Shown here: one piece after another, positions 1 through 59,024 of the stretch
Layout: the number at the start of each line of letters is the position of its first letter
Position numbering within the stretch: the stretch's first letter is position 1
Assembly (NCBI RefSeq): GCF_002154695.1
Contig: NZ_MTAV01000244.1
Span: forward strand, 862 to 59,885
Length of the DNA stretch: 59,024 bases
Origin: Nostoc sp. T09
GTDB lineage: Bacteria > Cyanobacteriota > Cyanobacteriia > Cyanobacteriales > Nostocaceae
Reading direction: 5' to 3'
Made by a program: the position numbers and the translations under genes
Notes under the pieces: model-generated
What the model was told of the DNA's origin: nothing
Databases searched by the model: none
The model's input: only the letters and a program-made list of their open reading frames with translations

Positions 1-1
1 C

Positions 2-1903
2 TTGGAATATTACAATACTGCACTACCGCTGTATCGTGCAATAGGTAACAGGAGTGGGGAAGCTACTACTCTGGTTAGTTTTGGCGCAGTTTACTCTGCT
101 TTAGGGGAAAAGCCCAAAGCCTTGGAATATTATAATACTGCACTACCACTGTATCGCGCGGTGGGCAACAGGAGTGGGGAAGCTACTACCCTTGGTCATA
201 TCGCCAGCCTAGAACGGAGTCGCGGTAACTTGCAAGCAGCCCGCACCAATATAGAAGCAGCTATTAAAATTATCGAAGAATTACGCACCAAAATTGACAG
301 CCAAGAACTTCGCACTTCTTACTTTGCCACAGTTCAAGGTTATTACAAATTCTATATTGACTTGCTGATGGAACTGCACAAAAAAGACCCATCAAAAGCA
401 TATGATGCATTAGCCCTGCACATCAGCGAACGCTCCCGCGCCAGAACTCTCATAGAGTTATTAAACGAAGCAAATGCCAAAATTCTCAAAGGCGCAAACC
501 CAGAACTCATAAAACAGGAACGCAGCTTACTACAGCAAATTGATGCTAGAGATACGCTACGACGAGATTTACAAACTTCATCAAATAAAAACGACCCCAC
601 CACCAAAGCAACCATCCAAAAACTAACAACTGAAATCAGCAATCTTCTTAGCCAATACCAGGAAGTACAAGCAAAAATCCGTACTACTAACCCGCAATAT
701 GCGACATTGACAAATCCCGATCCCGAAAACGACATTCTCAAATTACCGCAAATCCAACAACAACTCGATAAAGACACTCTGTTATTGCAATATTCTTTGG
801 GTAAAGAACGCAGCTATTTGTGGGCTGTAACTCCCACATCCATGCAAACTTACACACTTGCAGGAGGCGAGGAGATAAAAAAAGCTGCTGAGAAATTCCA
901 TACAAGTTTACAGCAAGAAACAATCAGTGATTTAAGCATTAAAAACGCCAAACAACTTAGTAAACTTATCCTCGCACCCGTCGCTGACAAACTAGCTCTA
1001 AAGCGTTTGGTAATTGTTGCTGATGGTGGGCTGCAAACCATTCCTTTTGCGGCTTTGGCTGACTTAACCGCAAATAAATACCAACCACTGTTAATAAACC
1101 ATGAAATTGTCAATTTACCCTCAGCTTCAACCATCGCTTTCCAACGCCAACAACTCACTAAGCGCCAACCCGCACCCAAAGCTTTGGCTATTCTCGCTGA
1201 CCCGGTATACAGTGCTACCGACTCACGAGTGACAGGTAGACCAGCAAATTCCCAAATCGCCCCCAACCTCGAACTTGAGCGCTCTGCTCTCAATCGTTCC
1301 GCTAGAAGCCTCAAACGCGATGGTTGGGACAGGCTAAAAAACACAGCAATAGAAGCAAAAGAAATTTTAAAGCTAATACCTTCAACAAAAAGCCTGGAAG
1401 CCTTAAATTTTGATGCTAACTACAACTGGGCAACCAGCCGCGCCCTAACTCAATTCCGTATTCTGCATTTTGCCACTCACGGCTTTGTCAATCAAGACCA
1501 ACCGGAGTTATCCGGGATTGTACTGTCATTAGTTGATAAAAAAGGCAACCCCATCAGTGGCTACTTGCGCTTGGGAGATTTGTTTAACCAAGATTACCCA
1601 GCAGAGTTAATCGTCTTGAGTGCCTGCGAAACTGGACTTGGTAAAAACATCAACGGTGAGGGTTTAGTTGGCTTAACACGCGGGTTGATGTATGCAGGTG
1701 CCGCGCGGGTTGCAGTTTCCCTGTGGCAAGTTAACGATGAAGGCACATCGGTACTGATGCAGGAATTTTACAAACAGATGTTGCAGCAAGGTAAAACCCC
1801 TGCTGAGGCATTGCGTGCAGCCCAAAGGAAGTTATGGGAAAGCTCAGATTGGCATAGTCCTTATTACTGGGCAGGTTTCACTGTGCAGGGGGAATGGCGG
1901 TAA
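2..1903 (+). CDS. TPR-CHAT domain protein (5' end outside the window)
   Basis: The reading frame is open from the window edge, so the N-terminus is missing. The first ~80 residues are two 40-residue TPR units of the kinesin-light-chain kind ([14 protein letters not shown]...[10 protein letters not shown]); their DNA repeats almost exactly with a 120-bp period (1-72 and 121-192). A helical, Lys/Gln-rich linker follows to about residue 260. The C-terminal half is a CHAT domain, a caspase-like cysteine protease fold. Its His is in FATHGF (about residue 493 of the visible part) and its Cys in LSACETGLG (about 542). CHAT/TPR proteins are abundant in filamentous cyanobacteria and usually have no known substrate. 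Protease activity is inferred from the His/Cys pair only. The stop is at 1901-1903. Confidence 0.9.
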
Positions 1904-1976
1904 AGAAGGCGGAGGGCAGAAGCGATCAGAGGGAGAAGTTTTTAGCGATGTCAACGACAAGCCGCTCCGCGTCTAC

Positions 1977-2174
1977 GCATCGGCTTGTGATATTAATGCA
2001 TCGGTCTGTTATGCCATTGCATCGGCTTGTGATATTAATGCATCGGTCTGCAATTGAATTGCATTGGTCTGTTATGCCATTGCGTCGGCTTGTTATATTA
2101 ACGCATCGCCCTGCAATTGAATTGCATTGGTCTGTTATGCCATTGCATCGGCTTGTGATATTAATGCATCGGTT
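1977..2174. repeat. 21-bp degenerate tandem repeat, nine units plus a partial
   Basis: Nine consecutive 21-bp units start at 1977, 1998, 2019, 2040, 2061, 2082, 2103, 2124 and 2145, with a partial tenth at 2166. Most begin GCATCGG or GCATTGG. Three endings alternate (TTGTGATATTAAT, TCTGTTATGCCATT, TCTGCAATTGAATT), giving a higher-order pattern. The array has no stop in two frames, so open frames of 80-120 codons cross it and encode heptad peptide repeats (e.g. MHRLVIL). I see no convincing ribosome site or homologous protein and treat them as by-products. The rest of 1904-2568 shows no gene. Confidence 0.85.
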
Positions 2175-2568
2175 GCCTCATTTTGGCAGCGTAGCCACAA
2201 AATACGACATGGAGCCAGAGGAGATGGTTCGATCTGTGCGAGCGCGCCTGGCTTAGTTAATACATACATTGTGTGGAGCGATCGCCCTTTATTTTTGTGG
2301 CCAGCCTCCTTCGGAGAAGCTTTGCTAACGCTGATGACTTCACTCCCCAAATTGCACCAACCAAGCAAAATCCAAAATGGGATAGCAAAGTGTAAGCCCT
2401 ATGAGGAAGAAGCTTGAATAAAGAAATTCTAGAGAGGACGTAAAGGACTTTTGTATTTTTTGAATATGTTTTGGTGCTAACTGGGTACTTTAAGACAAGC
2501 AGAGGTGTAGATGGTGATATCTGCATTTACTGATTACTCTTGCTATTTACAATTCAACATGAATAAAG

Positions 2569-3477
2569 ATGAATGTTATTGAATACACAGCAAGTAGACT
2601 CGTCCTCTATGATCGCTCGGTACTTAAATATTGGCGTGTAGGTTGCCTTTACACATTAGGCGTCACAGCTTTTTTTGCTATTATTGCATCACCTTTGACT
2701 ATGGTAATTCCATCACTTGCATGGAATTTCTTGACAGAAGAACTCATGGCAACTCTAACATGCACTCGTACTCAATCATCACAAAATATGTGTCAGCTTG
2801 TGTGATCGCGGCACATAGGACAACAGGTAATTAATATTCCCGTTAATGATTTGCAGAGTGCTACTGTTATCAGTAGAACATTTTTTGGTAGAAAAAAATT
2901 TCAACCTAAGGAAAGATCCTATTTGTATTATTATGTTTCACTTAATAATAAATGGGGTTCTATTCGTTTAACTCAACATGAGTTTAATAATGAAAAAGAG
3001 CAAAAAAATCACGCTGCTAAAATCAATCACTTCATTCACAATTCAAATGAGCAATATTTAAATCTACAGCAAAAATTCAAGCAAGAAAAATTGACATTTA
3101 TGTCGATTTTCTTTTTGGTTATTGTTTCTATTTGCGGGTTGATAATCATCGCAGTTCCATTGACAATTATGTCTTTTGCTATGCTTTATGCACTACGGGG
3201 AACAACCTGTACTTTTGATAAAGTGGCAGGAATGATGATACTCAAACATGAGGCACTTAGAAACACTTTTGAGCCTATTGTAATTCAGTGCCCTATTGAG
3301 GAAATTACAGATATTCAAATTAAAGCATTCTACGGCAGAGGTAATACCTGGAAAATTGAGTTAATCTTGGAAAAGAGTCCACCCATTTCGTTGAATTGGA
3401 TGGAAACTCCAGATAAGCAAGAAAAAATAGCTGCTGCTGATTGCATTCGGAAATTTCTCAACCTACAAAATTTCTAA
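2569..3477 (+). pseudogene. Cyanobacterial two-segment membrane protein split by an in-frame TGA
   Basis: Two open segments, 2569-2802 and 2806-3477, lie in the same frame and are separated only by TGA at 2803-2805. Read through, they give one protein of about 302 residues: an N-terminal hydrophobic segment (GCLYTLGVTAFFAIIASPL), an LTCTRTQSSQNMCQLV stretch, the stop, then SRHIGQQVINIPVNDLQSA, a soluble part, a second membrane hairpin (MSIFFLVIVSICGLIIIAV) and a soluble C-terminus. Sense continues unbroken across the stop, and the TRTQ...CQLV...IPVNDLQ pattern is what I remember for intact cyanobacterial hypothetical proteins with PH-like halves. I therefore read a nonsense mutation (or a base error) rather than two genes. 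A 208-codon protein could start at TTG 2851. Function unknown. Confidence 0.6.
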
Positions 3478-3516
3478 TTTTAGCGATCGCTCTTCTAAGG
3501 TTAATTGCTAGAAACT

Positions 3517-4140
3517 TCATTCAAGCTTGAGTTTGTCTGTTGTGAAATATACCTCTGTTTGAGTACCGAGAGTATCCCGATAATTACTACCCGTATTGAC
3601 AATGACACTATATGGATTAATTGTTGGTAGTGGGGATGAATGTAAAACATAAATTTTATCATTGATGATTATCTTTCCTGAAGAAATTTGTTTCAGCTTT
3701 TTGATAGACTCAACATCAACATCGCCATTGCGATAACAGAGTCTTCCAAAAGCTAAACCTGTTGCTTGTGGAGGAACTGTGAGCAAATAAAAATAGTCGG
3801 GATGTAACCATTCCTGCCAACTATCATCGCCACCTTTGCCAATATATTGAATCGATGACTGAGGCACTTTTGACCAAGTTTGGGAAGAAAGTGCTTTTGG
3901 AAAAATAATTACTTTTAGTTCTTTTTTGCCACTAAGAGAAACTTTGATGATATACGTTCCATCACGGAACTTAACTCCAGAATTATCGTAATTTTTAACT
4001 GCGATTTGTGTAAGAGTTTTACTACTGTGACACAATTTAGTCCGCTTATTGCCTGGGAATTGAAAAGCTGCATAAACTATAATGCATATCAATATTAAAC
4101 AAATAGGGATAAAACTAAACCGAAGTCGATGAATTTTCAT
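3517..4140 (-). CDS. Hypothetical membrane-anchored protein
   Basis: 207 residues from ATG 4140. The first ~28 residues are a basic start followed by a single hydrophobic helix (FSFIPICLILICIIVYAAF), so the protein is either anchored in the membrane or secreted. The remainder is soluble and beta-rich with no motif I recognise; one Cys pair (residues about 37 and 134) could matter if the domain is exported. It converges with the split membrane-protein gene, and the two stops are ~40 bp apart with a HIP1 site between. No operon partner. It could be a lineage-specific exported protein; I assign no function. Confidence 0.6.
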   Translation of the reverse strand: MKIHRLRFSFIPICLILICIIVYAAFQFPGNKRTKLCHSSKTLTQIAVKNYDNSGVKFRDGTYIIKVSLSGKKELKVIIFPKALSSQTWSKVPQSSIQYIGKGGDDSWQEWLHPDYFYLLTVPPQATGLAFGRLCYRNGDVDVESIKKLKQISSGKIIINDKIYVLHSSPLPTINPYSVIVNTGSNYRDTLGTQTEVYFTTDKLKLE

Positions 4141-4171
4141 GACTCTCAGGATAATAGCTTCTCAATCAGTC

Positions 4172-4327
4172 TTAACACCAGGAATTGTAATTGCCACTAA
4201 CGTTACCGTCAAGGGTTTTTACTTGTCTTACTGGTTCTGTGAAACGGATTTGAGAGATGACTTGTCTTGCCACCTCTGGTAACTTTAAGCGGCAACACCA
4301 CTCTTCAAACTCAAGGGTGTTAAGCAT
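4172..4327 (-). pseudogene. Fragment resembling the N-terminus of a cyanobacterial Tn7-like transposition protein
   Basis: A 51-codon frame from ATG 4327 to TAA 4172. It contains LEFEEWCCRLKLPEVARQVI and GNVSGNYNSWC. The pattern (M-L-N-x-x-x-F-E-x-W-C-x-x-L-x-L, then I-R-x-x-x-P-x-R, then GNVSG) matches my memory of the start of TnsA-like/heteromeric transposase subunits in cyanobacteria, which continue GNVSGRYPSRKMG for several hundred residues. Here the match ends at GNVSGNY and a stop follows, so only the first exon-like stub remains. The family call is from memory and not checked. Confidence 0.35.
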
Positions 4328-4673
4328 ATTAATCTCGCCTACTAGAATGGACTTTTGGTAAGCTTTTATTTGAGTTTTGAATTTTCGGCAATATTACCAT
4401 TTAATTACTTCGCTACTGAAACGATCGCACTCTTATAACTATTGGCAATTCCAAGCATCGGCGATAGCAAACTGCTGTGCAGACATCCGTGTGTAGCTCT
4501 ATTTAAACTATGCTTTTGAACTAAAGGCAAAATTATGGTGAAAGCTTGCCGTTTGTCCTGAACACTTTGTAAATAAATATGCTTAAAATAACGGCACTGT
4601 ATACGACCTGTTGTCGTTTTTATCTTTTAAAGTCCCAGTCTGCTGTTTCAAATATAAAGTTGCCGAAGCCAAA

Positions 4674-4714
4674 TTAAAGGAAAAGCTTGCCATTACGGCA
4701 AACTTTTCCTTTAA
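4674..4714. repeat. Strong 18-bp hairpin in a gene-free stretch
   Basis: TTAAAGGAAAAGCTTGCC (4674-4691), loop ATTAC, then GGCAAACTTTTCCTTTAA (4697-4714). The arms pair over 18 bp with a single mismatch. A partial copy of the arm (AAAGCTTGCCGTTTGTCC) lies near 4541-4558, and CTTTAAG recurs at 4742. The surrounding stretch 4328-4849 holds no convincing gene. It could be a miniature-element end or a terminator-like structure for the acylase gene, which ends at 4850 on the opposite strand; there is no U-tract. Confidence 0.6.
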
Positions 4715-4849
4715 GTCACATGTTCTACGGCCACTTTATCCTTTAAGTTACACTACTGCGCACAACTTATGGTTACAGTCACAGAACTTCAGTCTAATAT
4801 CCGAGCAGGTTTTTCTTGCTGTTCCCTGTTCACTGCCCTTTGGGCATGG

Positions 4850-6976
4850 TCAAAAAGTTTTGCGTTCCTCCAAATGTGCTAATATCTCTGGACGAGTTCG
4901 CCAAACAGGACGCAGTTGCTTGCGACTAAACAATGGCAGTTGGTCGGTAATGTGGGGCGAACCAGGTTGAGAAGCGTTACCGTAGCTGAGCAAAGCCATT
5001 GCTCTGACTGGCTGAGAAAACTCAATGGCCGCAACATAACTATCCCCAGCAACAGCTTGAAAGCGTTCATTGCTAGAAGGAGCAAAATTCAAGACGCGGA
5101 ATATTCCTTTATCCCCTTCACCACCATTGGCAAGTAAATCTAAGTTTCCGCTACGCACTCGAAAAACTTCACCCCAAGGAACATCTAGCTTTCCATAAGC
5201 TTTTTCGACTTTTGCCGCCGCTATTTGCAGCGCTTTTGCTGCACTTGCTGGATCTTTTAAACCATCGGGTGTAGTGCGTGGGGAGTTCTCATTCCAAGGA
5301 ATACTAAAAATTTGGCTGTCATCGATTTCTTGACACCAAAAGGCAAACAAGACCGCACCGCGACTATCAGCATCAGCATTGCGATCCCAAGCAGCCAAAA
5401 TATCAGCAGCACGACGAGTTAATTCATCCCCATATTTTTGAGCAGCGGGAATTAAGTCATCAAGGATGCGTTCTGCAAGTTCCATTTTCGTGGAATGTTT
5501 GTACTGAATCATTTCCGCAAAAGAAATTTTGGCATCTTCAGCTAGCATCCTTGCAGAACTTTGGGATCGGAAAGACATTTCTCCTCGTGGAGCCATATAA
5601 GCAGGGTAATCATCAGCTTTGATGACAGATGGAAAAGTAGTTGTCCAAGGTGGGTCATTGGCATTTTGCAACCAACCGCTAGGCGGGTCAATCACACGCG
5701 GTAAATCCTGGTATGGGTGCATTTTTGTCCACAAAGTTTTGGATGTGTCACCAGGAATTAAGCTTTGCCAATATTGAAAGTCTCCTTGTTGACGAATCGG
5801 CACTAGACCGTTGAATAGGTGCATGATGTGCCCTTCTCGGTCTGCATACATGACGGTAAACATTGGCAGTTGCAAGCGTTGCAACACCTTTTGAAATTGG
5901 CTGAAGTTTTGCGAACGAGCCATATCCCACCATTGTTGCAACACACCAGGACGGTCTGCACCAACAACCCGCAGCGCCACAGCGACTCCATTTTTTTCTT
6001 GAACTACTGCACCGTGTACGGAACTTTTGATTACTAATGGTTGTTCAACTAACGAGCCATTTTTTTGTTTGACGTTTAACAACAACTTTTCTGTTGTAAA
6101 AGGAAGGACTTTACCATCCAAAACATAACCACCATCAGCTAACTTCAACTGATAAATATCCCAACCATCATGAGTATTGACGGTATGAGTCCAACCCAAA
6201 TGATCGTTAAAGGCGATCGCTAAAACTGGAATTCCTACTAAGGTTGCTCCATAAGCATTTATCCTTGGAGCCGTAACTTGTGCTTCGTACCAGGTAAATA
6301 AATCCGACCATAACAAGTGGGGGTTTGCTAGCAACATCGCTTTACCACTAGCAGAATGTTTGGGTGCGATCGCCCAACCATTAGAACCTGCTTTCGGTTG
6401 ACTTTGAGTAGCATCTGCTACCTGTCCTGGATTGACGATAAACGTAAAATACAACACTCTTTGCAAGTGCGCCAACACATCCTCAGGCTTGACAGGTAAT
6501 ACTATTTTTACTTCATCATCAATCAAATCAGGATGTGCTTTGGCATAAGTATTTATCCCAGTAGCAAAGGCATCTATATAACTACGAAAATCTGGATTTT
6601 GTGCCTGATACCAAGAATTAGCCCGATTGGGCACTCCCATCGTCAGTACCCATTTATCAGATTCTAAATACTCTTCTCCCCAATATTCGGCGGCTTTTCC
6701 CCTAGCTTGACCATAAAGACGCAACAGCAAGTTAGCGTGACTTTGCATCTGTGCCCAACCAAAGGACTGGAAAGCGCCTTGAGGATCTTTACCGTATATA
6801 TGCGGTATGCCGTAGGTATCCCATAATATTTCTGTAGTTATAGGTGCAGCCGCAAAACTGTTATTTGCCAAAACTACAACCAAAATGGCACTGAGGATAA
6901 AAGCTAAAAATCTCGATGATTTTCTTTTTAGTGTTTGCAGGTCAATTGGCCACAAATACATCCTAATATTTAACAT
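4850..6976 (-). CDS. Secreted penicillin-acylase-family Ntn hydrolase (PvdQ / AHL-acylase-like)
   Basis: Ntn hydrolase that splits amide-linked acyl chains. The frame is open to 7081, but ATG 6976 places a basic region and hydrophobic core (RFLAFILSAILVVVLANNSFA) at the N-terminus as a signal peptide, so I chose it. The beta chain should begin at Ser198 in KAGSNGWAIAP, the autocatalytic nucleophile of the family; the alpha-chain motif ITTEILWDTYGIPHIYG starts near residue 46. About 708 residues, normal for AHL acylases. Relatives include PvdQ, which removes the fatty acid from pyoverdine precursors in the periplasm, and AiiC, an AHL acylase of Nostoc/Anabaena. It lies downstream of the exporter, PepSY and receptor genes on the same strand, opposite an acyl-peptide siderophore NRPS. 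A deacylation or remodelling role is inferred; signal quenching is the alternative. Confidence 0.85.
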   Translation of the reverse strand: MLNIRMYLWPIDLQTLKRKSSRFLAFILSAILVVVLANNSFAAAPITTEILWDTYGIPHIYGKDPQGAFQSFGWAQMQSHANLLLRLYGQARGKAAEYWGEEYLESDKWVLTMGVPNRANSWYQAQNPDFRSYIDAFATGINTYAKAHPDLIDDEVKIVLPVKPEDVLAHLQRVLYFTFIVNPGQVADATQSQPKAGSNGWAIAPKHSASGKAMLLANPHLLWSDLFTWYEAQVTAPRINAYGATLVGIPVLAIAFNDHLGWTHTVNTHDGWDIYQLKLADGGYVLDGKVLPFTTEKLLLNVKQKNGSLVEQPLVIKSSVHGAVVQEKNGVAVALRVVGADRPGVLQQWWDMARSQNFSQFQKVLQRLQLPMFTVMYADREGHIMHLFNGLVPIRQQGDFQYWQSLIPGDTSKTLWTKMHPYQDLPRVIDPPSGWLQNANDPPWTTTFPSVIKADDYPAYMAPRGEMSFRSQSSARMLAEDAKISFAEMIQYKHSTKMELAERILDDLIPAAQKYGDELTRRAADILAAWDRNADADSRGAVLFAFWCQEIDDSQIFSIPWNENSPRTTPDGLKDPASAAKALQIAAAKVEKAYGKLDVPWGEVFRVRSGNLDLLANGGEGDKGIFRVLNFAPSSNERFQAVAGDSYVAAIEFSQPVRAMALLSYGNASQPGSPHITDQLPLFSRKQLRPVWRTRPEILAHLEERKTF

Positions 6977-7093
6977 GATCAATTGGGGATTGGGAGACAG
7001 AGGGGCATTAAGCTTAGTAACCTTGAAAAACTCCGGAAAGTGACAGAAGAGGGGTATTATATTACTGCACAAATCAACCATTATTTTTATGAT

Positions 7094-8389
7094 TCAAGTA
7101 ACATTATCATGGTCAGGTAAGATAGTTTCTATTTCACGTAGTATACGAATTGCATAGCCGCTTATACCTACTAGCAACAAGCTTAGTGAAGATATTACAT
7201 ACATGAGTGCCATACCTGCACCCTTTTCAGTGCCAAATATACTGCCAAACAAGGGTGCAAAATGACCCCCTGGCATCATAGCAGGCTCGAAAACATAATC
7301 TGCGAGCGCTCCCCCAACTAAGTTAGCTACTGCCGACGTAAGTAAAAGCATCATTGCCTGGGTAGCAAAAACACGTCCTTGCAATTGCGGTTGCACTTTA
7401 GCTAACCAGATAGCATCACTGTAACTACCAAGCAAGGGATAATTAAAGGATGAGCATAATTGGGCAGGAATCCAAATAACAGGTGTACGCCCCAGACCAA
7501 GTATGATTCTGCCCAATGCGGTACCTACCATACCGAATAGTACCCCCTTAATCCGACTTTTGTAGCTACCCCATATATTAATTAGCAAAACACCCAACAC
7601 ACCTCCAACTCCAACTGCTGCAAATAAACTACCTAAAACACTAACATCATTACCAGAGCGTTCTAGAATCATAGGTTTGTAAATAGAATCGCCGATATCA
7701 TGGATAAACCAAAATATTGCAGTCAATATTAGTAAAGCCAGCAAACTAGGACGCGAGATGATATATTTAAAACCAAAACTAATATCCTGGATAATATGTG
7801 TAGGCTCTTTTTCATTTGATTGTGCGATCGCTGGTTGTGGAATATGTATTCTTAAAACTGTGGCGATCGCAAATAAAAAAGAAGCAATATCAATACTCAA
7901 AATACCACCAAGTCCAACTACTCCGTAAAGGACACCAGCTAGTGCAGGGGCAATAATCATTGCACCATTACCAGCCAAGAAACTTAAGCTACTAGCCCTG
8001 GTGTATTGATGTTTGGGTAGCATTGTAGATATTGATGCAGAGTAGGCAAGTTCTTGGAATTGTTCAAAAGTGCGTTTGACAGCAAAAGCTATATACAGAT
8101 GCCATAATTGCAGATTATTAGATAAATAAAGTAATAAAACAGTAAAAGTCACTATACCGCCTACTGTATCCCCGGCTATCATCAGAAACTTGCGGTTAAT
8201 TCTATCTACAGCTACACCAGCGATAGGACTAATCAAAATTTGTGGTATTTGTGCAAAGAAATGAAACAAAGCTAATGCTGTCGCTTGATGTGTTAGTTCC
8301 CACACCCATATAGAAAAAGCAAAGGCAGTCATACTACTGCCAATTAGAGAAATCATCTGACCAACGCAGATGATCATAAATTTATACAT
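7094..8389 (-). CDS. MFS exporter, EntS-like
   Basis: 431 residues, hydrophobic throughout, about 12 membrane helices. It starts MYKFMIICVGQMISLIGSSM at ATG 8389 and has the loop 2-3 signature GVAVDRINRK typical of the MFS_3 / enterobactin-exporter (EntS) and macrolide-efflux group. Members export siderophores or drugs by proton antiport. It sits between a PepSY protein and a secreted acylase, in the gene set facing the NRPS operon, so export of the acyl-peptide siderophore across the inner membrane is the most likely job. The gene begins ~147 bp past the PepSY stop. Drug efflux cannot be excluded from sequence alone. Confidence 0.85.
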   Translation of the reverse strand: MYKFMIICVGQMISLIGSSMTAFAFSIWVWELTHQATALALFHFFAQIPQILISPIAGVAVDRINRKFLMIAGDTVGGIVTFTVLLLYLSNNLQLWHLYIAFAVKRTFEQFQELAYSASISTMLPKHQYTRASSLSFLAGNGAMIIAPALAGVLYGVVGLGGILSIDIASFLFAIATVLRIHIPQPAIAQSNEKEPTHIIQDISFGFKYIISRPSLLALLILTAIFWFIHDIGDSIYKPMILERSGNDVSVLGSLFAAVGVGGVLGVLLINIWGSYKSRIKGVLFGMVGTALGRIILGLGRTPVIWIPAQLCSSFNYPLLGSYSDAIWLAKVQPQLQGRVFATQAMMLLLTSAVANLVGGALADYVFEPAMMPGGHFAPLFGSIFGTEKGAGMALMYVISSLSLLLVGISGYAIRILREIETILPDHDNVT

Positions 8390-8536
8390 ACTGTTGTAAC
8401 CAATTTATACTGTTTGGTTCACTTAACTGCATATGGATAGTAAGTTGTAGAAATATCGAATTTTAAATCAAAAGTAAAGTTAAGAGACTGGTGATTTTTC
8501 CAAATTTTACAATGTCTTTGTATTAATTAGATAGCT

Positions 8537-9673
8537 CTAGTTTAAATCTGAATCAGGCATCATATCTTTTTGTCTAATTTTACGATAACGATACCAATAC
8601 ATAACAAAACCAGTAATACAAAGGATAGTAGGAGCAAGACCAACAAAAATGTAGAGAATACGACTTGAAATGCCCCAAAATATTCCATAGTGTAAATGCT
8701 CAAAAGCACCAAGTACACTTTCTCCCAATGGTAGCTTCCGACTATCAACTACACGCAATACTTCGCTGCTATATTGATCCAAATAAACTCCACTTTCGCC
8801 AGCACTTAGAGCTTCTTGAGGTAGACGTTTATGGACATAAACTGCGTCTTCAGGTTTGTCGGGAATTGTTATCGAGATTGATGTTGCATCAGGAATAACT
8901 TTCTGAGAAATTTCCATTAGCTGAGATAGCTTTAAAGGTGCTTGATTAGGAATAGGCTTGGAAGCCACTGCTGGTGGTTGGGGAGTAAAAGTAAGCGTGT
9001 AAATAATAGGATATGACCAATCAGAAAAATTCCAGCAGAAACCCGTAAAAGCAGTGAAGGCAAGAAAGATTGCGGTCACCATTCCTGCCACTTTATGAAT
9101 ATCAAAGTTGATTCGTTTGGGATGGGCATTCCACTTAATTTTAAATCCAGCGATTAGCTTACGCCAACCAGGCCATAATATTAATCCTGTGACGCACAGA
9201 ATGAACAACAATAGCCCTGTGATGCCAACAATAATTTCGCCATTTCTACCTAGTAAAAGACCATAGTGGATTCTGAGAGCAACCCTTTCAAAACTATAAT
9301 CAGCTTCATTCCAACCCATTACTGCACCAGTGTAGGGATGAATTAATATCTGAATTAATAAATTGTTTGCATCAAAAAGTTCAACTTCGTAAGGTAAAGA
9401 AGGAGTAGCAGGCAAGTTGATACCGTATAATTTGAGATCGGGACGATTAGCGATCGCAGATTTGCCTGTTTCTAGAACTGCATCAATAGAAACCATTTGT
9501 TCTTGGGGAACTATAGTCCCAATCTGCTGAATAATTAGAGACTGTCCGATCTCAGTCTTAAAAACCAAAAGGCTACCTGTTAAACAGACAAGAGCTATTA
9601 ATAGTCCTACTCCTAAACCAATATAGCGATGCAGTATGAAGGCTGTATCACGTAATTTGTGCGATTTCATCAT
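8537..9673 (-). CDS. PepSY-associated membrane protein (iron-uptake type)
   Basis: 378 residues with four or so membrane helices: one near residues 14-36 (YIGLGVGLLIALVCLTGSLLV), a central pair around 143-168 and 195-215, and one at the C-terminus (GLAPTILCITGFVMYWYR). Conserved His residues lie in FILHRYIG and in HYGLLLGR / HLHYGIFWG, as in PepSY_TM proteins such as the FoxB/PiuB type, thought to reduce siderophore iron at the inner membrane. ATG 9673 is followed by a second ATG; AGAGG lies 6 bp upstream. It stands directly downstream of the TonB receptor on the same strand, the common arrangement for this family. A ferric-siderophore reductase role is inferred. Confidence 0.85.
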   Translation of the reverse strand: MMKSHKLRDTAFILHRYIGLGVGLLIALVCLTGSLLVFKTEIGQSLIIQQIGTIVPQEQMVSIDAVLETGKSAIANRPDLKLYGINLPATPSLPYEVELFDANNLLIQILIHPYTGAVMGWNEADYSFERVALRIHYGLLLGRNGEIIVGITGLLLFILCVTGLILWPGWRKLIAGFKIKWNAHPKRINFDIHKVAGMVTAIFLAFTAFTGFCWNFSDWSYPIIYTLTFTPQPPAVASKPIPNQAPLKLSQLMEISQKVIPDATSISITIPDKPEDAVYVHKRLPQEALSAGESGVYLDQYSSEVLRVVDSRKLPLGESVLGAFEHLHYGIFWGISSRILYIFVGLAPTILCITGFVMYWYRYRKIRQKDMMPDSDLN

Positions 9674-9837
9674 AGGTTGCCTCTTGGTTAATTAAGAACT
9701 ATAGTTTTAAACTGCCCTCTTACTCTTTATTCATCTCTTTTTCATTACAAAAAGCTTTGATTATTTATTAACTCCATCCCTTGAGAATATGGCTTTTTTA
9801 GAATTACATATTTGCGGTATGATTTTGATAGTTTTGT

Positions 9838-9902
9838 GGGATGTGCATCTTGCTCCTTGTAAATTTTTGTAGGTAAGATGCCTACCCTACAAATATCATC
9901 CC
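9838..9902. repeat. Imperfect inverted repeat between the receptor and PepSY genes
   Basis: GGGATGTGCATCTTGC at 9838-9853 is mirrored by GTAAGATGCCTACCC (9873-9887) and ATCATCCC (9895-9902); a second nested pair, TTTGTAGG and CCTACAAA, lies inside. The GCATCTTGC / GGTAAGATGCC pattern resembles a dispersed cyanobacterial intergenic repeat. In an mRNA running from receptor to PepSY gene it would fold and could reduce downstream expression. The rest of 9674-9974 shows no gene. Confidence 0.5.
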
Positions 9903-9974
9903 TTAATTCATCAATGTGGCTTTTTAAATGTAGGCAATATCCTCTTAAAAAGAGAATATAGTCTATTGCCTATA

Positions 9975-12900
9975 TCAAAATTCAAAAGAAACAGTCCCTA
10001 GGATAGTAAGCGGCGCACCTGGAGTGACAAAAAAACTTTGAGACTCAAAATATTTAGTATCGAAGAGATTCTTGATATTCACAGCAGCTCGCCAATTATT
10101 TTGCCGATAAAAAATACTGGCATCGGTTCTTACATAAGAAGGGATTTTGATAGTATTTGGGAGAGTCGCTTCTCTTTCATCAACATAGACAAGTCCGAGT
10201 CCCAATCCTAAACCTTGCAAATTCCCCTGCTGAAACTCATAGGTTGTCCATAAACTAGCGCTGTTGTATGGCACAGATTGTAACCTGTTATTAACTAATG
10301 CTTCATTATTGTCTTCGCTAACAAAAGCATCGGTATAAGCATAAGTAGCAATAATTTTCCATCCTGGTAAAATTTCACCTGTGATATCTAATTCCACACC
10401 ACGGCTTTTTTGTTCACCAGTCTGAACACTGAAGTTAAAATCTTCTGGGTCAGTAGTTAGCACATTATTTTTGCTGATGTCGAAATATGCTAAAGTCGCT
10501 GAGAGCCGATTGTTAAAGAATTCCTGTTTGATGCCAACCTCAAATTGTTCTCCAGTTTCTGGCTTAAACGCCTCACCTGTACGGCTGCGTCCAAAAATTT
10601 GAGGGTTAAAATAATTTGTCCAACTTGCATAGAGTGAAGTTGAGCTAGTGGGTTGATAAACAATACCGACTCGTGGCGAAAAGTTTGAATCTGAGACGTC
10701 ATTAAGCGACGTATTAGTTACTGGGTCTCTGTTGAAAGAATCTACCCAATCAAAGCGACCACCAGCTAATAACTTTAAATTAGGTGTTAGTTCTACAAGA
10801 TTCTGGAAATATAGTGCTATATTTCTCCCACCATATTCACCAGCAAAAAAGGGTTCAAAAGTTCCTGGTTGAGCGCCATATACCGGATTAAAGATATCTA
10901 TTCCAGCAATGGGAGCGGTGAAAAATTCGTAAGCAAATCTGTAGTTTGCTAATTCTACACCGAACAAAATATTATGCCGAATAGAACCTGTATTAAACTT
11001 ACCGCTAATTTCGGTTTGCAGAGAAATGTTTTCTTGCTCTTCATCCGATCTTTCTGCTGTTCGTGGAAGTGTTCGACCGTCTTCTAACAAAAAAGGCTCA
11101 GAGTAATTAGCAGGGGGTGCTGATAGAGTACTTCCATTGGTACTGATGACATTAAAACCTTGTCGCAACTTCCAGTCATTATTAAATTCGTGCTCTAATT
11201 TGAAAGTAAATGAGTTGGTCTTAAAATCAGCATCATTTAAGCCAGGTTCTCCTAGAAAACGGCTGATGGGGAGATCAAAAAATTCCCTTCCAGGTGGAAA
11301 CCCTCTTTCAAATGTGTAGTCAAACTTTTGATATTCGTACTCAAATGTCATATTGGTTCGTGGGCCAATATTCACGGAGACTACTGGAGATATAAAGAAG
11401 CTTTCGTTTTCCACAAAATCACGGAAGCTCCCAGAGTTTTCGTAGGCGACATTTAGCCGATACAGTACTGATTTATCGTCTGTTAAAGGCCCAGTCAAAT
11501 CAATTGTTGGGCGATAAAAGTCATAACTTCCAATTGCCATACCTACCCTGTAAAAAGGGTCTGCTAGAGGCCTCTTTGTTATTGTATTGACGACACCACC
11601 AGGATTACTAGAACTTCCATAAAGTACTGATGCCGGGCCTTTAAGAAACTCAACTCGCTCAATATTAGCGACATCACGAGGACTAAGAAAGCCAAAATCT
11701 TTAAAACCGTTGCGGAGAGAGTCAAAACCTGTACCAAAGCCACGAATAAAGTAACCTTGAGAAGACACTCCGCCATAACCTGATTGCTGTTGTACGCCAC
11801 TGACGTTATTAGCTAACTCATTCAAACGTACTACTTGACGGTCTTCTATAACTTCTTTTGGTATCACTTGAACAGATGCGGGAATATCTCGTAGCGGCGC
11901 ATCTATTTTTGTTGCAGTGGATGACTCTTGTACGCGATATCCGTCTCGCTCACCTGTGACTGTTAACTCAATTGGCTCGTCAGAGGTGGTTGGCTGTTCT
12001 GGCTGGGTTGGTTCTGTTGGTGTTTGGGGTTGCGCGTCTGCTTGGGTAGAAGATGCAACTGAAGCTACACCAAAAATCAAACCTTGGTCACTATCAAATA
12101 GCTCTATTTTCGGAATACTGTCTACTCCTGTTACAGCGACTCTGATAGTATTGGCATCAGAGTTAGTCACTGAGACTTCACTAACTCCAGCAATGGGTTT
12201 CTCTTGGCGGAATGTATTGCCACTGGGTAAGCGCAGTTGAGCCGAGGTAATGTCGACGATATATGTGTTGCCTTCACTCTTTGGCAACACTTGTAATTTT
12301 TCGCCATCTGGAGTGGCCAAAATGATCTCTAAACCATTATTGGTAGAATTAAGTTGGACTCCTGTAACTTCTGCGACAGTTTGAGATGTTGATTCGGTTT
12401 GTGTTGGCTGCTGTGGTTGAGATGCAGAGATAATCGGTGTCACTGCAAAAATCAAACCTTCATCACCATCAAATAACTCTGTGTTGGGTAAACCTCCCTC
12501 ACCTATGACAGTTACTCTGAGAGTATTGGTGTTAGCTTGAGTAACGCTGACAGATACAATGCCTGGTGCCGGATTATTTTGGGTAAAGTTACCACCATTG
12601 GGCAGTGCTAACACTGCATTGGGTATATCTGCTATGAAACTGTTGCCTTGATTATTATTGACTGGTTTGAGTGCTTCTGCATTGGCACTTTCTAAAATAA
12701 CTTCGATGCCTTTATCTGTAGAATTTACTTTTACACCCGTAACTTTAGTAACCAAACTATCACTGTTTTGCACAAGTAATTGTGCTGCACTGGTAGAGTG
12801 AGATTTCTGGCTCTCAATAGCAGATGGTTCGGCTGTCTGTGTTCCTGCATGAGCTGGTTGCAACAAGCTGCTAATTACCGCTAATGCTAATCCCACCGAA

Positions 12901-12992
12901 CGGATCTCACCCATTAACCCAGGCTTCATTCTTGTTACTCCTTGAACTGAACCTGTAATTAACAGGCTTTTAAGTAAAGGCTCTAGTTGCAT
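9975..12992 (-). CDS. TonB-dependent siderophore receptor with two AMIN domains
   Basis: Outer-membrane ferric-siderophore importer. The frame is open to 13010 (GTG) with ATGs at 13004 and 12992; I prefer 12992 because MQLEPLLKSLLITGSV is the usual cyanobacterial start and GAGG lies 11-12 bp upstream. Layout: signal region ending near AHAG; two AMIN repeats, about residues 80-185 and 205-310 (VTGVKVNSTDKGIEVIL and VTGVQLNSTNNGLEIIL), linked by Q/P/T-rich spacers; a TonB-box-like ELTVTGE; plug domain (PASVQVIPKEVIEDRQ, FIRGFG, FLKGPASVLYG); then a ~550-residue beta barrel ending in SFEF with terminal Phe. It is divergent from the NRPS operon and heads the set receptor-PepSY-MFS-acylase. Its likely ligand is the ferric form of the peptide made next door. 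An 18-bp AT palindrome upstream suggests Fur control. Confidence 0.93.
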   Translation of the reverse strand: MQLEPLLKSLLITGSVQGVTRMKPGLMGEIRSVGLALAVISSLLQPAHAGTQTAEPSAIESQKSHSTSAAQLLVQNSDSLVTKVTGVKVNSTDKGIEVILESANAEALKPVNNNQGNSFIADIPNAVLALPNGGNFTQNNPAPGIVSVSVTQANTNTLRVTVIGEGGLPNTELFDGDEGLIFAVTPIISASQPQQPTQTESTSQTVAEVTGVQLNSTNNGLEIILATPDGEKLQVLPKSEGNTYIVDITSAQLRLPSGNTFRQEKPIAGVSEVSVTNSDANTIRVAVTGVDSIPKIELFDSDQGLIFGVASVASSTQADAQPQTPTEPTQPEQPTTSDEPIELTVTGERDGYRVQESSTATKIDAPLRDIPASVQVIPKEVIEDRQVVRLNELANNVSGVQQQSGYGGVSSQGYFIRGFGTGFDSLRNGFKDFGFLSPRDVANIERVEFLKGPASVLYGSSSNPGGVVNTITKRPLADPFYRVGMAIGSYDFYRPTIDLTGPLTDDKSVLYRLNVAYENSGSFRDFVENESFFISPVVSVNIGPRTNMTFEYEYQKFDYTFERGFPPGREFFDLPISRFLGEPGLNDADFKTNSFTFKLEHEFNNDWKLRQGFNVISTNGSTLSAPPANYSEPFLLEDGRTLPRTAERSDEEQENISLQTEISGKFNTGSIRHNILFGVELANYRFAYEFFTAPIAGIDIFNPVYGAQPGTFEPFFAGEYGGRNIALYFQNLVELTPNLKLLAGGRFDWVDSFNRDPVTNTSLNDVSDSNFSPRVGIVYQPTSSTSLYASWTNYFNPQIFGRSRTGEAFKPETGEQFEVGIKQEFFNNRLSATLAYFDISKNNVLTTDPEDFNFSVQTGEQKSRGVELDITGEILPGWKIIATYAYTDAFVSEDNNEALVNNRLQSVPYNSASLWTTYEFQQGNLQGLGLGLGLVYVDEREATLPNTIKIPSYVRTDASIFYRQNNWRAAVNIKNLFDTKYFESQSFFVTPGAPLTILGTVSFEF

Positions 12993-13047
12993 TTTGATAC
13001 TCATCCTCACACCAATTTAAAACGTCACGTCTGAACATTAATGACGC

Positions 13048-13065
13048 CATTATTTATCAATAATG
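13048..13065. promoter_or_regulatory. Perfect AT-rich palindrome, candidate Fur box
   Basis: CATTATT-TATC-AATAATG is a perfect 7-4-7 palindrome 56-73 bp upstream of the receptor start at 12992. Composition and spacing resemble cyanobacterial FurA boxes, and the gene it precedes is of a class normally repressed by Fur in iron-replete cells. The match to the classical GATAATGATAATCATTATC is only partial. No -10/-35 pair is assigned. Confidence 0.4.
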
Positions 13066-13294
13066 CTTGACAATATCTATAAAAACTCTCAAGAGCTATC
13101 TGGAAATAATTTGCATTTAGCTCCTGTACTATTAGCAGACATTATCATAAAGCCTATGTGTGAGCAAGCATTTATCAAAACTTCTGAATTTATTAATCTT
13201 ACTAGCTCTGGGCGAAAAGTCATTATTATTCAGCTTTTTTAGTGGATCGGTATAGTAACCTTAAAGTCAGAATTACCTGATTTGAGTTTTTGTC

Positions 13295-13312
13295 AACTAT
13301 CTCCAGATAGTT
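13295..13312. promoter_or_regulatory. Perfect 18-bp palindrome upstream of the NRPS operon
   Basis: AACTATCTCCAGATAGTT, 8-bp arms around CC, lies 218-235 bp before the first biosynthetic start (13530). A half-site (GAGCTATCTGG) occurs near 13093-13103. It could be an operator or a small hairpin in a long leader. The rest of 13066-13529 is AT-rich without a gene; AGCAATAATGATGAGA near 13422-13437 is a weaker Fur-like string. Confidence 0.3.
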
Positions 13313-13529
13313 TTTATAGAAAATTAATTTTAGACGAAAAGTTGATAATCCTTATTGACTAATATTTGCTTGCTATCTTGCGTAAGTTGTTTTAGTCTAT
13401 TACAAGTAATTGAAAATAAATAGCAATAATGATGAGACTATTAAAATGAACGGTACGTCGATGGAACGCCGTTAACCTCTGTCATGCTTTTGGAAAAGGT
13501 CGCTACGGCTTGGAAACCCAGGATTATTT

Positions 13530-16500
13530 GTGCATCAGGATTTTGACAGTGCAATGACTCAATATGCCAATGATTTACAAGAAATGGTCTGTAAGTGTTC
13601 GACAGTGGTGGAGCTACTGCGTTACAGGTCTGTAGAGCAAGCAAACGCTGAGGCTTTTACTTTTCTGCACGATGGAGAAGCGCAAGCAGCGAGTCTTACC
13701 TATCAAGAATTAGATCGGCAAAGTAGAGCGATCGCATCCCAACTCCAAATTTTAGGTTTAACTGGAGAGCGTGCGTTACTACTTTATCCACCAGGGATCG
13801 ATTACTTACCAGCCTTCTTTGGGTGTCTATATGCCGGGGTGGTAGCAGTCCCAGCATATCCGCCACGCAATGGGCGCAACACCCCCAGAATCTCGGCAAT
13901 TTTACAAGATGCACAAACAGCAGTAATCCTGACAACAAAAGCAATGCTGGCTCAATTGAAGTCTTTGCTGGCCGAGAAATTTGATATAGATAATATTCAC
14001 TGGCTAACTACCAACAACCTCACACCAGATATAGAAGAAGCTTGGCAAGAGCCTTTTATCAATACAGATACTCTGGCGTTTTTGCAATACACTTCTGGTT
14101 CTACTGGCACACCCAAAGGTGTCATGCTTACTCATGGCAACTTGCTACACAATGCTGAGGTGACGCGCCAGTATATGGAACATTCCTCTAGTAGTAAATT
14201 TGTAACTTGGCTGCCCGTCTATCATGATATGGGGCTGATTGGCGGCGTACTGCAACCTTTGTATGGCGGTTTTCCTTGTATTATGATGCCGCCAGCTGCT
14301 TTTCTCCAACGTCCTTACCGTTGGTTAGAAACTATTTCTCGTTATAAAGGAACTACCAGTGGCGCTCCCAACTTCGCTTATGAGCTTTGTATTGAAAAAA
14401 TTACCCCTGAACAACGCTCTACTCTAGATTTAAGCAGTTGGAGTGTGGCTTTTAATGGGGCAGAACCAATTCGCCAGAAGACTTTAGAGAAATTTGCTCA
14501 CACGTTTGCTGAATGCGGGTTTCGTCCAGAAGCTTTTTATCCTTGTTACGGCATGGCAGAGGCCACTTTAATGGTGTCTGGTAGCATCAAGTCTGCGTTA
14601 GTAACTAGTCTATCTATACAAAAAAGCGTTTTAGAGCGCAATCATGTAATTGATGCGGTTGCTAACGAAGATAACTCAATTACATTAGTTGGTTGTGGTC
14701 GAGTTGTACCACAACAGCAGATTGTCATTGCTAATCCAGAAACCTTAACCTGTTGCGATCGCGATGAAGTTGGAGAAATTTGGGTGACTGGCCCTAGTAT
14801 TGGTCATGGTTACTGGAACCGTCCAGAGGAAACAGAGCAAACCTTTCACGCTTACCTGCAAGATACAAAAGAAGGGCCATTTTTACGAACTGGAGACTTG
14901 GGCTTTTTGCACAATGGCGAACTCTTTATTACTGGTCGAGCTAAAGATTTAATTATTATTAGAGGACGCAACCTTTACCCACAAGATATAGAACTGACAG
15001 CAGAACGCAGTCATCCCTCATTACGTATTGGTAGTAGTGCCGCTTTTGCAGTAGAAGTGGACAATGAAGAAAAGTTAGTAGTGGTGCAAGAGTTGGAGTT
15101 TCGCGCCAAACCAAATCCTGAGGAAGTTACTACTGCGATTCGTCAGGCTGTAGCTCAAGAACATGAGATACAAGTTTACGCAGTTATTTTAATCAAAGGT
15201 GGTACTATTCCCAAGACTTCCAGTGGTAAGATTCAACGCCACGCTTGTAAAGCAGAGTTCCTTACAGATGGTTTACAAGTAGTTAGTAAGAGTATTCTAG
15301 ATAGTGGCGAGGATTTAGACACCACAACCCTAGCGCAAGATCATACTTCTCTGACCTCATACCTGCAAGAATTGATTGCTAAAGCGTTAAAAATCCCAGT
15401 TCAGAAATTACAAACCCAACAGCCTCTAACAACTTTGGGAATAGATTCCTTGATTGCTTTTGACCTCAAAAATACGATTGAGGTAAATTTTGGGGTGAGT
15501 GTATCTATCAATGACCTTTTACAAGATGCCAGTATTGATTCCCTAACCCAGCAAATTCTGGCACAGGCAGAAAATAGCACTCCAAAACAATTGGAACTGA
15601 AGCCAATTCCTCGTGAAGCACAATTACCCTTGTGTTTGGCACAAGAAAGGTTGTGGTTCTTAGATCAATTAGAGCCTGGGAACCCATTCTACAACGTACC
15701 TATCGCGGTAAATTTAACTGGCAAGTTAGATGTAGCCATCCTAGAACAAAGCCTGAACGAAGTTGTGCAGCGTCATGAAGCTTTACGGACAAGCTTTCTA
15801 TCTATGGAAGGGCGGCCAGTCCAAGTAATTGAACCCAATTTGAAGTTGCCACTGTCAGTTGTAGAATTACCAGAAGCAAATCGAGAAATGGCATTGCGCT
15901 TTGCCACTGACTTAGCCCAGCAACCCTTCAATTTAACACAAGCACCATTGCTGCGATCGCAACTATTGCGTTTGGCACAGCAGGAGCATATATTGATTCT
16001 CTGTATGCACCACATCATTTCTGATGGTTGGTCTATTGGCATTTTGCTCCGAGAACTGGCAGAGATTTACGAAGCTTTTTCTAAAGGTTTGCCCTCCCCA
16101 CTTCCTGAACTTGCCATTCAATACGCAGATTTTGCCTATTGGCAGAGACAATGGCTGCAAGGTCAAGTTTTTCATAACCAACTTAATTACTGGAAGCAGC
16201 AGTTAAGTGGCAACATATCCGTATTACAACTTCCCACTGACCGTCCACGACCAGCCATACAAACCTTTACTGGCAAAAAGCAATTCTTTACTTTTCCTAA
16301 AAAACTGAGTGCAGCAGTCAACGAATTTAACCAACGAGAAGGTGCTACTCAGTTTATGACCCTCATAGCAGTATTCAAATCGCTACTTTACTGCTATACA
16401 AAGCAACAAGATATTCTGGTGGGTTCGCCTATTATTGGTCGTACTAGAACCGAAACTCAAGACCTTATTGGATTTTTTATCAATACTCTGGTTTTACGTA

Positions 16501-17027
16501 CTGACCTTAGTGGTAATCCTAGTTTTCGAGAGTTATTAGCACGGGTGCGCCAAGTGGCTTTAAAAGCTTTTGCTCATCCAGATGTACCTTTTGAAAAGCT
16601 AGTAGAAGAATTGCAGCCAGAGAGAAACTTAAGCTACAACCCACTGTTCCAAGTCATGTTCATCCTCCAAAATGCTCCGATACCAGCTATAGAACTTCCA
16701 GAACTGACTTTGCACCCCCAAGAAGTTGATAGTGGCACATCTAAGTTCGATTTGAAGTTTAGTATTTGGGAAAGTTCAGAAGGCTTTCAAGGTTCCTTGG
16801 AATATAAAACAGACTTGTTTAACACCACAACTATTGCACGAATTATCAATCATTTTGAAATACTTTTAGGTTGTGTTGTTGAACAGCCGGAAATGAGAGT
16901 TGGCGTATTAGAAGAAATCCTCTCACAAACCGATAAAGAAAAACAAATAATTAAAGAAAAAGAACTTGAACAGGCTTCTATGCAAAAGCTGAAATTTGCC
17001 AAACGAAAGACAATTAATGGAATATAA
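13530..17027 (+). CDS. Fatty-acyl-AMP ligase - ACP - condensation starter protein
   Basis: Loads a fatty acid and passes it to the first amino acid. Domains: FAAL about residues 1-590 (YTSGSTGTPKGVMLTHGN, PVYHDMGLIGG, FYPCYGMAEATLMVSG, RTGDLGF), of the acyl-AMP-forming kind (ERALLLYPPGIDYLPAFFGC), which skips CoA; ACP about 610-690 with phosphopantetheine Ser640 in LGIDSL; C domain about 705-1125 with intact HHIISDG at 827-833. The tail (about 1130-1165) is charged and ends KLKFAKRKTINGI, a motif shared with two other proteins here. GTG 13530 has AGGA 6 bp upstream; ATG 13554 is the alternative. With no A domain, its C must join the acyl chain to Asp on the next NRPS. First gene of the rightward operon. 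Confidence 0.93.
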   Translation: MHQDFDSAMTQYANDLQEMVCKCSTVVELLRYRSVEQANAEAFTFLHDGEAQAASLTYQELDRQSRAIASQLQILGLTGERALLLYPPGIDYLPAFFGCLYAGVVAVPAYPPRNGRNTPRISAILQDAQTAVILTTKAMLAQLKSLLAEKFDIDNIHWLTTNNLTPDIEEAWQEPFINTDTLAFLQYTSGSTGTPKGVMLTHGNLLHNAEVTRQYMEHSSSSKFVTWLPVYHDMGLIGGVLQPLYGGFPCIMMPPAAFLQRPYRWLETISRYKGTTSGAPNFAYELCIEKITPEQRSTLDLSSWSVAFNGAEPIRQKTLEKFAHTFAECGFRPEAFYPCYGMAEATLMVSGSIKSALVTSLSIQKSVLERNHVIDAVANEDNSITLVGCGRVVPQQQIVIANPETLTCCDRDEVGEIWVTGPSIGHGYWNRPEETEQTFHAYLQDTKEGPFLRTGDLGFLHNGELFITGRAKDLIIIRGRNLYPQDIELTAERSHPSLRIGSSAAFAVEVDNEEKLVVVQELEFRAKPNPEEVTTAIRQAVAQEHEIQVYAVILIKGGTIPKTSSGKIQRHACKAEFLTDGLQVVSKSILDSGEDLDTTTLAQDHTSLTSYLQELIAKALKIPVQKLQTQQPLTTLGIDSLIAFDLKNTIEVNFGVSVSINDLLQDASIDSLTQQILAQAENSTPKQLELKPIPREAQLPLCLAQERLWFLDQLEPGNPFYNVPIAVNLTGKLDVAILEQSLNEVVQRHEALRTSFLSMEGRPVQVIEPNLKLPLSVVELPEANREMALRFATDLAQQPFNLTQAPLLRSQLLRLAQQEHILILCMHHIISDGWSIGILLRELAEIYEAFSKGLPSPLPELAIQYADFAYWQRQWLQGQVFHNQLNYWKQQLSGNISVLQLPTDRPRPAIQTFTGKKQFFTFPKKLSAAVNEFNQREGATQFMTLIAVFKSLLYCYTKQQDILVGSPIIGRTRTETQDLIGFFINTLVLRTDLSGNPSFRELLARVRQVALKAFAHPDVPFEKLVEELQPERNLSYNPLFQVMFILQNAPIPAIELPELTLHPQEVDSGTSKFDLKFSIWESSEGFQGSLEYKTDLFNTTTIARIINHFEILLGCVVEQPEMRVGVLEEILSQTDKEKQIIKEKELEQASMQKLKFAKRKTINGI

Positions 17028-17086
17028 AAATTAATAAATTTTAGAAAAAATAGCGATCAAAGTTACAAAATAAATGGGAAGATCAA

Positions 17087-17668
17087 ATGAAGACCTTCTT
17101 AGAGACGGAGCGCTTAATTCTGCGCCAATTTACAGAAGAAGATGCTGATAACTTATTTGAATTAGACAGCGATCCTGAAGTAGTCCGTTTTACAACGAAT
17201 GCAGGTCAGCCTACTAATTACAAAGTTATTAAAACTCAAATTCTGCCATCATATTTTTCATACTATGAAAAATATAATAGTTACGGATGCTGGGCAGTGA
17301 TTGAAAAGTCTACTCAAGCATTCATCGGCTGGTTTCTATTTAGACCTATAATACACGCATCTTACTTCAATCCGAAATTAGCGAATTCTAGTGATATTGA
17401 GCTAGGATATCGATTGCGAAAAGATGCTTGGGGAAAAGGTTATGCAACGGAGGTATCTAAAGCACTTATTACTAAAGGTTTCTCCGAGTTAGGAACGCAG
17501 CGTGTTTTAGCTGTTGCTTTAGCGGCTAATTCGGCTTCTATTCGAGTAATGGAAAAAATAGGCTTAAAACTGTATACAAGATTGATTTCTGAGTACAATA
17601 ATCAAGATATTGTTATCTACGTTATCGATAAAGATTGCTTCAATATTGAAAAAAATATTGCTGCGTAG
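17087..17668 (+). CDS. GNAT N-acetyltransferase, RimJ/RimL type
   Basis: 193 residues. The opening FLETERLILRQFTEEDADNL and the acetyl-CoA loop RKDAWGKGYATE (about 111-122), followed by NSASIRVMEKIGLK, are the standard GNAT_3 signatures. It lies 60 bp after the starter gene and about 130 bp before the first hydroxylase, on the same strand, so it is probably co-transcribed. Possible roles are acylation of the Orn side chain or another amine of the product, or self-protection. No ornithine N-monooxygenase is present, so a hydroxamate is not indicated. It could also be an unrelated insertion: the flanking gaps are wider than elsewhere in the operon. Confidence 0.85.
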   Translation: MKTFLETERLILRQFTEEDADNLFELDSDPEVVRFTTNAGQPTNYKVIKTQILPSYFSYYEKYNSYGCWAVIEKSTQAFIGWFLFRPIIHASYFNPKLANSSDIELGYRLRKDAWGKGYATEVSKALITKGFSELGTQRVLAVALAANSASIRVMEKIGLKLYTRLISEYNNQDIVIYVIDKDCFNIEKNIAA

Positions 17669-17795
17669 ATAGTTAATTAAATTAAATTTGTGCTAGGTTT
17701 GTAACTGATTAAATTTAGATTTAATGAGCAATAATTTAGAGAAATAATATTATTTCTAATATTCATTGAAATTTTAGAGTTGCCAGAGATAAATA

Positions 17796-18842
17796 ATGCA
17801 ATCAACATCATCACAAACTAGTTTTAACCCAATAAAAGCTAAAAGACGGCAAGGTGTTAATCTCTCACAAGTAGAATTAATAAAAATAACGCCTTTGTTG
17901 CCTGATAATTCTTTGCCTTTGCTGTTACAGCCGACTATAGAAGGTATTAATTTAGTCAAATGGTCAGCAAGTAATCAGGAGTTAGTTGCCAACAATCTGT
18001 TGCAGCATGGAGGTATCCTGTTTCGCAATTTTGAGATTGAAAGTGTGCATGAATTTGAACAATTTATCCAGACAGTTTCTGGAGAGTTGCTAGAATATCG
18101 CGATCGCTCTTCACCTCGGAGCGCAATTCAAGGTAAAATATATACATCAACAGACTATCCAGCTAACCAAACAATTTTTCTCCATAGTGAAAATTCCTAC
18201 GCAGCCTCTTGGCCGTTAAAAATTTTCTTTTACTGTGTTACACCAGCGCAGCAAGGTGGAGAAACACCCATTGCAGATACGCGCAAATTATTTAAACAGA
18301 TTAACCCAAAAATCCGCGATCGCTTCATCGAAAAAGGAGTGATGTATGTCCGTAACTTTGGGGATGGTTTTGGTTTACCTTGGCAAACAGTTTTTCAAAC
18401 TACCAATCCAGCCGAAGTAGAAATATTTTGCCGTAGTAATGGCATAGAGTTCGAGTGGAAAGAAGGGAACCGTCTGAGAACCCGCCAAGTACGACAGGCT
18501 GTTGCTATACATCCCAAGACTGGTGAATTAGTGTGGTTTAATCACGTAGCCTTCTTTCATGTCTCAACCTTAGAAGCAAACATCCGCGAAGCATTGTTAG
18601 CAGAGTTTTCAGAACAAGACCTGCCACATAATACTTATTACGGAGATGGTTCACCAATTGAACCTACCGTACTAGAAGAAATTCGCGCCGTTTACCAACA
18701 AGAAACCGTGATATTTCCTTGGCAAGCAGGAGATATTTTAATGCTGGACAATATGCTCACAGCACACGGAAGACAGCCATTTCTAGGACAGCGAAAAGTC
18801 GTAGTAGGAATGGCAGAACAATTCAGTAATCAAAATATTTAG
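17796..18842 (+). CDS. TauD/SyrP-like Fe(II)/2-oxoglutarate beta-hydroxylase 1 (probably Asp)
   Basis: 348 residues, TauD/TfdA fold. Iron-binding residues visible: His130 and Glu132 in LHSENSY and His324 in LTAHGRQPF; R326 and the later QRK are candidate 2-oxoglutarate contacts. The Glu in the HxE position is shared with the second hydroxylase. It ends 21 bp before the NRPS gene whose first module carries an interface domain and an Asp pocket, so beta-hydroxylation of Asp while tethered is the likely reaction, as for the siderophore beta-hydroxylases that work with interface domains. The N-terminus has PIKAKRRQGVNLS, similar to the KRK tails of the NRPS proteins, and may be a docking element. 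Assignment to Asp rather than His is by position. Confidence 0.88.
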   Translation: MQSTSSQTSFNPIKAKRRQGVNLSQVELIKITPLLPDNSLPLLLQPTIEGINLVKWSASNQELVANNLLQHGGILFRNFEIESVHEFEQFIQTVSGELLEYRDRSSPRSAIQGKIYTSTDYPANQTIFLHSENSYAASWPLKIFFYCVTPAQQGGETPIADTRKLFKQINPKIRDRFIEKGVMYVRNFGDGFGLPWQTVFQTTNPAEVEIFCRSNGIEFEWKEGNRLRTRQVRQAVAIHPKTGELVWFNHVAFFHVSTLEANIREALLAEFSEQDLPHNTYYGDGSPIEPTVLEEIRAVYQQETVIFPWQAGDILMLDNMLTAHGRQPFLGQRKVVVGMAEQFSNQNI

Positions 18843-18863
18843 TGCCAAGTACGGAGAATTAGA

Positions 18864-21800
18864 ATGCTTGAGGAAATGCAGGGTTTTCGCCTCTCACCCC
18901 AGCAAAAACATCTGTGGCAATTACAAGAAACTGACAACTTCCCTTATCATTCACTGTGTGCGGTTTTGATAGAGGGAGATTTAGACATCAGCACCTTAAA
19001 ACTAGCTTTAGAAAAAGTTGTCAATCGGCATGAAATACTCCGTACTAATTTTCATTGCTTGCCAGGGATGACAATCCCGTTTCAAGTAATAAAAAATAAT
19101 GGTATTGCTTGGGGTGAGACCTACGACTTAAGCAGTTGTAGCCAACTAGAACAAGCAGAAATATTATCCAGCTTATTTGAGCAGCTAGGAAAACAACAAT
19201 TTGATTTTGTTCAAGGCTCCTCACTTCGCCTATCTTTAATATCTTTATCGCCATCTAAATATGTTCTGCTCATCAGCTTACCAGCACTTTGTGCAGATGC
19301 GACAACACTAAAAATATTAGTACAAGAAATCAGTCTGTCTTATACAGCTTGCTTAGATAATGAAGAGTTAGAAAACGAACCATTACAATATGCAGATTTA
19401 GCTGAATGGCAAAATGAATTATTAGAAGGAGAAGATACAGAAGCGGGTAGAGATTATTGGTTGAAACAAGATATTTCCTCAATAACAGAATTAAAGCTGC
19501 CTGGCGAAGAAACTACATTTCAACAAATAGAATTTCTTCCGCAAACACAAACTTTTATAATTATTTCCGAACTGTTAGAAAAAATAGAAAAGTTTGTTCA
19601 GCAGCATCATACTTCTGTATCTGAGTTTTTATTAGCTTGTTGGCAGGTCTTACTGTGCCGTTTAACACAACAGCGAAACATAATTGTTGGCTTGGGTGTT
19701 GAAGGACGTAAATATCAAGATTTAAAAGCTGCTTTAGGCTTATTTACTCAATATTTACCAATAGATATTAAGTTACAAGCTGAATCTAGCATATTGGATA
19801 TATTGCAACAAAATTATAACAATAAAAACAAAATTTATAAATATCAAGAATATTTTAACTGGGAACAAATAGCAGGGAATATTCCAACTGGTTTACGCTA
19901 TTTTCCTGTATGTTTTGAGTTTGAAGAACAGGCAGAAAAGTATGTAGCATCTGATGTTTCGTTTTCTATTTATCAACAATATACTTGTATTAAGCGATTT
20001 AAAATTAAACTTGTCTGCCTTCACAGAAATCAAACAATAACCGCGGCATTTCATTATGACTCTAACTTATTTTGTCCAGAAGATATCCAACGTTTAGCTG
20101 AACAATTTCAGACATTATTAGCTAGTGCGATCGCCGAAGGCGGGGCTTCGCCCATCGCTAATGCAAATGCACCAATTAGTCAGCTAGATATTCTCAGCAA
20201 TAACGAGAAACAATTAATTAACAAGGTAAATAAAACCAAGCAAGAATATCCTCAAAAGTGCATTCATCAACTGTTCGAGGAACAAGCTCAAAAAACGCCT
20301 AATAATATTGCCGTTGTCTTTGAAGACCAACAATTAACCTATCGAGAATTAAACCAACGCGCAAATCAACTAGCTCGGTACTTGCAAAAACAGGGAGTAG
20401 GAGCAGAGATACTGGTGGGCTTGTGCGTAGAGCGCTCCTTAGAAATGATTGTAGGACTTTTGGGTATTCTCAAAGCAGGTGCTGCATATATACCCTTAGA
20501 TCCAGGATTGCCTACAGAAGTTTTGGCTGCACGTTTACAAGATTCTCAAGCCTCATTTCTTGTTAGTCATTCTTCAGTAGCACATAAATTTGAACCAATC
20601 ACAACCATCTACTTAAATCAAGACTGGGAAGCGATCGCTTGTGAAAGTGATACCAATCCTAGCAGCAAGGTAACAATAGATAATCTAGCCTATGTGCTAT
20701 TTACCTCCGGCTCTACAGGCAAAGCTAAGGGAGTTGCTGTTGAACATCAGCAATTATTCAATTACGTCAATGCCATCATCGAGAAGTTAAACTTAACAGA
20801 ATGTACCAACTTTGCACTTATTTCCACCTTAGCTGCAGACTTGGGTAACACCGTTTTATTCCCTTCTGTCTGTACTGGCGGATGTCTTCATGTCATCTCC
20901 TACGAATGTGCAACTGACCCAACAGCATTCGCTGAATATTGCCGTAAGTATCCTATTGATTGCCTGAAGATAGTTCCTTCTCATATAAGCTCTCTTTTAC
21001 TATCTTCTACACCAAAGTCGATTTTGCCGCGCCAGCGATTGGTTCTAGGTGGCGAAGCTGCTACTTGGCAGCTAATTGAGCAAATACAGAAGTATACTCC
21101 AGATTGTCAAATTTTTAATCATTATGGCCCTACAGAAGCCACTGTTGGTGTACTTACCCATTCAGTAGAAGATTGCAAAGAACTGTCGAGCAAAACCGTT
21201 CCTCTCGGTAAACCACTTGCTAACACACAGGTTTATGTGCTGGAAGAACAATTAAAACTAGCTCCTATAGGAGTCAAGGGTGAAGTTTACATTGGTGGTG
21301 CAGGGTTAGCTAGATGCTATCTGGATCAGCCCGAACTGACTGCTGTGAAATTTATTCCCAACCCATTCAGCGAAGAACCAGGAACAAGGCTGTACAAAAC
21401 TGGTGATTTAGGACGTTATTTACCAGACAGCACAATTGAATTTCTTGGCCGCAGTGACTACCAAGTTAAAATACGAGGCTTCCGCATTGAACTAGCAGAA
21501 ATCGAAGTGGTACTTTGCCAACATCCATTAGTGCGGGAATCTGTGGTTGTGGCGAGGGAAGAGGCATCTGGAGAAAAGCGATTAGTTGCTTATTTAGTGC
21601 CAAAAGATGAAAGTTTGTTGGAAAATGCCAAATTAAGCGATTGGCGCAGTTTTTTAACCGAAAAGTTGCCCGATTACATGGTGCCTTCCAGCTTTGTAAT
21701 TTTGCCGACCCTACCTCTAACATCTAACGGTAAAGTCAATCGTCAAGAATTACCTGCGCCAGAAGAGGTACAACGCCAGATAAATGGAAAAATGCCTCGG

Positions 21801-24800
21801 ACTCCTGTAGAAGAGGTAATAGCGGGAATTTGGTCACAAATTCTCAATCTTGAACAAGTTGGCATAGACGATAACTTCTTTGAACTAGGTGGACACTCAT
21901 TATTAGCAACGCAAATTGCTTCTAAAATCCGAGAAGCCTTACAGGTAGATTTACCTCTGCGGAGTTTGTTTGAGTTGCCAACTGTGGCTGCACTAGCAGA
22001 ACATATAGAAAAATTGCTCAAAGACAGCCAAGAACTGGAACTTCCACCCATTCAGAAAGTAGGAAGAGATAGACCATTACCACTTTCTTTCTCCCAAGCT
22101 AGGTTATGGTTTCTCGAACAGTGGCAACCAGGTAGTTCCTACTACAACTTCTCTATAGCCGTGCGATTGCAAGGGCTACTGAATATAGCAGCACTAGAGC
22201 AGAGCCTGAACGAAATTGTGCGCCGTCATGAAGCCTTACGAACAACCTTTACTGTTGTAGATGAGCAACCAGTTCAGAAAATTACGCCTACATGGAGTAT
22301 AAGACTACCAGTTATAGATTTAAGAGAATTACCGCGAGACGCACGTATAGCAGAAACTCAACGGTTGGCTAAACTTGAGGCAAAACAGTCTTTTGACCTG
22401 ACAAATGGGCCATTGTTAAACATCATCCTCTTACAGCAAGCGGAAGAGGAATATGTGTTGATTTTGACAATGCATCACATCATCTCTGATGCTTGGTCAT
22501 CAGGTGTGATTGTACGCGAGTTAACTGCACTATACGATGCCTTCTGTACTGGCAAATCTTCCCCACTCCCAGAACTACCCATTCAGTACGCAGACTTTGC
22601 CGTTTGGCAAAGAGAATACTTGCAAAAAGAGAGATTGGCTTCCCAGATGGGCTACTGGAAGCAGCAACTGGGTGGTAATTTACCTGTATTACAACTACCT
22701 ACCGACAGACCAAGACCAGCTATCCAAACTTCTAATGGTCAAAGACAGTCGTTTGAACTCTCCTCATCTTTAACCCAGGCACTCAAAACCTTGAGTCAGC
22801 AAGAAGGTGTAACGCTGTTTATGACCCTACTAGCAGCATTTCAAACTTTGCTCTATCGCTACACTGGGCAAGAAGATATCCTCGTCGGTTCACCCATTGC
22901 CAACCGGAATCGCAGCGAGATTGAAGGGTTGATTGGCTTTTTTGTCAATACCTTAGTGTTGCGAACTGACTTGTCTGGTAATCCCAGTTTCCGAGAATTA
23001 CTCAAACGAGTCAGGGAAGTCACACTTGGGGCTTATACTCACCAAGATTTGCCTTTTGAGCAGTTGGTAGAAGAGTTACAACCAGAGCGTAACTTGAGCT
23101 ATTCGCCAATATTTCAGGTAATGTTTGCCTTGCAAAATACTCCTATAGAAAAACTGAAGCTGCCAGGATTAACTATCAATTTAGAGGAAGTAGCTACTGA
23201 AACATCTACGTTTGATTTAACTCTACTTCTCAGGGAGACAAATAAAGGCTTGATGGGAGTATTTGAATATAATAGTGATTTGTTTGATACGGAAACAATT
23301 AGCAGAATACAGGGGCATTTTCAGAGATTATTGGAGGGAACTGTCGCTGGTTATAGCCAAAAAATATCAGATTTGCCTATATTAACAGTTGCAGAACAAA
23401 AACTTTTTAATGGCTTGAATCAGACAGGAGTAGCTTATACTTCTACTTGCATCCATCAGCTATTTGAGGCGCAAGTAGAACGAACTCCAGATGCTATAGC
23501 AGTAGTATTTGAGCAAGAGCAATTAACCTATCGAAAATTGAACCAGCGAGCCAATCAATTAGCCCATTATTTGCAAAAGCTGGGAGTAAGGCCAGAAGTA
23601 CTGGTAGGGATTTGTGTCGAGCGTTCTTTAGAAATGGTGATTGGGATATTGGGGATTCTCAAAGCTGGTGGTGCTTACCTACCTCTTGACCCGGCTTATC
23701 CCCAAGAGCGTATTGCCTTCATGTTAGCTGATGCTAAAGTTTCCATTGCACTGACACAGCAAAAATTGGTAACAGAGTTACCACCAAATTCAGCCCAAAT
23801 AGTTTGTCTGGATGATCCTAACTGGGAACTCATAGCCCAAGAATCTTCCGAAAATCTTCAGACCGAGGTTAGACCAGAAAATCTGGCTTATGTCATCTAT
23901 ACATCTGGTTCTACAGGTCAATCTAAAGGGGTGATGGTTCAACATAGCAGCCTTACAAATGCTTATTTAGGATGGGAAAAAGCTTATGAACTGCGAACAT
24001 TTGCTACTTCCCATTTACAAATGGCTAGTTTCTCCTTTGATGTCTTTACTGGAGATTTAGTTCGCGCTCTTTGTTCAGGTGGTAAACTCGTACTTTGCCC
24101 CCGTGAGCTACTGCTGGAACCAGAAAAACTTTATGAGTTAATGCAGCAAGAAGAAGTCGATTGTGCAGAATTTGTACCAGCAGTATTAAGAAACTTGATT
24201 TTGTACTTAGAGCAGAACCAAAAACGCTTAGATTTTATGCGATTAATAATTTGTGGTTCTGATAGTTGGTACGTGCAGGAGTATGAAAAATTTCTTCAGT
24301 TTTGCGGCAGTTCAACCCGGCTAATTAATTCTTTTGGTATAACAGAATCAACTATTGATAGTACTTATTTTGAAACTCAGGCAATAGGTTTATCAGTTGA
24401 GCGACTAGTACCTATTGGTTCTGCTTTTGCTAACACACAAATTCACATACTTGATACTTATTTTCAGCCTGTACCTATTGGTGTCATCGGCGAAATTTAC
24501 ATAGGAGGTTCTGGTGTTGCTAGAGGTTATTTAAATCAGCCTGGTTTAACAGCTGAGAAATTTATTCCTAATTTATATAGTCAGAAGCCAGGAGACATCC
24601 TTTACAAAACAGGAGATTTAGGGCGTTATCTTCCTGATGGTAATATTGAATTAGTTGGTCGCATTGATAATCAAATCAAAATTAGAGGCTTCCGCATTGA
24701 ACTGGGCGAGATTGAATCAGTATTAAACCAGCATCCAGATGTGCAAGCAACTGTAGTTGTAGTTAGAGAGGATAAACCAGGCGATCAACGCTTGGTAGCT

Positions 24801-26714
24801 TATGTAGTTCCTAACGCACAGAAGATACTGAATACTAGCGAAATCCGCAGTTTCTTACAAGAAAAACTGCCCAAGCATATGCTACCAACAGCATTTGTCT
24901 TTTTAGACAAACTGCCTTTAACTCCTAATGGCAAAGTTGACCGTCGTGCTTTACCTGCGCCTGGAAATATTAGAACAAACCTAGAACAATTTTTTGTCGC
25001 ACCACGTAATTCAGTTGAGGAAGGCATAGCAGAAATCTGGCAGCAAGTTCTCGGTGTCGAACAAGTAGGTATAGACGATAATTTCTTTGAGTTAGGTGGA
25101 CATTCATTATTAGCTACTCAAGTAATTTCTCGTTTGCGGAAAACCTTGGAGATAGATTTACCGCTACGCTATTTATTTGAGTACCCGACGGTGGCTGAAC
25201 TAGCCAAAACTATCCAACAGACAACAAAAACTCAGTTAGGATTGAATATTCCTCCTATTCAACGCGTACACCGAGACGAGAATTTACCACTGTCGTTTGC
25301 TCAAGGAAGGCTATGGTTGCAAGAGCAACTTTACCCTGGTACTTTTACATACAATATATCGGCAGCTGTCCACTTTGCTGGATGCCTGAATGTGGCTGCA
25401 TTAGAGCAGAGTTTAAATGAAATTGTGCAACGTCATGAAGCATTGCGTACTATTTTTTCTCTAGTAAATGGACAAGCATTTCAGGCGATCGCTCCAACTT
25501 TAACTATACAGTTGCCGATTATAGACTTGTGTCATGTACCAGCACCAGAACGTGGTGCAGAGGTGGAAAGACTTGCGATCGCAGAATCACACTACATCTT
25601 TGATTTAACTCAACTACCATTGTTGCGTTGTACTCTCCTACACCTGGGTGAGAACGAACATATTGTCTTGCTAACCATTCACCATATTGTTTCCGATGGT
25701 TGGTCAATGGGTGTGTTTATTCAAGAGTTAGCAACTCTCTACGCAACCTTCTGTGCAGGGGAAACATCACGATTACCAGAACTACCTATTCAATATGCAG
25801 ATTTTGCTGTATGGCAACGTCAGTGGTTGCAGGGTGAGGTATTACAAACCCAACTCGACTACTGGCAGCAGCAATTACAGAACCTACCTATTTTAGAATT
25901 ACCTACGGACTTTCCCCGACCACCAGAGCGAACTTTCCGAGGAGCAAAACAAACTCTGGTGTTAGATAACAGCCTATCCCAAGCTCTGAAACAATTGAGT
26001 ACCGAAACTGGGGTAACGTTGTTTATGACTTTGTTAGCTAGTTTCCAAACTCTACTGCACTGGTACACAAATCAGGATGATATTGTGGTGGGTACTGATG
26101 TTGCCAACCGCAATCAAGCAGAGACAGAATCATTAATTGGATTTTTTGTCAATCAATTAGTATTACGTACTGATATGACAGGAAATCCCAGTTTTCGAGA
26201 GTTGCTAGAGAGAGTACGCGATCGCACTTTATCAGCCTACACACACCAAGATTTGCCCTTCGACAAATTAGTAGAAGCCCTCAATCCAGAACGGGATTTA
26301 AGCCGCGCACCTCTATTTCAGGTGAAATGTATTCTCCAAAATGCGCCCATGCCACCCTTAGAACTGCCTGGGTTAACACTCAGCCTGTTAGATATTGATA
26401 AAGGGGTTGCAGAGTTTGACTTACTTTTAATACTGACAGATACAGAGCAAGGATTGATTGCTGATTTGAAATACAGCACAGATTTGTTCAAAGCTGCTAC
26501 TGTATCCCGATTGTTGAAAAATTGGGAAATTGTACTGAACACAGTCGTTAAACAGCCCAATATTTCACTTCAAGATATTAAAGCAATTCTAGAAGAAGCA
26601 AATCAGCAACATCGTCAAGCTCAAGCACAAGAATATCAAAATACTCTTGAGCGGAAATTTATGAAAGTCAAACGCAAATCAATTTCCGGGACAAATCCAG
26701 CCGCAGCAGAGTAA
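18864..26714 (+). CDS. NRPS: interface-A(Asp)-T-C-A(Orn-like)-T-C
   Basis: 2616 residues, two elongation modules. Interface domain 1-440: condensation-like, but HHxxxDG reads PALCADA (140-146). A1 about 460-965, pocket read by eye D-L-T-K-V-G-H-V-G-K, one change from the Asp code. T1 Ser1012 (LGGHS). C1 about 1060-1490 with HHIISDA (1204-1210), Gly replaced by Ala. A2 about 1510-2030, pocket D-V-G-E-I-C-S-I-D-K, one change from an Orn code. T2 Ser2081. C2 about 2125-2570 with intact HHIVSDG; charged tail with FMKVKRKSISG. Its N-terminus accepts acyl from the starter protein's C domain; its final C passes the chain to the next NRPS. No epimerase. It follows hydroxylase 1 by 21 bp. Residue calls are predictions. 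Confidence 0.93.
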   Translation: MLEEMQGFRLSPQQKHLWQLQETDNFPYHSLCAVLIEGDLDISTLKLALEKVVNRHEILRTNFHCLPGMTIPFQVIKNNGIAWGETYDLSSCSQLEQAEILSSLFEQLGKQQFDFVQGSSLRLSLISLSPSKYVLLISLPALCADATTLKILVQEISLSYTACLDNEELENEPLQYADLAEWQNELLEGEDTEAGRDYWLKQDISSITELKLPGEETTFQQIEFLPQTQTFIIISELLEKIEKFVQQHHTSVSEFLLACWQVLLCRLTQQRNIIVGLGVEGRKYQDLKAALGLFTQYLPIDIKLQAESSILDILQQNYNNKNKIYKYQEYFNWEQIAGNIPTGLRYFPVCFEFEEQAEKYVASDVSFSIYQQYTCIKRFKIKLVCLHRNQTITAAFHYDSNLFCPEDIQRLAEQFQTLLASAIAEGGASPIANANAPISQLDILSNNEKQLINKVNKTKQEYPQKCIHQLFEEQAQKTPNNIAVVFEDQQLTYRELNQRANQLARYLQKQGVGAEILVGLCVERSLEMIVGLLGILKAGAAYIPLDPGLPTEVLAARLQDSQASFLVSHSSVAHKFEPITTIYLNQDWEAIACESDTNPSSKVTIDNLAYVLFTSGSTGKAKGVAVEHQQLFNYVNAIIEKLNLTECTNFALISTLAADLGNTVLFPSVCTGGCLHVISYECATDPTAFAEYCRKYPIDCLKIVPSHISSLLLSSTPKSILPRQRLVLGGEAATWQLIEQIQKYTPDCQIFNHYGPTEATVGVLTHSVEDCKELSSKTVPLGKPLANTQVYVLEEQLKLAPIGVKGEVYIGGAGLARCYLDQPELTAVKFIPNPFSEEPGTRLYKTGDLGRYLPDSTIEFLGRSDYQVKIRGFRIELAEIEVVLCQHPLVRESVVVAREEASGEKRLVAYLVPKDESLLENAKLSDWRSFLTEKLPDYMVPSSFVILPTLPLTSNGKVNRQELPAPEEVQRQINGKMPRTPVEEVIAGIWSQILNLEQVGIDDNFFELGGHSLLATQIASKIREALQVDLPLRSLFELPTVAALAEHIEKLLKDSQELELPPIQKVGRDRPLPLSFSQARLWFLEQWQPGSSYYNFSIAVRLQGLLNIAALEQSLNEIVRRHEALRTTFTVVDEQPVQKITPTWSIRLPVIDLRELPRDARIAETQRLAKLEAKQSFDLTNGPLLNIILLQQAEEEYVLILTMHHIISDAWSSGVIVRELTALYDAFCTGKSSPLPELPIQYADFAVWQREYLQKERLASQMGYWKQQLGGNLPVLQLPTDRPRPAIQTSNGQRQSFELSSSLTQALKTLSQQEGVTLFMTLLAAFQTLLYRYTGQEDILVGSPIANRNRSEIEGLIGFFVNTLVLRTDLSGNPSFRELLKRVREVTLGAYTHQDLPFEQLVEELQPERNLSYSPIFQVMFALQNTPIEKLKLPGLTINLEEVATETSTFDLTLLLRETNKGLMGVFEYNSDLFDTETISRIQGHFQRLLEGTVAGYSQKISDLPILTVAEQKLFNGLNQTGVAYTSTCIHQLFEAQVERTPDAIAVVFEQEQLTYRKLNQRANQLAHYLQKLGVRPEVLVGICVERSLEMVIGILGILKAGGAYLPLDPAYPQERIAFMLADAKVSIALTQQKLVTELPPNSAQIVCLDDPNWELIAQESSENLQTEVRPENLAYVIYTSGSTGQSKGVMVQHSSLTNAYLGWEKAYELRTFATSHLQMASFSFDVFTGDLVRALCSGGKLVLCPRELLLEPEKLYELMQQEEVDCAEFVPAVLRNLILYLEQNQKRLDFMRLIICGSDSWYVQEYEKFLQFCGSSTRLINSFGITESTIDSTYFETQAIGLSVERLVPIGSAFANTQIHILDTYFQPVPIGVIGEIYIGGSGVARGYLNQPGLTAEKFIPNLYSQKPGDILYKTGDLGRYLPDGNIELVGRIDNQIKIRGFRIELGEIESVLNQHPDVQATVVVVREDKPGDQRLVAYVVPNAQKILNTSEIRSFLQEKLPKHMLPTAFVFLDKLPLTPNGKVDRRALPAPGNIRTNLEQFFVAPRNSVEEGIAEIWQQVLGVEQVGIDDNFFELGGHSLLATQVISRLRKTLEIDLPLRYLFEYPTVAELAKTIQQTTKTQLGLNIPPIQRVHRDENLPLSFAQGRLWLQEQLYPGTFTYNISAAVHFAGCLNVAALEQSLNEIVQRHEALRTIFSLVNGQAFQAIAPTLTIQLPIIDLCHVPAPERGAEVERLAIAESHYIFDLTQLPLLRCTLLHLGENEHIVLLTIHHIVSDGWSMGVFIQELATLYATFCAGETSRLPELPIQYADFAVWQRQWLQGEVLQTQLDYWQQQLQNLPILELPTDFPRPPERTFRGAKQTLVLDNSLSQALKQLSTETGVTLFMTLLASFQTLLHWYTNQDDIVVGTDVANRNQAETESLIGFFVNQLVLRTDMTGNPSFRELLERVRDRTLSAYTHQDLPFDKLVEALNPERDLSRAPLFQVKCILQNAPMPPLELPGLTLSLLDIDKGVAEFDLLLILTDTEQGLIADLKYSTDLFKAATVSRLLKNWEIVLNTVVKQPNISLQDIKAILEEANQQHRQAQAQEYQNTLERKFMKVKRKSISGTNPAAAE

Positions 26715-26745
26715 AAATCAGATCACATAAATTTTAGGATATAGT

Positions 26746-27771
26746 ATGCAAAATTTAGGAAATATCAAACGCAAAGCTCTGAGTGTCTCAACAGAGAAAT
26801 TAATTAAAACGGAATATTTACATTCTGGCACACCTTTTCCTCTAGTAATTAAACCTGCAATTAAAGGTGTAAACCTCGTTGACTGGGCATCACAAAACCG
26901 TAATTATGTAGAAAAAGAATTATTACAGCATGGTGCTATTCTTTTTCGTAATTTTAATGTCAAAAATCTAGTAGAATTTGAACAGGTAATAGTTGCAATT
27001 TGCGACGAAGCTCTAGAATATCGTTATCGAGCTTCACCGCGTACACAAGTTGGCGGTCGGATATATACTTCCACAGATTATCCAGCCGATCAAAGCATTT
27101 ATCCTCATAACGAACACGCTTATTCTCCTAATTTTCCTTTGAAAATCTTGTTCTTTTGTCAAACACCGGCCGAACAAGGAGGGGAAACACCAATTGGTAG
27201 AACTCGCAATATTATGCAGCGTATTCAACCAGAAATTTTAGACCGCTTCATCCAAAAAAAAGTCATGTATATGCGAAACTTTGGGGATGGATTTGGTTTA
27301 CCTTGGCAAACAGTATTTCAAACTGAAGACAAAGCTGGTGTAGAGGAGTACTGCCGTAATAATAATATGCAGTTTGAATGGAAAGAAGGCGACCGCCTGA
27401 GAACAAGACATATAGGTCCTGCGGTTGTTACTCATCCTCAAACTGGCGAAAAAGTATGGTTTAATCACGCTACCTTTTTTCATGTTTCGACCTTAAGTGA
27501 AAAAATTCGCACAGCATTAACATCGGGCTTTCAAGAAGAAGATCTCCCAACTAATACATATTATGGAGATGGCACTCCAATTGAAACTTCAGTTTTAGAA
27601 CATTTGCGCGATGCTTATCAGCAAGAAATGATTAGCTTCTCCTGGGAAGAAGGTGATGTTTTATTACTAGATAATATGCTGGCTGTACATGGTCGTAATC
27701 CTTTTGCGGGACAGCGAAAAGTATTAGTGGGAATGGCAAAAGCAATTAACATCAAAAACGTTGAAATTTAA
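26746..27771 (+). CDS. TauD/SyrP-like Fe(II)/2-oxoglutarate beta-hydroxylase 2 (probably His)
   Basis: 341 residues, clearly a paralogue of hydroxylase 1 (shared RNFGDGFGLPWQTVFQT, LDNML, GQRKV). Metal ligands: His121 and Glu123 in PHNEHAY, His315 in LAVHGRNPF. Short N-terminal motif NIKRKALSVS resembles the NRPS C-terminal tails. It lies 31 bp after one NRPS and 17 bp before the next, whose first module has an interface domain and a His-like pocket. Beta-hydroxylation of carrier-bound His is the likely reaction, known from siderophores with beta-hydroxyhistidine. The last NRPS has the same pocket and interface domain but no hydroxylase of its own, so this enzyme may serve both. Specificity is inferred from position. 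Confidence 0.88.
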   Translation: MQNLGNIKRKALSVSTEKLIKTEYLHSGTPFPLVIKPAIKGVNLVDWASQNRNYVEKELLQHGAILFRNFNVKNLVEFEQVIVAICDEALEYRYRASPRTQVGGRIYTSTDYPADQSIYPHNEHAYSPNFPLKILFFCQTPAEQGGETPIGRTRNIMQRIQPEILDRFIQKKVMYMRNFGDGFGLPWQTVFQTEDKAGVEEYCRNNNMQFEWKEGDRLRTRHIGPAVVTHPQTGEKVWFNHATFFHVSTLSEKIRTALTSGFQEEDLPTNTYYGDGTPIETSVLEHLRDAYQQEMISFSWEEGDVLLLDNMLAVHGRNPFAGQRKVLVGMAKAINIKNVEI

Positions 27772-27788
27772 AGTTTGGGGTTTGATAA

Positions 27789-30700
27789 ATGTTAACAGAA
27801 GTTATTGAAGGGTTTAGACTGTCGCCACAACAAGAGCATTTATGGTCATTACAAAAAGCTAGTGATAATTTAACTTATCGCGCTCAATGTGCTGTTACCA
27901 TTGAAGGTAATCTTCAAATAAATGCCTTAACAACTGCTTTACAGCATATTGTTAATCGCCATGAAATTCTTCGTACTAATTTTCGTTATCTGCCTGGAAT
28001 GTCTATTCCAGTTCAGGTAATTGATAGCCAAGAAATTGTATTAGGTGAAAGCTATAATCTAACTTTTTATAACCCTGAAGAACAAGAAATCAAAATTGCC
28101 GAAATTTTTCAAGAAATATCTCAGATTCCTTTTGATTTTGAACACGGGCAACTTTTACATACATCCCTGATAACTTTATCTTCTGAACGTTATCTATTGA
28201 TATTGAGTTTGCCAGCAATGCTTGCTGACGCTGGGAGTCTCAAAAATTTGATAGCTGAACTCAACCGTACCTATTCAGCGTGTTTGTTAGGAAAAGATTT
28301 ATCTGTTGAAGAATCTCTGCCTATACAATATGCCGATTTCGCAGAATGGCAGCATGAACTCTTAGAATCATCAGAAACAGAGATAGGTAGAGAATATTGG
28401 CAGAAACAAGACTTTTCTGCACGTTTTACTTGTAAAATTCCTGGGGATAATAATCAGTCTAATCAATTATCATTTGCGCCTAAATTTATTACCTCTAATA
28501 TTTCTTCTGAATTAATAGAAGCTATTCAAGAAATTGCTTATCAACAAAAGATTTCTATTTCAACATTTTTACTATCTTGCTGGCTAGTTTTAATTTGGCA
28601 TTTGACTAAGCAACCAAACATTATTATTGGTACAGCATTAGATGGTCGTAAATATTCGGAAATAAAAGAAGCTCTGGGTTTATTCACCAAATATTTACCA
28701 GTTCAAGGTAACTTGTCAAATAATCTCAGCTTTATTCAAGTTTTGCAGCAGCTTGATGCAGTAGTTAATCAATCTTCTCAATGGCAAGAATCTTTTAGCT
28801 GGGAAGAAATTATAGATACATCTAATAATCAAAATGAATTAATTTTCTGTCCTATTGCTTTTGATTTTGAGGAAGCAATAAATAAATATACTGAGAAAGA
28901 TATTCCATTTTCTATTTATAAGCAATATATTTGCATAGAACGGTTTAAAGTTAAACTAACTTGTCGCCTTCAAGATAATTCTATAATTACAGATTTATAT
29001 TATGATTCTCACCAGTTCAATATAGAAGACATTGAACGTTTAAGAGAACAGTTTCATCAGTTAGTAAAAAGCATAATTCACAATCCAGAAGCTGCGATTA
29101 GTGAGTTGAAAATTTTAAGCGATCGCGCCAAGCATCAACTACTTGTAGAATTTAATCAAACCCAAGCTGATTACTCTACAGATAAATGTATTCAGCAGTT
29201 AATTGAACAGCAAGCACAGCAGAATCCAAATAATATTGCTGTGGAATTTGGGAATGAGCAATTAACCTACAGCGAACTCAATAATCGTGCTAATCAACTA
29301 GCAAATTACTTAGTGCAAATTGGTATAACACCAGGAACTTTGGTAGGGATATGTGTAAATCGTTCCCTCAACATGATTATTGGGATTCTTGGTATTTTAA
29401 AAGCTGGCGGTGCTTATGTCTCTATAGATCCTAGCTATCCTCAAGAGCGAGTAGCTTGGATTTTAGAAAATAGCCAAACACCCGTTCTCTTAACTCAAGA
29501 ACTATTAGTAGAAAAATTAGCTCCACAGCAAGCGTGTCTTATCTGCTTAGATACTGATTGGGAAGTAATTGCACACCAAAATCAAGATAATCTAACACTA
29601 GAAATCACACCTAGCAATTTAGCTTACATTATTTATACTTCTGGCTCCACAGGTAAACCTAAAGGAGTACAAATCACCCATCGAAATTTAGTTCACTCTA
29701 CCTGCGATCGCATTAATTATTATCAAGAACCTGTCAGCCGCTTCTTATTACTTTCATCCTTCGCTTTTGATAGTTCAGTTGCAGGTATCTTTTGGACACT
29801 CTGCTGTGGAGGAACTTTAGTTTTACCCGAAGAAGGTTTGCAAAGAGAAGTAGCAAAGCTAGTTGAGTTAATTCACCAACATCACATCTCACATTTATTA
29901 AGTCTTCCTTCCCTATACGCGCTCATTTTACAACAAGCAAAACGCGAACAATTAGCTTCTCTCAAAACAATTATTGTTGCTGGTGAAACTTGCTCAAATG
30001 AACTGGTGAAGCGACACCAAGAATATCTCCCACAAGCTAATTTGTATAACGAATACGGGCCGACAGAAGGAACAGTATGGAGTACTGTCTATCATTGCCA
30101 GTCTCAAGAATTAACACGAGTTCCCATCGGTCGTCCTATTGCCAATACACAAATTTATATTTTAGATTCAAAGCTTCATCCTGTTCCTATAGGTGTTCCT
30201 GGCGAAATATATATTGGTGGTGACGGTTTAGCTTTGGGTTATCTAAATCAGCCAGAACTAACCGCCGAGAAATTTATTACTAACCCGTTTAGCAACGAAC
30301 CAACAGCACGCCTGTACAAAACTGGAGATTTAGCCCAATATCTTGCAGACGGAAACATTGAGTTTCTAGGACGAATTGATCATCAGGTAAAAATTCGCGG
30401 TTACCGGATTGAATTGGGTGAAATAGAATTTGTCTTAAGTCAGCACCCAGAAGTTGAAGAGGCGATTGTCATAGCACGAGAAGATGAACCAGGTAATCAA
30501 CGTTTAGTTGCTTATATTGTGCCGCAAGTTACGACAGTAACGAATAAAGATTTGCGCCAATTTTTGCAAGGACAGCTACCTGAATACATGATTCCATCAG
30601 CTTTTGCACTGCTGGAAGTATTTCCTTTATCACCCAACGGTAAAGTAGACAGACGAGCATTACCTGCACCAGAAGAAATTAACAGCCGCAGCGAAACTTT

Positions 30701-33700
30701 TGTCGCACCTCGCACTCCAATTGAAGAGATTATTGCTGGTATCTGGGCAGAATTTTTAACAGTTAAGCAAGTAGGAATTTACGATAACTTTTTTGAATTA
30801 GGTGGACATTCCATCTTGGCAACGCAAATAGTTTCGCGGATTCGGGAAAGTTTCCAAGTAGAATTAATGTTACGTAGCTTGTTTGAATCGCCAACAGTAG
30901 CCGGACTAGCTGCACAAATTGAAACCATCCTTCAAGACAAGCAAAATTTATTTGTACCACCTCTGCGTCCAAGAGAACGTAACCAAGAAATTCCCTTATC
31001 TTTTGCCCAGCAAAGGCTGTGGTTTTTATCTCAATTAGAACCTGATAGTCCAGCTTATAACGTTAATGGAGCAATTAAAATTCAAGGTGCTATCAATATA
31101 GAAGCATTACACTACAGTATTAATGAAATCGTCAAACGCCATGAGGTTTTAAGAACAAAATTAATTGCTGTAGATGGCAAAGCAGTACAGGCGAACGCTC
31201 CAGAATTGTTATTACCTCTGCCAATTATTAATCTGGATGAGCTATCAGAAAATGAGCGAGAAAATACAACACAACAATTAATTTTTGAAGAAACTCAGCG
31301 CCCCTTTGACTTAGCTGTAGAACCACTTTTGCGTATCAAACTTCTCAGCTTAAGTGAACAGGAATATATACTACTGTTTACAATGCACCACATTATCAGT
31401 GATGGCTGGTCTAAAGGTGTGCTAATTCGTGAGTTAGCGACAATTTATACTGAGTTTGTTGAGAATAAACCTTCTTCCTTACCAGAACTACCCATTCAAT
31501 ACGCTGATTTCGCCCTTTGGCAGCGAGAATGGTTGCAAGGTGAACAGTTGCAAACCCAGCTAGATTACTGGAAACAACAACTAGGAGGAGAGTTACCAGT
31601 ATTAGCACTACCCACAGACCGTCCCAGACCTGCGGTACAAACTTTTGCAGGGAAAACCCTCTCATTTGTATTGCCAAACAGCTTAACTGAGGAATTAAAA
31701 TTTCTGTCAAAGCAAGAGGGTGTCACTTTATTTATGACACTTTTGGCAGGGTTTAAAACTTTGCTGTATCGCTACACAGATCAAGCTGATATTTTAGTTG
31801 GTTCGCCTATTGCTAACCGTAACCGAAGTGAAATTGAAAATTTAATTGGTTTCTTTGTCAATACACTGGTATTGCGAACCGATTTATCTGGTAATCCCAG
31901 CTTCGGAGAATTACTCAAACGGGTCAGGGAAGCAACGTTGGGAGCTTATGCTCACCAGGATCTACCTTTTGAGAAGCTGGTGGAGGAATTACAACCAGAA
32001 CGGAACTTAAGCCGCACGCCGTTATTCCAGGTAATGTTTGCCTTCCAAAATGCACCAACCGCAACTTTAGAACTGCCAGGTTTAAATATACAACCTCTGG
32101 AAGCTGAGAGTGAAACTGCAAAGTTTGATTTGACTCTAACTATCCAAAATACAGCGGAAAAACTTACAGGTACGATAGAGTACAACACCGACCTATTCGA
32201 TGAAACTACTATTTCTCGCTTAGTCAAGCATTTTGAAACTTTACTGGCAGGTATTGTTGCAAATCCACAACAACAGGTTGGCAATTTGCCCTTGCTGACA
32301 ACAACTGAGCAGCAACAGCTATTAGAGTGGAACAATACCGAAATCAATTTTGGTAATCAATTATGTTTGCATCAGCTATTTGAAGCACAGGTAGAAAAAA
32401 CACCTGATGCTGTAGCAGTGGTATTTGAAAATCAGCACCTGACTTATCAAGAACTAAACCAGCAAGCCAATCAATTAGCGCATTATTTGCAAAATCTTGG
32501 GGTTGGGGCAAAAGTCTTAGTGGGGATTTGTGTAGAGCGTTCCTTAGAAATGGCGATCGCACTGTTGGGTATACTCAAAGCGGGTGGCGCTTATGTACCG
32601 CTAGACCCAGCATATCCCCAAGAACGATTGGCTGGGATGTTGGTAGATTCCCAACTATCAGTTGTACTCACACAAAAGCCGTTACTAGAAAATCTACCAC
32701 CCCATCATGCTCAGGTAGTTTGCTTAGATGTTGAGTGGGAAAAAATTTCCCAACAGAGTGCTTGCAATCCTATCAACAAAGTCACTCCCGAAAACTTAGC
32801 CTATGTAATTTATACTTCTGGCTCAACTGGCAAACCCAAAGGTGTACAAATTTCTCATGGCGCTGTTGTCAACTTCTTAATGGCAATGCGCCAAACGCCA
32901 GGATTAACTGCACAAGATATATTACTATCAGTCACCACATTATCTTTTGATATTGCTGCTTTAGAAATATATCTGCCCTTAACTGTAGGCGCTCAAACAG
33001 TCATTGTTAGCCGTCAAGAAGCTGCTGATGGTATTCAATTGGCAAAACGGTTAACTGCTAGTAGTGCTACAGTTATGCAAGCTACCCCAGCGACTTGGCG
33101 GATGTTGCTGGCTGCTGGTTGGAGTGGTAATCAGCAATTAAAAATTCTGTGTGGTGGTGAAGCACTAGACTATGCCCTCGCGCAACAATTACAGCAACGG
33201 GCTAAAGAAGTATGGAACTTATATGGACCTACAGAAACCACCATTTGGTCAGCAGTACATCAGGTACAAAATAGCGTTGCGATTGGTCATCCCATTGCCA
33301 ATACCCAATTTTATATTCTTGACTCATACAATCAATTAGTGCCTATTGGTGTAGCGGGTGAATTACATATTGGTGGTGCTGGTTTAGCTCGTGGTTATTT
33401 GCATCAGCCAGAACTGACAGTCCAAAAGTTTATATCCAATCCTTTCAATCCAGATTCATCTGCTCGCTTGTATAAAACTGGGGACTTGGTACGCTATCTA
33501 CCCGACGGCACAATTGAATTTTTAGGACGAATTGACAATCAAGTAAAACTGCGAGGCTTCCGCATCGAATTAGGCGAGATTGAATCAGTATTAAATCAGC
33601 ATCCAGATGTACAAGCAAATGTGGTTATAGTGCGGGAAGATAAACCAGGTGATCAACGCTTGGTAGCTTATATAGTTAACAAATCACAGCAAGAAATTAA

Positions 33701-34157
33701 TACTTTTGAACTTCGCAGCTTGTTACAAGCAAAACTGCCTAGTTATATGTTACCAACGACGTTTGTCATCTTAGATAAACTGCCTTTAACCCCCAATTGT
33801 AAAGTAGACCGCAAAGTCTTACCTGCACCAGAGCAAACAACTGGACTGGAAGCAAGCTTTGTCCCACCCCGCACACCTACAGAACAGATAATAGTCGATA
33901 TTTGGGCTGATATTTTAGGGCGGGAACAAGTGGGAATTTATGAAAACTTTTTTAATTTGGGAGGACATTCACTTTTAGCTACCCAAGTTATTTCTAGATT
34001 ACGTGAAGTCTTCAAAATTGATTTACCTTTGCGGAGCTTGTTTGAAAATCCGACAATTAAAAATCTAGTTGAGCGCATAGAAGGAATCCTGGCAGTACAA
34101 CAGTTGCAAGCTGCTTCTATACAACTGGTAGAAGACAGAGAGGAAATAGAATTATGA
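27789..34157 (+). CDS. NRPS: interface-A(His-like)-T-C-A(Gly)-T
   Basis: 2122 residues. Interface domain about 1-450, with PAMLADA (142-148) where HHxxxDG should be. A1 about 460-970, pocket D-S-A-L-I-A-E-V-W-K, which shares seven of ten positions with the bacitracin-type His code. T1 Ser1008. C about 1050-1480 with HHIISDG (1200-1206). A2 about 1500-2010, pocket D-I-L-Q-L-G-L-I-W-K, an exact Gly code; its A10 motif reads NCKVDR instead of NGKVDR but keeps the Lys. T2 Ser2061. It ends in T, not C, and lacks the KRK tail; its stop overlaps the next start by 4 bp (ATGA), and the next protein opens with a TubC-type docking domain. The chain is extended by His and then Gly. Confidence 0.92.
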   Translation: MLTEVIEGFRLSPQQEHLWSLQKASDNLTYRAQCAVTIEGNLQINALTTALQHIVNRHEILRTNFRYLPGMSIPVQVIDSQEIVLGESYNLTFYNPEEQEIKIAEIFQEISQIPFDFEHGQLLHTSLITLSSERYLLILSLPAMLADAGSLKNLIAELNRTYSACLLGKDLSVEESLPIQYADFAEWQHELLESSETEIGREYWQKQDFSARFTCKIPGDNNQSNQLSFAPKFITSNISSELIEAIQEIAYQQKISISTFLLSCWLVLIWHLTKQPNIIIGTALDGRKYSEIKEALGLFTKYLPVQGNLSNNLSFIQVLQQLDAVVNQSSQWQESFSWEEIIDTSNNQNELIFCPIAFDFEEAINKYTEKDIPFSIYKQYICIERFKVKLTCRLQDNSIITDLYYDSHQFNIEDIERLREQFHQLVKSIIHNPEAAISELKILSDRAKHQLLVEFNQTQADYSTDKCIQQLIEQQAQQNPNNIAVEFGNEQLTYSELNNRANQLANYLVQIGITPGTLVGICVNRSLNMIIGILGILKAGGAYVSIDPSYPQERVAWILENSQTPVLLTQELLVEKLAPQQACLICLDTDWEVIAHQNQDNLTLEITPSNLAYIIYTSGSTGKPKGVQITHRNLVHSTCDRINYYQEPVSRFLLLSSFAFDSSVAGIFWTLCCGGTLVLPEEGLQREVAKLVELIHQHHISHLLSLPSLYALILQQAKREQLASLKTIIVAGETCSNELVKRHQEYLPQANLYNEYGPTEGTVWSTVYHCQSQELTRVPIGRPIANTQIYILDSKLHPVPIGVPGEIYIGGDGLALGYLNQPELTAEKFITNPFSNEPTARLYKTGDLAQYLADGNIEFLGRIDHQVKIRGYRIELGEIEFVLSQHPEVEEAIVIAREDEPGNQRLVAYIVPQVTTVTNKDLRQFLQGQLPEYMIPSAFALLEVFPLSPNGKVDRRALPAPEEINSRSETFVAPRTPIEEIIAGIWAEFLTVKQVGIYDNFFELGGHSILATQIVSRIRESFQVELMLRSLFESPTVAGLAAQIETILQDKQNLFVPPLRPRERNQEIPLSFAQQRLWFLSQLEPDSPAYNVNGAIKIQGAINIEALHYSINEIVKRHEVLRTKLIAVDGKAVQANAPELLLPLPIINLDELSENERENTTQQLIFEETQRPFDLAVEPLLRIKLLSLSEQEYILLFTMHHIISDGWSKGVLIRELATIYTEFVENKPSSLPELPIQYADFALWQREWLQGEQLQTQLDYWKQQLGGELPVLALPTDRPRPAVQTFAGKTLSFVLPNSLTEELKFLSKQEGVTLFMTLLAGFKTLLYRYTDQADILVGSPIANRNRSEIENLIGFFVNTLVLRTDLSGNPSFGELLKRVREATLGAYAHQDLPFEKLVEELQPERNLSRTPLFQVMFAFQNAPTATLELPGLNIQPLEAESETAKFDLTLTIQNTAEKLTGTIEYNTDLFDETTISRLVKHFETLLAGIVANPQQQVGNLPLLTTTEQQQLLEWNNTEINFGNQLCLHQLFEAQVEKTPDAVAVVFENQHLTYQELNQQANQLAHYLQNLGVGAKVLVGICVERSLEMAIALLGILKAGGAYVPLDPAYPQERLAGMLVDSQLSVVLTQKPLLENLPPHHAQVVCLDVEWEKISQQSACNPINKVTPENLAYVIYTSGSTGKPKGVQISHGAVVNFLMAMRQTPGLTAQDILLSVTTLSFDIAALEIYLPLTVGAQTVIVSRQEAADGIQLAKRLTASSATVMQATPATWRMLLAAGWSGNQQLKILCGGEALDYALAQQLQQRAKEVWNLYGPTETTIWSAVHQVQNSVAIGHPIANTQFYILDSYNQLVPIGVAGELHIGGAGLARGYLHQPELTVQKFISNPFNPDSSARLYKTGDLVRYLPDGTIEFLGRIDNQVKLRGFRIELGEIESVLNQHPDVQANVVIVREDKPGDQRLVAYIVNKSQQEINTFELRSLLQAKLPSYMLPTTFVILDKLPLTPNCKVDRKVLPAPEQTTGLEASFVPPRTPTEQIIVDIWADILGREQVGIYENFFNLGGHSLLATQVISRLREVFKIDLPLRSLFENPTIKNLVERIEGILAVQQLQAASIQLVEDREEIEL

Positions 34158-37100
34158 AAACGATTGAGCAATTTTTGTCTGACCTTTGCAGCCAGGATAT
34201 CAAACTATGGGTTGAGAATGAACGCCTGCGTTGTAGTGCCCCAAAAGAAGCCCTCACACCAGATATCAAAGCGGAATTAGCAGCACGCAAAGCAGAAATT
34301 TTAGCTTTTATCAGCCAAGCTAATCAGGCTTTACAATCAACCTCAGAATCTATTCAACCTCTCTCTCGTCAGGGAAATATACCTCTGTCTTTTGCTCAGC
34401 AGCGACTTTGGTTTTTTACCCAATTAGAGCCAAATAGCAGTGCTTACAATATACCGATAGCAGTCAGACTGACAGGTAAATTAAACATAGCTGCACTGTC
34501 TAAAAGCATCAATGAAATTATTAGACGGCACGAAATATTAAGAACTACATTTACTGTAGTAGATGGGGAACCAATACAAGTAATTGGTAAAGGTGAGGAT
34601 TTTACTTTTCCAGTTATAGATTTGCAGGCACTTTCGACAGAGCAAAAACAACAAAAAGTTTTCAACCTGGCTGCTTTAGAAGCACAAAAACCCTTTGACT
34701 TAGTACAAGATTCCCTAATACGAGCTAGTTTACTTCAACTATCAGCAACAGATTATGTGGTGTTATTGACTATGCACCACATTATTTCTGATGGTTGGTC
34801 TACTGGGATATTCATTAAAGAAATCACAACACTTTACACAGCCTTTTCTCAAGGTAAGCTTTCCCCGCTTCCAGAATTGCCGATTCAGTATGCAGACTTT
34901 GCTATTTGGCAAAGAAAATGGTTGCAAGGTGAAGTGCTGCCAACTCAACTCAATTACTGGAAACAGCAATTGGGTGATAATTTACCTATTTTAGAATTAC
35001 CTACTGACCGCCCTCGACCCGCACTTCAATCTTACAACGGTGCAACACAGCCTTTCCAATTATCCAAATCTCTAACTGAGAAACTCAAATACCTGTCACA
35101 GCAGGAGGGTGCTACCTTATTTATGACTCTGCTGGCAGCATTTAAAGTGTTGTTGCACCGATATACTCAGCAGGAAGACGTGATAGTAGGTACTCCCATT
35201 GCTAACCGAAATCGAGCAGAAATCGAAGGGTTAATTGGCTTTTTTGCCAATACTTTAGTACTACGTACAAATCTTGCCAATAATCCCTCTTTTAGAGAAC
35301 TGTTGCAGCAGGTACGGGAAGTAACTTTAGGTGCTTACGCTCACCAAGACTTACCCTTTGAAAGATTGGTAGAAGAACTACAGCCAGGGCGAAATTCGAG
35401 CCATAACCCCTTATTTCAGGTGATGTTCGTGCTGCAAAATACCACAACAGAACCTATCCAGTTACTAGAATTAACTCTAGAAGAATTAAGATTAGAAAAA
35501 AATACTGCCAAATTTGATTTAACTCTCTCGCTATCAGAAACAGAAACAGGATTATGGGGAGATTTAGAATATAACACAGATATATTTACTGCTGACAGAA
35601 TTACCCGAATGTTGGGTCATTTTCAGGTATTGTTAGAGGGAATTATTGCTAATCCCCAGCAGCACCTGTCAGAATTGCCATTATTAACAGCAAATGAACA
35701 ACATCAACTATTAGTAGAATGGAATAATACTGAAATTGATTATCCTCAAGACCAGTGCATTCATCAATTATTTGAAGCGCAGGTTGAAAAGACCCCTGAT
35801 GCTGTGGCTGTGGTATTAGAGAATGAGCAGTTGACATATCGGGAACTGAACGAGAGAGCAAATCAACTCGCTCACTACTTGCAACAACTGGGAGTAGGGC
35901 CAGAAGTATTAGTGGGGATTTGTGTAGAGCCATCGCTCGAAATGGTAATCGGACTGTTGGGCATTCTCAAGGCTGGAGGAGCTTATCTACCGTTAGACCC
36001 CAATTATCCTACTCAACGGTTAGCTTTCATGCTCCAAGATGCCCAAGTCAAAATACTGCTTACTCAAGCACGCCTATTGGAAATATTACCTTCCCATCAA
36101 GCCAAAGTAATCTGTATTGATAAAGGCTGGGAAATTATAAGCAAGGAAAACCAAAATAATCTCAAAAATCAAGTTTCACCTACAAATAACGCCTATACTC
36201 TTTACACATCTGGATCAACAGGCAAACCAAAAGCAGTTGTCATTGAACATAGAAACACTATTGCTTTTCTGAATTGGGCAAGAGAAGTTTTTACCAGCCA
36301 AGAACTCACGGGTGTTTTAGCATCCACTTCTATCTGTTTTGATCTGTCGGTATTTGAATTATTCTTCCCTCTCAGTTGGGGTGGTAAAGTAATTCTAATA
36401 GACAATGTATTGCAATTGCCATCTTCACTGACTGCTAGAGAAGTAACTTTAATCAATACCGTCCCTTCAGCTATAGCTGAATTACTGAGAATTGATGGTA
36501 TACCTGCTTCTGTACAGACTATTAACTTAGCAGGTGAATCTCTACCGCAAAAATTGGTACAGCAGTTATATCAAAAAACTTCCGCTCAAAATGTTTTTAA
36601 TCTTTACGGACCTTCTGAAGATACAACTTATTCGACATTTTCTTTGGTGAAACCAGAAGATGGTATTGTTACCATTGGTCGCCCCATTGCCAATACCCAA
36701 ACTTATATCTTAAATTCCCAATTACAGCCGGTTCCTGTAGGTATACCTGGTGAATTATACATTGATAGTGCTGGATTAGCTCGTTATTACCTCAACAGAC
36801 CAGAACTGACAGCAGAGAAATTTATTCCCAACCCCTTTAGTAAAAAACCTGGATCGCGTCTATACAAAACTGGTGACTTAGTTCGGTACTTGATCGATGG
36901 CAACATTGAGTTTCTGGGACGCATTGATCATCAAGTGAAGATTCGCGGCTTCCGTATTGAGCTAGGGGAAATTGAAGCAGCAATTAATCAGCATCCAGAG
37001 GTAAGAGAAGCTGTAGTTATAGTCAAAGAAGACAGACAAGATAAGAAACGTCTTGTGGCTTATGTTGTTTCCCAGTCAACACATATTTCTGTCTTGGAAC

Positions 37101-38944
37101 TACGTAACTTTTTAAAAGCCAAATTGCCAGATTACATGATACCAAGTGCCTTTGTAGTGTTAGAAAAATTTCCTCTTACACCCAATGGCAAAATCGACCG
37201 TCGCGCCTTACCTGCACCTGACCCAATACAGCAGTCAGAAGAAAATACTTCCTCAAGTTTCACTCCAGTTCAAGAACTGCTTGTTGGTATTTGGGCTGAG
37301 ATTTTAGGTATCAAACAAGTAGGGATTCATGACAATTTCTTTGAATTAGGTGGTCACTCCCTCTTAGCTACTCGTGTTATTTCTCAAATTCGTAAAGCTT
37401 TCAAAGTAGACTTGCCCTTGCGTTGTTTATTTGAATCACCAACAGTAGCAGAATTAGCTAAAGAAATTGAGAAAACTATAACAGCAGATTTAAAAGTCAA
37501 TTTACCGAGTATTAGTCAAATTTCCAGAGTAGGCAATATTCCCCTTTCATACGCTCAACAACGGTTATGGTATCTCGACCAAGTGCAACCAAATAACTCT
37601 GCATATAACATCTGTAATGCTATGCGTATTATTGGTTCATTGGATATTCCTGCTTTAGAACAAAGCCTGAATGAAATTCTTCGTCGCCACGAAATTCTAC
37701 GCACTAATTTTATTTTAGAAAATGGGCAACCAATCCAAGTTATTGCCCCAGAGTTAAACTTAAAATTGCCTATTATAGACTTGAGCCAATTATTAGAGGC
37801 TGAAAGAGAGCAAACAGCCCAGAATTTAGTTAATCAAGAAGCAGAAAAGCCATTTAAATTACATATAGATACACTATTAATAGCTACACTTCTACGCCTA
37901 GGTGAAACAGAAAATGTGCTGCTTTTCACTATGCACCACATTATTTCTGATGGTTGGTCTATGGGAATATTAATTAAAGAATTAGTAGCTCTGTATGAAG
38001 CATTTTCTCTTGGTCAGGCATCCCCACTGCCAGAATTACTGATTCAATACGCCGATTTTGCCATTTGGCAACATCAATGGTTACAGGAAGAAGTTTTAGC
38101 AAAATTACTTACTTACTGGCAGCAACAACTCCAAAACTTACCAAATCTCAAATTACCGACAGATTATCCTCGACCTCTAACACCAACGTATCAAGGTTCA
38201 GCACAATCTTTTACACTCTCTCCCACATTATCTCAACAAATAAAAATCCTGAGTAATCAACAGGGTGTAACGCTTTTCATGACCTTGCACGCAGCTTTTG
38301 CAATCTTAATGCATTACTACAGCGAGCAAGATGACATTGTGATTGGTACAGATGTTGCTAACCGTAACCAAGGAGAAACTGAGGGCTTAGTTGGATTTTT
38401 TGTTAATCAACTAGTGTTACGGACAAAATTTGAGGGTAATCCCAGTTTTAGAGAATTGCTACAGAAGATTCGTACAGTTAACCTTGATGCTTACGCACAT
38501 CAAGATTTACCATTTGACAAACTTGTAGAGGCTATTAACCCAGAGCGTAATTTACAAACTACACCATTATTTCAAGTAAAATTAATTCTCCAAAATACTC
38601 CCACGACTGCTTTAGATATTTCGGGTATAACTTTCCAAAACTTGGAAATGCAAACCAAAACAGCCACCTTTGACTTACTCTTTGATATCAGAGATACAGA
38701 GCATGGACTGATGGGATTATTGAAATATAGCACAGACTTGTTTGAAGCTCAAACTGTAGCACGGATGCTCAAACAGTTTGAAATAATTTTGAGCCAGATT
38801 GTGAATGAGCCGAATGTCAGAATCAATGAAATTAAAGAAATATTAGCGCAAGCAGACAAAGAAGACAGACTTACTCAAGAGATGAATTATAAAAACTCTT
38901 TACAGCAAAAGTTGAGCAATATTAGACGTAAGTCTGTTAACTAA
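34154..38944 (+). CDS. NRPS: TubC docking-C-A(Ala/Gly)-T-C
   Basis: 1596 residues. Residues 1-55 form a TubC-type N-terminal docking domain (IEQFLSDLCSQDIKLWVENE, then LTPDIKAELAARKAEILAFI). C1 about 70-500 with HHIISDG. A about 520-1030, pocket D-L-F-N-N-A-L-T-Y-K, a code known for Ala and Gly in cyanobacterial NRPSs. T Ser1069 (LGGHS). C2 about 1110-1545 with HHIISDG. Tail about 1550-1596 ends KLSNIRRKSVN, matching the tails of the starter protein and the first NRPS. The C1 takes the chain from Gly on the upstream T; C2 hands it to the His-like terminal module. Start overlaps the previous stop by 4 bp, so the two are translationally coupled. Confidence 0.92.
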   Translation: MKTIEQFLSDLCSQDIKLWVENERLRCSAPKEALTPDIKAELAARKAEILAFISQANQALQSTSESIQPLSRQGNIPLSFAQQRLWFFTQLEPNSSAYNIPIAVRLTGKLNIAALSKSINEIIRRHEILRTTFTVVDGEPIQVIGKGEDFTFPVIDLQALSTEQKQQKVFNLAALEAQKPFDLVQDSLIRASLLQLSATDYVVLLTMHHIISDGWSTGIFIKEITTLYTAFSQGKLSPLPELPIQYADFAIWQRKWLQGEVLPTQLNYWKQQLGDNLPILELPTDRPRPALQSYNGATQPFQLSKSLTEKLKYLSQQEGATLFMTLLAAFKVLLHRYTQQEDVIVGTPIANRNRAEIEGLIGFFANTLVLRTNLANNPSFRELLQQVREVTLGAYAHQDLPFERLVEELQPGRNSSHNPLFQVMFVLQNTTTEPIQLLELTLEELRLEKNTAKFDLTLSLSETETGLWGDLEYNTDIFTADRITRMLGHFQVLLEGIIANPQQHLSELPLLTANEQHQLLVEWNNTEIDYPQDQCIHQLFEAQVEKTPDAVAVVLENEQLTYRELNERANQLAHYLQQLGVGPEVLVGICVEPSLEMVIGLLGILKAGGAYLPLDPNYPTQRLAFMLQDAQVKILLTQARLLEILPSHQAKVICIDKGWEIISKENQNNLKNQVSPTNNAYTLYTSGSTGKPKAVVIEHRNTIAFLNWAREVFTSQELTGVLASTSICFDLSVFELFFPLSWGGKVILIDNVLQLPSSLTAREVTLINTVPSAIAELLRIDGIPASVQTINLAGESLPQKLVQQLYQKTSAQNVFNLYGPSEDTTYSTFSLVKPEDGIVTIGRPIANTQTYILNSQLQPVPVGIPGELYIDSAGLARYYLNRPELTAEKFIPNPFSKKPGSRLYKTGDLVRYLIDGNIEFLGRIDHQVKIRGFRIELGEIEAAINQHPEVREAVVIVKEDRQDKKRLVAYVVSQSTHISVLELRNFLKAKLPDYMIPSAFVVLEKFPLTPNGKIDRRALPAPDPIQQSEENTSSSFTPVQELLVGIWAEILGIKQVGIHDNFFELGGHSLLATRVISQIRKAFKVDLPLRCLFESPTVAELAKEIEKTITADLKVNLPSISQISRVGNIPLSYAQQRLWYLDQVQPNNSAYNICNAMRIIGSLDIPALEQSLNEILRRHEILRTNFILENGQPIQVIAPELNLKLPIIDLSQLLEAEREQTAQNLVNQEAEKPFKLHIDTLLIATLLRLGETENVLLFTMHHIISDGWSMGILIKELVALYEAFSLGQASPLPELLIQYADFAIWQHQWLQEEVLAKLLTYWQQQLQNLPNLKLPTDYPRPLTPTYQGSAQSFTLSPTLSQQIKILSNQQGVTLFMTLHAAFAILMHYYSEQDDIVIGTDVANRNQGETEGLVGFFVNQLVLRTKFEGNPSFRELLQKIRTVNLDAYAHQDLPFDKLVEAINPERNLQTTPLFQVKLILQNTPTTALDISGITFQNLEMQTKTATFDLLFDIRDTEHGLMGLLKYSTDLFEAQTVARMLKQFEIILSQIVNEPNVRINEIKEILAQADKEDRLTQEMNYKNSLQQKLSNIRRKSVN

Positions 38945-39019
38945 AGTATTTTTGGTAATTTACAGCATTTGACTGAACGATTACTAGACGTTAGTACATA
39001 TAAATCAAGAGGTATGGAT

Positions 39020-42000
39020 ATGCAAACAGCAATTATAGAAGGATTTCGCCTTTCACCACAGCAAGAGCATTTATGGTCGCTACAACAACTTGATCAGAAA
39101 TCGGTATATCGCAGTGATTGTATCATTTCAATTACAGGCTATCTTGATGTAAACCGCTTGGAATTAGCTTTACAAGATGTTGTTAATCGTCATGAAATAC
39201 TCCGCACCCGTTTTCGTTGTCTTCCAGGGATGACTATCCCAGTTCAGGAAATTACAAATAGCAAAGTAACTCTATCTCAAACATACAATCTGAGTGCTTT
39301 CACTGTGGCAGAGCAAGATAGTAAAATAAAGGCAATTATTCAAGAGTTGAGATTGCTAACTTTTGATTTAGAAAATGGTTTAAACTTACAGAGTGCTTTG
39401 ATTAATCTCTCGTTAGAGAAGCACATTTTATATCTCAGGTTACCTGCAATTTGTGGTGATAGTTTTACTCTCCATAATTTAATGAGAGAAATTGTCAGTG
39501 CTTACTCAAGCAATCTGGACAGTGAATTATCTCAAGAACCCCTACAATACGCTGATTTCTCTGAATGGCAGAACCAAATTTTAGAATCAGAAGAAACTGA
39601 GATTGGCAGGAAATATTGGTTAAAGCAAAACTTATCTGTTGTTGATACTTTAAATCTGCCTTACGAAATTGATAAAGATCAGCAGCAGTTTGAACCCAAG
39701 GCTATCAACTCACTCATTAGTGGTGATTTGCTGCAAAAAATAGAAATTATAGCAAAAAAATATCATACTTCTAATTCTATATTTTTTCTTGCTTGTTGGC
39801 AGGTTTTACTGTGGCGGTTGCTTGAGAAATCAGAAATTATCATTGGTGTAGGTATAGATGGTAGAAAATACGATGAATTAAAAAATGCCTTAGGTTTGTT
39901 TGCTAAATATCTACCGTTATATTCTCATTTAGAACAAAATTTAAGTTTTAACCAAGCTTTAAAACAAGTACATGAATCTATAGAAGAAATCAATAAATGG
40001 CAAGAATGCTTTAGCTGGGAGCAAATTAATAATTCTGCTGCAAAATTATCTAATTTACCGTTTGGGTTTGATTTTGAACAGGAATCTACTGTTTGTTATG
40101 CAGGTGATGTAAAATTTTCTATTGAGCAGCAGTACACTTGCATTGAACGTTTTAAAATAAAGCTTACTTGTAAAAAGCTATCTGAGGCTTTAAACATAGA
40201 GTTTAATTATGACTCTAATTTATTTAATGCCGACAGTATTGAACTTATAGCAGAGAGTTTTACTACGTTAGTAACCAGTGTTATTAATAATCCAGAGGAG
40301 CTAATTAGTAAGCTCAATATTTTAAGCGATCGCACTCTGAACCAACTGCTATTTGAATTCAAACAAACTGAGGCTAATTACCCGAAAAATAAGTGCATTC
40401 ATCAGTTATTTGCAGAACAAGTAGAACGCACCCCAGATAATATTGCGGTTGCATTTAACAGTCAACAACTTACATATACTGAACTGAATACCCGTGCAAA
40501 TCAACTAGCTAATTACTTGCAACGCTTGGGGGTAAGTGCAGAAGTATTAGTAGGAATTTGTGTGGAACGTTCCTTAGAAATGCTCGTTGGTATCTTAGGT
40601 ATTATCAAAGCTGGTGGTGCTTATGTTCCCCTCGATCCGCACTATCCCCAAGAGCGTTTAGCTTTCATGCTAGAAGATACCCAGGTATCTGTATTATTGG
40701 CTCAGCAGCATTTACTGGAAGGTTTACCTAACCACAATGCACAGACAATTTGCTTAGATACAGATTGGGAAACCATAGCACAAGAGAGTCAAGACAACCC
40801 CCTGCTTACAGCATCTCCTGAAAACTTAGCTTATGTAATCTATACTTCTGGTTCTACAGGTAAACCTAAAGGAGTTGCGATCGCACATCGTAACTTAGTT
40901 CATTCCACAACTGCACGCCTCTCTTACTATCAACAACCTATCACCAGCTTTTTATTACTTTCATCCTTTGCATTTGATAGTTCAGTTGCGGGTATTTTCT
41001 GGACATTGTGTTGCGGCGGAACTCTACACTTACCAAAAGAAGGTGTGCAACGGGAAGTACCTAAATTAGTAGAGTTAATTTCACAAAATCGTATTTCCCA
41101 TTTATTAAGCCTTCCTTCTCTATATGCTCTCATTTTGCAACAAGCAAAACCAGAACAGTTAAATTCCCTATGTGCTGTCATAGTTGCAGGGGAAGCTTGT
41201 TCACTAGAATTAGTAGAAAATCACTCTCGGTTACAGCCACAAACCTCACTATTTAATGAGTACGGGCCGACGGAAGCAACAGTTTGGAGCAGTGTATACA
41301 ATTGCCATTCTCCAGGAAATGGAACGCAAATATCCATTGGTCGCCCCATAGCCAATATACAAATATATATACTAGACTCTCACTTACATCCGGTTCCTGT
41401 TGGCGTTACTGGAGAAATTTATATTAGCGGTGAAGGTTTAGCCAGAGGCTATTTAAATCAGCCTGCAATTACATCAGAGAAATTCATTCCTCACCTCTTT
41501 AGCGAAAAAGCAGGAATGCGTCTGTATAAAACTGGGGATTTAGCGCGATATCTCAATGATGGCAATATTGAGTTTTTAGGACGCATTGACAACCAAGTAA
41601 AAATTCGCGGTTTTCGGATTGAATTAGGTGAGATTGAAACTGTCCTTAAACAACATCCCCAGGTGCAGGAAACAGTAGTTATTACGCGTGAAGATGTACC
41701 AGGAAACAAACGCTTAGTTGCTTATTTAGTTCCTCAGTCAAAATCAGCCACTACAATTAATGAACTACGTAACTGGCTAAAAGATAAACTACCAGACTTT
41801 ATGCTTCCATCTGCTATAGTGCTTTTGAAAGAATTGCCTCTCAGCCCCAATGGTAAAGTTGATAGAAAAGCACTACCTGCACCAGAGGAAGTTAGAGCAG
41901 ATTTAATCGGAGAATTTGTTCCTCCTCGCACCCCTGTAGAAAAAAAGCTCACTCAAATTTGGGCAGAAGTCTTAAAAGTTGATAAAGTTGGCATTTACGA

Positions 42001-43357
42001 CAAATTCTTTGAATTGGGTGGGCATTCTTTATTAACAACTCAGCTACTTGCCAAAGTTAAAGAAGCTTTTAACTTGGATATATCTTTACGCAGTTTGTTA
42101 GAAAAACCCACTGTAGCAGGTTTAGCAGAAAATATTGATCAAGTTTGTCAAACAGAAGTTCAGTATTCAACCTTGGATCTTAAATCTGAAACCGCTTTAG
42201 ACCAGGCAATTTATCCTCCTACTGTTGGGAAGTTTATCCCTGCACCCAAGGCAGCTTTACTAACTGGGGCAACAGGCTTTTTAGGAGCATTTTTACTAGC
42301 TGAACTTCTGCAACAAACCACAGCAGATATTTATTACTTAGTGCGTTCTGTAAATTTTGAAGATAACCATACAAAAATACAGACTATCCTCGAATCTTAT
42401 GGGATTTGGAACGAACATTGGAGTTCTAGAATTATTCTCATTGTTGGTGATTTATCAAAACCACTTTTAGGTTTAGCAACTGAAAAATTTCAACAATTAG
42501 CATCTACGATTGATGTCATCTACCATAATGGTGCTTGGGTACATCATATTTATCCTTACTCAATCCTAAAATCTGCAAACGTACTGGGCACACGAGAAAT
42601 CCTGAGATTAGCTAGTCAAGTTAAAACCAAACCAGTACATTTTATTTCTAGCTCTGGTGTTGTATCCTCAAAAGTTGAATCTGGAGTTAAATTAGTTCGT
42701 GAACAGGATAGCCTGAATGAAAACGAATTTCCTAGCAACGGATATTGTCAAACTAAATGGGTAGCTGAAAAATTAGTACAAACGGCGGCTGAAAGAGGAA
42801 TTCCTATCTCTATTTATAGACCATCTCGCATAGCTGGACATAGCCAAACTGGTGTTTTTAATAGCAATGACTTTCTGTACAAATTGATTATCGGTTGTGT
42901 GCAATTAGGAAGCGCGCCAGATATAGACATTAGAGATAACATAGTTCCTGTAGATTATGTCAGCAAAGCCATAGTTCATTTATCCAAGCAGGAAGAATCT
43001 ATTGGTAAAACCTTCCACTTGGTACATCCCCAAACTCTGCACACAAATGCACTGATTGACCATATTCGCTCGTTGGGTTATGCAATTGAGCAAGTTTCTT
43101 ATGATCGGTGGCGGGAGAAATTACTCAATATTACTCAATGTTCATTAGAGCATCCTTTATATCCATTAGTGCCATTTTTCCCAGCAAGAGAAGCTCAAAA
43201 AGAAAAATCTAGTTCAGGATTTTTACAGCTTGATAATCAAAACGTTATCAACGGCTTAAGAAATACTTCTATTAATTGTCCTCCAATAGACGAGCAGTTA
43301 CTAAGCACTTACTTTTCTTATCTAATGAAGCAAGGATTAATGAACACTAAATTTTGA
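39020..43357 (+). CDS. Terminal NRPS: interface-A(His-like)-T-thioester reductase
   Basis: 1445 residues from ATG 39020, chosen over the longer frame (38969) because AAGAGG lies 7 bp upstream and MQTAIIEGFRLSPQQEHLW aligns with the other interface starts. Interface about 1-445 with PAICGDS (142-148) replacing HHxxxDG. A about 460-965, pocket D-S-A-L-I-A-E-V-W-K, identical to the first module of the 2122-residue NRPS. T Ser1003. Reductase domain about 1060-1445: NAD(P)H loop TGATGFLG (1082-1089), catalytic YCQTK (Tyr1242, Lys1246). It releases the chain as an aldehyde or, after a second reduction, an alcohol. No hydroxylase gene precedes it. The aminotransferase ~470 bp downstream could turn the aldehyde into an amine. 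Confidence 0.92.
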   Translation: MQTAIIEGFRLSPQQEHLWSLQQLDQKSVYRSDCIISITGYLDVNRLELALQDVVNRHEILRTRFRCLPGMTIPVQEITNSKVTLSQTYNLSAFTVAEQDSKIKAIIQELRLLTFDLENGLNLQSALINLSLEKHILYLRLPAICGDSFTLHNLMREIVSAYSSNLDSELSQEPLQYADFSEWQNQILESEETEIGRKYWLKQNLSVVDTLNLPYEIDKDQQQFEPKAINSLISGDLLQKIEIIAKKYHTSNSIFFLACWQVLLWRLLEKSEIIIGVGIDGRKYDELKNALGLFAKYLPLYSHLEQNLSFNQALKQVHESIEEINKWQECFSWEQINNSAAKLSNLPFGFDFEQESTVCYAGDVKFSIEQQYTCIERFKIKLTCKKLSEALNIEFNYDSNLFNADSIELIAESFTTLVTSVINNPEELISKLNILSDRTLNQLLFEFKQTEANYPKNKCIHQLFAEQVERTPDNIAVAFNSQQLTYTELNTRANQLANYLQRLGVSAEVLVGICVERSLEMLVGILGIIKAGGAYVPLDPHYPQERLAFMLEDTQVSVLLAQQHLLEGLPNHNAQTICLDTDWETIAQESQDNPLLTASPENLAYVIYTSGSTGKPKGVAIAHRNLVHSTTARLSYYQQPITSFLLLSSFAFDSSVAGIFWTLCCGGTLHLPKEGVQREVPKLVELISQNRISHLLSLPSLYALILQQAKPEQLNSLCAVIVAGEACSLELVENHSRLQPQTSLFNEYGPTEATVWSSVYNCHSPGNGTQISIGRPIANIQIYILDSHLHPVPVGVTGEIYISGEGLARGYLNQPAITSEKFIPHLFSEKAGMRLYKTGDLARYLNDGNIEFLGRIDNQVKIRGFRIELGEIETVLKQHPQVQETVVITREDVPGNKRLVAYLVPQSKSATTINELRNWLKDKLPDFMLPSAIVLLKELPLSPNGKVDRKALPAPEEVRADLIGEFVPPRTPVEKKLTQIWAEVLKVDKVGIYDKFFELGGHSLLTTQLLAKVKEAFNLDISLRSLLEKPTVAGLAENIDQVCQTEVQYSTLDLKSETALDQAIYPPTVGKFIPAPKAALLTGATGFLGAFLLAELLQQTTADIYYLVRSVNFEDNHTKIQTILESYGIWNEHWSSRIILIVGDLSKPLLGLATEKFQQLASTIDVIYHNGAWVHHIYPYSILKSANVLGTREILRLASQVKTKPVHFISSSGVVSSKVESGVKLVREQDSLNENEFPSNGYCQTKWVAEKLVQTAAERGIPISIYRPSRIAGHSQTGVFNSNDFLYKLIIGCVQLGSAPDIDIRDNIVPVDYVSKAIVHLSKQEESIGKTFHLVHPQTLHTNALIDHIRSLGYAIEQVSYDRWREKLLNITQCSLEHPLYPLVPFFPAREAQKEKSSSGFLQLDNQNVINGLRNTSINCPPIDEQLLSTYFSYLMKQGLMNTKF

Positions 43358-43440
43358 ATCTATCATTCCATCTCTCTCTTAAACTTTCATTCTTTGCGTC
43401 TCTACGTGAAAAATCATCTCATTAAATAATTCAAAAACTT

Positions 43441-43678
43441 ATGACTTCCACAACTTTTTATGCCGGTTATTTTGACTATATTCTCGTTGATCGAGAAAAC
43501 GTGGCAGCGTTTTGATAGCACTATTTTAGAGAAATGCTATACCAAAGAAGAAATTACATCTGCTTTGAAAACGGCAGGTTTTAGCGACATTAACAGTTAT
43601 GATTCACATCATGACCTAAAAATATCCCAAATGCCTGGCAGTACATATTTTGTTTGCTATAAGCGTGTAAATAGTTGA
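43441..43678 (+). pseudogene. Methyltransferase remnant
   Basis: Two joined pieces in different frames. 43441-43515 reads MTSTTFYAGYFDYILVDREN and stops at TGA. From about 43490 another frame reads TWQRFDSTILEKCYTKEEIT, continues through a GFSDINSYDSHHDL stretch, and ends in TYFVCYKRV at 43678. The second part matches the C-terminal end of class I SAM methyltransferases (a Y-x-x-E-E-I-x-x-x-L-x-x-A-G-F helix, then a FVC/FVA-K strand). The central SAM-binding region is missing. I read an internal deletion that removed most of the gene. It lies between the last NRPS and the aminotransferase, so it may have been a tailoring gene. Confidence 0.5.
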
Positions 43679-43719
43679 CAGGATAATCTTTGATGAAAAG
43701 TTGAGAAATACACAAAGCA

Positions 43720-43737
43720 AGCCTGCTTAGGCAGGCT
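43720..43737 (+). terminator. Hairpin after the NRPS genes
   Basis: AGCCTGC-TTAG-GCAGGCT is a perfect 7-bp GC-rich stem with a 4-base loop, followed by CTAGCTTATCTTTTCC. It lies ~360 bp after the last NRPS stop and ~94 bp before the aminotransferase. The U-run is interrupted, so it is a weak intrinsic terminator, an attenuator or an RNA-processing structure. Confidence 0.5.
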
Positions 43738-43830
43738 CTAGCTTATCTTTTCCTGCTCCCAAGTATAAGGATAAAAAAGTAAATAAACCTCTTCTAGAGT
43801 TATAAATAATTTTATCATTAGGTAAAAGTC

Positions 43831-45288
43831 ATGAATGCACAACAAGTTACATTACCTCAACATTATGATTATCTAACCAAGCTATTAGCTACAACATGGC
43901 TTACTAACCAGCAACAAAATTATTTGAGAGATTTTATCAATCTCTATAGCGATCGCACAAAAACATCAAAGCAAATTTCTCAAAACTCTCGTCCATTTTT
44001 AGCTGATGATAAAAACTTAGGAGATTTTAATTTACTCTTCAAAGAAATGTATTATCCCATTGTGGCTAATCGTTCTTGCGGTTCTAAAATATGGGATGTA
44101 GACGGGAATGAATATGTAGATGTAATGATGGGTTTAGGTATTAATCTTTTTGGTCATAACCCATCTTTTATTAAAGAAGCTTTAATCACTCAATTGGATA
44201 AAGGTATTCAAATTGGCCCCCAATCAGAACTTGTTGGTGAGGTAGCTGAGTTAGTTTACCAACTCACTGGAATGGAGAGAGTTTGTTTTAGCAATACAGG
44301 TACAGAAGCCGTCATGTCTGCCATCCGCATTGCTAGAGCAGTTACAGGACGTGAAAAAATCGTTATCTTTTCGGGTTCTTATCATGGTCATTTTGATGGC
44401 ACTTTAATTAAAGCAAATAAGGCAGAGAATAATTACTCTGCAATACCATTAGCACCTGGAGTATTACCAAACTTTGTTAATGATGTTTTGGTGCTAGATT
44501 ATGGCAATCCTAAGTCTTTAGAAATCATCAAAACTCATCAGCAAGAATTAGCAGCCATTTTGGTAGTTCCTGTACAAACCAGTAGACCAGCTTTACAACC
44601 AAAAGATTTCTTGCACCAACTACGAGAATTAACACAAGCAACTGATATTACTTTAATCTTTGATGAAATGGTTACTGGCTTTCGCATTCATCCTGGCGGC
44701 GCACAAGCATATTTTGGTGTACAAGCTGATATTGCTACCTATGGAAAAATCGTTGGCGGTGGAATACCAATTGGGGTGATTGCTGGTAAAAGTAAATATA
44801 TGGATGCAATTGACGGGGGTATGTGGAATTATGGCGATGATTCCTACCCTAAAACACAAAAAACATTTTTTGCAGGTACTTTTTGTAAGCATCCCTTAGC
44901 GATGGCTGCTGCAAAAGCTGTCCTGAAATATCTGCAAAGTGAAGGACCATTACTACATCAAAAATTGAATGAACGTACAACAGAATTTATCACTGCTTTA
45001 AATAATTATTTTGTAGTAGAAGGGCTACCCCTACGGATGGCGAACTTTGGTTCACTTTTTGGTTCTGCATCCTTAGAACTTTCGGAGGAAAATTCTTCTG
45101 CTGCTTCCGTAGCTATGAGCTTATTAAAATATCATCTGCTTGATCAGGGAGTTCACCTTTTAGGTGTTAGTGGCTATTTATCTACAGCCCATACAGATGA
45201 AGATATTAACTACATTATTCAAGCTGTTAAGAATAGTGTAGAACAACTAAGGTCTGGAGGATTTTTACCTCCCCGTGCTTCTGTTTGA
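43831..45288 (+). CDS. Class-III PLP aminotransferase, glutamate-1-semialdehyde-aminomutase-like
   Basis: 485 residues. Visible motifs: WDVDGNEYVDVMMGLGINLFGH, the cofactor phosphate region FSNTGTEAV, SGSYHGHFDG, LIFDEMVTGFR (Asp to the pyridine nitrogen), and the Schiff-base Lys in YGKIVGGGIPIG. The extra ~50 residues at the N-terminus match stand-alone or NRPS/PKS-embedded members (McyE, MycA kind). It follows a reductase-terminated NRPS and precedes MbtH. In myxochelin biosynthesis the related MxcL aminates the aldehyde released by a reductase domain, so reductive amination of the peptide aldehyde is the best-supported role. AGG lies ~8 bp before ATG 43831. It could otherwise supply an unusual amino acid. 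Confidence 0.88.
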   Translation: MNAQQVTLPQHYDYLTKLLATTWLTNQQQNYLRDFINLYSDRTKTSKQISQNSRPFLADDKNLGDFNLLFKEMYYPIVANRSCGSKIWDVDGNEYVDVMMGLGINLFGHNPSFIKEALITQLDKGIQIGPQSELVGEVAELVYQLTGMERVCFSNTGTEAVMSAIRIARAVTGREKIVIFSGSYHGHFDGTLIKANKAENNYSAIPLAPGVLPNFVNDVLVLDYGNPKSLEIIKTHQQELAAILVVPVQTSRPALQPKDFLHQLRELTQATDITLIFDEMVTGFRIHPGGAQAYFGVQADIATYGKIVGGGIPIGVIAGKSKYMDAIDGGMWNYGDDSYPKTQKTFFAGTFCKHPLAMAAAKAVLKYLQSEGPLLHQKLNERTTEFITALNNYFVVEGLPLRMANFGSLFGSASLELSEENSSAASVAMSLLKYHLLDQGVHLLGVSGYLSTAHTDEDINYIIQAVKNSVEQLRSGGFLPPRASV

Positions 45289-45316
45289 AATTTTAGTTTA
45301 CTAATAGGAGATAAAA

Positions 45317-45541
45317 ATGAGCCAAACAAATTCGGAAGATACAACCATCTATAAAGTTGTAGTTAACCATGAGGAACAATATTCAATTTGGCCTGTTGAG
45401 CGAGAAAATGCTCTTGGCTGGAGAGATGCAGGTAAAAGTGGACTCAAATCAGAATGCTTGGAATATATTAAGGAAGTGTGGACTGATATGAGACCTCTAA
45501 GTTTGAGGAAGAAAATGGAGGAATTATCTAGTAAAAATTAA
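45317..45541 (+). CDS. MbtH-like NRPS chaperone
   Basis: 74 residues. The family pattern is complete: [41 protein letters not shown]. MbtH proteins bind adenylation domains and are needed for solubility or activity of many of them. AGGAGA lies 5 bp before ATG 45317, and the gene starts 28 bp after the aminotransferase stop, so it is in the same transcript. It probably serves one or more of the six A domains of this cluster; which ones cannot be told from sequence. Confidence 0.95.
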
Positions 45542-45634
45542 TACGTAAATTAGCCTGATATGTGCTATTTGTAGAGAGGTTCCTTCTCTACAATAATTTT
45601 ATTTGTGAAAACTAAAGAGCAAATTTAACTTGTG

Positions 45635-46402
45635 ATGAAGACAAAGATATCAAATCTCAACTCTTGGATAATTTCTCCTAAGCCTAATCCACAAGCAGAT
45701 TTGCGTTTATTTTGCTTTCCTTATGCGGGTGGTAGTTCTTTGATCTTTCGCTCTTGGCCAGACTCATTACCGACATCTGTAGAAGTTTGTACAGTCGAAC
45801 TTCCAGGTCGGGGGAGGCAAATGAAGTTACAGCCATATAATAAAATAGAACCGCTTGTAGATGCGATCGCCTCCGTTATCCACCCATATTTAGATATACC
45901 ATTTGCTTTCTTTGGTCATAGCATGGGTGGCTTGGTAAGCTTTGAATTAGCGCGTCTACTCCGCAAAAAGTACGGGACTCTCCCAGTTCATCTGTTTATA
46001 TCTGGTCGCCGCGCCCCGCAAATCCCTGATTTAGAGCCACCAATTCACAATCTCCCCGAACTTGCTTTTATCGAAGAACTGCGCCAACTCAAAGGTACAC
46101 CACCAGCAGTATTGGAAAATGCAGAATTGATGCAGCTATTTCTGCCGATTTTACGGGCTGACTTTGCAGTTCTAGAAACTTATATTTATACTTCTGAACC
46201 ACCTTTAGAGTGTCCCATTACTGTTTTTGGCGGATTACAAGATTCAGAAGTTGGTTGTGACGAACTGCAAGCATGGCAAGAACAGACAAAGGCTGATTTT
46301 AATTTACATATGTTTCCAGGCGATCACTTTTTTCTGCATTCTTCCCAATCTATTTTACTCGAAAAATTGGTTAAATATTTGCCACACAATTTACTAACAT
46401 AA
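45635..46402 (+). CDS. Type II thioesterase
   Basis: 255 residues, alpha/beta hydrolase of the GrsT kind. Nucleophile Ser96 is in FFGHSMGGL; the acid lies near GGLQDSEV and the His in PGDHFFLH. RLFCFPYAGGSSLIFRSW and ELPGRGRQ are family marks. Such enzymes clear misloaded or stalled carrier domains and do not release the product, which here is done by the reductase domain. ATG 45635 is preferred to GTG 45632. It is the last intact gene of the cluster, 93 bp after mbtH. Confidence 0.93.
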   Translation: MKTKISNLNSWIISPKPNPQADLRLFCFPYAGGSSLIFRSWPDSLPTSVEVCTVELPGRGRQMKLQPYNKIEPLVDAIASVIHPYLDIPFAFFGHSMGGLVSFELARLLRKKYGTLPVHLFISGRRAPQIPDLEPPIHNLPELAFIEELRQLKGTPPAVLENAELMQLFLPILRADFAVLETYIYTSEPPLECPITVFGGLQDSEVGCDELQAWQEQTKADFNLHMFPGDHFFLHSSQSILLEKLVKYLPHNLLT

Positions 46403-46439
46403 CTTGTATTTTATAACTAAACTACTATCAACAAGCTGA

Positions 46440-46665
46440 ATGTCTCACCAACTAAATAAAGACTCTATCATCAATTCAGAATCATTGCCTAATACTCCAA
46501 TCTTAACAGTAAAAGAGTTAGGTAGAAAAATTAGAAATCAATTGTTATAGCGTAATTTAAGTTTTGAACTTCTACCAGGAGAACAAGTTGCTGTAGTTGG
46601 TGCTTCTGGTGCTGGTAAAAGCCAATTACTGCGAGCGATCGCTAGTCTCGATGCCATAGCAGAGA
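46440..46665 (+). pseudogene. ABC transporter ATPase remnant
   Basis: ATG 46440 opens MSHQLNKDSIINSESLPNTP and runs in frame through TAG at 46548-46550 into RNLSFELLPGEQVAVVG and ASGAGKSQLLRAIASLD. That is the N-terminal part of an ABC ATPase with Walker A GASGAGKS (46599-46622). The stop sits where related proteins often have W before RNLSF, so TGG to TAG is likely. After about 46665 the match ends and the sequence is that of an inverted gene. No Walker B or signature motif is left. It could be the residue of an exporter that belonged to the cluster. Confidence 0.65.
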
Positions 46666-46816
46666 TGGAAATCTCGTCTCCTCCTCCACCTCGAGCATTG
46701 AGTTCCTCTTCACTCAAATTGTCGAGATTGCCTTCATCCTCTTTCAGGAATTCGGAACCAGCAGGGTGCTGCTTGTTCAAGTGATTGAGTTTAATTTCCC
46801 GTTTCTTCTCAAACAT
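46538..46816 (-). CDS. Small protein with leader-peptide-like N-terminus, C-terminus fused into the ABC remnant
   Basis: 92 residues as read, but only about the first 52 look native: MFEKKREIKLNHLNKQHPAG, an acidic stretch, then LDNLSEEELNARGGGGDE. Beyond that the frame runs antisense through the ABC remnant. A perfect Shine-Dalgarno (AAGGAGG, 46822-46828) lies 5 bp before ATG 46816, so translation is credible. L-S-x-E-E-L followed by a Gly run resembles double-glycine leaders of RiPP or bacteriocin precursors such as the Nif11 kind, but I cannot name a family. The natural C-terminus seems to have been lost by the rearrangement near 46660-46680. Confidence 0.4.
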   Translation of the reverse strand: MFEKKREIKLNHLNKQHPAGSEFLKEDEGNLDNLSEEELNARGGGGDEISISAMASRLAIARSNWLLPAPEAPTTATCSPGRSSKLKLRYNN

Positions 46817-47949
46817 TTTTGCCTCCTTACTTCTAGATAAATTTCTAGATGAGTCAGTAGGTCTGAATAGAAACTAGAATTTATTTCTCTAGCTTCCATA
46901 CATTCTCAGACTAACATTATTAATTTGATAATTCAAGCTATTAGAACCTATTTTATGGACTTAATAAAAGTATTAGTTAAATATTTATGTCTAGAATTTT
47001 CCAGAATAAACAAAGTTTATTTATGTCATAATCATCTTAGGTAAGAGATGTTAGGAGTGAGTAGCTAAAATCTCTATTTCTTTATCTCTATTTGGATAGA
47101 TATACTTGCAACCAGCATCTTTATTGGACATAAATAGTGTCATTAAATTCTATTTATGTCTTTTTATCAGTTAACAGATTGTTTATTGCTTTAAACAATT
47201 AATGTCGTCCTATCATAAACTGCTAACTTCAAGTAGGCTCAAGGTTAGCAAGGACAGGACGGTACGATTGTTGCGTAGTGCTTGGCGGGCGTGGCTGGAA
47301 GTTTGCGCTACCCTATCACCCCGTTTTCAAAAATCCTGAAAAAGGCAGTATTGAGGAAGCAGCCTGCGAAACTTGTAAAAAATATGTCTGGAATAAAAAC
47401 GAAGCATCTGCGATCGCACTTCATTTATTTCAGATACTTACGATATAAGAAAGTCCGTGCAGCGTTACGAGATATACAATCTCAATTTAGCAAATAGCCT
47501 GCTTCTTATCAAACAGAATCGTTTGTTTCCTGAATAGTGGGTGATTGGCGATCGCTCAATCCTTGTTTATATATTAGCCCTCTTTCAAGAAATAAGGCAG
47601 AAGGCAGAGGGCAGAGGGCAGAAGGGAAGAGGATTTGACTTGTTTCTTCCATTCATAGCGGGTGGTGTGCCGCCAGTGCGCCTGCTCCGAAGAAACCGTA
47701 TTTGCTTGGGGCTGAGGAGATACTATTGCCTTGATGCGATCGCCTAAAACTGTGCCCCCTGAAGTACTAGAGGTCTTCCCCAACCTTAGTGACAGCTACA
47801 GTAGGAACAATATGAACTTACTTGATTTTTTGTGCAAATGAAGTAAAGGCAACAGCACTGAAGACAGCAGAATAAAAGCAGTTTGGCATTTCTCAAAAGT
47901 CAAGGGTCAAGTACATTTCTTACTTGTCCCCCTGCGTTTCTGCCCCCTG
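46817..47949. other. Long gene-poor, decayed intergenic region
   Basis: No convincing intact gene in 1.1 kb. 47302-47448 (+) reads as a protein-like tail (HPVFKNPEKGSIEEAACETC, then KKYVWNKNEASAIALHLF), and a second frame ends KKVRAALRDIQSQFSK at 47497, suggesting frame-shifted gene debris of unknown family. A 7-bp tandem repeat lies at 47596-47632. HIP1 octamers occur at 47410 and 47549. The remainder shows nothing I can support. Confidence 0.4.
47596..47632. repeat. STRR-type heptanucleotide repeat
   Basis: GGCAGAA-GGCAGAG-GGCAGAG-GGCAGAA-GGGAAGAGG: four 7-bp units and a degenerate end. A reverse-orientation relative lies at 54445-54472. Short tandem heptamers (STRR) are a known mark of heterocystous cyanobacteria. 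Confidence 0.8.
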
Positions 47950-48678
47950 CTAAACTAGCTGCGGAGTCATCATTTGCCTTTGCTGTTCCTGTATCCAACT
48001 TTCAAAGAGTTCATTTAAGAGGCGCACTTTCATAGGTTCATCTAGTTGTGCGGGGATAAATTTCTCCAATTGCACAATCACAAACCATTCAGCAATGCGA
48101 GTTGGCGGTAAAACTTGACCTGGTTGGGTGTTAGTAAGTAATTGCGCCATTGCTGGATGGAGTTGGCTAAGTTCAATGGGACCAACCAACCCACCTGTTT
48201 GTGCTTCTGGGCCTTTTGAATATTCCCGCGCTACTTCTGCAAATGACTGCTCTTTAGCCTGAATGCGAAAGTATAATTCTTGGGCTATTCCGATATCTTG
48301 GGTACGCAGCAGAGAGTAAATTACTTTATCCAGTTTGGCTTTAGACTGAAAAAAATAGGATTCCAGTTTTTTACCCCAAGTCACTTGCTTGAATTTTTCA
48401 ACTTTCAGCTTGCGCACAGTCAGAGCTTCTAGTTGATTGACGCTAAGACCGAGATATTCCATCCATGCTTTGACATCGGCTTCTGATGCTAACTGCCTCT
48501 CAGCAAAAAACTGCTGTCTAGCATGGGCGACTTCTTCTGGAGTACAGTCTATTGATGCGATCGCCTCATCAATAATTAATTCCCGTCGCAACTGTGGCAG
48601 CATTTGGTAGCTCGCCAGCAAGGGTATTAGTTCATCAGCCGTGATTGTACGGTTACCAATTCTTAGTACTTCACTCAT
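47950..48678 (-). CDS. PpiC-type (parvulin) peptidyl-prolyl isomerase
   Basis: 242 residues. N-terminal half is helical (ITADELIPLLASYQMLPQLR), as in SurA/PrsA-like chaperones. The parvulin domain covers about 118-212: AQELYFRIQAKEQSFAEVAR, EYSKGPEAQTGGLVGPIELS, then GQVLPPTRIAEWFVIVQLE. No signal peptide, so it is probably cytoplasmic. Similar proteins in cyanobacteria lie next to peptide exporters, and here the gene is the first intact one past the decayed ABC/leader-like region; that link is speculative. Convergent with nothing close by. Confidence 0.85.
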   Translation of the reverse strand: MSEVLRIGNRTITADELIPLLASYQMLPQLRRELIIDEAIASIDCTPEEVAHARQQFFAERQLASEADVKAWMEYLGLSVNQLEALTVRKLKVEKFKQVTWGKKLESYFFQSKAKLDKVIYSLLRTQDIGIAQELYFRIQAKEQSFAEVAREYSKGPEAQTGGLVGPIELSQLHPAMAQLLTNTQPGQVLPPTRIAEWFVIVQLEKFIPAQLDEPMKVRLLNELFESWIQEQQRQMMTPQLV

Positions 48679-48797
48679 TAGCTGTTAATTATATAAAAAT
48701 ATATTATGGGCTGTTGGATTTTAGACTTTTTAGTTTTCGATGCTGATTCAGCAAACTGCATAGCACCTCTGCCATAGCAAACTCAGTAGTAAGTTTC

Positions 48798-48884
48798 ATA
48801 CCAACTTTGGTTAGATAGTACTGTTTTAGAGTTTTGAAACAACCTTTAGGTAAAGACTGTTAATCTAAAAGCCAAAATTGGTAT
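48798..48884. repeat. Inverted repeat with 13-bp arms
   Basis: ATACCAACTTTGG (48798-48810) and CCAAAATTGGTAT (48872-48884) are reverse complements with one mismatch, 61 bp apart. The stretch 48679-48990 between the isomerase and the Rieske gene has no open frame. It may be a relic of a miniature element or a leader structure. Confidence 0.5.
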
Positions 48885-48990
48885 CAGTTGCTGCCTCTGG
48901 TATAACCAACATAATTGTAATTTCAAAAATGTGCCGCTTATTATAAAGTTTCGTCGAAGATCATATCTATACTTTTAGATGACCTGATGA

Positions 48991-49980
48991 GTGTCGATAG
49001 TCATGGTGCAAGACCAGATTTTGCTGAATGATTGGCATGTAATAGCGCGATCGCAAGACCTGCAACCTGGAACAGTGCTACACAAGCGCTTATTAGGCTC
49101 AGATCTAGTGCTTTGGCATAATGGCGACAAAGTCTTAGCTTGGCAAGACCTTTGCCCTCATCGTGGTGCTCGTCTTTCTCTAGGATATGTCAATAAACAA
49201 ACTCTTGTTTGTCCTTACCACGGCTTAGCCTTTAACAGCGAGGGGAAATGTATACTAGTTCCGGCTAATCCAGACCAATCGCCCCCCGCACAAGCTTGTG
49301 TTAAAACTTACCAAGTTCAAGAGCGTTACGATCTGCTCTGGGTTTGTTTAGGGGCACCAAAACAAGACATAGCTACGTTTTCTGAGTGGTACGATCCGGT
49401 CTATCGCAAGATTTTCTGTGGTCCCTACTACTATCACTCTAGCCCTCTGCGGGTGCTGGAAAATTTCATCGATCCGGCACACTTCCCAATTATGCATTCG
49501 GGATTATTTGCCCACGCCAGTCGTCCTGAGTTGACGCACTATGAATTAGAGTCTCTTAGTGATGGGATTAGTTTTAAATGTGGTTTGTGGGAATTAGATT
49601 TTAATTCGGGTAATCCTCAAGAAGCACCACTGATTTTCAACACTTACGATTACCGCATCTTCCGTCCGTTAGTAGCATACTTTAAACTCGGGCCAGGAGA
49701 TCATCGTTTAAATATCTTCTATACAATTACGCCCGTCGATGAAGATGAATGCGTGGCTCAATATTGGTTAATGGTAAACAGCATTCGTGAAGTTCCAGTG
49801 GAAGCCTATCTAGATATTCAAAATCAAGTTGCTAGTCAAGATATTGCCATTGTCGAATCCCAGCAACCCCGACGCTTACCTTTGGATTTGCAAGCAGAAG
49901 TACATTTACCGAGCGATCGCTATTCTATTGCATACCGTAAGTGGCTCAAACAACAAGGCGTTACTTTCGGCACCATTTAG
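48991..49980 (+). CDS. Rieske non-heme iron oxygenase
   Basis: 329 residues. Rieske [2Fe-2S] ligands: Cys55-His57 (CPHRG) and Cys74-His77 (CPYHG). Mononuclear iron motif Asp161, His164, His169 in NFIDPAHFPIMH. The length and the NFxDPAHFPxMH pattern fit the bacterial vanillate-demethylase / pheophorbide a oxygenase-like group. The substrate is not evident from sequence; chlorophyll breakdown and aromatic substrates are both possible. No reductase or ferredoxin gene is adjacent. GTG 48991 is the longest start; ATG 49003 is the alternative and neither has a clear ribosome site. Confidence 0.88.
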   Translation: MSIVMVQDQILLNDWHVIARSQDLQPGTVLHKRLLGSDLVLWHNGDKVLAWQDLCPHRGARLSLGYVNKQTLVCPYHGLAFNSEGKCILVPANPDQSPPAQACVKTYQVQERYDLLWVCLGAPKQDIATFSEWYDPVYRKIFCGPYYYHSSPLRVLENFIDPAHFPIMHSGLFAHASRPELTHYELESLSDGISFKCGLWELDFNSGNPQEAPLIFNTYDYRIFRPLVAYFKLGPGDHRLNIFYTITPVDEDECVAQYWLMVNSIREVPVEAYLDIQNQVASQDIAIVESQQPRRLPLDLQAEVHLPSDRYSIAYRKWLKQQGVTFGTI

Positions 49981-50231
49981 AACTTAGCGATCGCTGAAAT
50001 TTTTTCAGTATAAATTCTTAAAACATCTGTATTTTTTAGGTTGATATTTTACCGTGTAATTAGACAGATTCACTGAATTTGCAGTCGCTAGAGTAATGAC
50101 CTTATGCGGACTCTCGAAGCTTGTTCGTGCCTCGGGTTGCTGACAGGCAAGAATCTAATTTTGTCAACTATTTGGCAAAAGGTGACAGGTTCTCTAGCTA
50201 TACACCTCCTATGCAATGGAGAAGTTTCCTC

Positions 50232-50606
50232 CTATAAAGACTCCAAATAGCTCAAAAGATCTGCCATCTCTTGGGCGCTTGGTTGGAACTTTGGCATTGG
50301 CGGCGTTTCTCCACTAATCACTTGGTGAATCAGCCCATACCGAGACTTGTGCTTTGAGACACCTTGCAAACTTGGGCCTACTCGCCCATCTGCTTGCCAA
50401 CCATGACAACCAGCACAATTAATTTGAAAGATAGCGTTTCCTTGAACAGGATTTCCTGTGAGGGAGAGAACACTCTTGACATAGGGATCGGAAGCTTGAA
50501 CCATTTGAACACCAAAAATGCCCAAAGGGATTGCTAGCAATATGGCGAGAGCCAGCAAAGCGATCCGCTGAATGAGAGTTTCAGGTTTGGTAATCTGGTT
50601 ATCCAA
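50232..50606 (-). CDS. cytM: Membrane-anchored c-type cytochrome (CytM-like)
   Basis: 124 residues. One hydrophobic helix (about 14-36, IALLALAILLAIPLGIFGVQ) anchors or exports a small class I cytochrome c domain. Heme site CAGCH at 64-68; the axial Met is in PPMPKF near the C-terminus. Size, anchor and single heme fit cytochrome cM of cyanobacteria, an electron carrier implicated in respiratory and photosynthetic balance. It is divergent from petG (gap 208 bp), which fits a photosynthetic electron-transport locus. The symbol is given on these grounds. Confidence 0.8.
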   Translation of the reverse strand: MDNQITKPETLIQRIALLALAILLAIPLGIFGVQMVQASDPYVKSVLSLTGNPVQGNAIFQINCAGCHGWQADGRVGPSLQGVSKHKSRYGLIHQVISGETPPMPKFQPSAQEMADLLSYLESL

Positions 50607-50814
50607 AAGGTTTGTAGTAAAAGTTGAGGTGTGCTAAAAATTTTTCATTTCCTACACATAGCTTAAAAGTTCTTGATTCTGTCTGCAAGCATAGACGATG
50701 ATTTTCTTGTCGCCACTCATTCTCTAAAACGCTGTAGGAAGCGGGATTCATCCCCAATTTGGTAAAATCAAAAACAGGAAACAATCTTTAATAATTGCAA
50801 AGAGGAGATTTACA

Positions 50815-50928
50815 GTGGTTGAACCCCTGCTCTCAGGTATTGTGCTTGGTTTAATTGTGGTTACTCTGTCTGGTCTGTTTTACGCTGCCTATAAGCAATA
50901 TAAGCGCCCCAACCAACTGGGAGGTTAG
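50815..50928 (+). CDS. petG: Cytochrome b6f complex subunit V (PetG)
   Basis: 37 codons from GTG 50815: [20 protein letters not shown] at the start and [12 protein letters not shown] at the end. This is an almost perfect match to the highly conserved PetG, a single-helix subunit that stabilises the cytochrome b6f complex in the thylakoid membrane. AGAGGAGA lies 6 bp before the GTG, which supports that start. The stop is TAG at 50926-50928. The gene is short enough to be overlooked. The adjacent divergent gene encodes a CytM-like cytochrome. Confidence 0.95.
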
Positions 50929-51014
50929 TAACTAGGGATTAGGGGCTAGGAGCCAGAGACAAGGAACTAACAGTGATGATTCTCTCCTGTCCTCCTTCTC
51001 TTATCCCCTATTCC

Positions 51015-51560
51015 TCACTCAACAGCGTTGTAGAAAGTAAGAGCTATGCTACCGTAAGCTTTTTGGCGGCAAATTTCCCAATTGGGAATTACTGGAGGGG
51101 TCCAATCTTGGGAACTGTGTTCAGCGGCTATTTCGCCCTCAGAATCTAAAAGCTGATACTGAGCGATCGCTTCTAATACTGGCTGGTACAATCCACTAGC
51201 ATAAGGTGGATCAAAATAAATTCTGTCAAATTGTTTGCCTGATAAGGTTTTTAACTGCTGGAGAACATTTCCCCGCAATACTTTCCATTCTTGGTCAGCA
51301 TGAGCTACCCGCTGCCAATTTTCTTGAATAATGTTACAGGCGCGGCTCGATTGTTCAATGCCTACTACTAAGCTGGCTCCTCTACACAAAGCCTCTGCTC
51401 CCATTGAACCAGTACCAGCGCACAAATCTAGCCAGCGACAACCTGGAATTTTTCCCTGCCAAATATTAAAGACTGCCTGCCGTACCCGCGCACTCGTGGG
51501 TCTGGTGTCTTTACCAGGTATAGTTTTTAGCTGGCGATTGCCGTAAATTCTCAGAGTCAT
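51015..51560 (-). CDS. rsmD: 16S rRNA (guanine-966-N2)-methyltransferase RsmD
   Basis: 181 residues. Motif I WLDLCAGTGSMGAEALCRGA, and the catalytic amino-methyltransferase motif FDPPY (116-120, N-methylating DPPY). The opening LRIYGNRQLKT and RPTSARVRQAVFNIW are RsmD marks. It methylates G966 of 16S rRNA in the small subunit. Convergent with petG (gap 86 bp). The start codon (51558-51560) abuts a heptamer repeat array. Confidence 0.93.
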   Translation of the reverse strand: MTLRIYGNRQLKTIPGKDTRPTSARVRQAVFNIWQGKIPGCRWLDLCAGTGSMGAEALCRGASLVVGIEQSSRACNIIQENWQRVAHADQEWKVLRGNVLQQLKTLSGKQFDRIYFDPPYASGLYQPVLEAIAQYQLLDSEGEIAAEHSSQDWTPPVIPNWEICRQKAYGSIALTFYNAVE

Positions 51561-51679
51561 TGGTCACTAGTCATTAGTTATTAGTCACCGATTATTGGTC
51601 AAGGGTCGTTGTTATTAGTCATTAGTTTAGGGCAAATGACAAATGACAAAGGACAAATGACAAAGAACAAATGACAAAT
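51561..51679. repeat. STRR-type heptamer arrays
   Basis: Two arrays in series. 51561-51629 has TGGTCAC-TAGTCAT-TAGTTAT-TAGTCAC and degenerate 7-mers. 51631-51679 has seven units GGCAAAT-GACAAAT-GACAAAG-GACAAAT-GACAAAG-AACAAAT-GACAAAT. They fill the gap between hisH and rsmD and contain no gene. Confidence 0.85.
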
Positions 51680-51697
51680 AAAGAAATTTAAATTGAA

Positions 51698-52333
51698 TTA
51701 TGCGGCAACTTTCTCCCGTACTTGAGCAACAAAATTAGACAAGATTTGCAATCCGATATTTGAGGATTTTTCGGGATGAAATTGAACCGCCATCAGGTTT
51801 TCGCGTGCGATCGCAGCTGTGACAGTTTGAGTACCGTGGGTAACAGTTGCAGCCCGAATTTGCGGATCGGTTGGTTCAACATAATAGGAATGCACAAAAT
51901 ACACCCAAGGTTGAGATGGTAGATGCTCCCACATAATACTTTTTGGCTGAGTTATTTCCAGCTGATTCCAACCCATGTGGGGAATAGTGATATCCGGTTC
52001 GGGAATAAACCTTTTCACTTTTCCGCTGATAATTCCCAGTCCTGGTTGCGTACCTTCTGCACTCGATTCAAACAGAATTTGCAATCCCAAGCAGATGCCT
52101 AAGAAAGGTTTACCAGATGCGATCGTGTCTTTTATAGGTTGTTCTAAACCACGCGATCGCAGGTGTTGCACAGCTGGATCAAAGGCTCCTACTCCGGGCA
52201 AAACTACTGCATCTGCTTTTTCTATTTCCTTGGAAGAATGAGTGATTTTAGGAGTTGCTCCAGCTTTTTCCAAGCCTTTACAAACTGAATGCAAATTTCC
52301 CATCTCGTAGTCTATGACCGCAATAACTGGCAT
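51698..52333 (-). CDS. hisH: Imidazole glycerol phosphate synthase subunit HisH
   Basis: 211 residues, class I glutamine amidotransferase. Cys81 in LGICLGLQ is the nucleophile; the His-Glu of the triad are in VQFHPEKS near the C-terminus. VIDYEMGNLHSV and LPGVGAF are HisH signatures. With HisF it makes imidazole glycerol phosphate and AICAR in histidine synthesis; HisF is not in this window. AAGGAG lies ~7 bp before ATG 52333. The neighbouring NRPS may consume His twice per molecule, but proximity (~6 kb from the cluster end) is probably coincidental. Confidence 0.95.
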   Translation of the reverse strand: MPVIAVIDYEMGNLHSVCKGLEKAGATPKITHSSKEIEKADAVVLPGVGAFDPAVQHLRSRGLEQPIKDTIASGKPFLGICLGLQILFESSAEGTQPGLGIISGKVKRFIPEPDITIPHMGWNQLEITQPKSIMWEHLPSQPWVYFVHSYYVEPTDPQIRAATVTHGTQTVTAAIARENLMAVQFHPEKSSNIGLQILSNFVAQVREKVAA

Positions 52334-52391
52334 TGACCTGCTCCTTGTAAATTTATTATGGAGGGTTATTCTATTTTAAATAATATTTCCT

Positions 52392-52904
52392 ATGAAGAAA
52401 AGGTTTCTATTAACTTCTTTTGACACTTGGCTTAGCGATCAACAGTCAAATTCTTCTGATGATCTATTACTAGAAGTATCCAAACTTGACTCACTACCTC
52501 ATCATTTGACTTTTTTGCGTCAATTACCTGTGGATGTGCAGCTTGCCAGTGATTCTGTAATTAAAAAAATCAACGAACTCCAACCAGATTGCATTATCTG
52601 TTGTGGCATGGCTGCCAGCCGTATGCAATTAACAGTGGAAGTATGTGCTAGTTGTGCAGAAAGTGTTTTACAAACAGAAGTGGATTTAGAGCAATTAGTT
52701 TTGGGAGCAAAGGCAATTGAGATTAGCCACGACTGCGGTAAATTTGTTTGTGAGGGTCTTTATTATTCAGTATTAGATTACCTGCGTCAATACCACCTAA
52801 AAGCGCATTGCATCTTTGTCCATGTTCCAGTTTTGAACCACGAAAATTTGGTAAGCATTGTTGCAGATTTCGTATTAATTATTAACAAACTGGCACTTTC
52901 ATAA
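52392..52904 (+). CDS. Peptidase C15 (pyroglutamyl-peptidase I)-like protein
   Basis: 170 residues, shorter than the ~215 of typical enzymes. Candidate catalytic set: Glu83 (VEVCA), Cys120 (GKFVCEGLYY) and His144 (FVHVPVL); the 24-residue Cys-His spacing equals that of the family (Cys144/His168). The N-terminal FLLTSFDTW replaces the usual LVTGFEPF substrate loop. It starts 58 bp from hisH on the opposite strand and ends 19 bp before the next gene. Removal of N-terminal pyroglutamate is the family reaction; whether it holds here is uncertain given the shortened and altered N-terminus. Confidence 0.75.
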   Translation: MKKRFLLTSFDTWLSDQQSNSSDDLLLEVSKLDSLPHHLTFLRQLPVDVQLASDSVIKKINELQPDCIICCGMAASRMQLTVEVCASCAESVLQTEVDLEQLVLGAKAIEISHDCGKFVCEGLYYSVLDYLRQYHLKAHCIFVHVPVLNHENLVSIVADFVLIINKLALS

Positions 52905-52923
52905 ATTTGTCGGCGTCTGTAAG

Positions 52924-54306
52924 GTGGAGAAAAAATTTAAATTTATGTTGCCATTGTTACTAAGTTTGACCCTTGCCCAATCAACTCCTACACCACCACC
53001 TGAAGAAGTAGTGCAATCACAAATCGTGCGTCCCTTACCAGGACAGCTCGATAAAGTACCAGTATTTAATAGCAATAGCCCAGAATTAGTATTAAAAGAA
53101 GGGATTTTACTCTCTACTTTTCCCTCAGATGGCAAAAAAGTCCCAACGGCTCATTTAAATTTTCCATTTCGGGGCCGATTTGATATTTTTGCTCATCACA
53201 TTGCTAAAGCTGAACCACCAGAAAATGTGCGCTCACTTTATATAGGGATAATTTTGCACAATCCTGGTTCTGCACCAGTAACAGTAAATGTGTTACAAGC
53301 AGCAAGTTACTTGAGTCAACCAGAAGCACCCTTTATTCAGTTACCATCTTTTACAGAAAATATCTTAGGTACAGTTTTTTCTGGTCCAGGCGATCGCATT
53401 ACCAGTGATGTACTTAGAGGAAAACGACAAGAGATTTTTCCTGCCCAAATTGTCATTCCGCCAAGGCAAAGTCAGATGTTACTGAATCTGCCTATTCCTG
53501 TAAAGGGACTCACCCCACCCTTAAATGGTCGGTCTACTTTGATGCGGCTACGCAGTAGCGGCACAGTCTATGCAGCTAGTCTCGCCATGTTTGCACAGAC
53601 AAATCCTGATGGTAGTGAACGTGCGCCGACTTTAGATGAGTGGCAAAATTTACTCAATAATAGTGATGTAGCTGAACCACGAGATAAAATCCCCACCCCC
53701 CTAGAGGAAACTGGCAAACCCCGTATTTATGGACGTGTCGCAGGGGTAGCTAGTGGTTCTCAGTGGAGAGCCTTCTTGGTTGATAATCCGCAAGCTAGAT
53801 ATTTAACAATTCCTCAGCCTGGACAAGCCTTTTCTTACGCTCTAAGTACCGTACATGGTGGTAGCTTAGGAACTGGTCAAATTCAAAGCGCTAATATGTT
53901 GATGCGCTATCCTGACACCGCATACCGCGCTCATGGCAACTATGGAATTCAATACAGCCTCAAATTGCCACTATATAACAATACCCAAAGTCCGCAAACT
54001 GTTAGCGTAGCAATTCAAACGCCACTCAAAGAAGATCAGTTGGTAAAACCAGGGTTACGCTTTTTAAATACACCAACCAATCAAGTATTCTTCCGAGGTA
54101 CAGTGCGAGTTCGTTATAACGATGACCAAGGTAAACCGCAAACCCAGTTTATACACTTGATGCAAAAGAGAGGTCAACTTGGGGAACCCTTGACTTTACT
54201 AAATATGCCAGCAGGCGATCGCAGATTGGTAGAAGTTGATTTAATCTATCCGCCAGATGCTACGCCGCCACAAGTATTAACAGTTACAACCCAGGCGAAA
54301 AGCTAG
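52924..54306 (+). CDS. DUF3370 family exported protein
   Basis: 460 residues. GTG 52924 gives a basic stretch and hydrophobic core (MEKKFKFMLPLLLSLTLAQS), a signal peptide; ATG 52945 is the alternative. Then a low-complexity TPTPPPEE spacer and a beta-rich domain with repeated structural motifs (e.g. RSLYIGIILHNPGSAPVTVN, LTPPLNGRSTLMRLRSSG). I recognise it as the cyanobacterial DUF3370 family. Function is unknown; an envelope location is inferred. It follows the C15-like gene closely on the same strand. Confidence 0.85.
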   Translation: MEKKFKFMLPLLLSLTLAQSTPTPPPEEVVQSQIVRPLPGQLDKVPVFNSNSPELVLKEGILLSTFPSDGKKVPTAHLNFPFRGRFDIFAHHIAKAEPPENVRSLYIGIILHNPGSAPVTVNVLQAASYLSQPEAPFIQLPSFTENILGTVFSGPGDRITSDVLRGKRQEIFPAQIVIPPRQSQMLLNLPIPVKGLTPPLNGRSTLMRLRSSGTVYAASLAMFAQTNPDGSERAPTLDEWQNLLNNSDVAEPRDKIPTPLEETGKPRIYGRVAGVASGSQWRAFLVDNPQARYLTIPQPGQAFSYALSTVHGGSLGTGQIQSANMLMRYPDTAYRAHGNYGIQYSLKLPLYNNTQSPQTVSVAIQTPLKEDQLVKPGLRFLNTPTNQVFFRGTVRVRYNDDQGKPQTQFIHLMQKRGQLGEPLTLLNMPAGDRRLVEVDLIYPPDATPPQVLTVTTQAKS

Positions 54307-54444
54307 TAATGAAGGCAGAAGGGAACCCCTATCAACTTCGTACACCACCATGCATGAAACAGAAAGGGGAAAAGGTGAGACAGCACTCTTGGTAGCGTTT
54401 CCAACGCTCTTCGGGTGATAAGGAGAATAATTCATTACTCTTAA

Positions 54445-54472
54445 CTTCTGCCTACTGCCTCCTGCCCTCTGC
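54445..54472. repeat. Heptamer repeat, reverse of the 47596 array
   Basis: CTTCTGC-CTACTGC-CTCCTGC-CCTCTGC, four 7-bp units ending at the stop of the SH3 gene. It is the reverse-complement type of GGCAGAA/GGCAGAG at 47596-47632. The 54307-54444 stretch before it has no gene. Confidence 0.75.
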
Positions 54473-54473
54473 C

Positions 54474-55067
54474 TTATTTCGGTCGATACTCAGTACCGTC
54501 AGCACGAAAACCTTTCTGCTGTAAAATCACCTTATTTTCATGAATAATTGTCAGTTCAGTGTCAGCACCAGGAATGAATCTGACTTGATAAGTATATCCA
54601 TCCTTGGAAGCAATATAGGTTGTCCAGAGTTGATTAGTTTCATTTTTAGGTAATTTTGCTGCCGGGGTACGGTTTGTCACTTCAGTTTTGTTATCGTATA
54701 CATTTATATATGCCTGTCCCTTACCATAAACTCTCACTGTCTTGGTATCAGTCACAAAATACACTAGCGTATCTGTTTCAGAAGGATTTTTATCAGGCGC
54801 AGGCTGGCTAGCAACCACTGAAATTACATCTTCGCGTACCCAGCCGACATCTTTCGCTTGTGTACCAAATTGCACTTTGTACCAAGTACGAGTGTCTCCT
54901 GAAGGCTTTTGTTTGTCTATAATTTTGACGCGATCGCCTGATTTCCCTTGGCGTATAACATTACCGTCCTTAACTACAGGAGCCGAACGAATATTCACCA
55001 CGTTCGTACTAGTAGAATTAGTCTTCAAAACGCCGTTACTGGGGAGAATTTGGTTTGAATTTGTCAT
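54474..55067 (-). CDS. SH3b-domain protein
   Basis: 197 residues from ATG 55067. A bacterial SH3 domain at about 20-88 (VNIRSAPVVKDGNVIRQGKSGDRVKII..., WYKVQFG, GWVREDVI), then a beta-rich C-terminal half (about 100-197) with no motif known to me. No signal peptide is apparent, which is unusual for SH3b proteins that bind peptidoglycan. Function unknown; possibly a scaffolding or wall-sensing protein. Flanked by repeats and by gene-free DNA. Confidence 0.8.
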   Translation of the reverse strand: MTNSNQILPSNGVLKTNSTSTNVVNIRSAPVVKDGNVIRQGKSGDRVKIIDKQKPSGDTRTWYKVQFGTQAKDVGWVREDVISVVASQPAPDKNPSETDTLVYFVTDTKTVRVYGKGQAYINVYDNKTEVTNRTPAAKLPKNETNQLWTTYIASKDGYTYQVRFIPGADTELTIIHENKVILQQKGFRADGTEYRPK

Positions 55068-55237
55068 ATTGTGATGCAGCCAAATTTGATTTTTTTGACA
55101 ATGGACGCCTCAAATGATACATCTGGGTTTCCAGATTGGCAAAAAATCTACTTGAATTTCTTAATAATGCCAGCAGATTCGATCTGCTACAGATTAACAG
55201 TTAACGCAAACTTAGTTTGCGCTAATGTCTGCTAGCC

Positions 55238-56563
55238 TTATTTAAATCCCTTGGCTGGCTTTTTTTGTCCCTTACTTTGAGGTTTAGATTTGTGAACTTC
55301 TGCGACAGCTGCTTGAAATAAGTTGTGCAGATGTAGAGGAACACTAGCAATTTCTGGTAAATCTGGCTCTAGAGGTTTGTGAAATTCTTGTAAAAGTGCA
55401 TCTAAGTCGCTTTTTAGCTGAAAATCTGAGCGTTGCAGAACTGTTTGCAAAACATTTTCTAATGTAGTGGGATACTCTTGAGCTAACCTAGACCATATAA
55501 AAGCATTAATACTTTTGTCTTCTAAATAATAGCGAATTAGTTTTTGAGCACCTTCTATATTTTGCCAATCTTCTGTTGCTAAAATTGTTTTTACTTTACT
55601 ATAAGTGGGTAAAAACATTTGTCCCCAACGAGGATGAGAAATGGCTGTTACCTGTTCTGCTTTCCTAAGTTCGGCAGGTAAATCAACCTTGGGCATTACC
55701 ATTTTACTGCTGCCATTGTTTTTCAATATTTGCGAGGCTACATTTGCGTCAGCACCCATTTCTTCTACTGCTGCTTTGATTTCCTCTTCTCCAATGCCGG
55801 CTTCTTGTGCCATTTCAGCTATAGGTTTAGAAGTATCTATGCCTGTGGCTGCCAAGTATTTTTCAGTGATTATTTCCTGAAATTCAGCTATTTTTTTATT
55901 CAGTTGATATCCTGGTAATGTGATTTCATCTGTGCCAAAAAATTCCACAAACTGCTGATGGTATTGGATAACAGAGTTCCACGCTTCTTCTAGTAAATCG
56001 GGAGCATCGCTGTAAAGATTATTTTTATAAGTTTCTTTAAAATTACCAATGGCTACAGCAAGTTTTGGTTTACCCAATTTACCCATAATTGTATAGTTAC
56101 TAAAAAATGTCCAGTAACTATCGGTAACGGGAGAAATGCGAGTTAGTAAGATTTCGCCTTCTTTTAAACGAGAGATTTCTTGTAATGTTTTGGTATTATT
56201 TGGCTTAACGATGTAATATTTATCTGTCAACCAATTCCTTAACTCAAAGCCATCAGGTAGGATTTTAGTGATGGCAAATAAGCCCATAAAACTACGATGC
56301 CAACTGCCAATTAAATTGCGATCGCTCTGTGGTAAATCAGAATGGCTATCTATAAATAATTCTAATGGTGAGTGCTCGCCTACTTTCCCTTCTGTAATAA
56401 AGCTATCAATAACTAAGTCTTGCTGTGTGCTATTACCATTACCAGTACGTAACTTTCCGGCTGCATAGGTTTCTAGCGCTTTTGCTAAATCGCCTTCTGC
56501 GTCCAAAACAAAATCTACCAAGGCTTGTTTAAGTGCGTGCGATCGCTCTAATATTGCATCCAC
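55238..56563 (-). CDS. Conserved hypothetical protein
   Basis: 441 residues from GTG 56563 (weak ribosome site). Soluble, acidic and helical, with a Lys-rich tail (KSKPQSKGQKKPAKGFK). No membrane helix, signal or catalytic motif that I recognise. The central EEIKAAVEEMGADANVASQI segment is coiled-coil-like. I believe similar proteins occur across cyanobacteria but cannot name a family or role. It is transcribed alone. Confidence 0.75.
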   Translation of the reverse strand: MDAILERSHALKQALVDFVLDAEGDLAKALETYAAGKLRTGNGNSTQQDLVIDSFITEGKVGEHSPLELFIDSHSDLPQSDRNLIGSWHRSFMGLFAITKILPDGFELRNWLTDKYYIVKPNNTKTLQEISRLKEGEILLTRISPVTDSYWTFFSNYTIMGKLGKPKLAVAIGNFKETYKNNLYSDAPDLLEEAWNSVIQYHQQFVEFFGTDEITLPGYQLNKKIAEFQEIITEKYLAATGIDTSKPIAEMAQEAGIGEEEIKAAVEEMGADANVASQILKNNGSSKMVMPKVDLPAELRKAEQVTAISHPRWGQMFLPTYSKVKTILATEDWQNIEGAQKLIRYYLEDKSINAFIWSRLAQEYPTTLENVLQTVLQRSDFQLKSDLDALLQEFHKPLEPDLPEIASVPLHLHNLFQAAVAEVHKSKPQSKGQKKPAKGFK

Positions 56564-56716
56564 AAGTTTATGTCTCTAACCAACAGAGGTAAATTATAGC
56601 TTTTAAGACTATTAGCGCATCTAGCAATAGCTAGATTTATTGAGATGCAAACTTAGCAAATTTAGCCCTCAGCTTCTTTTAAACTAGATACAAGGCATCA
56701 CACAAGGTCATTGCAC

Positions 56717-57295
56717 ATGGTTGCAACTCCAAATTCTAGCTATATTTCCCCAGAAGACTATCTCAAAGGAGAAGAAACCAGTCCCATCAAGCACGAATAT
56801 AGACAGGGTCAGGTTTACGCAATGGCAGGAGCAAGCAATACCCATGTAATTATTACTGGTAATCTATTTGCTATGCTGAGAAATCATTTGCGCAGAAGTA
56901 GATGTCAGGCTTACATATCAGACACCAAAGCACATATTGAATCAATTAGTATTTATTACTACCCTGATGTCATAGTAAGTTGCGATCAACGAGATAGAGG
57001 GTTTGACAACTTTCTGCGTTATCCTTGCTTAATTATAGAAGTGCTATCACCTACAACAGAAGCTTTTGATCGCGGTGATAAATTTGCTGACTACCGACAG
57101 ATGGAGTCACTTCAGGAATATGTACTTGTCAGTCAAACCAAGATGAACGTAGAGAGTTTTCGCCGCAATCCAGAAGGGCAATGGGTACTTTATCCCTATG
57201 GTCCAGGAGATAATATACATCTGGTAAGTGTAGATTTTAAGTGTGCGATCGCAGATGTATATGAAGATGTCAGTTTTGAATTGTCTCCATCTTAG
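56717..57295 (+). CDS. Uma2 family (PD-(D/E)XK) endonuclease-like protein
   Basis: 192 residues from ATG 56717 (AAGG 9 bp upstream; the open frame extends to TTG 56711). Uma2 signatures: YISPEDYLKGEE, KHEYRQGQVYAMAGAS, then PDVIVSC and CLIIEVLSPTTEAFDRGDK, which supply the Asp and Glu of a PD-(D/E)XK-like site, and YVLVSQ. The family is greatly expanded in filamentous cyanobacteria and its biological role is unproven; some members may be restriction-like or transposon-derived. Stand-alone gene. Confidence 0.93.
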   Translation: MVATPNSSYISPEDYLKGEETSPIKHEYRQGQVYAMAGASNTHVIITGNLFAMLRNHLRRSRCQAYISDTKAHIESISIYYYPDVIVSCDQRDRGFDNFLRYPCLIIEVLSPTTEAFDRGDKFADYRQMESLQEYVLVSQTKMNVESFRRNPEGQWVLYPYGPGDNIHLVSVDFKCAIADVYEDVSFELSPS

Positions 57296-57367
57296 GGAGC
57301 GATCGCATCCACCAGCAATACACCTCATCTACATGAACTTCAAGGTAATGCTTGATATTAGCTAACT

Positions 57368-58060
57368 TTATTCAGTAGCAGGATGACGCCTTTGATATTC
57401 AATCAGCAGTTGCTTCACATCAAGCTGCTCAGATTCTAAAAACACAAAACGTTGTGTTTGATGTAATCCCAACTTTTCAAATTCTGCTAGTTCAGAGTTT
57501 GACAACGGCCAAGGAGGCCCAGAGGGTTCGGCTTCTGTCTCTCGAAAACGATTAATTACTAACAGTTTCCCACCTGGAGCCACCACTGAAGTGATTGTGG
57601 AGATTACAGAGGAACGCACACTCAAGGGTAAAGCTTGGATATTGCGACATTCAAAAACCAAGTCAAAGGCAAGATGCCATTGTGAGGGAATTGCTAATAA
57701 ATCTTCAACTACATAGTTTACAGTCGAATGGGGAAATCGCTGCTGACTCCAAGCAATAGCTGTAGGGGAAATATCAAATGCTGTTACTTCAAACCCTCGT
57801 TGTGCTAAAGCTTCTGCATCGTCTCCCAAGCCACAACCAATAACCAGCGCTTTTTGTCCTGTAGTGGTTAGTGGATGCTTAGTCAACCAATCTTACAGAT
57901 AGGGATGGGGAGTTAACTTTGCCCAAGGAACTTGTGCTGCATCACCCTTGGCTGAGGCATATAAAATTTCAAACCATGCTGATGGTTCTGATTTTTGTAA
58001 GGCTTCTTTAGCTAATTTTGCAACATAAAGTCGTAAATTTTCTGGTTTTTCTTCAAACAT
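57368..58060 (-). pseudogene. SAM-dependent methyltransferase gene with an in-frame TAA
   Basis: ATG 58060 opens MFEEKPENLRLYVAKLAKEA and reads in one frame through TPHPYL, TAA (57893-57895, codon 56), DWLTKHPLTTTG to the end at 57368. The second part has the SAM loop VIGCGLGDDAEALA and FDISPTAI. Read through, it is ~230 residues, a normal size for such enzymes (thiopurine-methyltransferase-like). The stop is one change from CAA (Q), so a point nonsense mutation, or a base error, is likely. The downstream 172 codons could restart at TTG 57886. Substrate unknown. Confidence 0.7.
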
Positions 58061-58420
58061 AAAAACTCATACTACAGGTTAAGCCTTATCCCCATCTGCT
58101 CATTTGCCTATTTTCTCTTATTGGCGTGACAAGACTAAAATGTTGCAATAAAAAAGTTCGTAGTTGCGCTTTAGGGCCCTATCAATTAGAAATCTAATGC
58201 ACAACTTTAGTCTAAACACGCCATTATATTGTGCGATCGCCTCACCATCCTGCTACAAGTATCACGAAAAGAGCTACACACTTTTGTTAAGTCAGACCAA
58301 AACCAAGTGTGGTTATACCAATTAAGGCTGATAAGTGTACTCGGCTGAATATGGTAGTGTATGGTCAAAGTTCAAATGCTCGTACTTGGCCATTTCACTG
58401 CATAGAGGTAGCAAACTCAA
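58061..58420. other. Gene-free interval
   Basis: 360 bp between the interrupted methyltransferase gene and the SemiSWEET gene. It has a HIP1 octamer near 58234 and no convincing open frame, RNA gene or long repeat. It probably holds the divergent promoters of both neighbours. Confidence 0.5.
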
Positions 58421-58684
58421 ATGGAGGAATCTAACTTCATCACCATTTTAGGATTAACAGCAGGAGTACTCACGACAATTGCTTATTTACCCCAACTAAT
58501 AAAAACCTGGAAATCAAAATCAGCTGAAGATCTTTCTTGGAGTATGCTGATTGTTCTGTGTACAGGTATTATTTTGTGGTTGGTGTATGGCACTTATGTT
58601 CACGATATTCCTATCATTGCCGCCAACATTGTCACGTTTTTGTTTGCTGGGATGATTTTGGTGCTGAAAATTAAGTACAGGTAA
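58421..58684 (+). CDS. SemiSWEET / PQ-loop sugar transporter
   Basis: 87 residues forming three membrane helices, the half-size SWEET unit. The PQ motif is in TTIAYLPQLIKTWKSKSAED, with the second helix starting LSWSMLIVLC. SemiSWEETs dimerise to move small sugars across the inner membrane without energy coupling. Start ATG 58421 with GAGG about 10 bp upstream. Stand-alone. Substrate cannot be told from sequence. Confidence 0.92.
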   Translation: MEESNFITILGLTAGVLTTIAYLPQLIKTWKSKSAEDLSWSMLIVLCTGIILWLVYGTYVHDIPIIAANIVTFLFAGMILVLKIKYR

Positions 58685-58766
58685 GGTGAAGTGGTTACTA
58701 ATTATTACCACGTCTAGTTTCCATTGACATTGAGCCGAAGTCTTGATTGTAATTAGCTTTCTTTTG

Positions 58767-58949
58767 TCACTCTAGGCAGAGGAAAAAGCGAATAAGTCTG
58801 CCCAAAGTGATAAAAATAGATGATTGTGCAAAGTATGCCTGAAAACCCCGACGTTCTACTCCATCCATTTTTGATGCTGCCAGTCGCAGGTCTTCGATTT
58901 GTGATCCTGTTAACGAGCCAGTTGAGGTTGCTGAGACTAACGTATCCAA
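58767..58949 (-). pseudogene. Fragment resembling an ISAzo13-type transposase N-terminus
   Basis: A 60-codon frame from TTG 58949. The first part, LTGSQIEDLRLAASKMDGVE then RRGFQAYF, matches my memory of ISAzo13-family transposases in Nostocales, which begin with a similar 'AASKM...ERRAFQA' helix and run ~400 residues. After about residue 40 the match ends (SSIFITLGRLIRFFLCLE). No terminal repeats were found. A degraded insertion sequence is likely; the family call is from memory. Confidence 0.4.
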
Positions 58950-59024
58950 ATACTTGCTCCTGTCTCCTTAGTCATCAAGAACGTATTTTACATTTATTGG
59001 TAAATTCTTTCTCAGAAATCACCT

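Follow-up and report, generated by a model that had tools for sequence, protein, structure and literature searches.

A Nostoc gene cluster for a probable iron-scavenging lipopeptide with one beta-hydroxy-aspartate and two beta-hydroxy-histidines

Gene content and domain order of the locus

The stretch of DNA analysed here—the window—comprises 59,024 nucleotides of Nostoc sp. T09, bases 862-59885 of a 59885-base contig. Its gene cluster is listed below by position in the window, with the main evidence for each assignment in brackets.

4850..7081, minus strand: acylase of the penicillin-amidase family with an N-terminal nucleophile, candidate deacylase (PF01804, 449 bits)
7094..8389, minus strand: MFS exporter (PF07690; weak EntS-like match)
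8537..9673, minus strand: PepSY_TM membrane protein, candidate ferric-siderophore reductase (PF03929, 206 bits)
9975..13010, minus strand: TonB-dependent siderophore receptor with AMIN domains (TIGR01783, 409 bits, over cut-off; PF11741)
13530..17027, plus strand: FAAL-ACP-C starter protein (domain annotation)
17087..17668, plus strand: GNAT acetyltransferase (PF13302)
17796..18842, plus strand: Fe(II)/2-oxoglutarate hydroxylase of Asp type, HSE...H (PF02668, tree, motif)
18864..26714, plus strand: NRPS, I-A(Asp)-T-C-A(Orn-like)-T-C (domain annotation, pockets)
26746..27771, plus strand: Fe(II)/2-oxoglutarate hydroxylase of His type, HNE...H, the sole His-type enzyme in the cluster (PF02668, tree)
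27789..34157, plus strand: NRPS, I-A(His)-T-C-A(Gly)-T (domain annotation, pockets)
34154..38944, plus strand: NRPS, TubC docking domain-C-A(Ala)-T-C (PF18563, domain annotation, pockets)
38969..43357, plus strand: NRPS, I-A(His)-T-R, with thioester reductase (TIGR01746, 353 bits, over cut-off; TGATGFLG and YCQTK present)
43831..45288, plus strand: stand-alone class III aminotransferase, candidate reductive transaminase (GKIVGGG with the PLP lysine)
45632..46402, plus strand: type II thioesterase (PF00975, 186 bits)

All genes named in an earlier, sequence-only reading of this DNA are open frames and lie where it placed them, and the cluster is complete, as that reading held, because both its ends fall well within the window. 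Pfam or NCBIfam models confirm the receptor, exporter and PepSY genes that it had named (TonB receptor, MFS, PepSY_TM), as well as the reductase, class III aminotransferase and thioesterase. The feature it described starts at 4850, in the acylase that its text omits. The GNAT acetyltransferase gene is found too in the related genomes G405, G116 and G420. Scanning the window for Rfam families and for tRNAs gave no match, and no ABC importer gene was seen among its proteins. A scan for Fur boxes found none that was significant; the best site, between the receptor and FAAL genes, agreed at 14/19 positions and is not counted as evidence because 11 of 200 shuffles equalled it.

The assembly line is intact and runs FAAL-ACP-C / I-A-T-C-A-T-C / I-A-T-C-A-T / C-A-T-C / I-A-T-R. 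Its six adenylation pockets read DLTKVGHVGK, DVGEICSIDK and DSALIAEVWK (modules 1-3), then DILQLGLIWK, DLFNNALTYK and DSALIAEVWK (modules 4-6); a second alignment method alters one letter of pocket 2, giving DVGEIGSIDK, and by eye that residue is C. The pockets, re-read, bear out the residue order proposed earlier (Asp, Orn-like, His, Gly, Ala, His), and the accessible text of PMC12283262 gives DSALIAEVWK as a His signature able to accept a beta-hydroxy group, in keeping with the His-like call for modules 3 and 6. From these domains, the FAAL would load a fatty acid onto the ACP, the C domain would join the acyl group to Asp, and the line would string together Asp, a basic residue (Orn or one like it), His, Gly, Ala and His.

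Taken whole, the locus would provide for the synthesis, export and re-uptake of a single acyl-hexapeptide siderophore. Most likely, this Nostocaceae gene set builds an iron-scavenging lipopeptide with one beta-hydroxy-aspartate and two beta-hydroxy-histidines as its iron-binding units. The best explanation overall, and one that we consider probable, combines synthesis, beta-hydroxylation, reductive transamination and transport of such a peptide.

Comparisons below draw on related clusters. A hydroxylase scoring >500 bits to the His enzyme occurs in 29 of 217 genomes of the same family (Nostoc sp. T09 included), and 19 of the 29 were fetched and annotated; these relatives were selected for similarity to the hydroxylase and are also interrelated, so cluster counts are not independent.

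Fate of the acyl chain and release of the peptide

Judging by the genes present, the peptide would leave through the MFS exporter (85% alike in G405), might lose its acyl chain to the 4850 acylase in the periplasm, and would return by TonB-dependent uptake. Iron would then be released by the PepSY protein—which gives a weak match, 42 bits, to one solved PepSY protein—or through the action of light on beta-hydroxy-Asp.

The acylase raises an alternative, to which we give somewhat less than an even chance: the mature molecule may not be an acyl peptide, its fatty acid being stripped in the periplasm, as PvdQ removes that of pyoverdine. The acylase has a signal-peptide-like N-terminus, with Ser233 following Gly232 as its nucleophile motif, and its gene lies 12 bp from that of the exporter on the same strand; an adjoining MFS-acylase pair, also on one strand, occurs in the distant G216, and an acylase match in 15 of the 40 loci examined, in stretches cut at different points. 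However, the best PDB match is a cephalosporin acylase (665 bits, against 211 for PvdQ), and the score of 243 bits with the PvdQ NCBIfam equivalog is far below the cut-off of 950. Neither acylase nor type II thioesterase was seen in the 60 kb fetched from G405, and no acylase was seen in the stretch from Leptolyngbya sp. NIES-3755, whose product keeps its chain. Its absence from the G405 stretch and its nearness to cephalosporin acylases make acyl removal a weak proposition. With an acylase gene in the row of transport genes, however, the acyl peptide of the sequence-only reading stays a prediction.

Reductive release, as proposed by the sequence-only reading, stands on the TIGR01746 match; that proposal was incomplete in leaving out the stand-alone aminotransferase beside R. 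The R domain would free an aldehyde, which the adjoining aminotransferase would convert to an amine, much as MxcL does for myxochelin B; in the accessible text of PMC9611931 and PMC3870968 the MxcL chemistry is reductive transamination, and the latter assigns MxcL to the MycA subfamily. In the PDB our enzyme matches best the MycA aminotransferase domain, at 505 bits, ahead of GSAM at 203 bits. A MycA/MxcL-type aminotransferase beside the reductase suggests a C-terminal amine, and this adjacency favours that ending over an aldehyde or alcohol. Of 26 R-ended clusters, 21 pair R with such an enzyme, in favour of this reading, and 5 lack it, which speaks against it. If the predicted structure is right, the computed values are C26H42N12O10 with [M+H]+ 683.322 for the unacylated terminal amine, and 809.426 and 921.552 for its C8- and C16-acyl forms; the unacylated alcohol would give 684.306, and Fe(III) loading would add 52.911.

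We consider it unlikely that the peptide is instead released as an alcohol, with the aminotransferase working elsewhere, for example on the fatty-acyl part, as known from mycosubtilin. Such a role would fit the MycA domain as closest solved relative, the similar domains embedded in longer proteins in several relatives (G408, G522 and G401 among them), and a 53% paralogue in a 1644-residue frame elsewhere in the Nostoc sp. T09 genome. Yet the window gives no KS match—FAAL-ACP-C leads straight into the first I module—and thus offers no means of making a beta-keto acyl chain; moreover, in those 21 R-ended clusters it is a free-standing neighbour of R.

Interface domains, hydroxylases and a shared basic motif

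Three C-like interface (I) domains mark the modules at which beta-hydroxylation is predicted.

18873..20223, plus strand: interface domain 1, Asp clade, without HHxxxD (bit scores, tree, motif)
27801..29157, plus strand: interface domain 2, His clade (bit scores, tree, motif)
39032..40357, plus strand: interface domain 3, His clade (bit scores, tree, motif)

Each is a C-like domain without HHxxxDG placed immediately before A and preceded by a normal C domain. With I domain 3 as query, the scores are 398 and 426 bits for the other two I domains, against 91-142 bits for the window's six C domains; HHxxxD is absent from all three I domains, and across 40 loci is present in 228/235 C domains against 1/93 I domains. 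Search scores and motif uphold the earlier claim that only the Asp module (1) and the two His modules (3 and 6) carry I domains. In the tree, 22 of 24 His I domains, both window copies included, form one clade (support 0.982), and domain 1 falls in an Asp clade (0.986). Where a cluster opens with FAAL-C-hydroxylase-I, it nearly always has three I modules, exactly so in 14 of 15, the window included; the G411 cluster has four, and G329 has three despite a preceding residue. A predicted hexadentate ligand of three bidentate units, in which three beta-hydroxy residues would supply six donors, is supported indirectly by this three-module rule and by the cyanochelin B control described below.

The I domains of the Asp and both His modules would recruit stand-alone hydroxylases to the carrier-bound residue. 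The window encodes two such enzymes with HxE...H, neither adjoining module 6. All 21 hydroxylases that precede I-A(His) form a single clade including the 26746 enzyme (support 0.986), with which a Methylocystis plasmid hydroxylase also clusters; a search with this His hydroxylase, aimed at enzymes of known product such as the Pseudomonas IBH_His hydroxylases, reached 7 genomes at E <= 1e-75 among 369 of the class to which the Pseudoalteromonas genome G581 belongs. The 17796 enzyme lies outside the His clade among Asp-type enzymes, where the clade with its nearest relatives has a support of just 0.453 and SSRD-type enzymes are interspersed. By clade, the 17796 enzyme would act on Asp; as the last His module lacks a hydroxylase of its own, the 26746 enzyme would have to serve both His modules. 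G405, G389 and G329 likewise have a third I module without an adjoining hydroxylase.

Alternatively, only the His of module 3 is hydroxylated and the module 6 I domain is vestigial, leaving a plain His and hence two bidentate groups with a loose imidazole/amine end. We think this improbable, although there is a single His-type enzyme with none beside module 6, and Asp+Asp+His clusters such as G116, G390 and G514 have a hydroxylase for every I module. In module 6 the I domain remains in the His clade, the protein preceding it carries the tail motif described next, and the same pattern recurs in every two-His cluster found, three in all (the window, G405 and G389), so it is not a recent loss.

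A short basic motif recurs in the tails of NRPS proteins located just before an I protein, and also at many hydroxylase N-termini.

16983..17024, plus strand: basic C-terminal tail motif QKLKFAKRKTINGI of the FAAL-ACP-C protein
17823..17867, plus strand: diverged N-terminal basic motif FNPIKAKRRQGVNLS of the Asp hydroxylase, below the model threshold
26649..26711, plus strand: basic C-terminal tail motif ERKFMKVKRKSISG... of the 18864 NRPS
26746..26790, plus strand: N-terminal basic motif MQNLGNIKRKALSVS of the His hydroxylase (22.5 bits, threshold 12.1)
38906..38941, plus strand: basic C-terminal tail motif QKLSNIRRKSVN before the I protein without an adjoining hydroxylase gene

The model that scores MQNLGNIKRKALSVS above its threshold was built solely from C tails. 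With the same motif on upstream NRPS tail and hydroxylase N-terminus, I domains would be a socket for both. AlphaFold2 models of in-frame neighbours were too low in confidence to judge docking: hydroxylase with I domain 1 gave a mean pLDDT of 58.7 (about 29-53 over the motif, the hydroxylase itself poorly folded), and last C plus tail with I domain 3 gave 55.5 (about 37-45). We found nothing on this motif in the literature searched, a scope that excludes the main interface-domain paper and most subscription literature. We offer only tentatively the fuller reading—one beta-hydroxy-Asp, two beta-hydroxy-His and an amine end, with spacers exchanged, where the shared linear motif addresses the I proteins and so lets one His hydroxylase serve two modules. 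The motif offers a specific sequence feature with which to study how I domains might find their hydroxylases.

Metal, relatives and known systems

That the peptide carries another metal (Cu, Zn, Co) is the least likely alternative: imidazole would sit on two of the three predicted ligands, a suitable donor, and no Fur box was found in the window, but the receptor scores above the siderophore-receptor family cut-off, cyanochelin B, the product of a related cluster, was isolated from iron-starved cells, and PMC12628792, in its accessible text, likens its own proposed ligand to the hydroxyimidazole of the siderophore corrugatin. Taken as an iron chelator, the product predicted here, with its exact masses, would be a phototroph siderophore in which hydroxy-imidazole makes up two-thirds of the iron site. 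Cyanochelin B, with two beta-hydroxy-Asp, releases Fe(II) under UV light according to PMC12628792; having just one such residue, our product should behave differently, and may thereby alter who in a community gets iron.

A sister cluster, G405, lies in the same genus. Between the window and G405 the FAAL, R and aminotransferase, both hydroxylases and the A domains of all three chelating modules are 83-91% alike, the I domains 69-76%, and A2, A4 and A5 55-57%; the chelating modules are kept and the spacer adenylation domains differ. The sequence-only reading took the residue order with two beta-hydroxy-His to be undescribed; the product is unobserved, and the cluster is not unique, G405 having the same Asp-His-His chelating set. 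G405 and G389 share with the window three I modules (two His), one hydroxylase at the Asp-type position and one His-type, and R with aminotransferase; their spacer residues differ, and the first pocket of G389 is unusual (SSRDVAMGIK). Asp-Asp-His clusters (G116, G390, G408, G514, G522, G420) also have the FAAL-C start and three I modules, with I-A(His)-T as final module in 6/6 and R plus aminotransferase in 5/6 (G522 shows no R). Unlike the window, their second chelating residue is Asp, preceded by a C-fused hydroxylase, which in the split copy of G420 lies in a separate frame. The family is a natural set that keeps ligand modules and varies spacers, and is useful for NRPS design.

Among characterized systems, our predicted product appears to be a new version of a known siderophore type, itself not yet observed. 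Corrugatin, ornicorrugatin and histicorrugatin (Pseudomonas) are acylated peptide siderophores in the accessible text of PMC12904278, and corrugatin carries a hydroxyimidazole in that of PMC12628792; the likeness is drawn from these descriptions. Cyanochelin B from Leptolyngbya sp. NIES-3755 has a known structure with two beta-hydroxy-Asp residues, and in its record as annotated here, its two I modules coincide exactly with them—a positive control for the comparison. Both systems are cyanobacterial, with a FAAL start, I modules with hydroxylases per beta-hydroxy residue, and a reductase end. In cyanochelin B alone do we find a PKS-thiazoline cap and an ethanolamine end, with R and no aminotransferase in that record; the window has one Asp and two His I modules rather than two beta-hydroxy-Asp, no KS and hence no PKS-built cap with an extra metal-binding heterocycle or phenolate, and an aminotransferase.

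The myxochelin system (MxcG/MxcL) resembles the window at its end, where the terminal module closes in R with a stand-alone class III aminotransferase. It is not known to have an I domain. Among NCBIfam models the 38969 protein scores highest with MxcG, though its 758 bits are far under the cut-off of 2300. The myxochelin product is catechol-lysine in the accessible text of PMC9611931; what the window shares is the pairing of an R domain with a stand-alone MycA/MxcL-type aminotransferase.

Gene layout and residue order

The window comprises 59,024 bases of a 59,885-base contig in an 8.25 Mb genome, and the genes discussed here are arranged as follows.

13530, + strand: FAAL-ACP-C starter protein
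17087-17668, + strand: GNAT, between the starter and the Asp hydroxylase
17796, + strand: Asp-type hydroxylase
+ strand: four NRPS proteins, with the His-type hydroxylase (26746) between NRPS 1 and 2
43831, + strand: aminotransferase
45632, + strand: type II thioesterase
Minus strand: TonB receptor, PepSY_TM, MFS exporter, and penicillin-amidase-family acylase

Intergenic gaps on the + strand are at most 127 bp from the FAAL to the last NRPS; the next two are 473 and 343 bp. The GNAT has counterparts in three relatives: G405 (of the same genus, with a sister cluster), G116, and G420. Their second pockets differ; hence we do not tie it to Orn. A 120-residue frame at 1894-2256, built of near repeats of LHRLVILMHRS, may be a translation of repeat DNA and not a gene.

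A pocket reader constructed from the window's own adenylation domains gave, in order, DLTKVGHVGK, DVGEICSIDK (DVGEIGSIDK with a second alignment), DSALIAEVWK, DILQLGLIWK, DLFNNALTYK, and DSALIAEVWK, matching the residue order previously read by eye on all six domains. Going by general pocket codes, the second, fourth, and fifth would select an Orn-like residue, Gly, and Ala. In the part of PMC12283262 available, DLTKVGHVGK is an Asp/Asn signature and DSALIAEVWK a His signature with beta-OH-His accepted; codes for the other three residues are absent from its main text.

Interface domains, hydroxylases, and a basic motif

The three C-like domains preceding the Asp and two His adenylation domains form a separate group without HHxxxD, a motif present in 228/235 condensation (C) domains versus 1/93 interface (I) domains across 40 loci; interface domains are restricted to these modules, as the sequence-only reading had proposed. 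In the trees, all 21 hydroxylases preceding an I-A[His] module, including the 26746 enzyme, share one clade (support 0.986), and 22 of 24 His I domains, including both window copies, form one clade (0.982); Methylocystis and G216 supply the two exceptions. Stand-alone Asp and SSRD enzymes, not the His clade, are the neighbours of the 17796 enzyme (nearest grouping support only 0.453), and its paired I domain falls in an Asp clade of eight (0.986). Only three of the 21 clusters having any His I module have two—the window, G405, and G389—and each has one His-type hydroxylase, with none before the last I module.

Among annotated loci, the sole Asp case resembling window module 6 is the third I module of G329, an I-A[Asp] with no adjacent hydroxylase. 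In seven relatives (G401, G534, G389, G400, G216, G529, G411) the first adenylation pocket, in the first I module, is SSRDVAMGIK or near, with Arg present and Asp missing at the usual amine-binding site. Such domains perhaps activate a side-chain carboxylate, giving iso-linked Asp, a guess based on iso-Glu/iso-Asp pockets. Hydroxylase, I domain, and His-like module also occur together beyond cyanobacteria, in L115 (a MAG labelled Phycisphaerae; DSVLIAEVWK), L116 (a KSB1 MAG; DSALISEVWK), and L033 (a Methylocystis plasmid; DSALIAEVWK); these may be either transfers or mis-binned contigs.

A basic tail, with a consensus of about Q-K-L-x-x-I-K-R-K-S-I, occurs on NRPS proteins that end in a C domain and are followed by an I protein. 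A loose pattern found it in 60/63 such proteins versus 0/9 other C-ending proteins; of the three misses, one is a frame break and the other two do bear the motif on visual inspection. When trained on those 63 tails alone, a model (53 of them above its threshold, 99% shuffle) also recovered the N-termini of 27/57 stand-alone hydroxylases, leaving about half under threshold, and of 19/31 fused ones. Among controls it found 0/29 hydroxylases from loci lacking any clear I domain (L117-L119 and L121-L147, where L129 has a weak one) and 0/6 other tails, three shorter than 13 residues being omitted. The window His hydroxylase scores 22.5, and the Asp hydroxylase, at 2.2, clearly fails. Visual inspection also shows the motif in Methylocystis and the MAGs labelled KSB1 and Phycisphaerae; L115, L116, and L033 bear the same tail as cyanobacterial clusters. 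We read it as a putative docking motif for interface domains; two structure predictions of such docking were of poor quality.

Ligand number and spacer exchange

I modules were counted on both strands in the window and 39 related loci, after dropping two duplicates (a short NIES-3755 piece and G197); G401, whose FAAL match is split, was entered by eye, and split I matches of G216 were merged. The relatives were picked by hydroxylase likeness, each covered over no more than about 78 kb with some of them cut, and are not a random sample.

I modules per cluster, by start of the assembly line
FAAL-C, then directly hydroxylase and I module (15 clusters): three in 14, four in G411
Residue or KS first (16 clusters): two in 12; one in 3 (Methylocystis, cut; T. 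variabilis, frame-broken; G212); three in 1 (G329)
FAAL beyond the fetched stretch (9 clusters): two in 9

The counts fit three bidentate ligands per molecule. Where only two I modules exist, the cap would provide one ligand, by analogy with cyanochelin B, in which its metal-binding role is unconfirmed according to the available text of PMC12628792.

Against G405 (order Asp-Thr-like-His-x-x-His), chelating modules and the enzymes common to both clusters show 83-91% likeness: A1 83, A3 84, A6 86, the hydroxylases 90 and 91, R 83, and the aminotransferase 88%. The I domains reach 69-76%, and the best partners of A2, A4, and A5 just 55-57%. The carrier and next C domain are again close after A2 (84 and 86%) and A5 (86 and 79%); T4 (64%) and C4 (62%) are low too. 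By these comparisons, the ligand modules appear conserved and the spacer adenylation domains exchanged. The cluster also looks like a mosaic, since its end is nearer to G470, which has two I modules and a KS (C4 87, I3 80, R 88, aminotransferase 93%).

Release, maturation, and known siderophores

The sequence-only reading was sound, and its claim of a hexadentate siderophore with one beta-OH-Asp and two beta-OH-His seems right in kind and likely right in the main, but it does not cover the C-terminus and the acyl end fully. Against the MycA aminotransferase domain the aminotransferase scores 505 bits (GSAM 203), and MxcG is the top-scoring NCBIfam model for the final NRPS, at a score far under cut-off; we therefore predict a product ending in an amine. 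In the accessible parts of the sources, MxcL belongs to the MycA subfamily (PMC3870968) and transaminates the aldehyde from reductive release in myxochelin synthesis (PMC9611931). A stand-alone aminotransferase lies within 3 kb of the R domain in 21/26 clusters, the others being G034, G048, NIES-3755, G277, and G252. In G401, G522, and G529, whose stretches have no R domain, the cluster has an alternative ending: a large protein that contains an aminotransferase domain, with a stand-alone aminotransferase after it.

Deacylation is possible. The acylase lies 12 bp from the exporter, begins with a signal-like segment, and shows a Gly-Ser nucleophile site at position 233; it is closest to cephalosporin acylases, with PvdQ more distant. 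The distant G216 has an adjoining MFS-acylase pair; no acylase was seen within 60 kb around the G405 cluster.

The part of PMC12971057 available calls beta-OHHis pathways rare, at <2% of the regions detected, and names two clades of Asp hydroxylases from cyanobacteria but none for His; it alone in the literature searched joins hydroxyhistidine, so spelled, with siderophore. The available portions of PMC10080011 and PMC10393863 hold nothing bearing on structure, and we do not claim that the molecule or the His hydroxylase clade is undescribed. Interest is raised by the predicted service of one enzyme to two modules, the basic motif, and exact masses, which make the proposal directly testable.

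Cyanochelin B of NIES-3755, the single solved case in reach, obeys both the I-domain rule and the release rule. PMC12628792 gives its structure as acylated thiazoline, Phe, Gly, beta-OH-Asp, Ser, beta-OH-Asp, and ethanolamine. With the same models, I domains on its plasmid fall exactly in both Asp modules yielding beta-OH-Asp, and the line ends in an R domain with no aminotransferase match across the joined stretch, in agreement with the alcohol at the product end.
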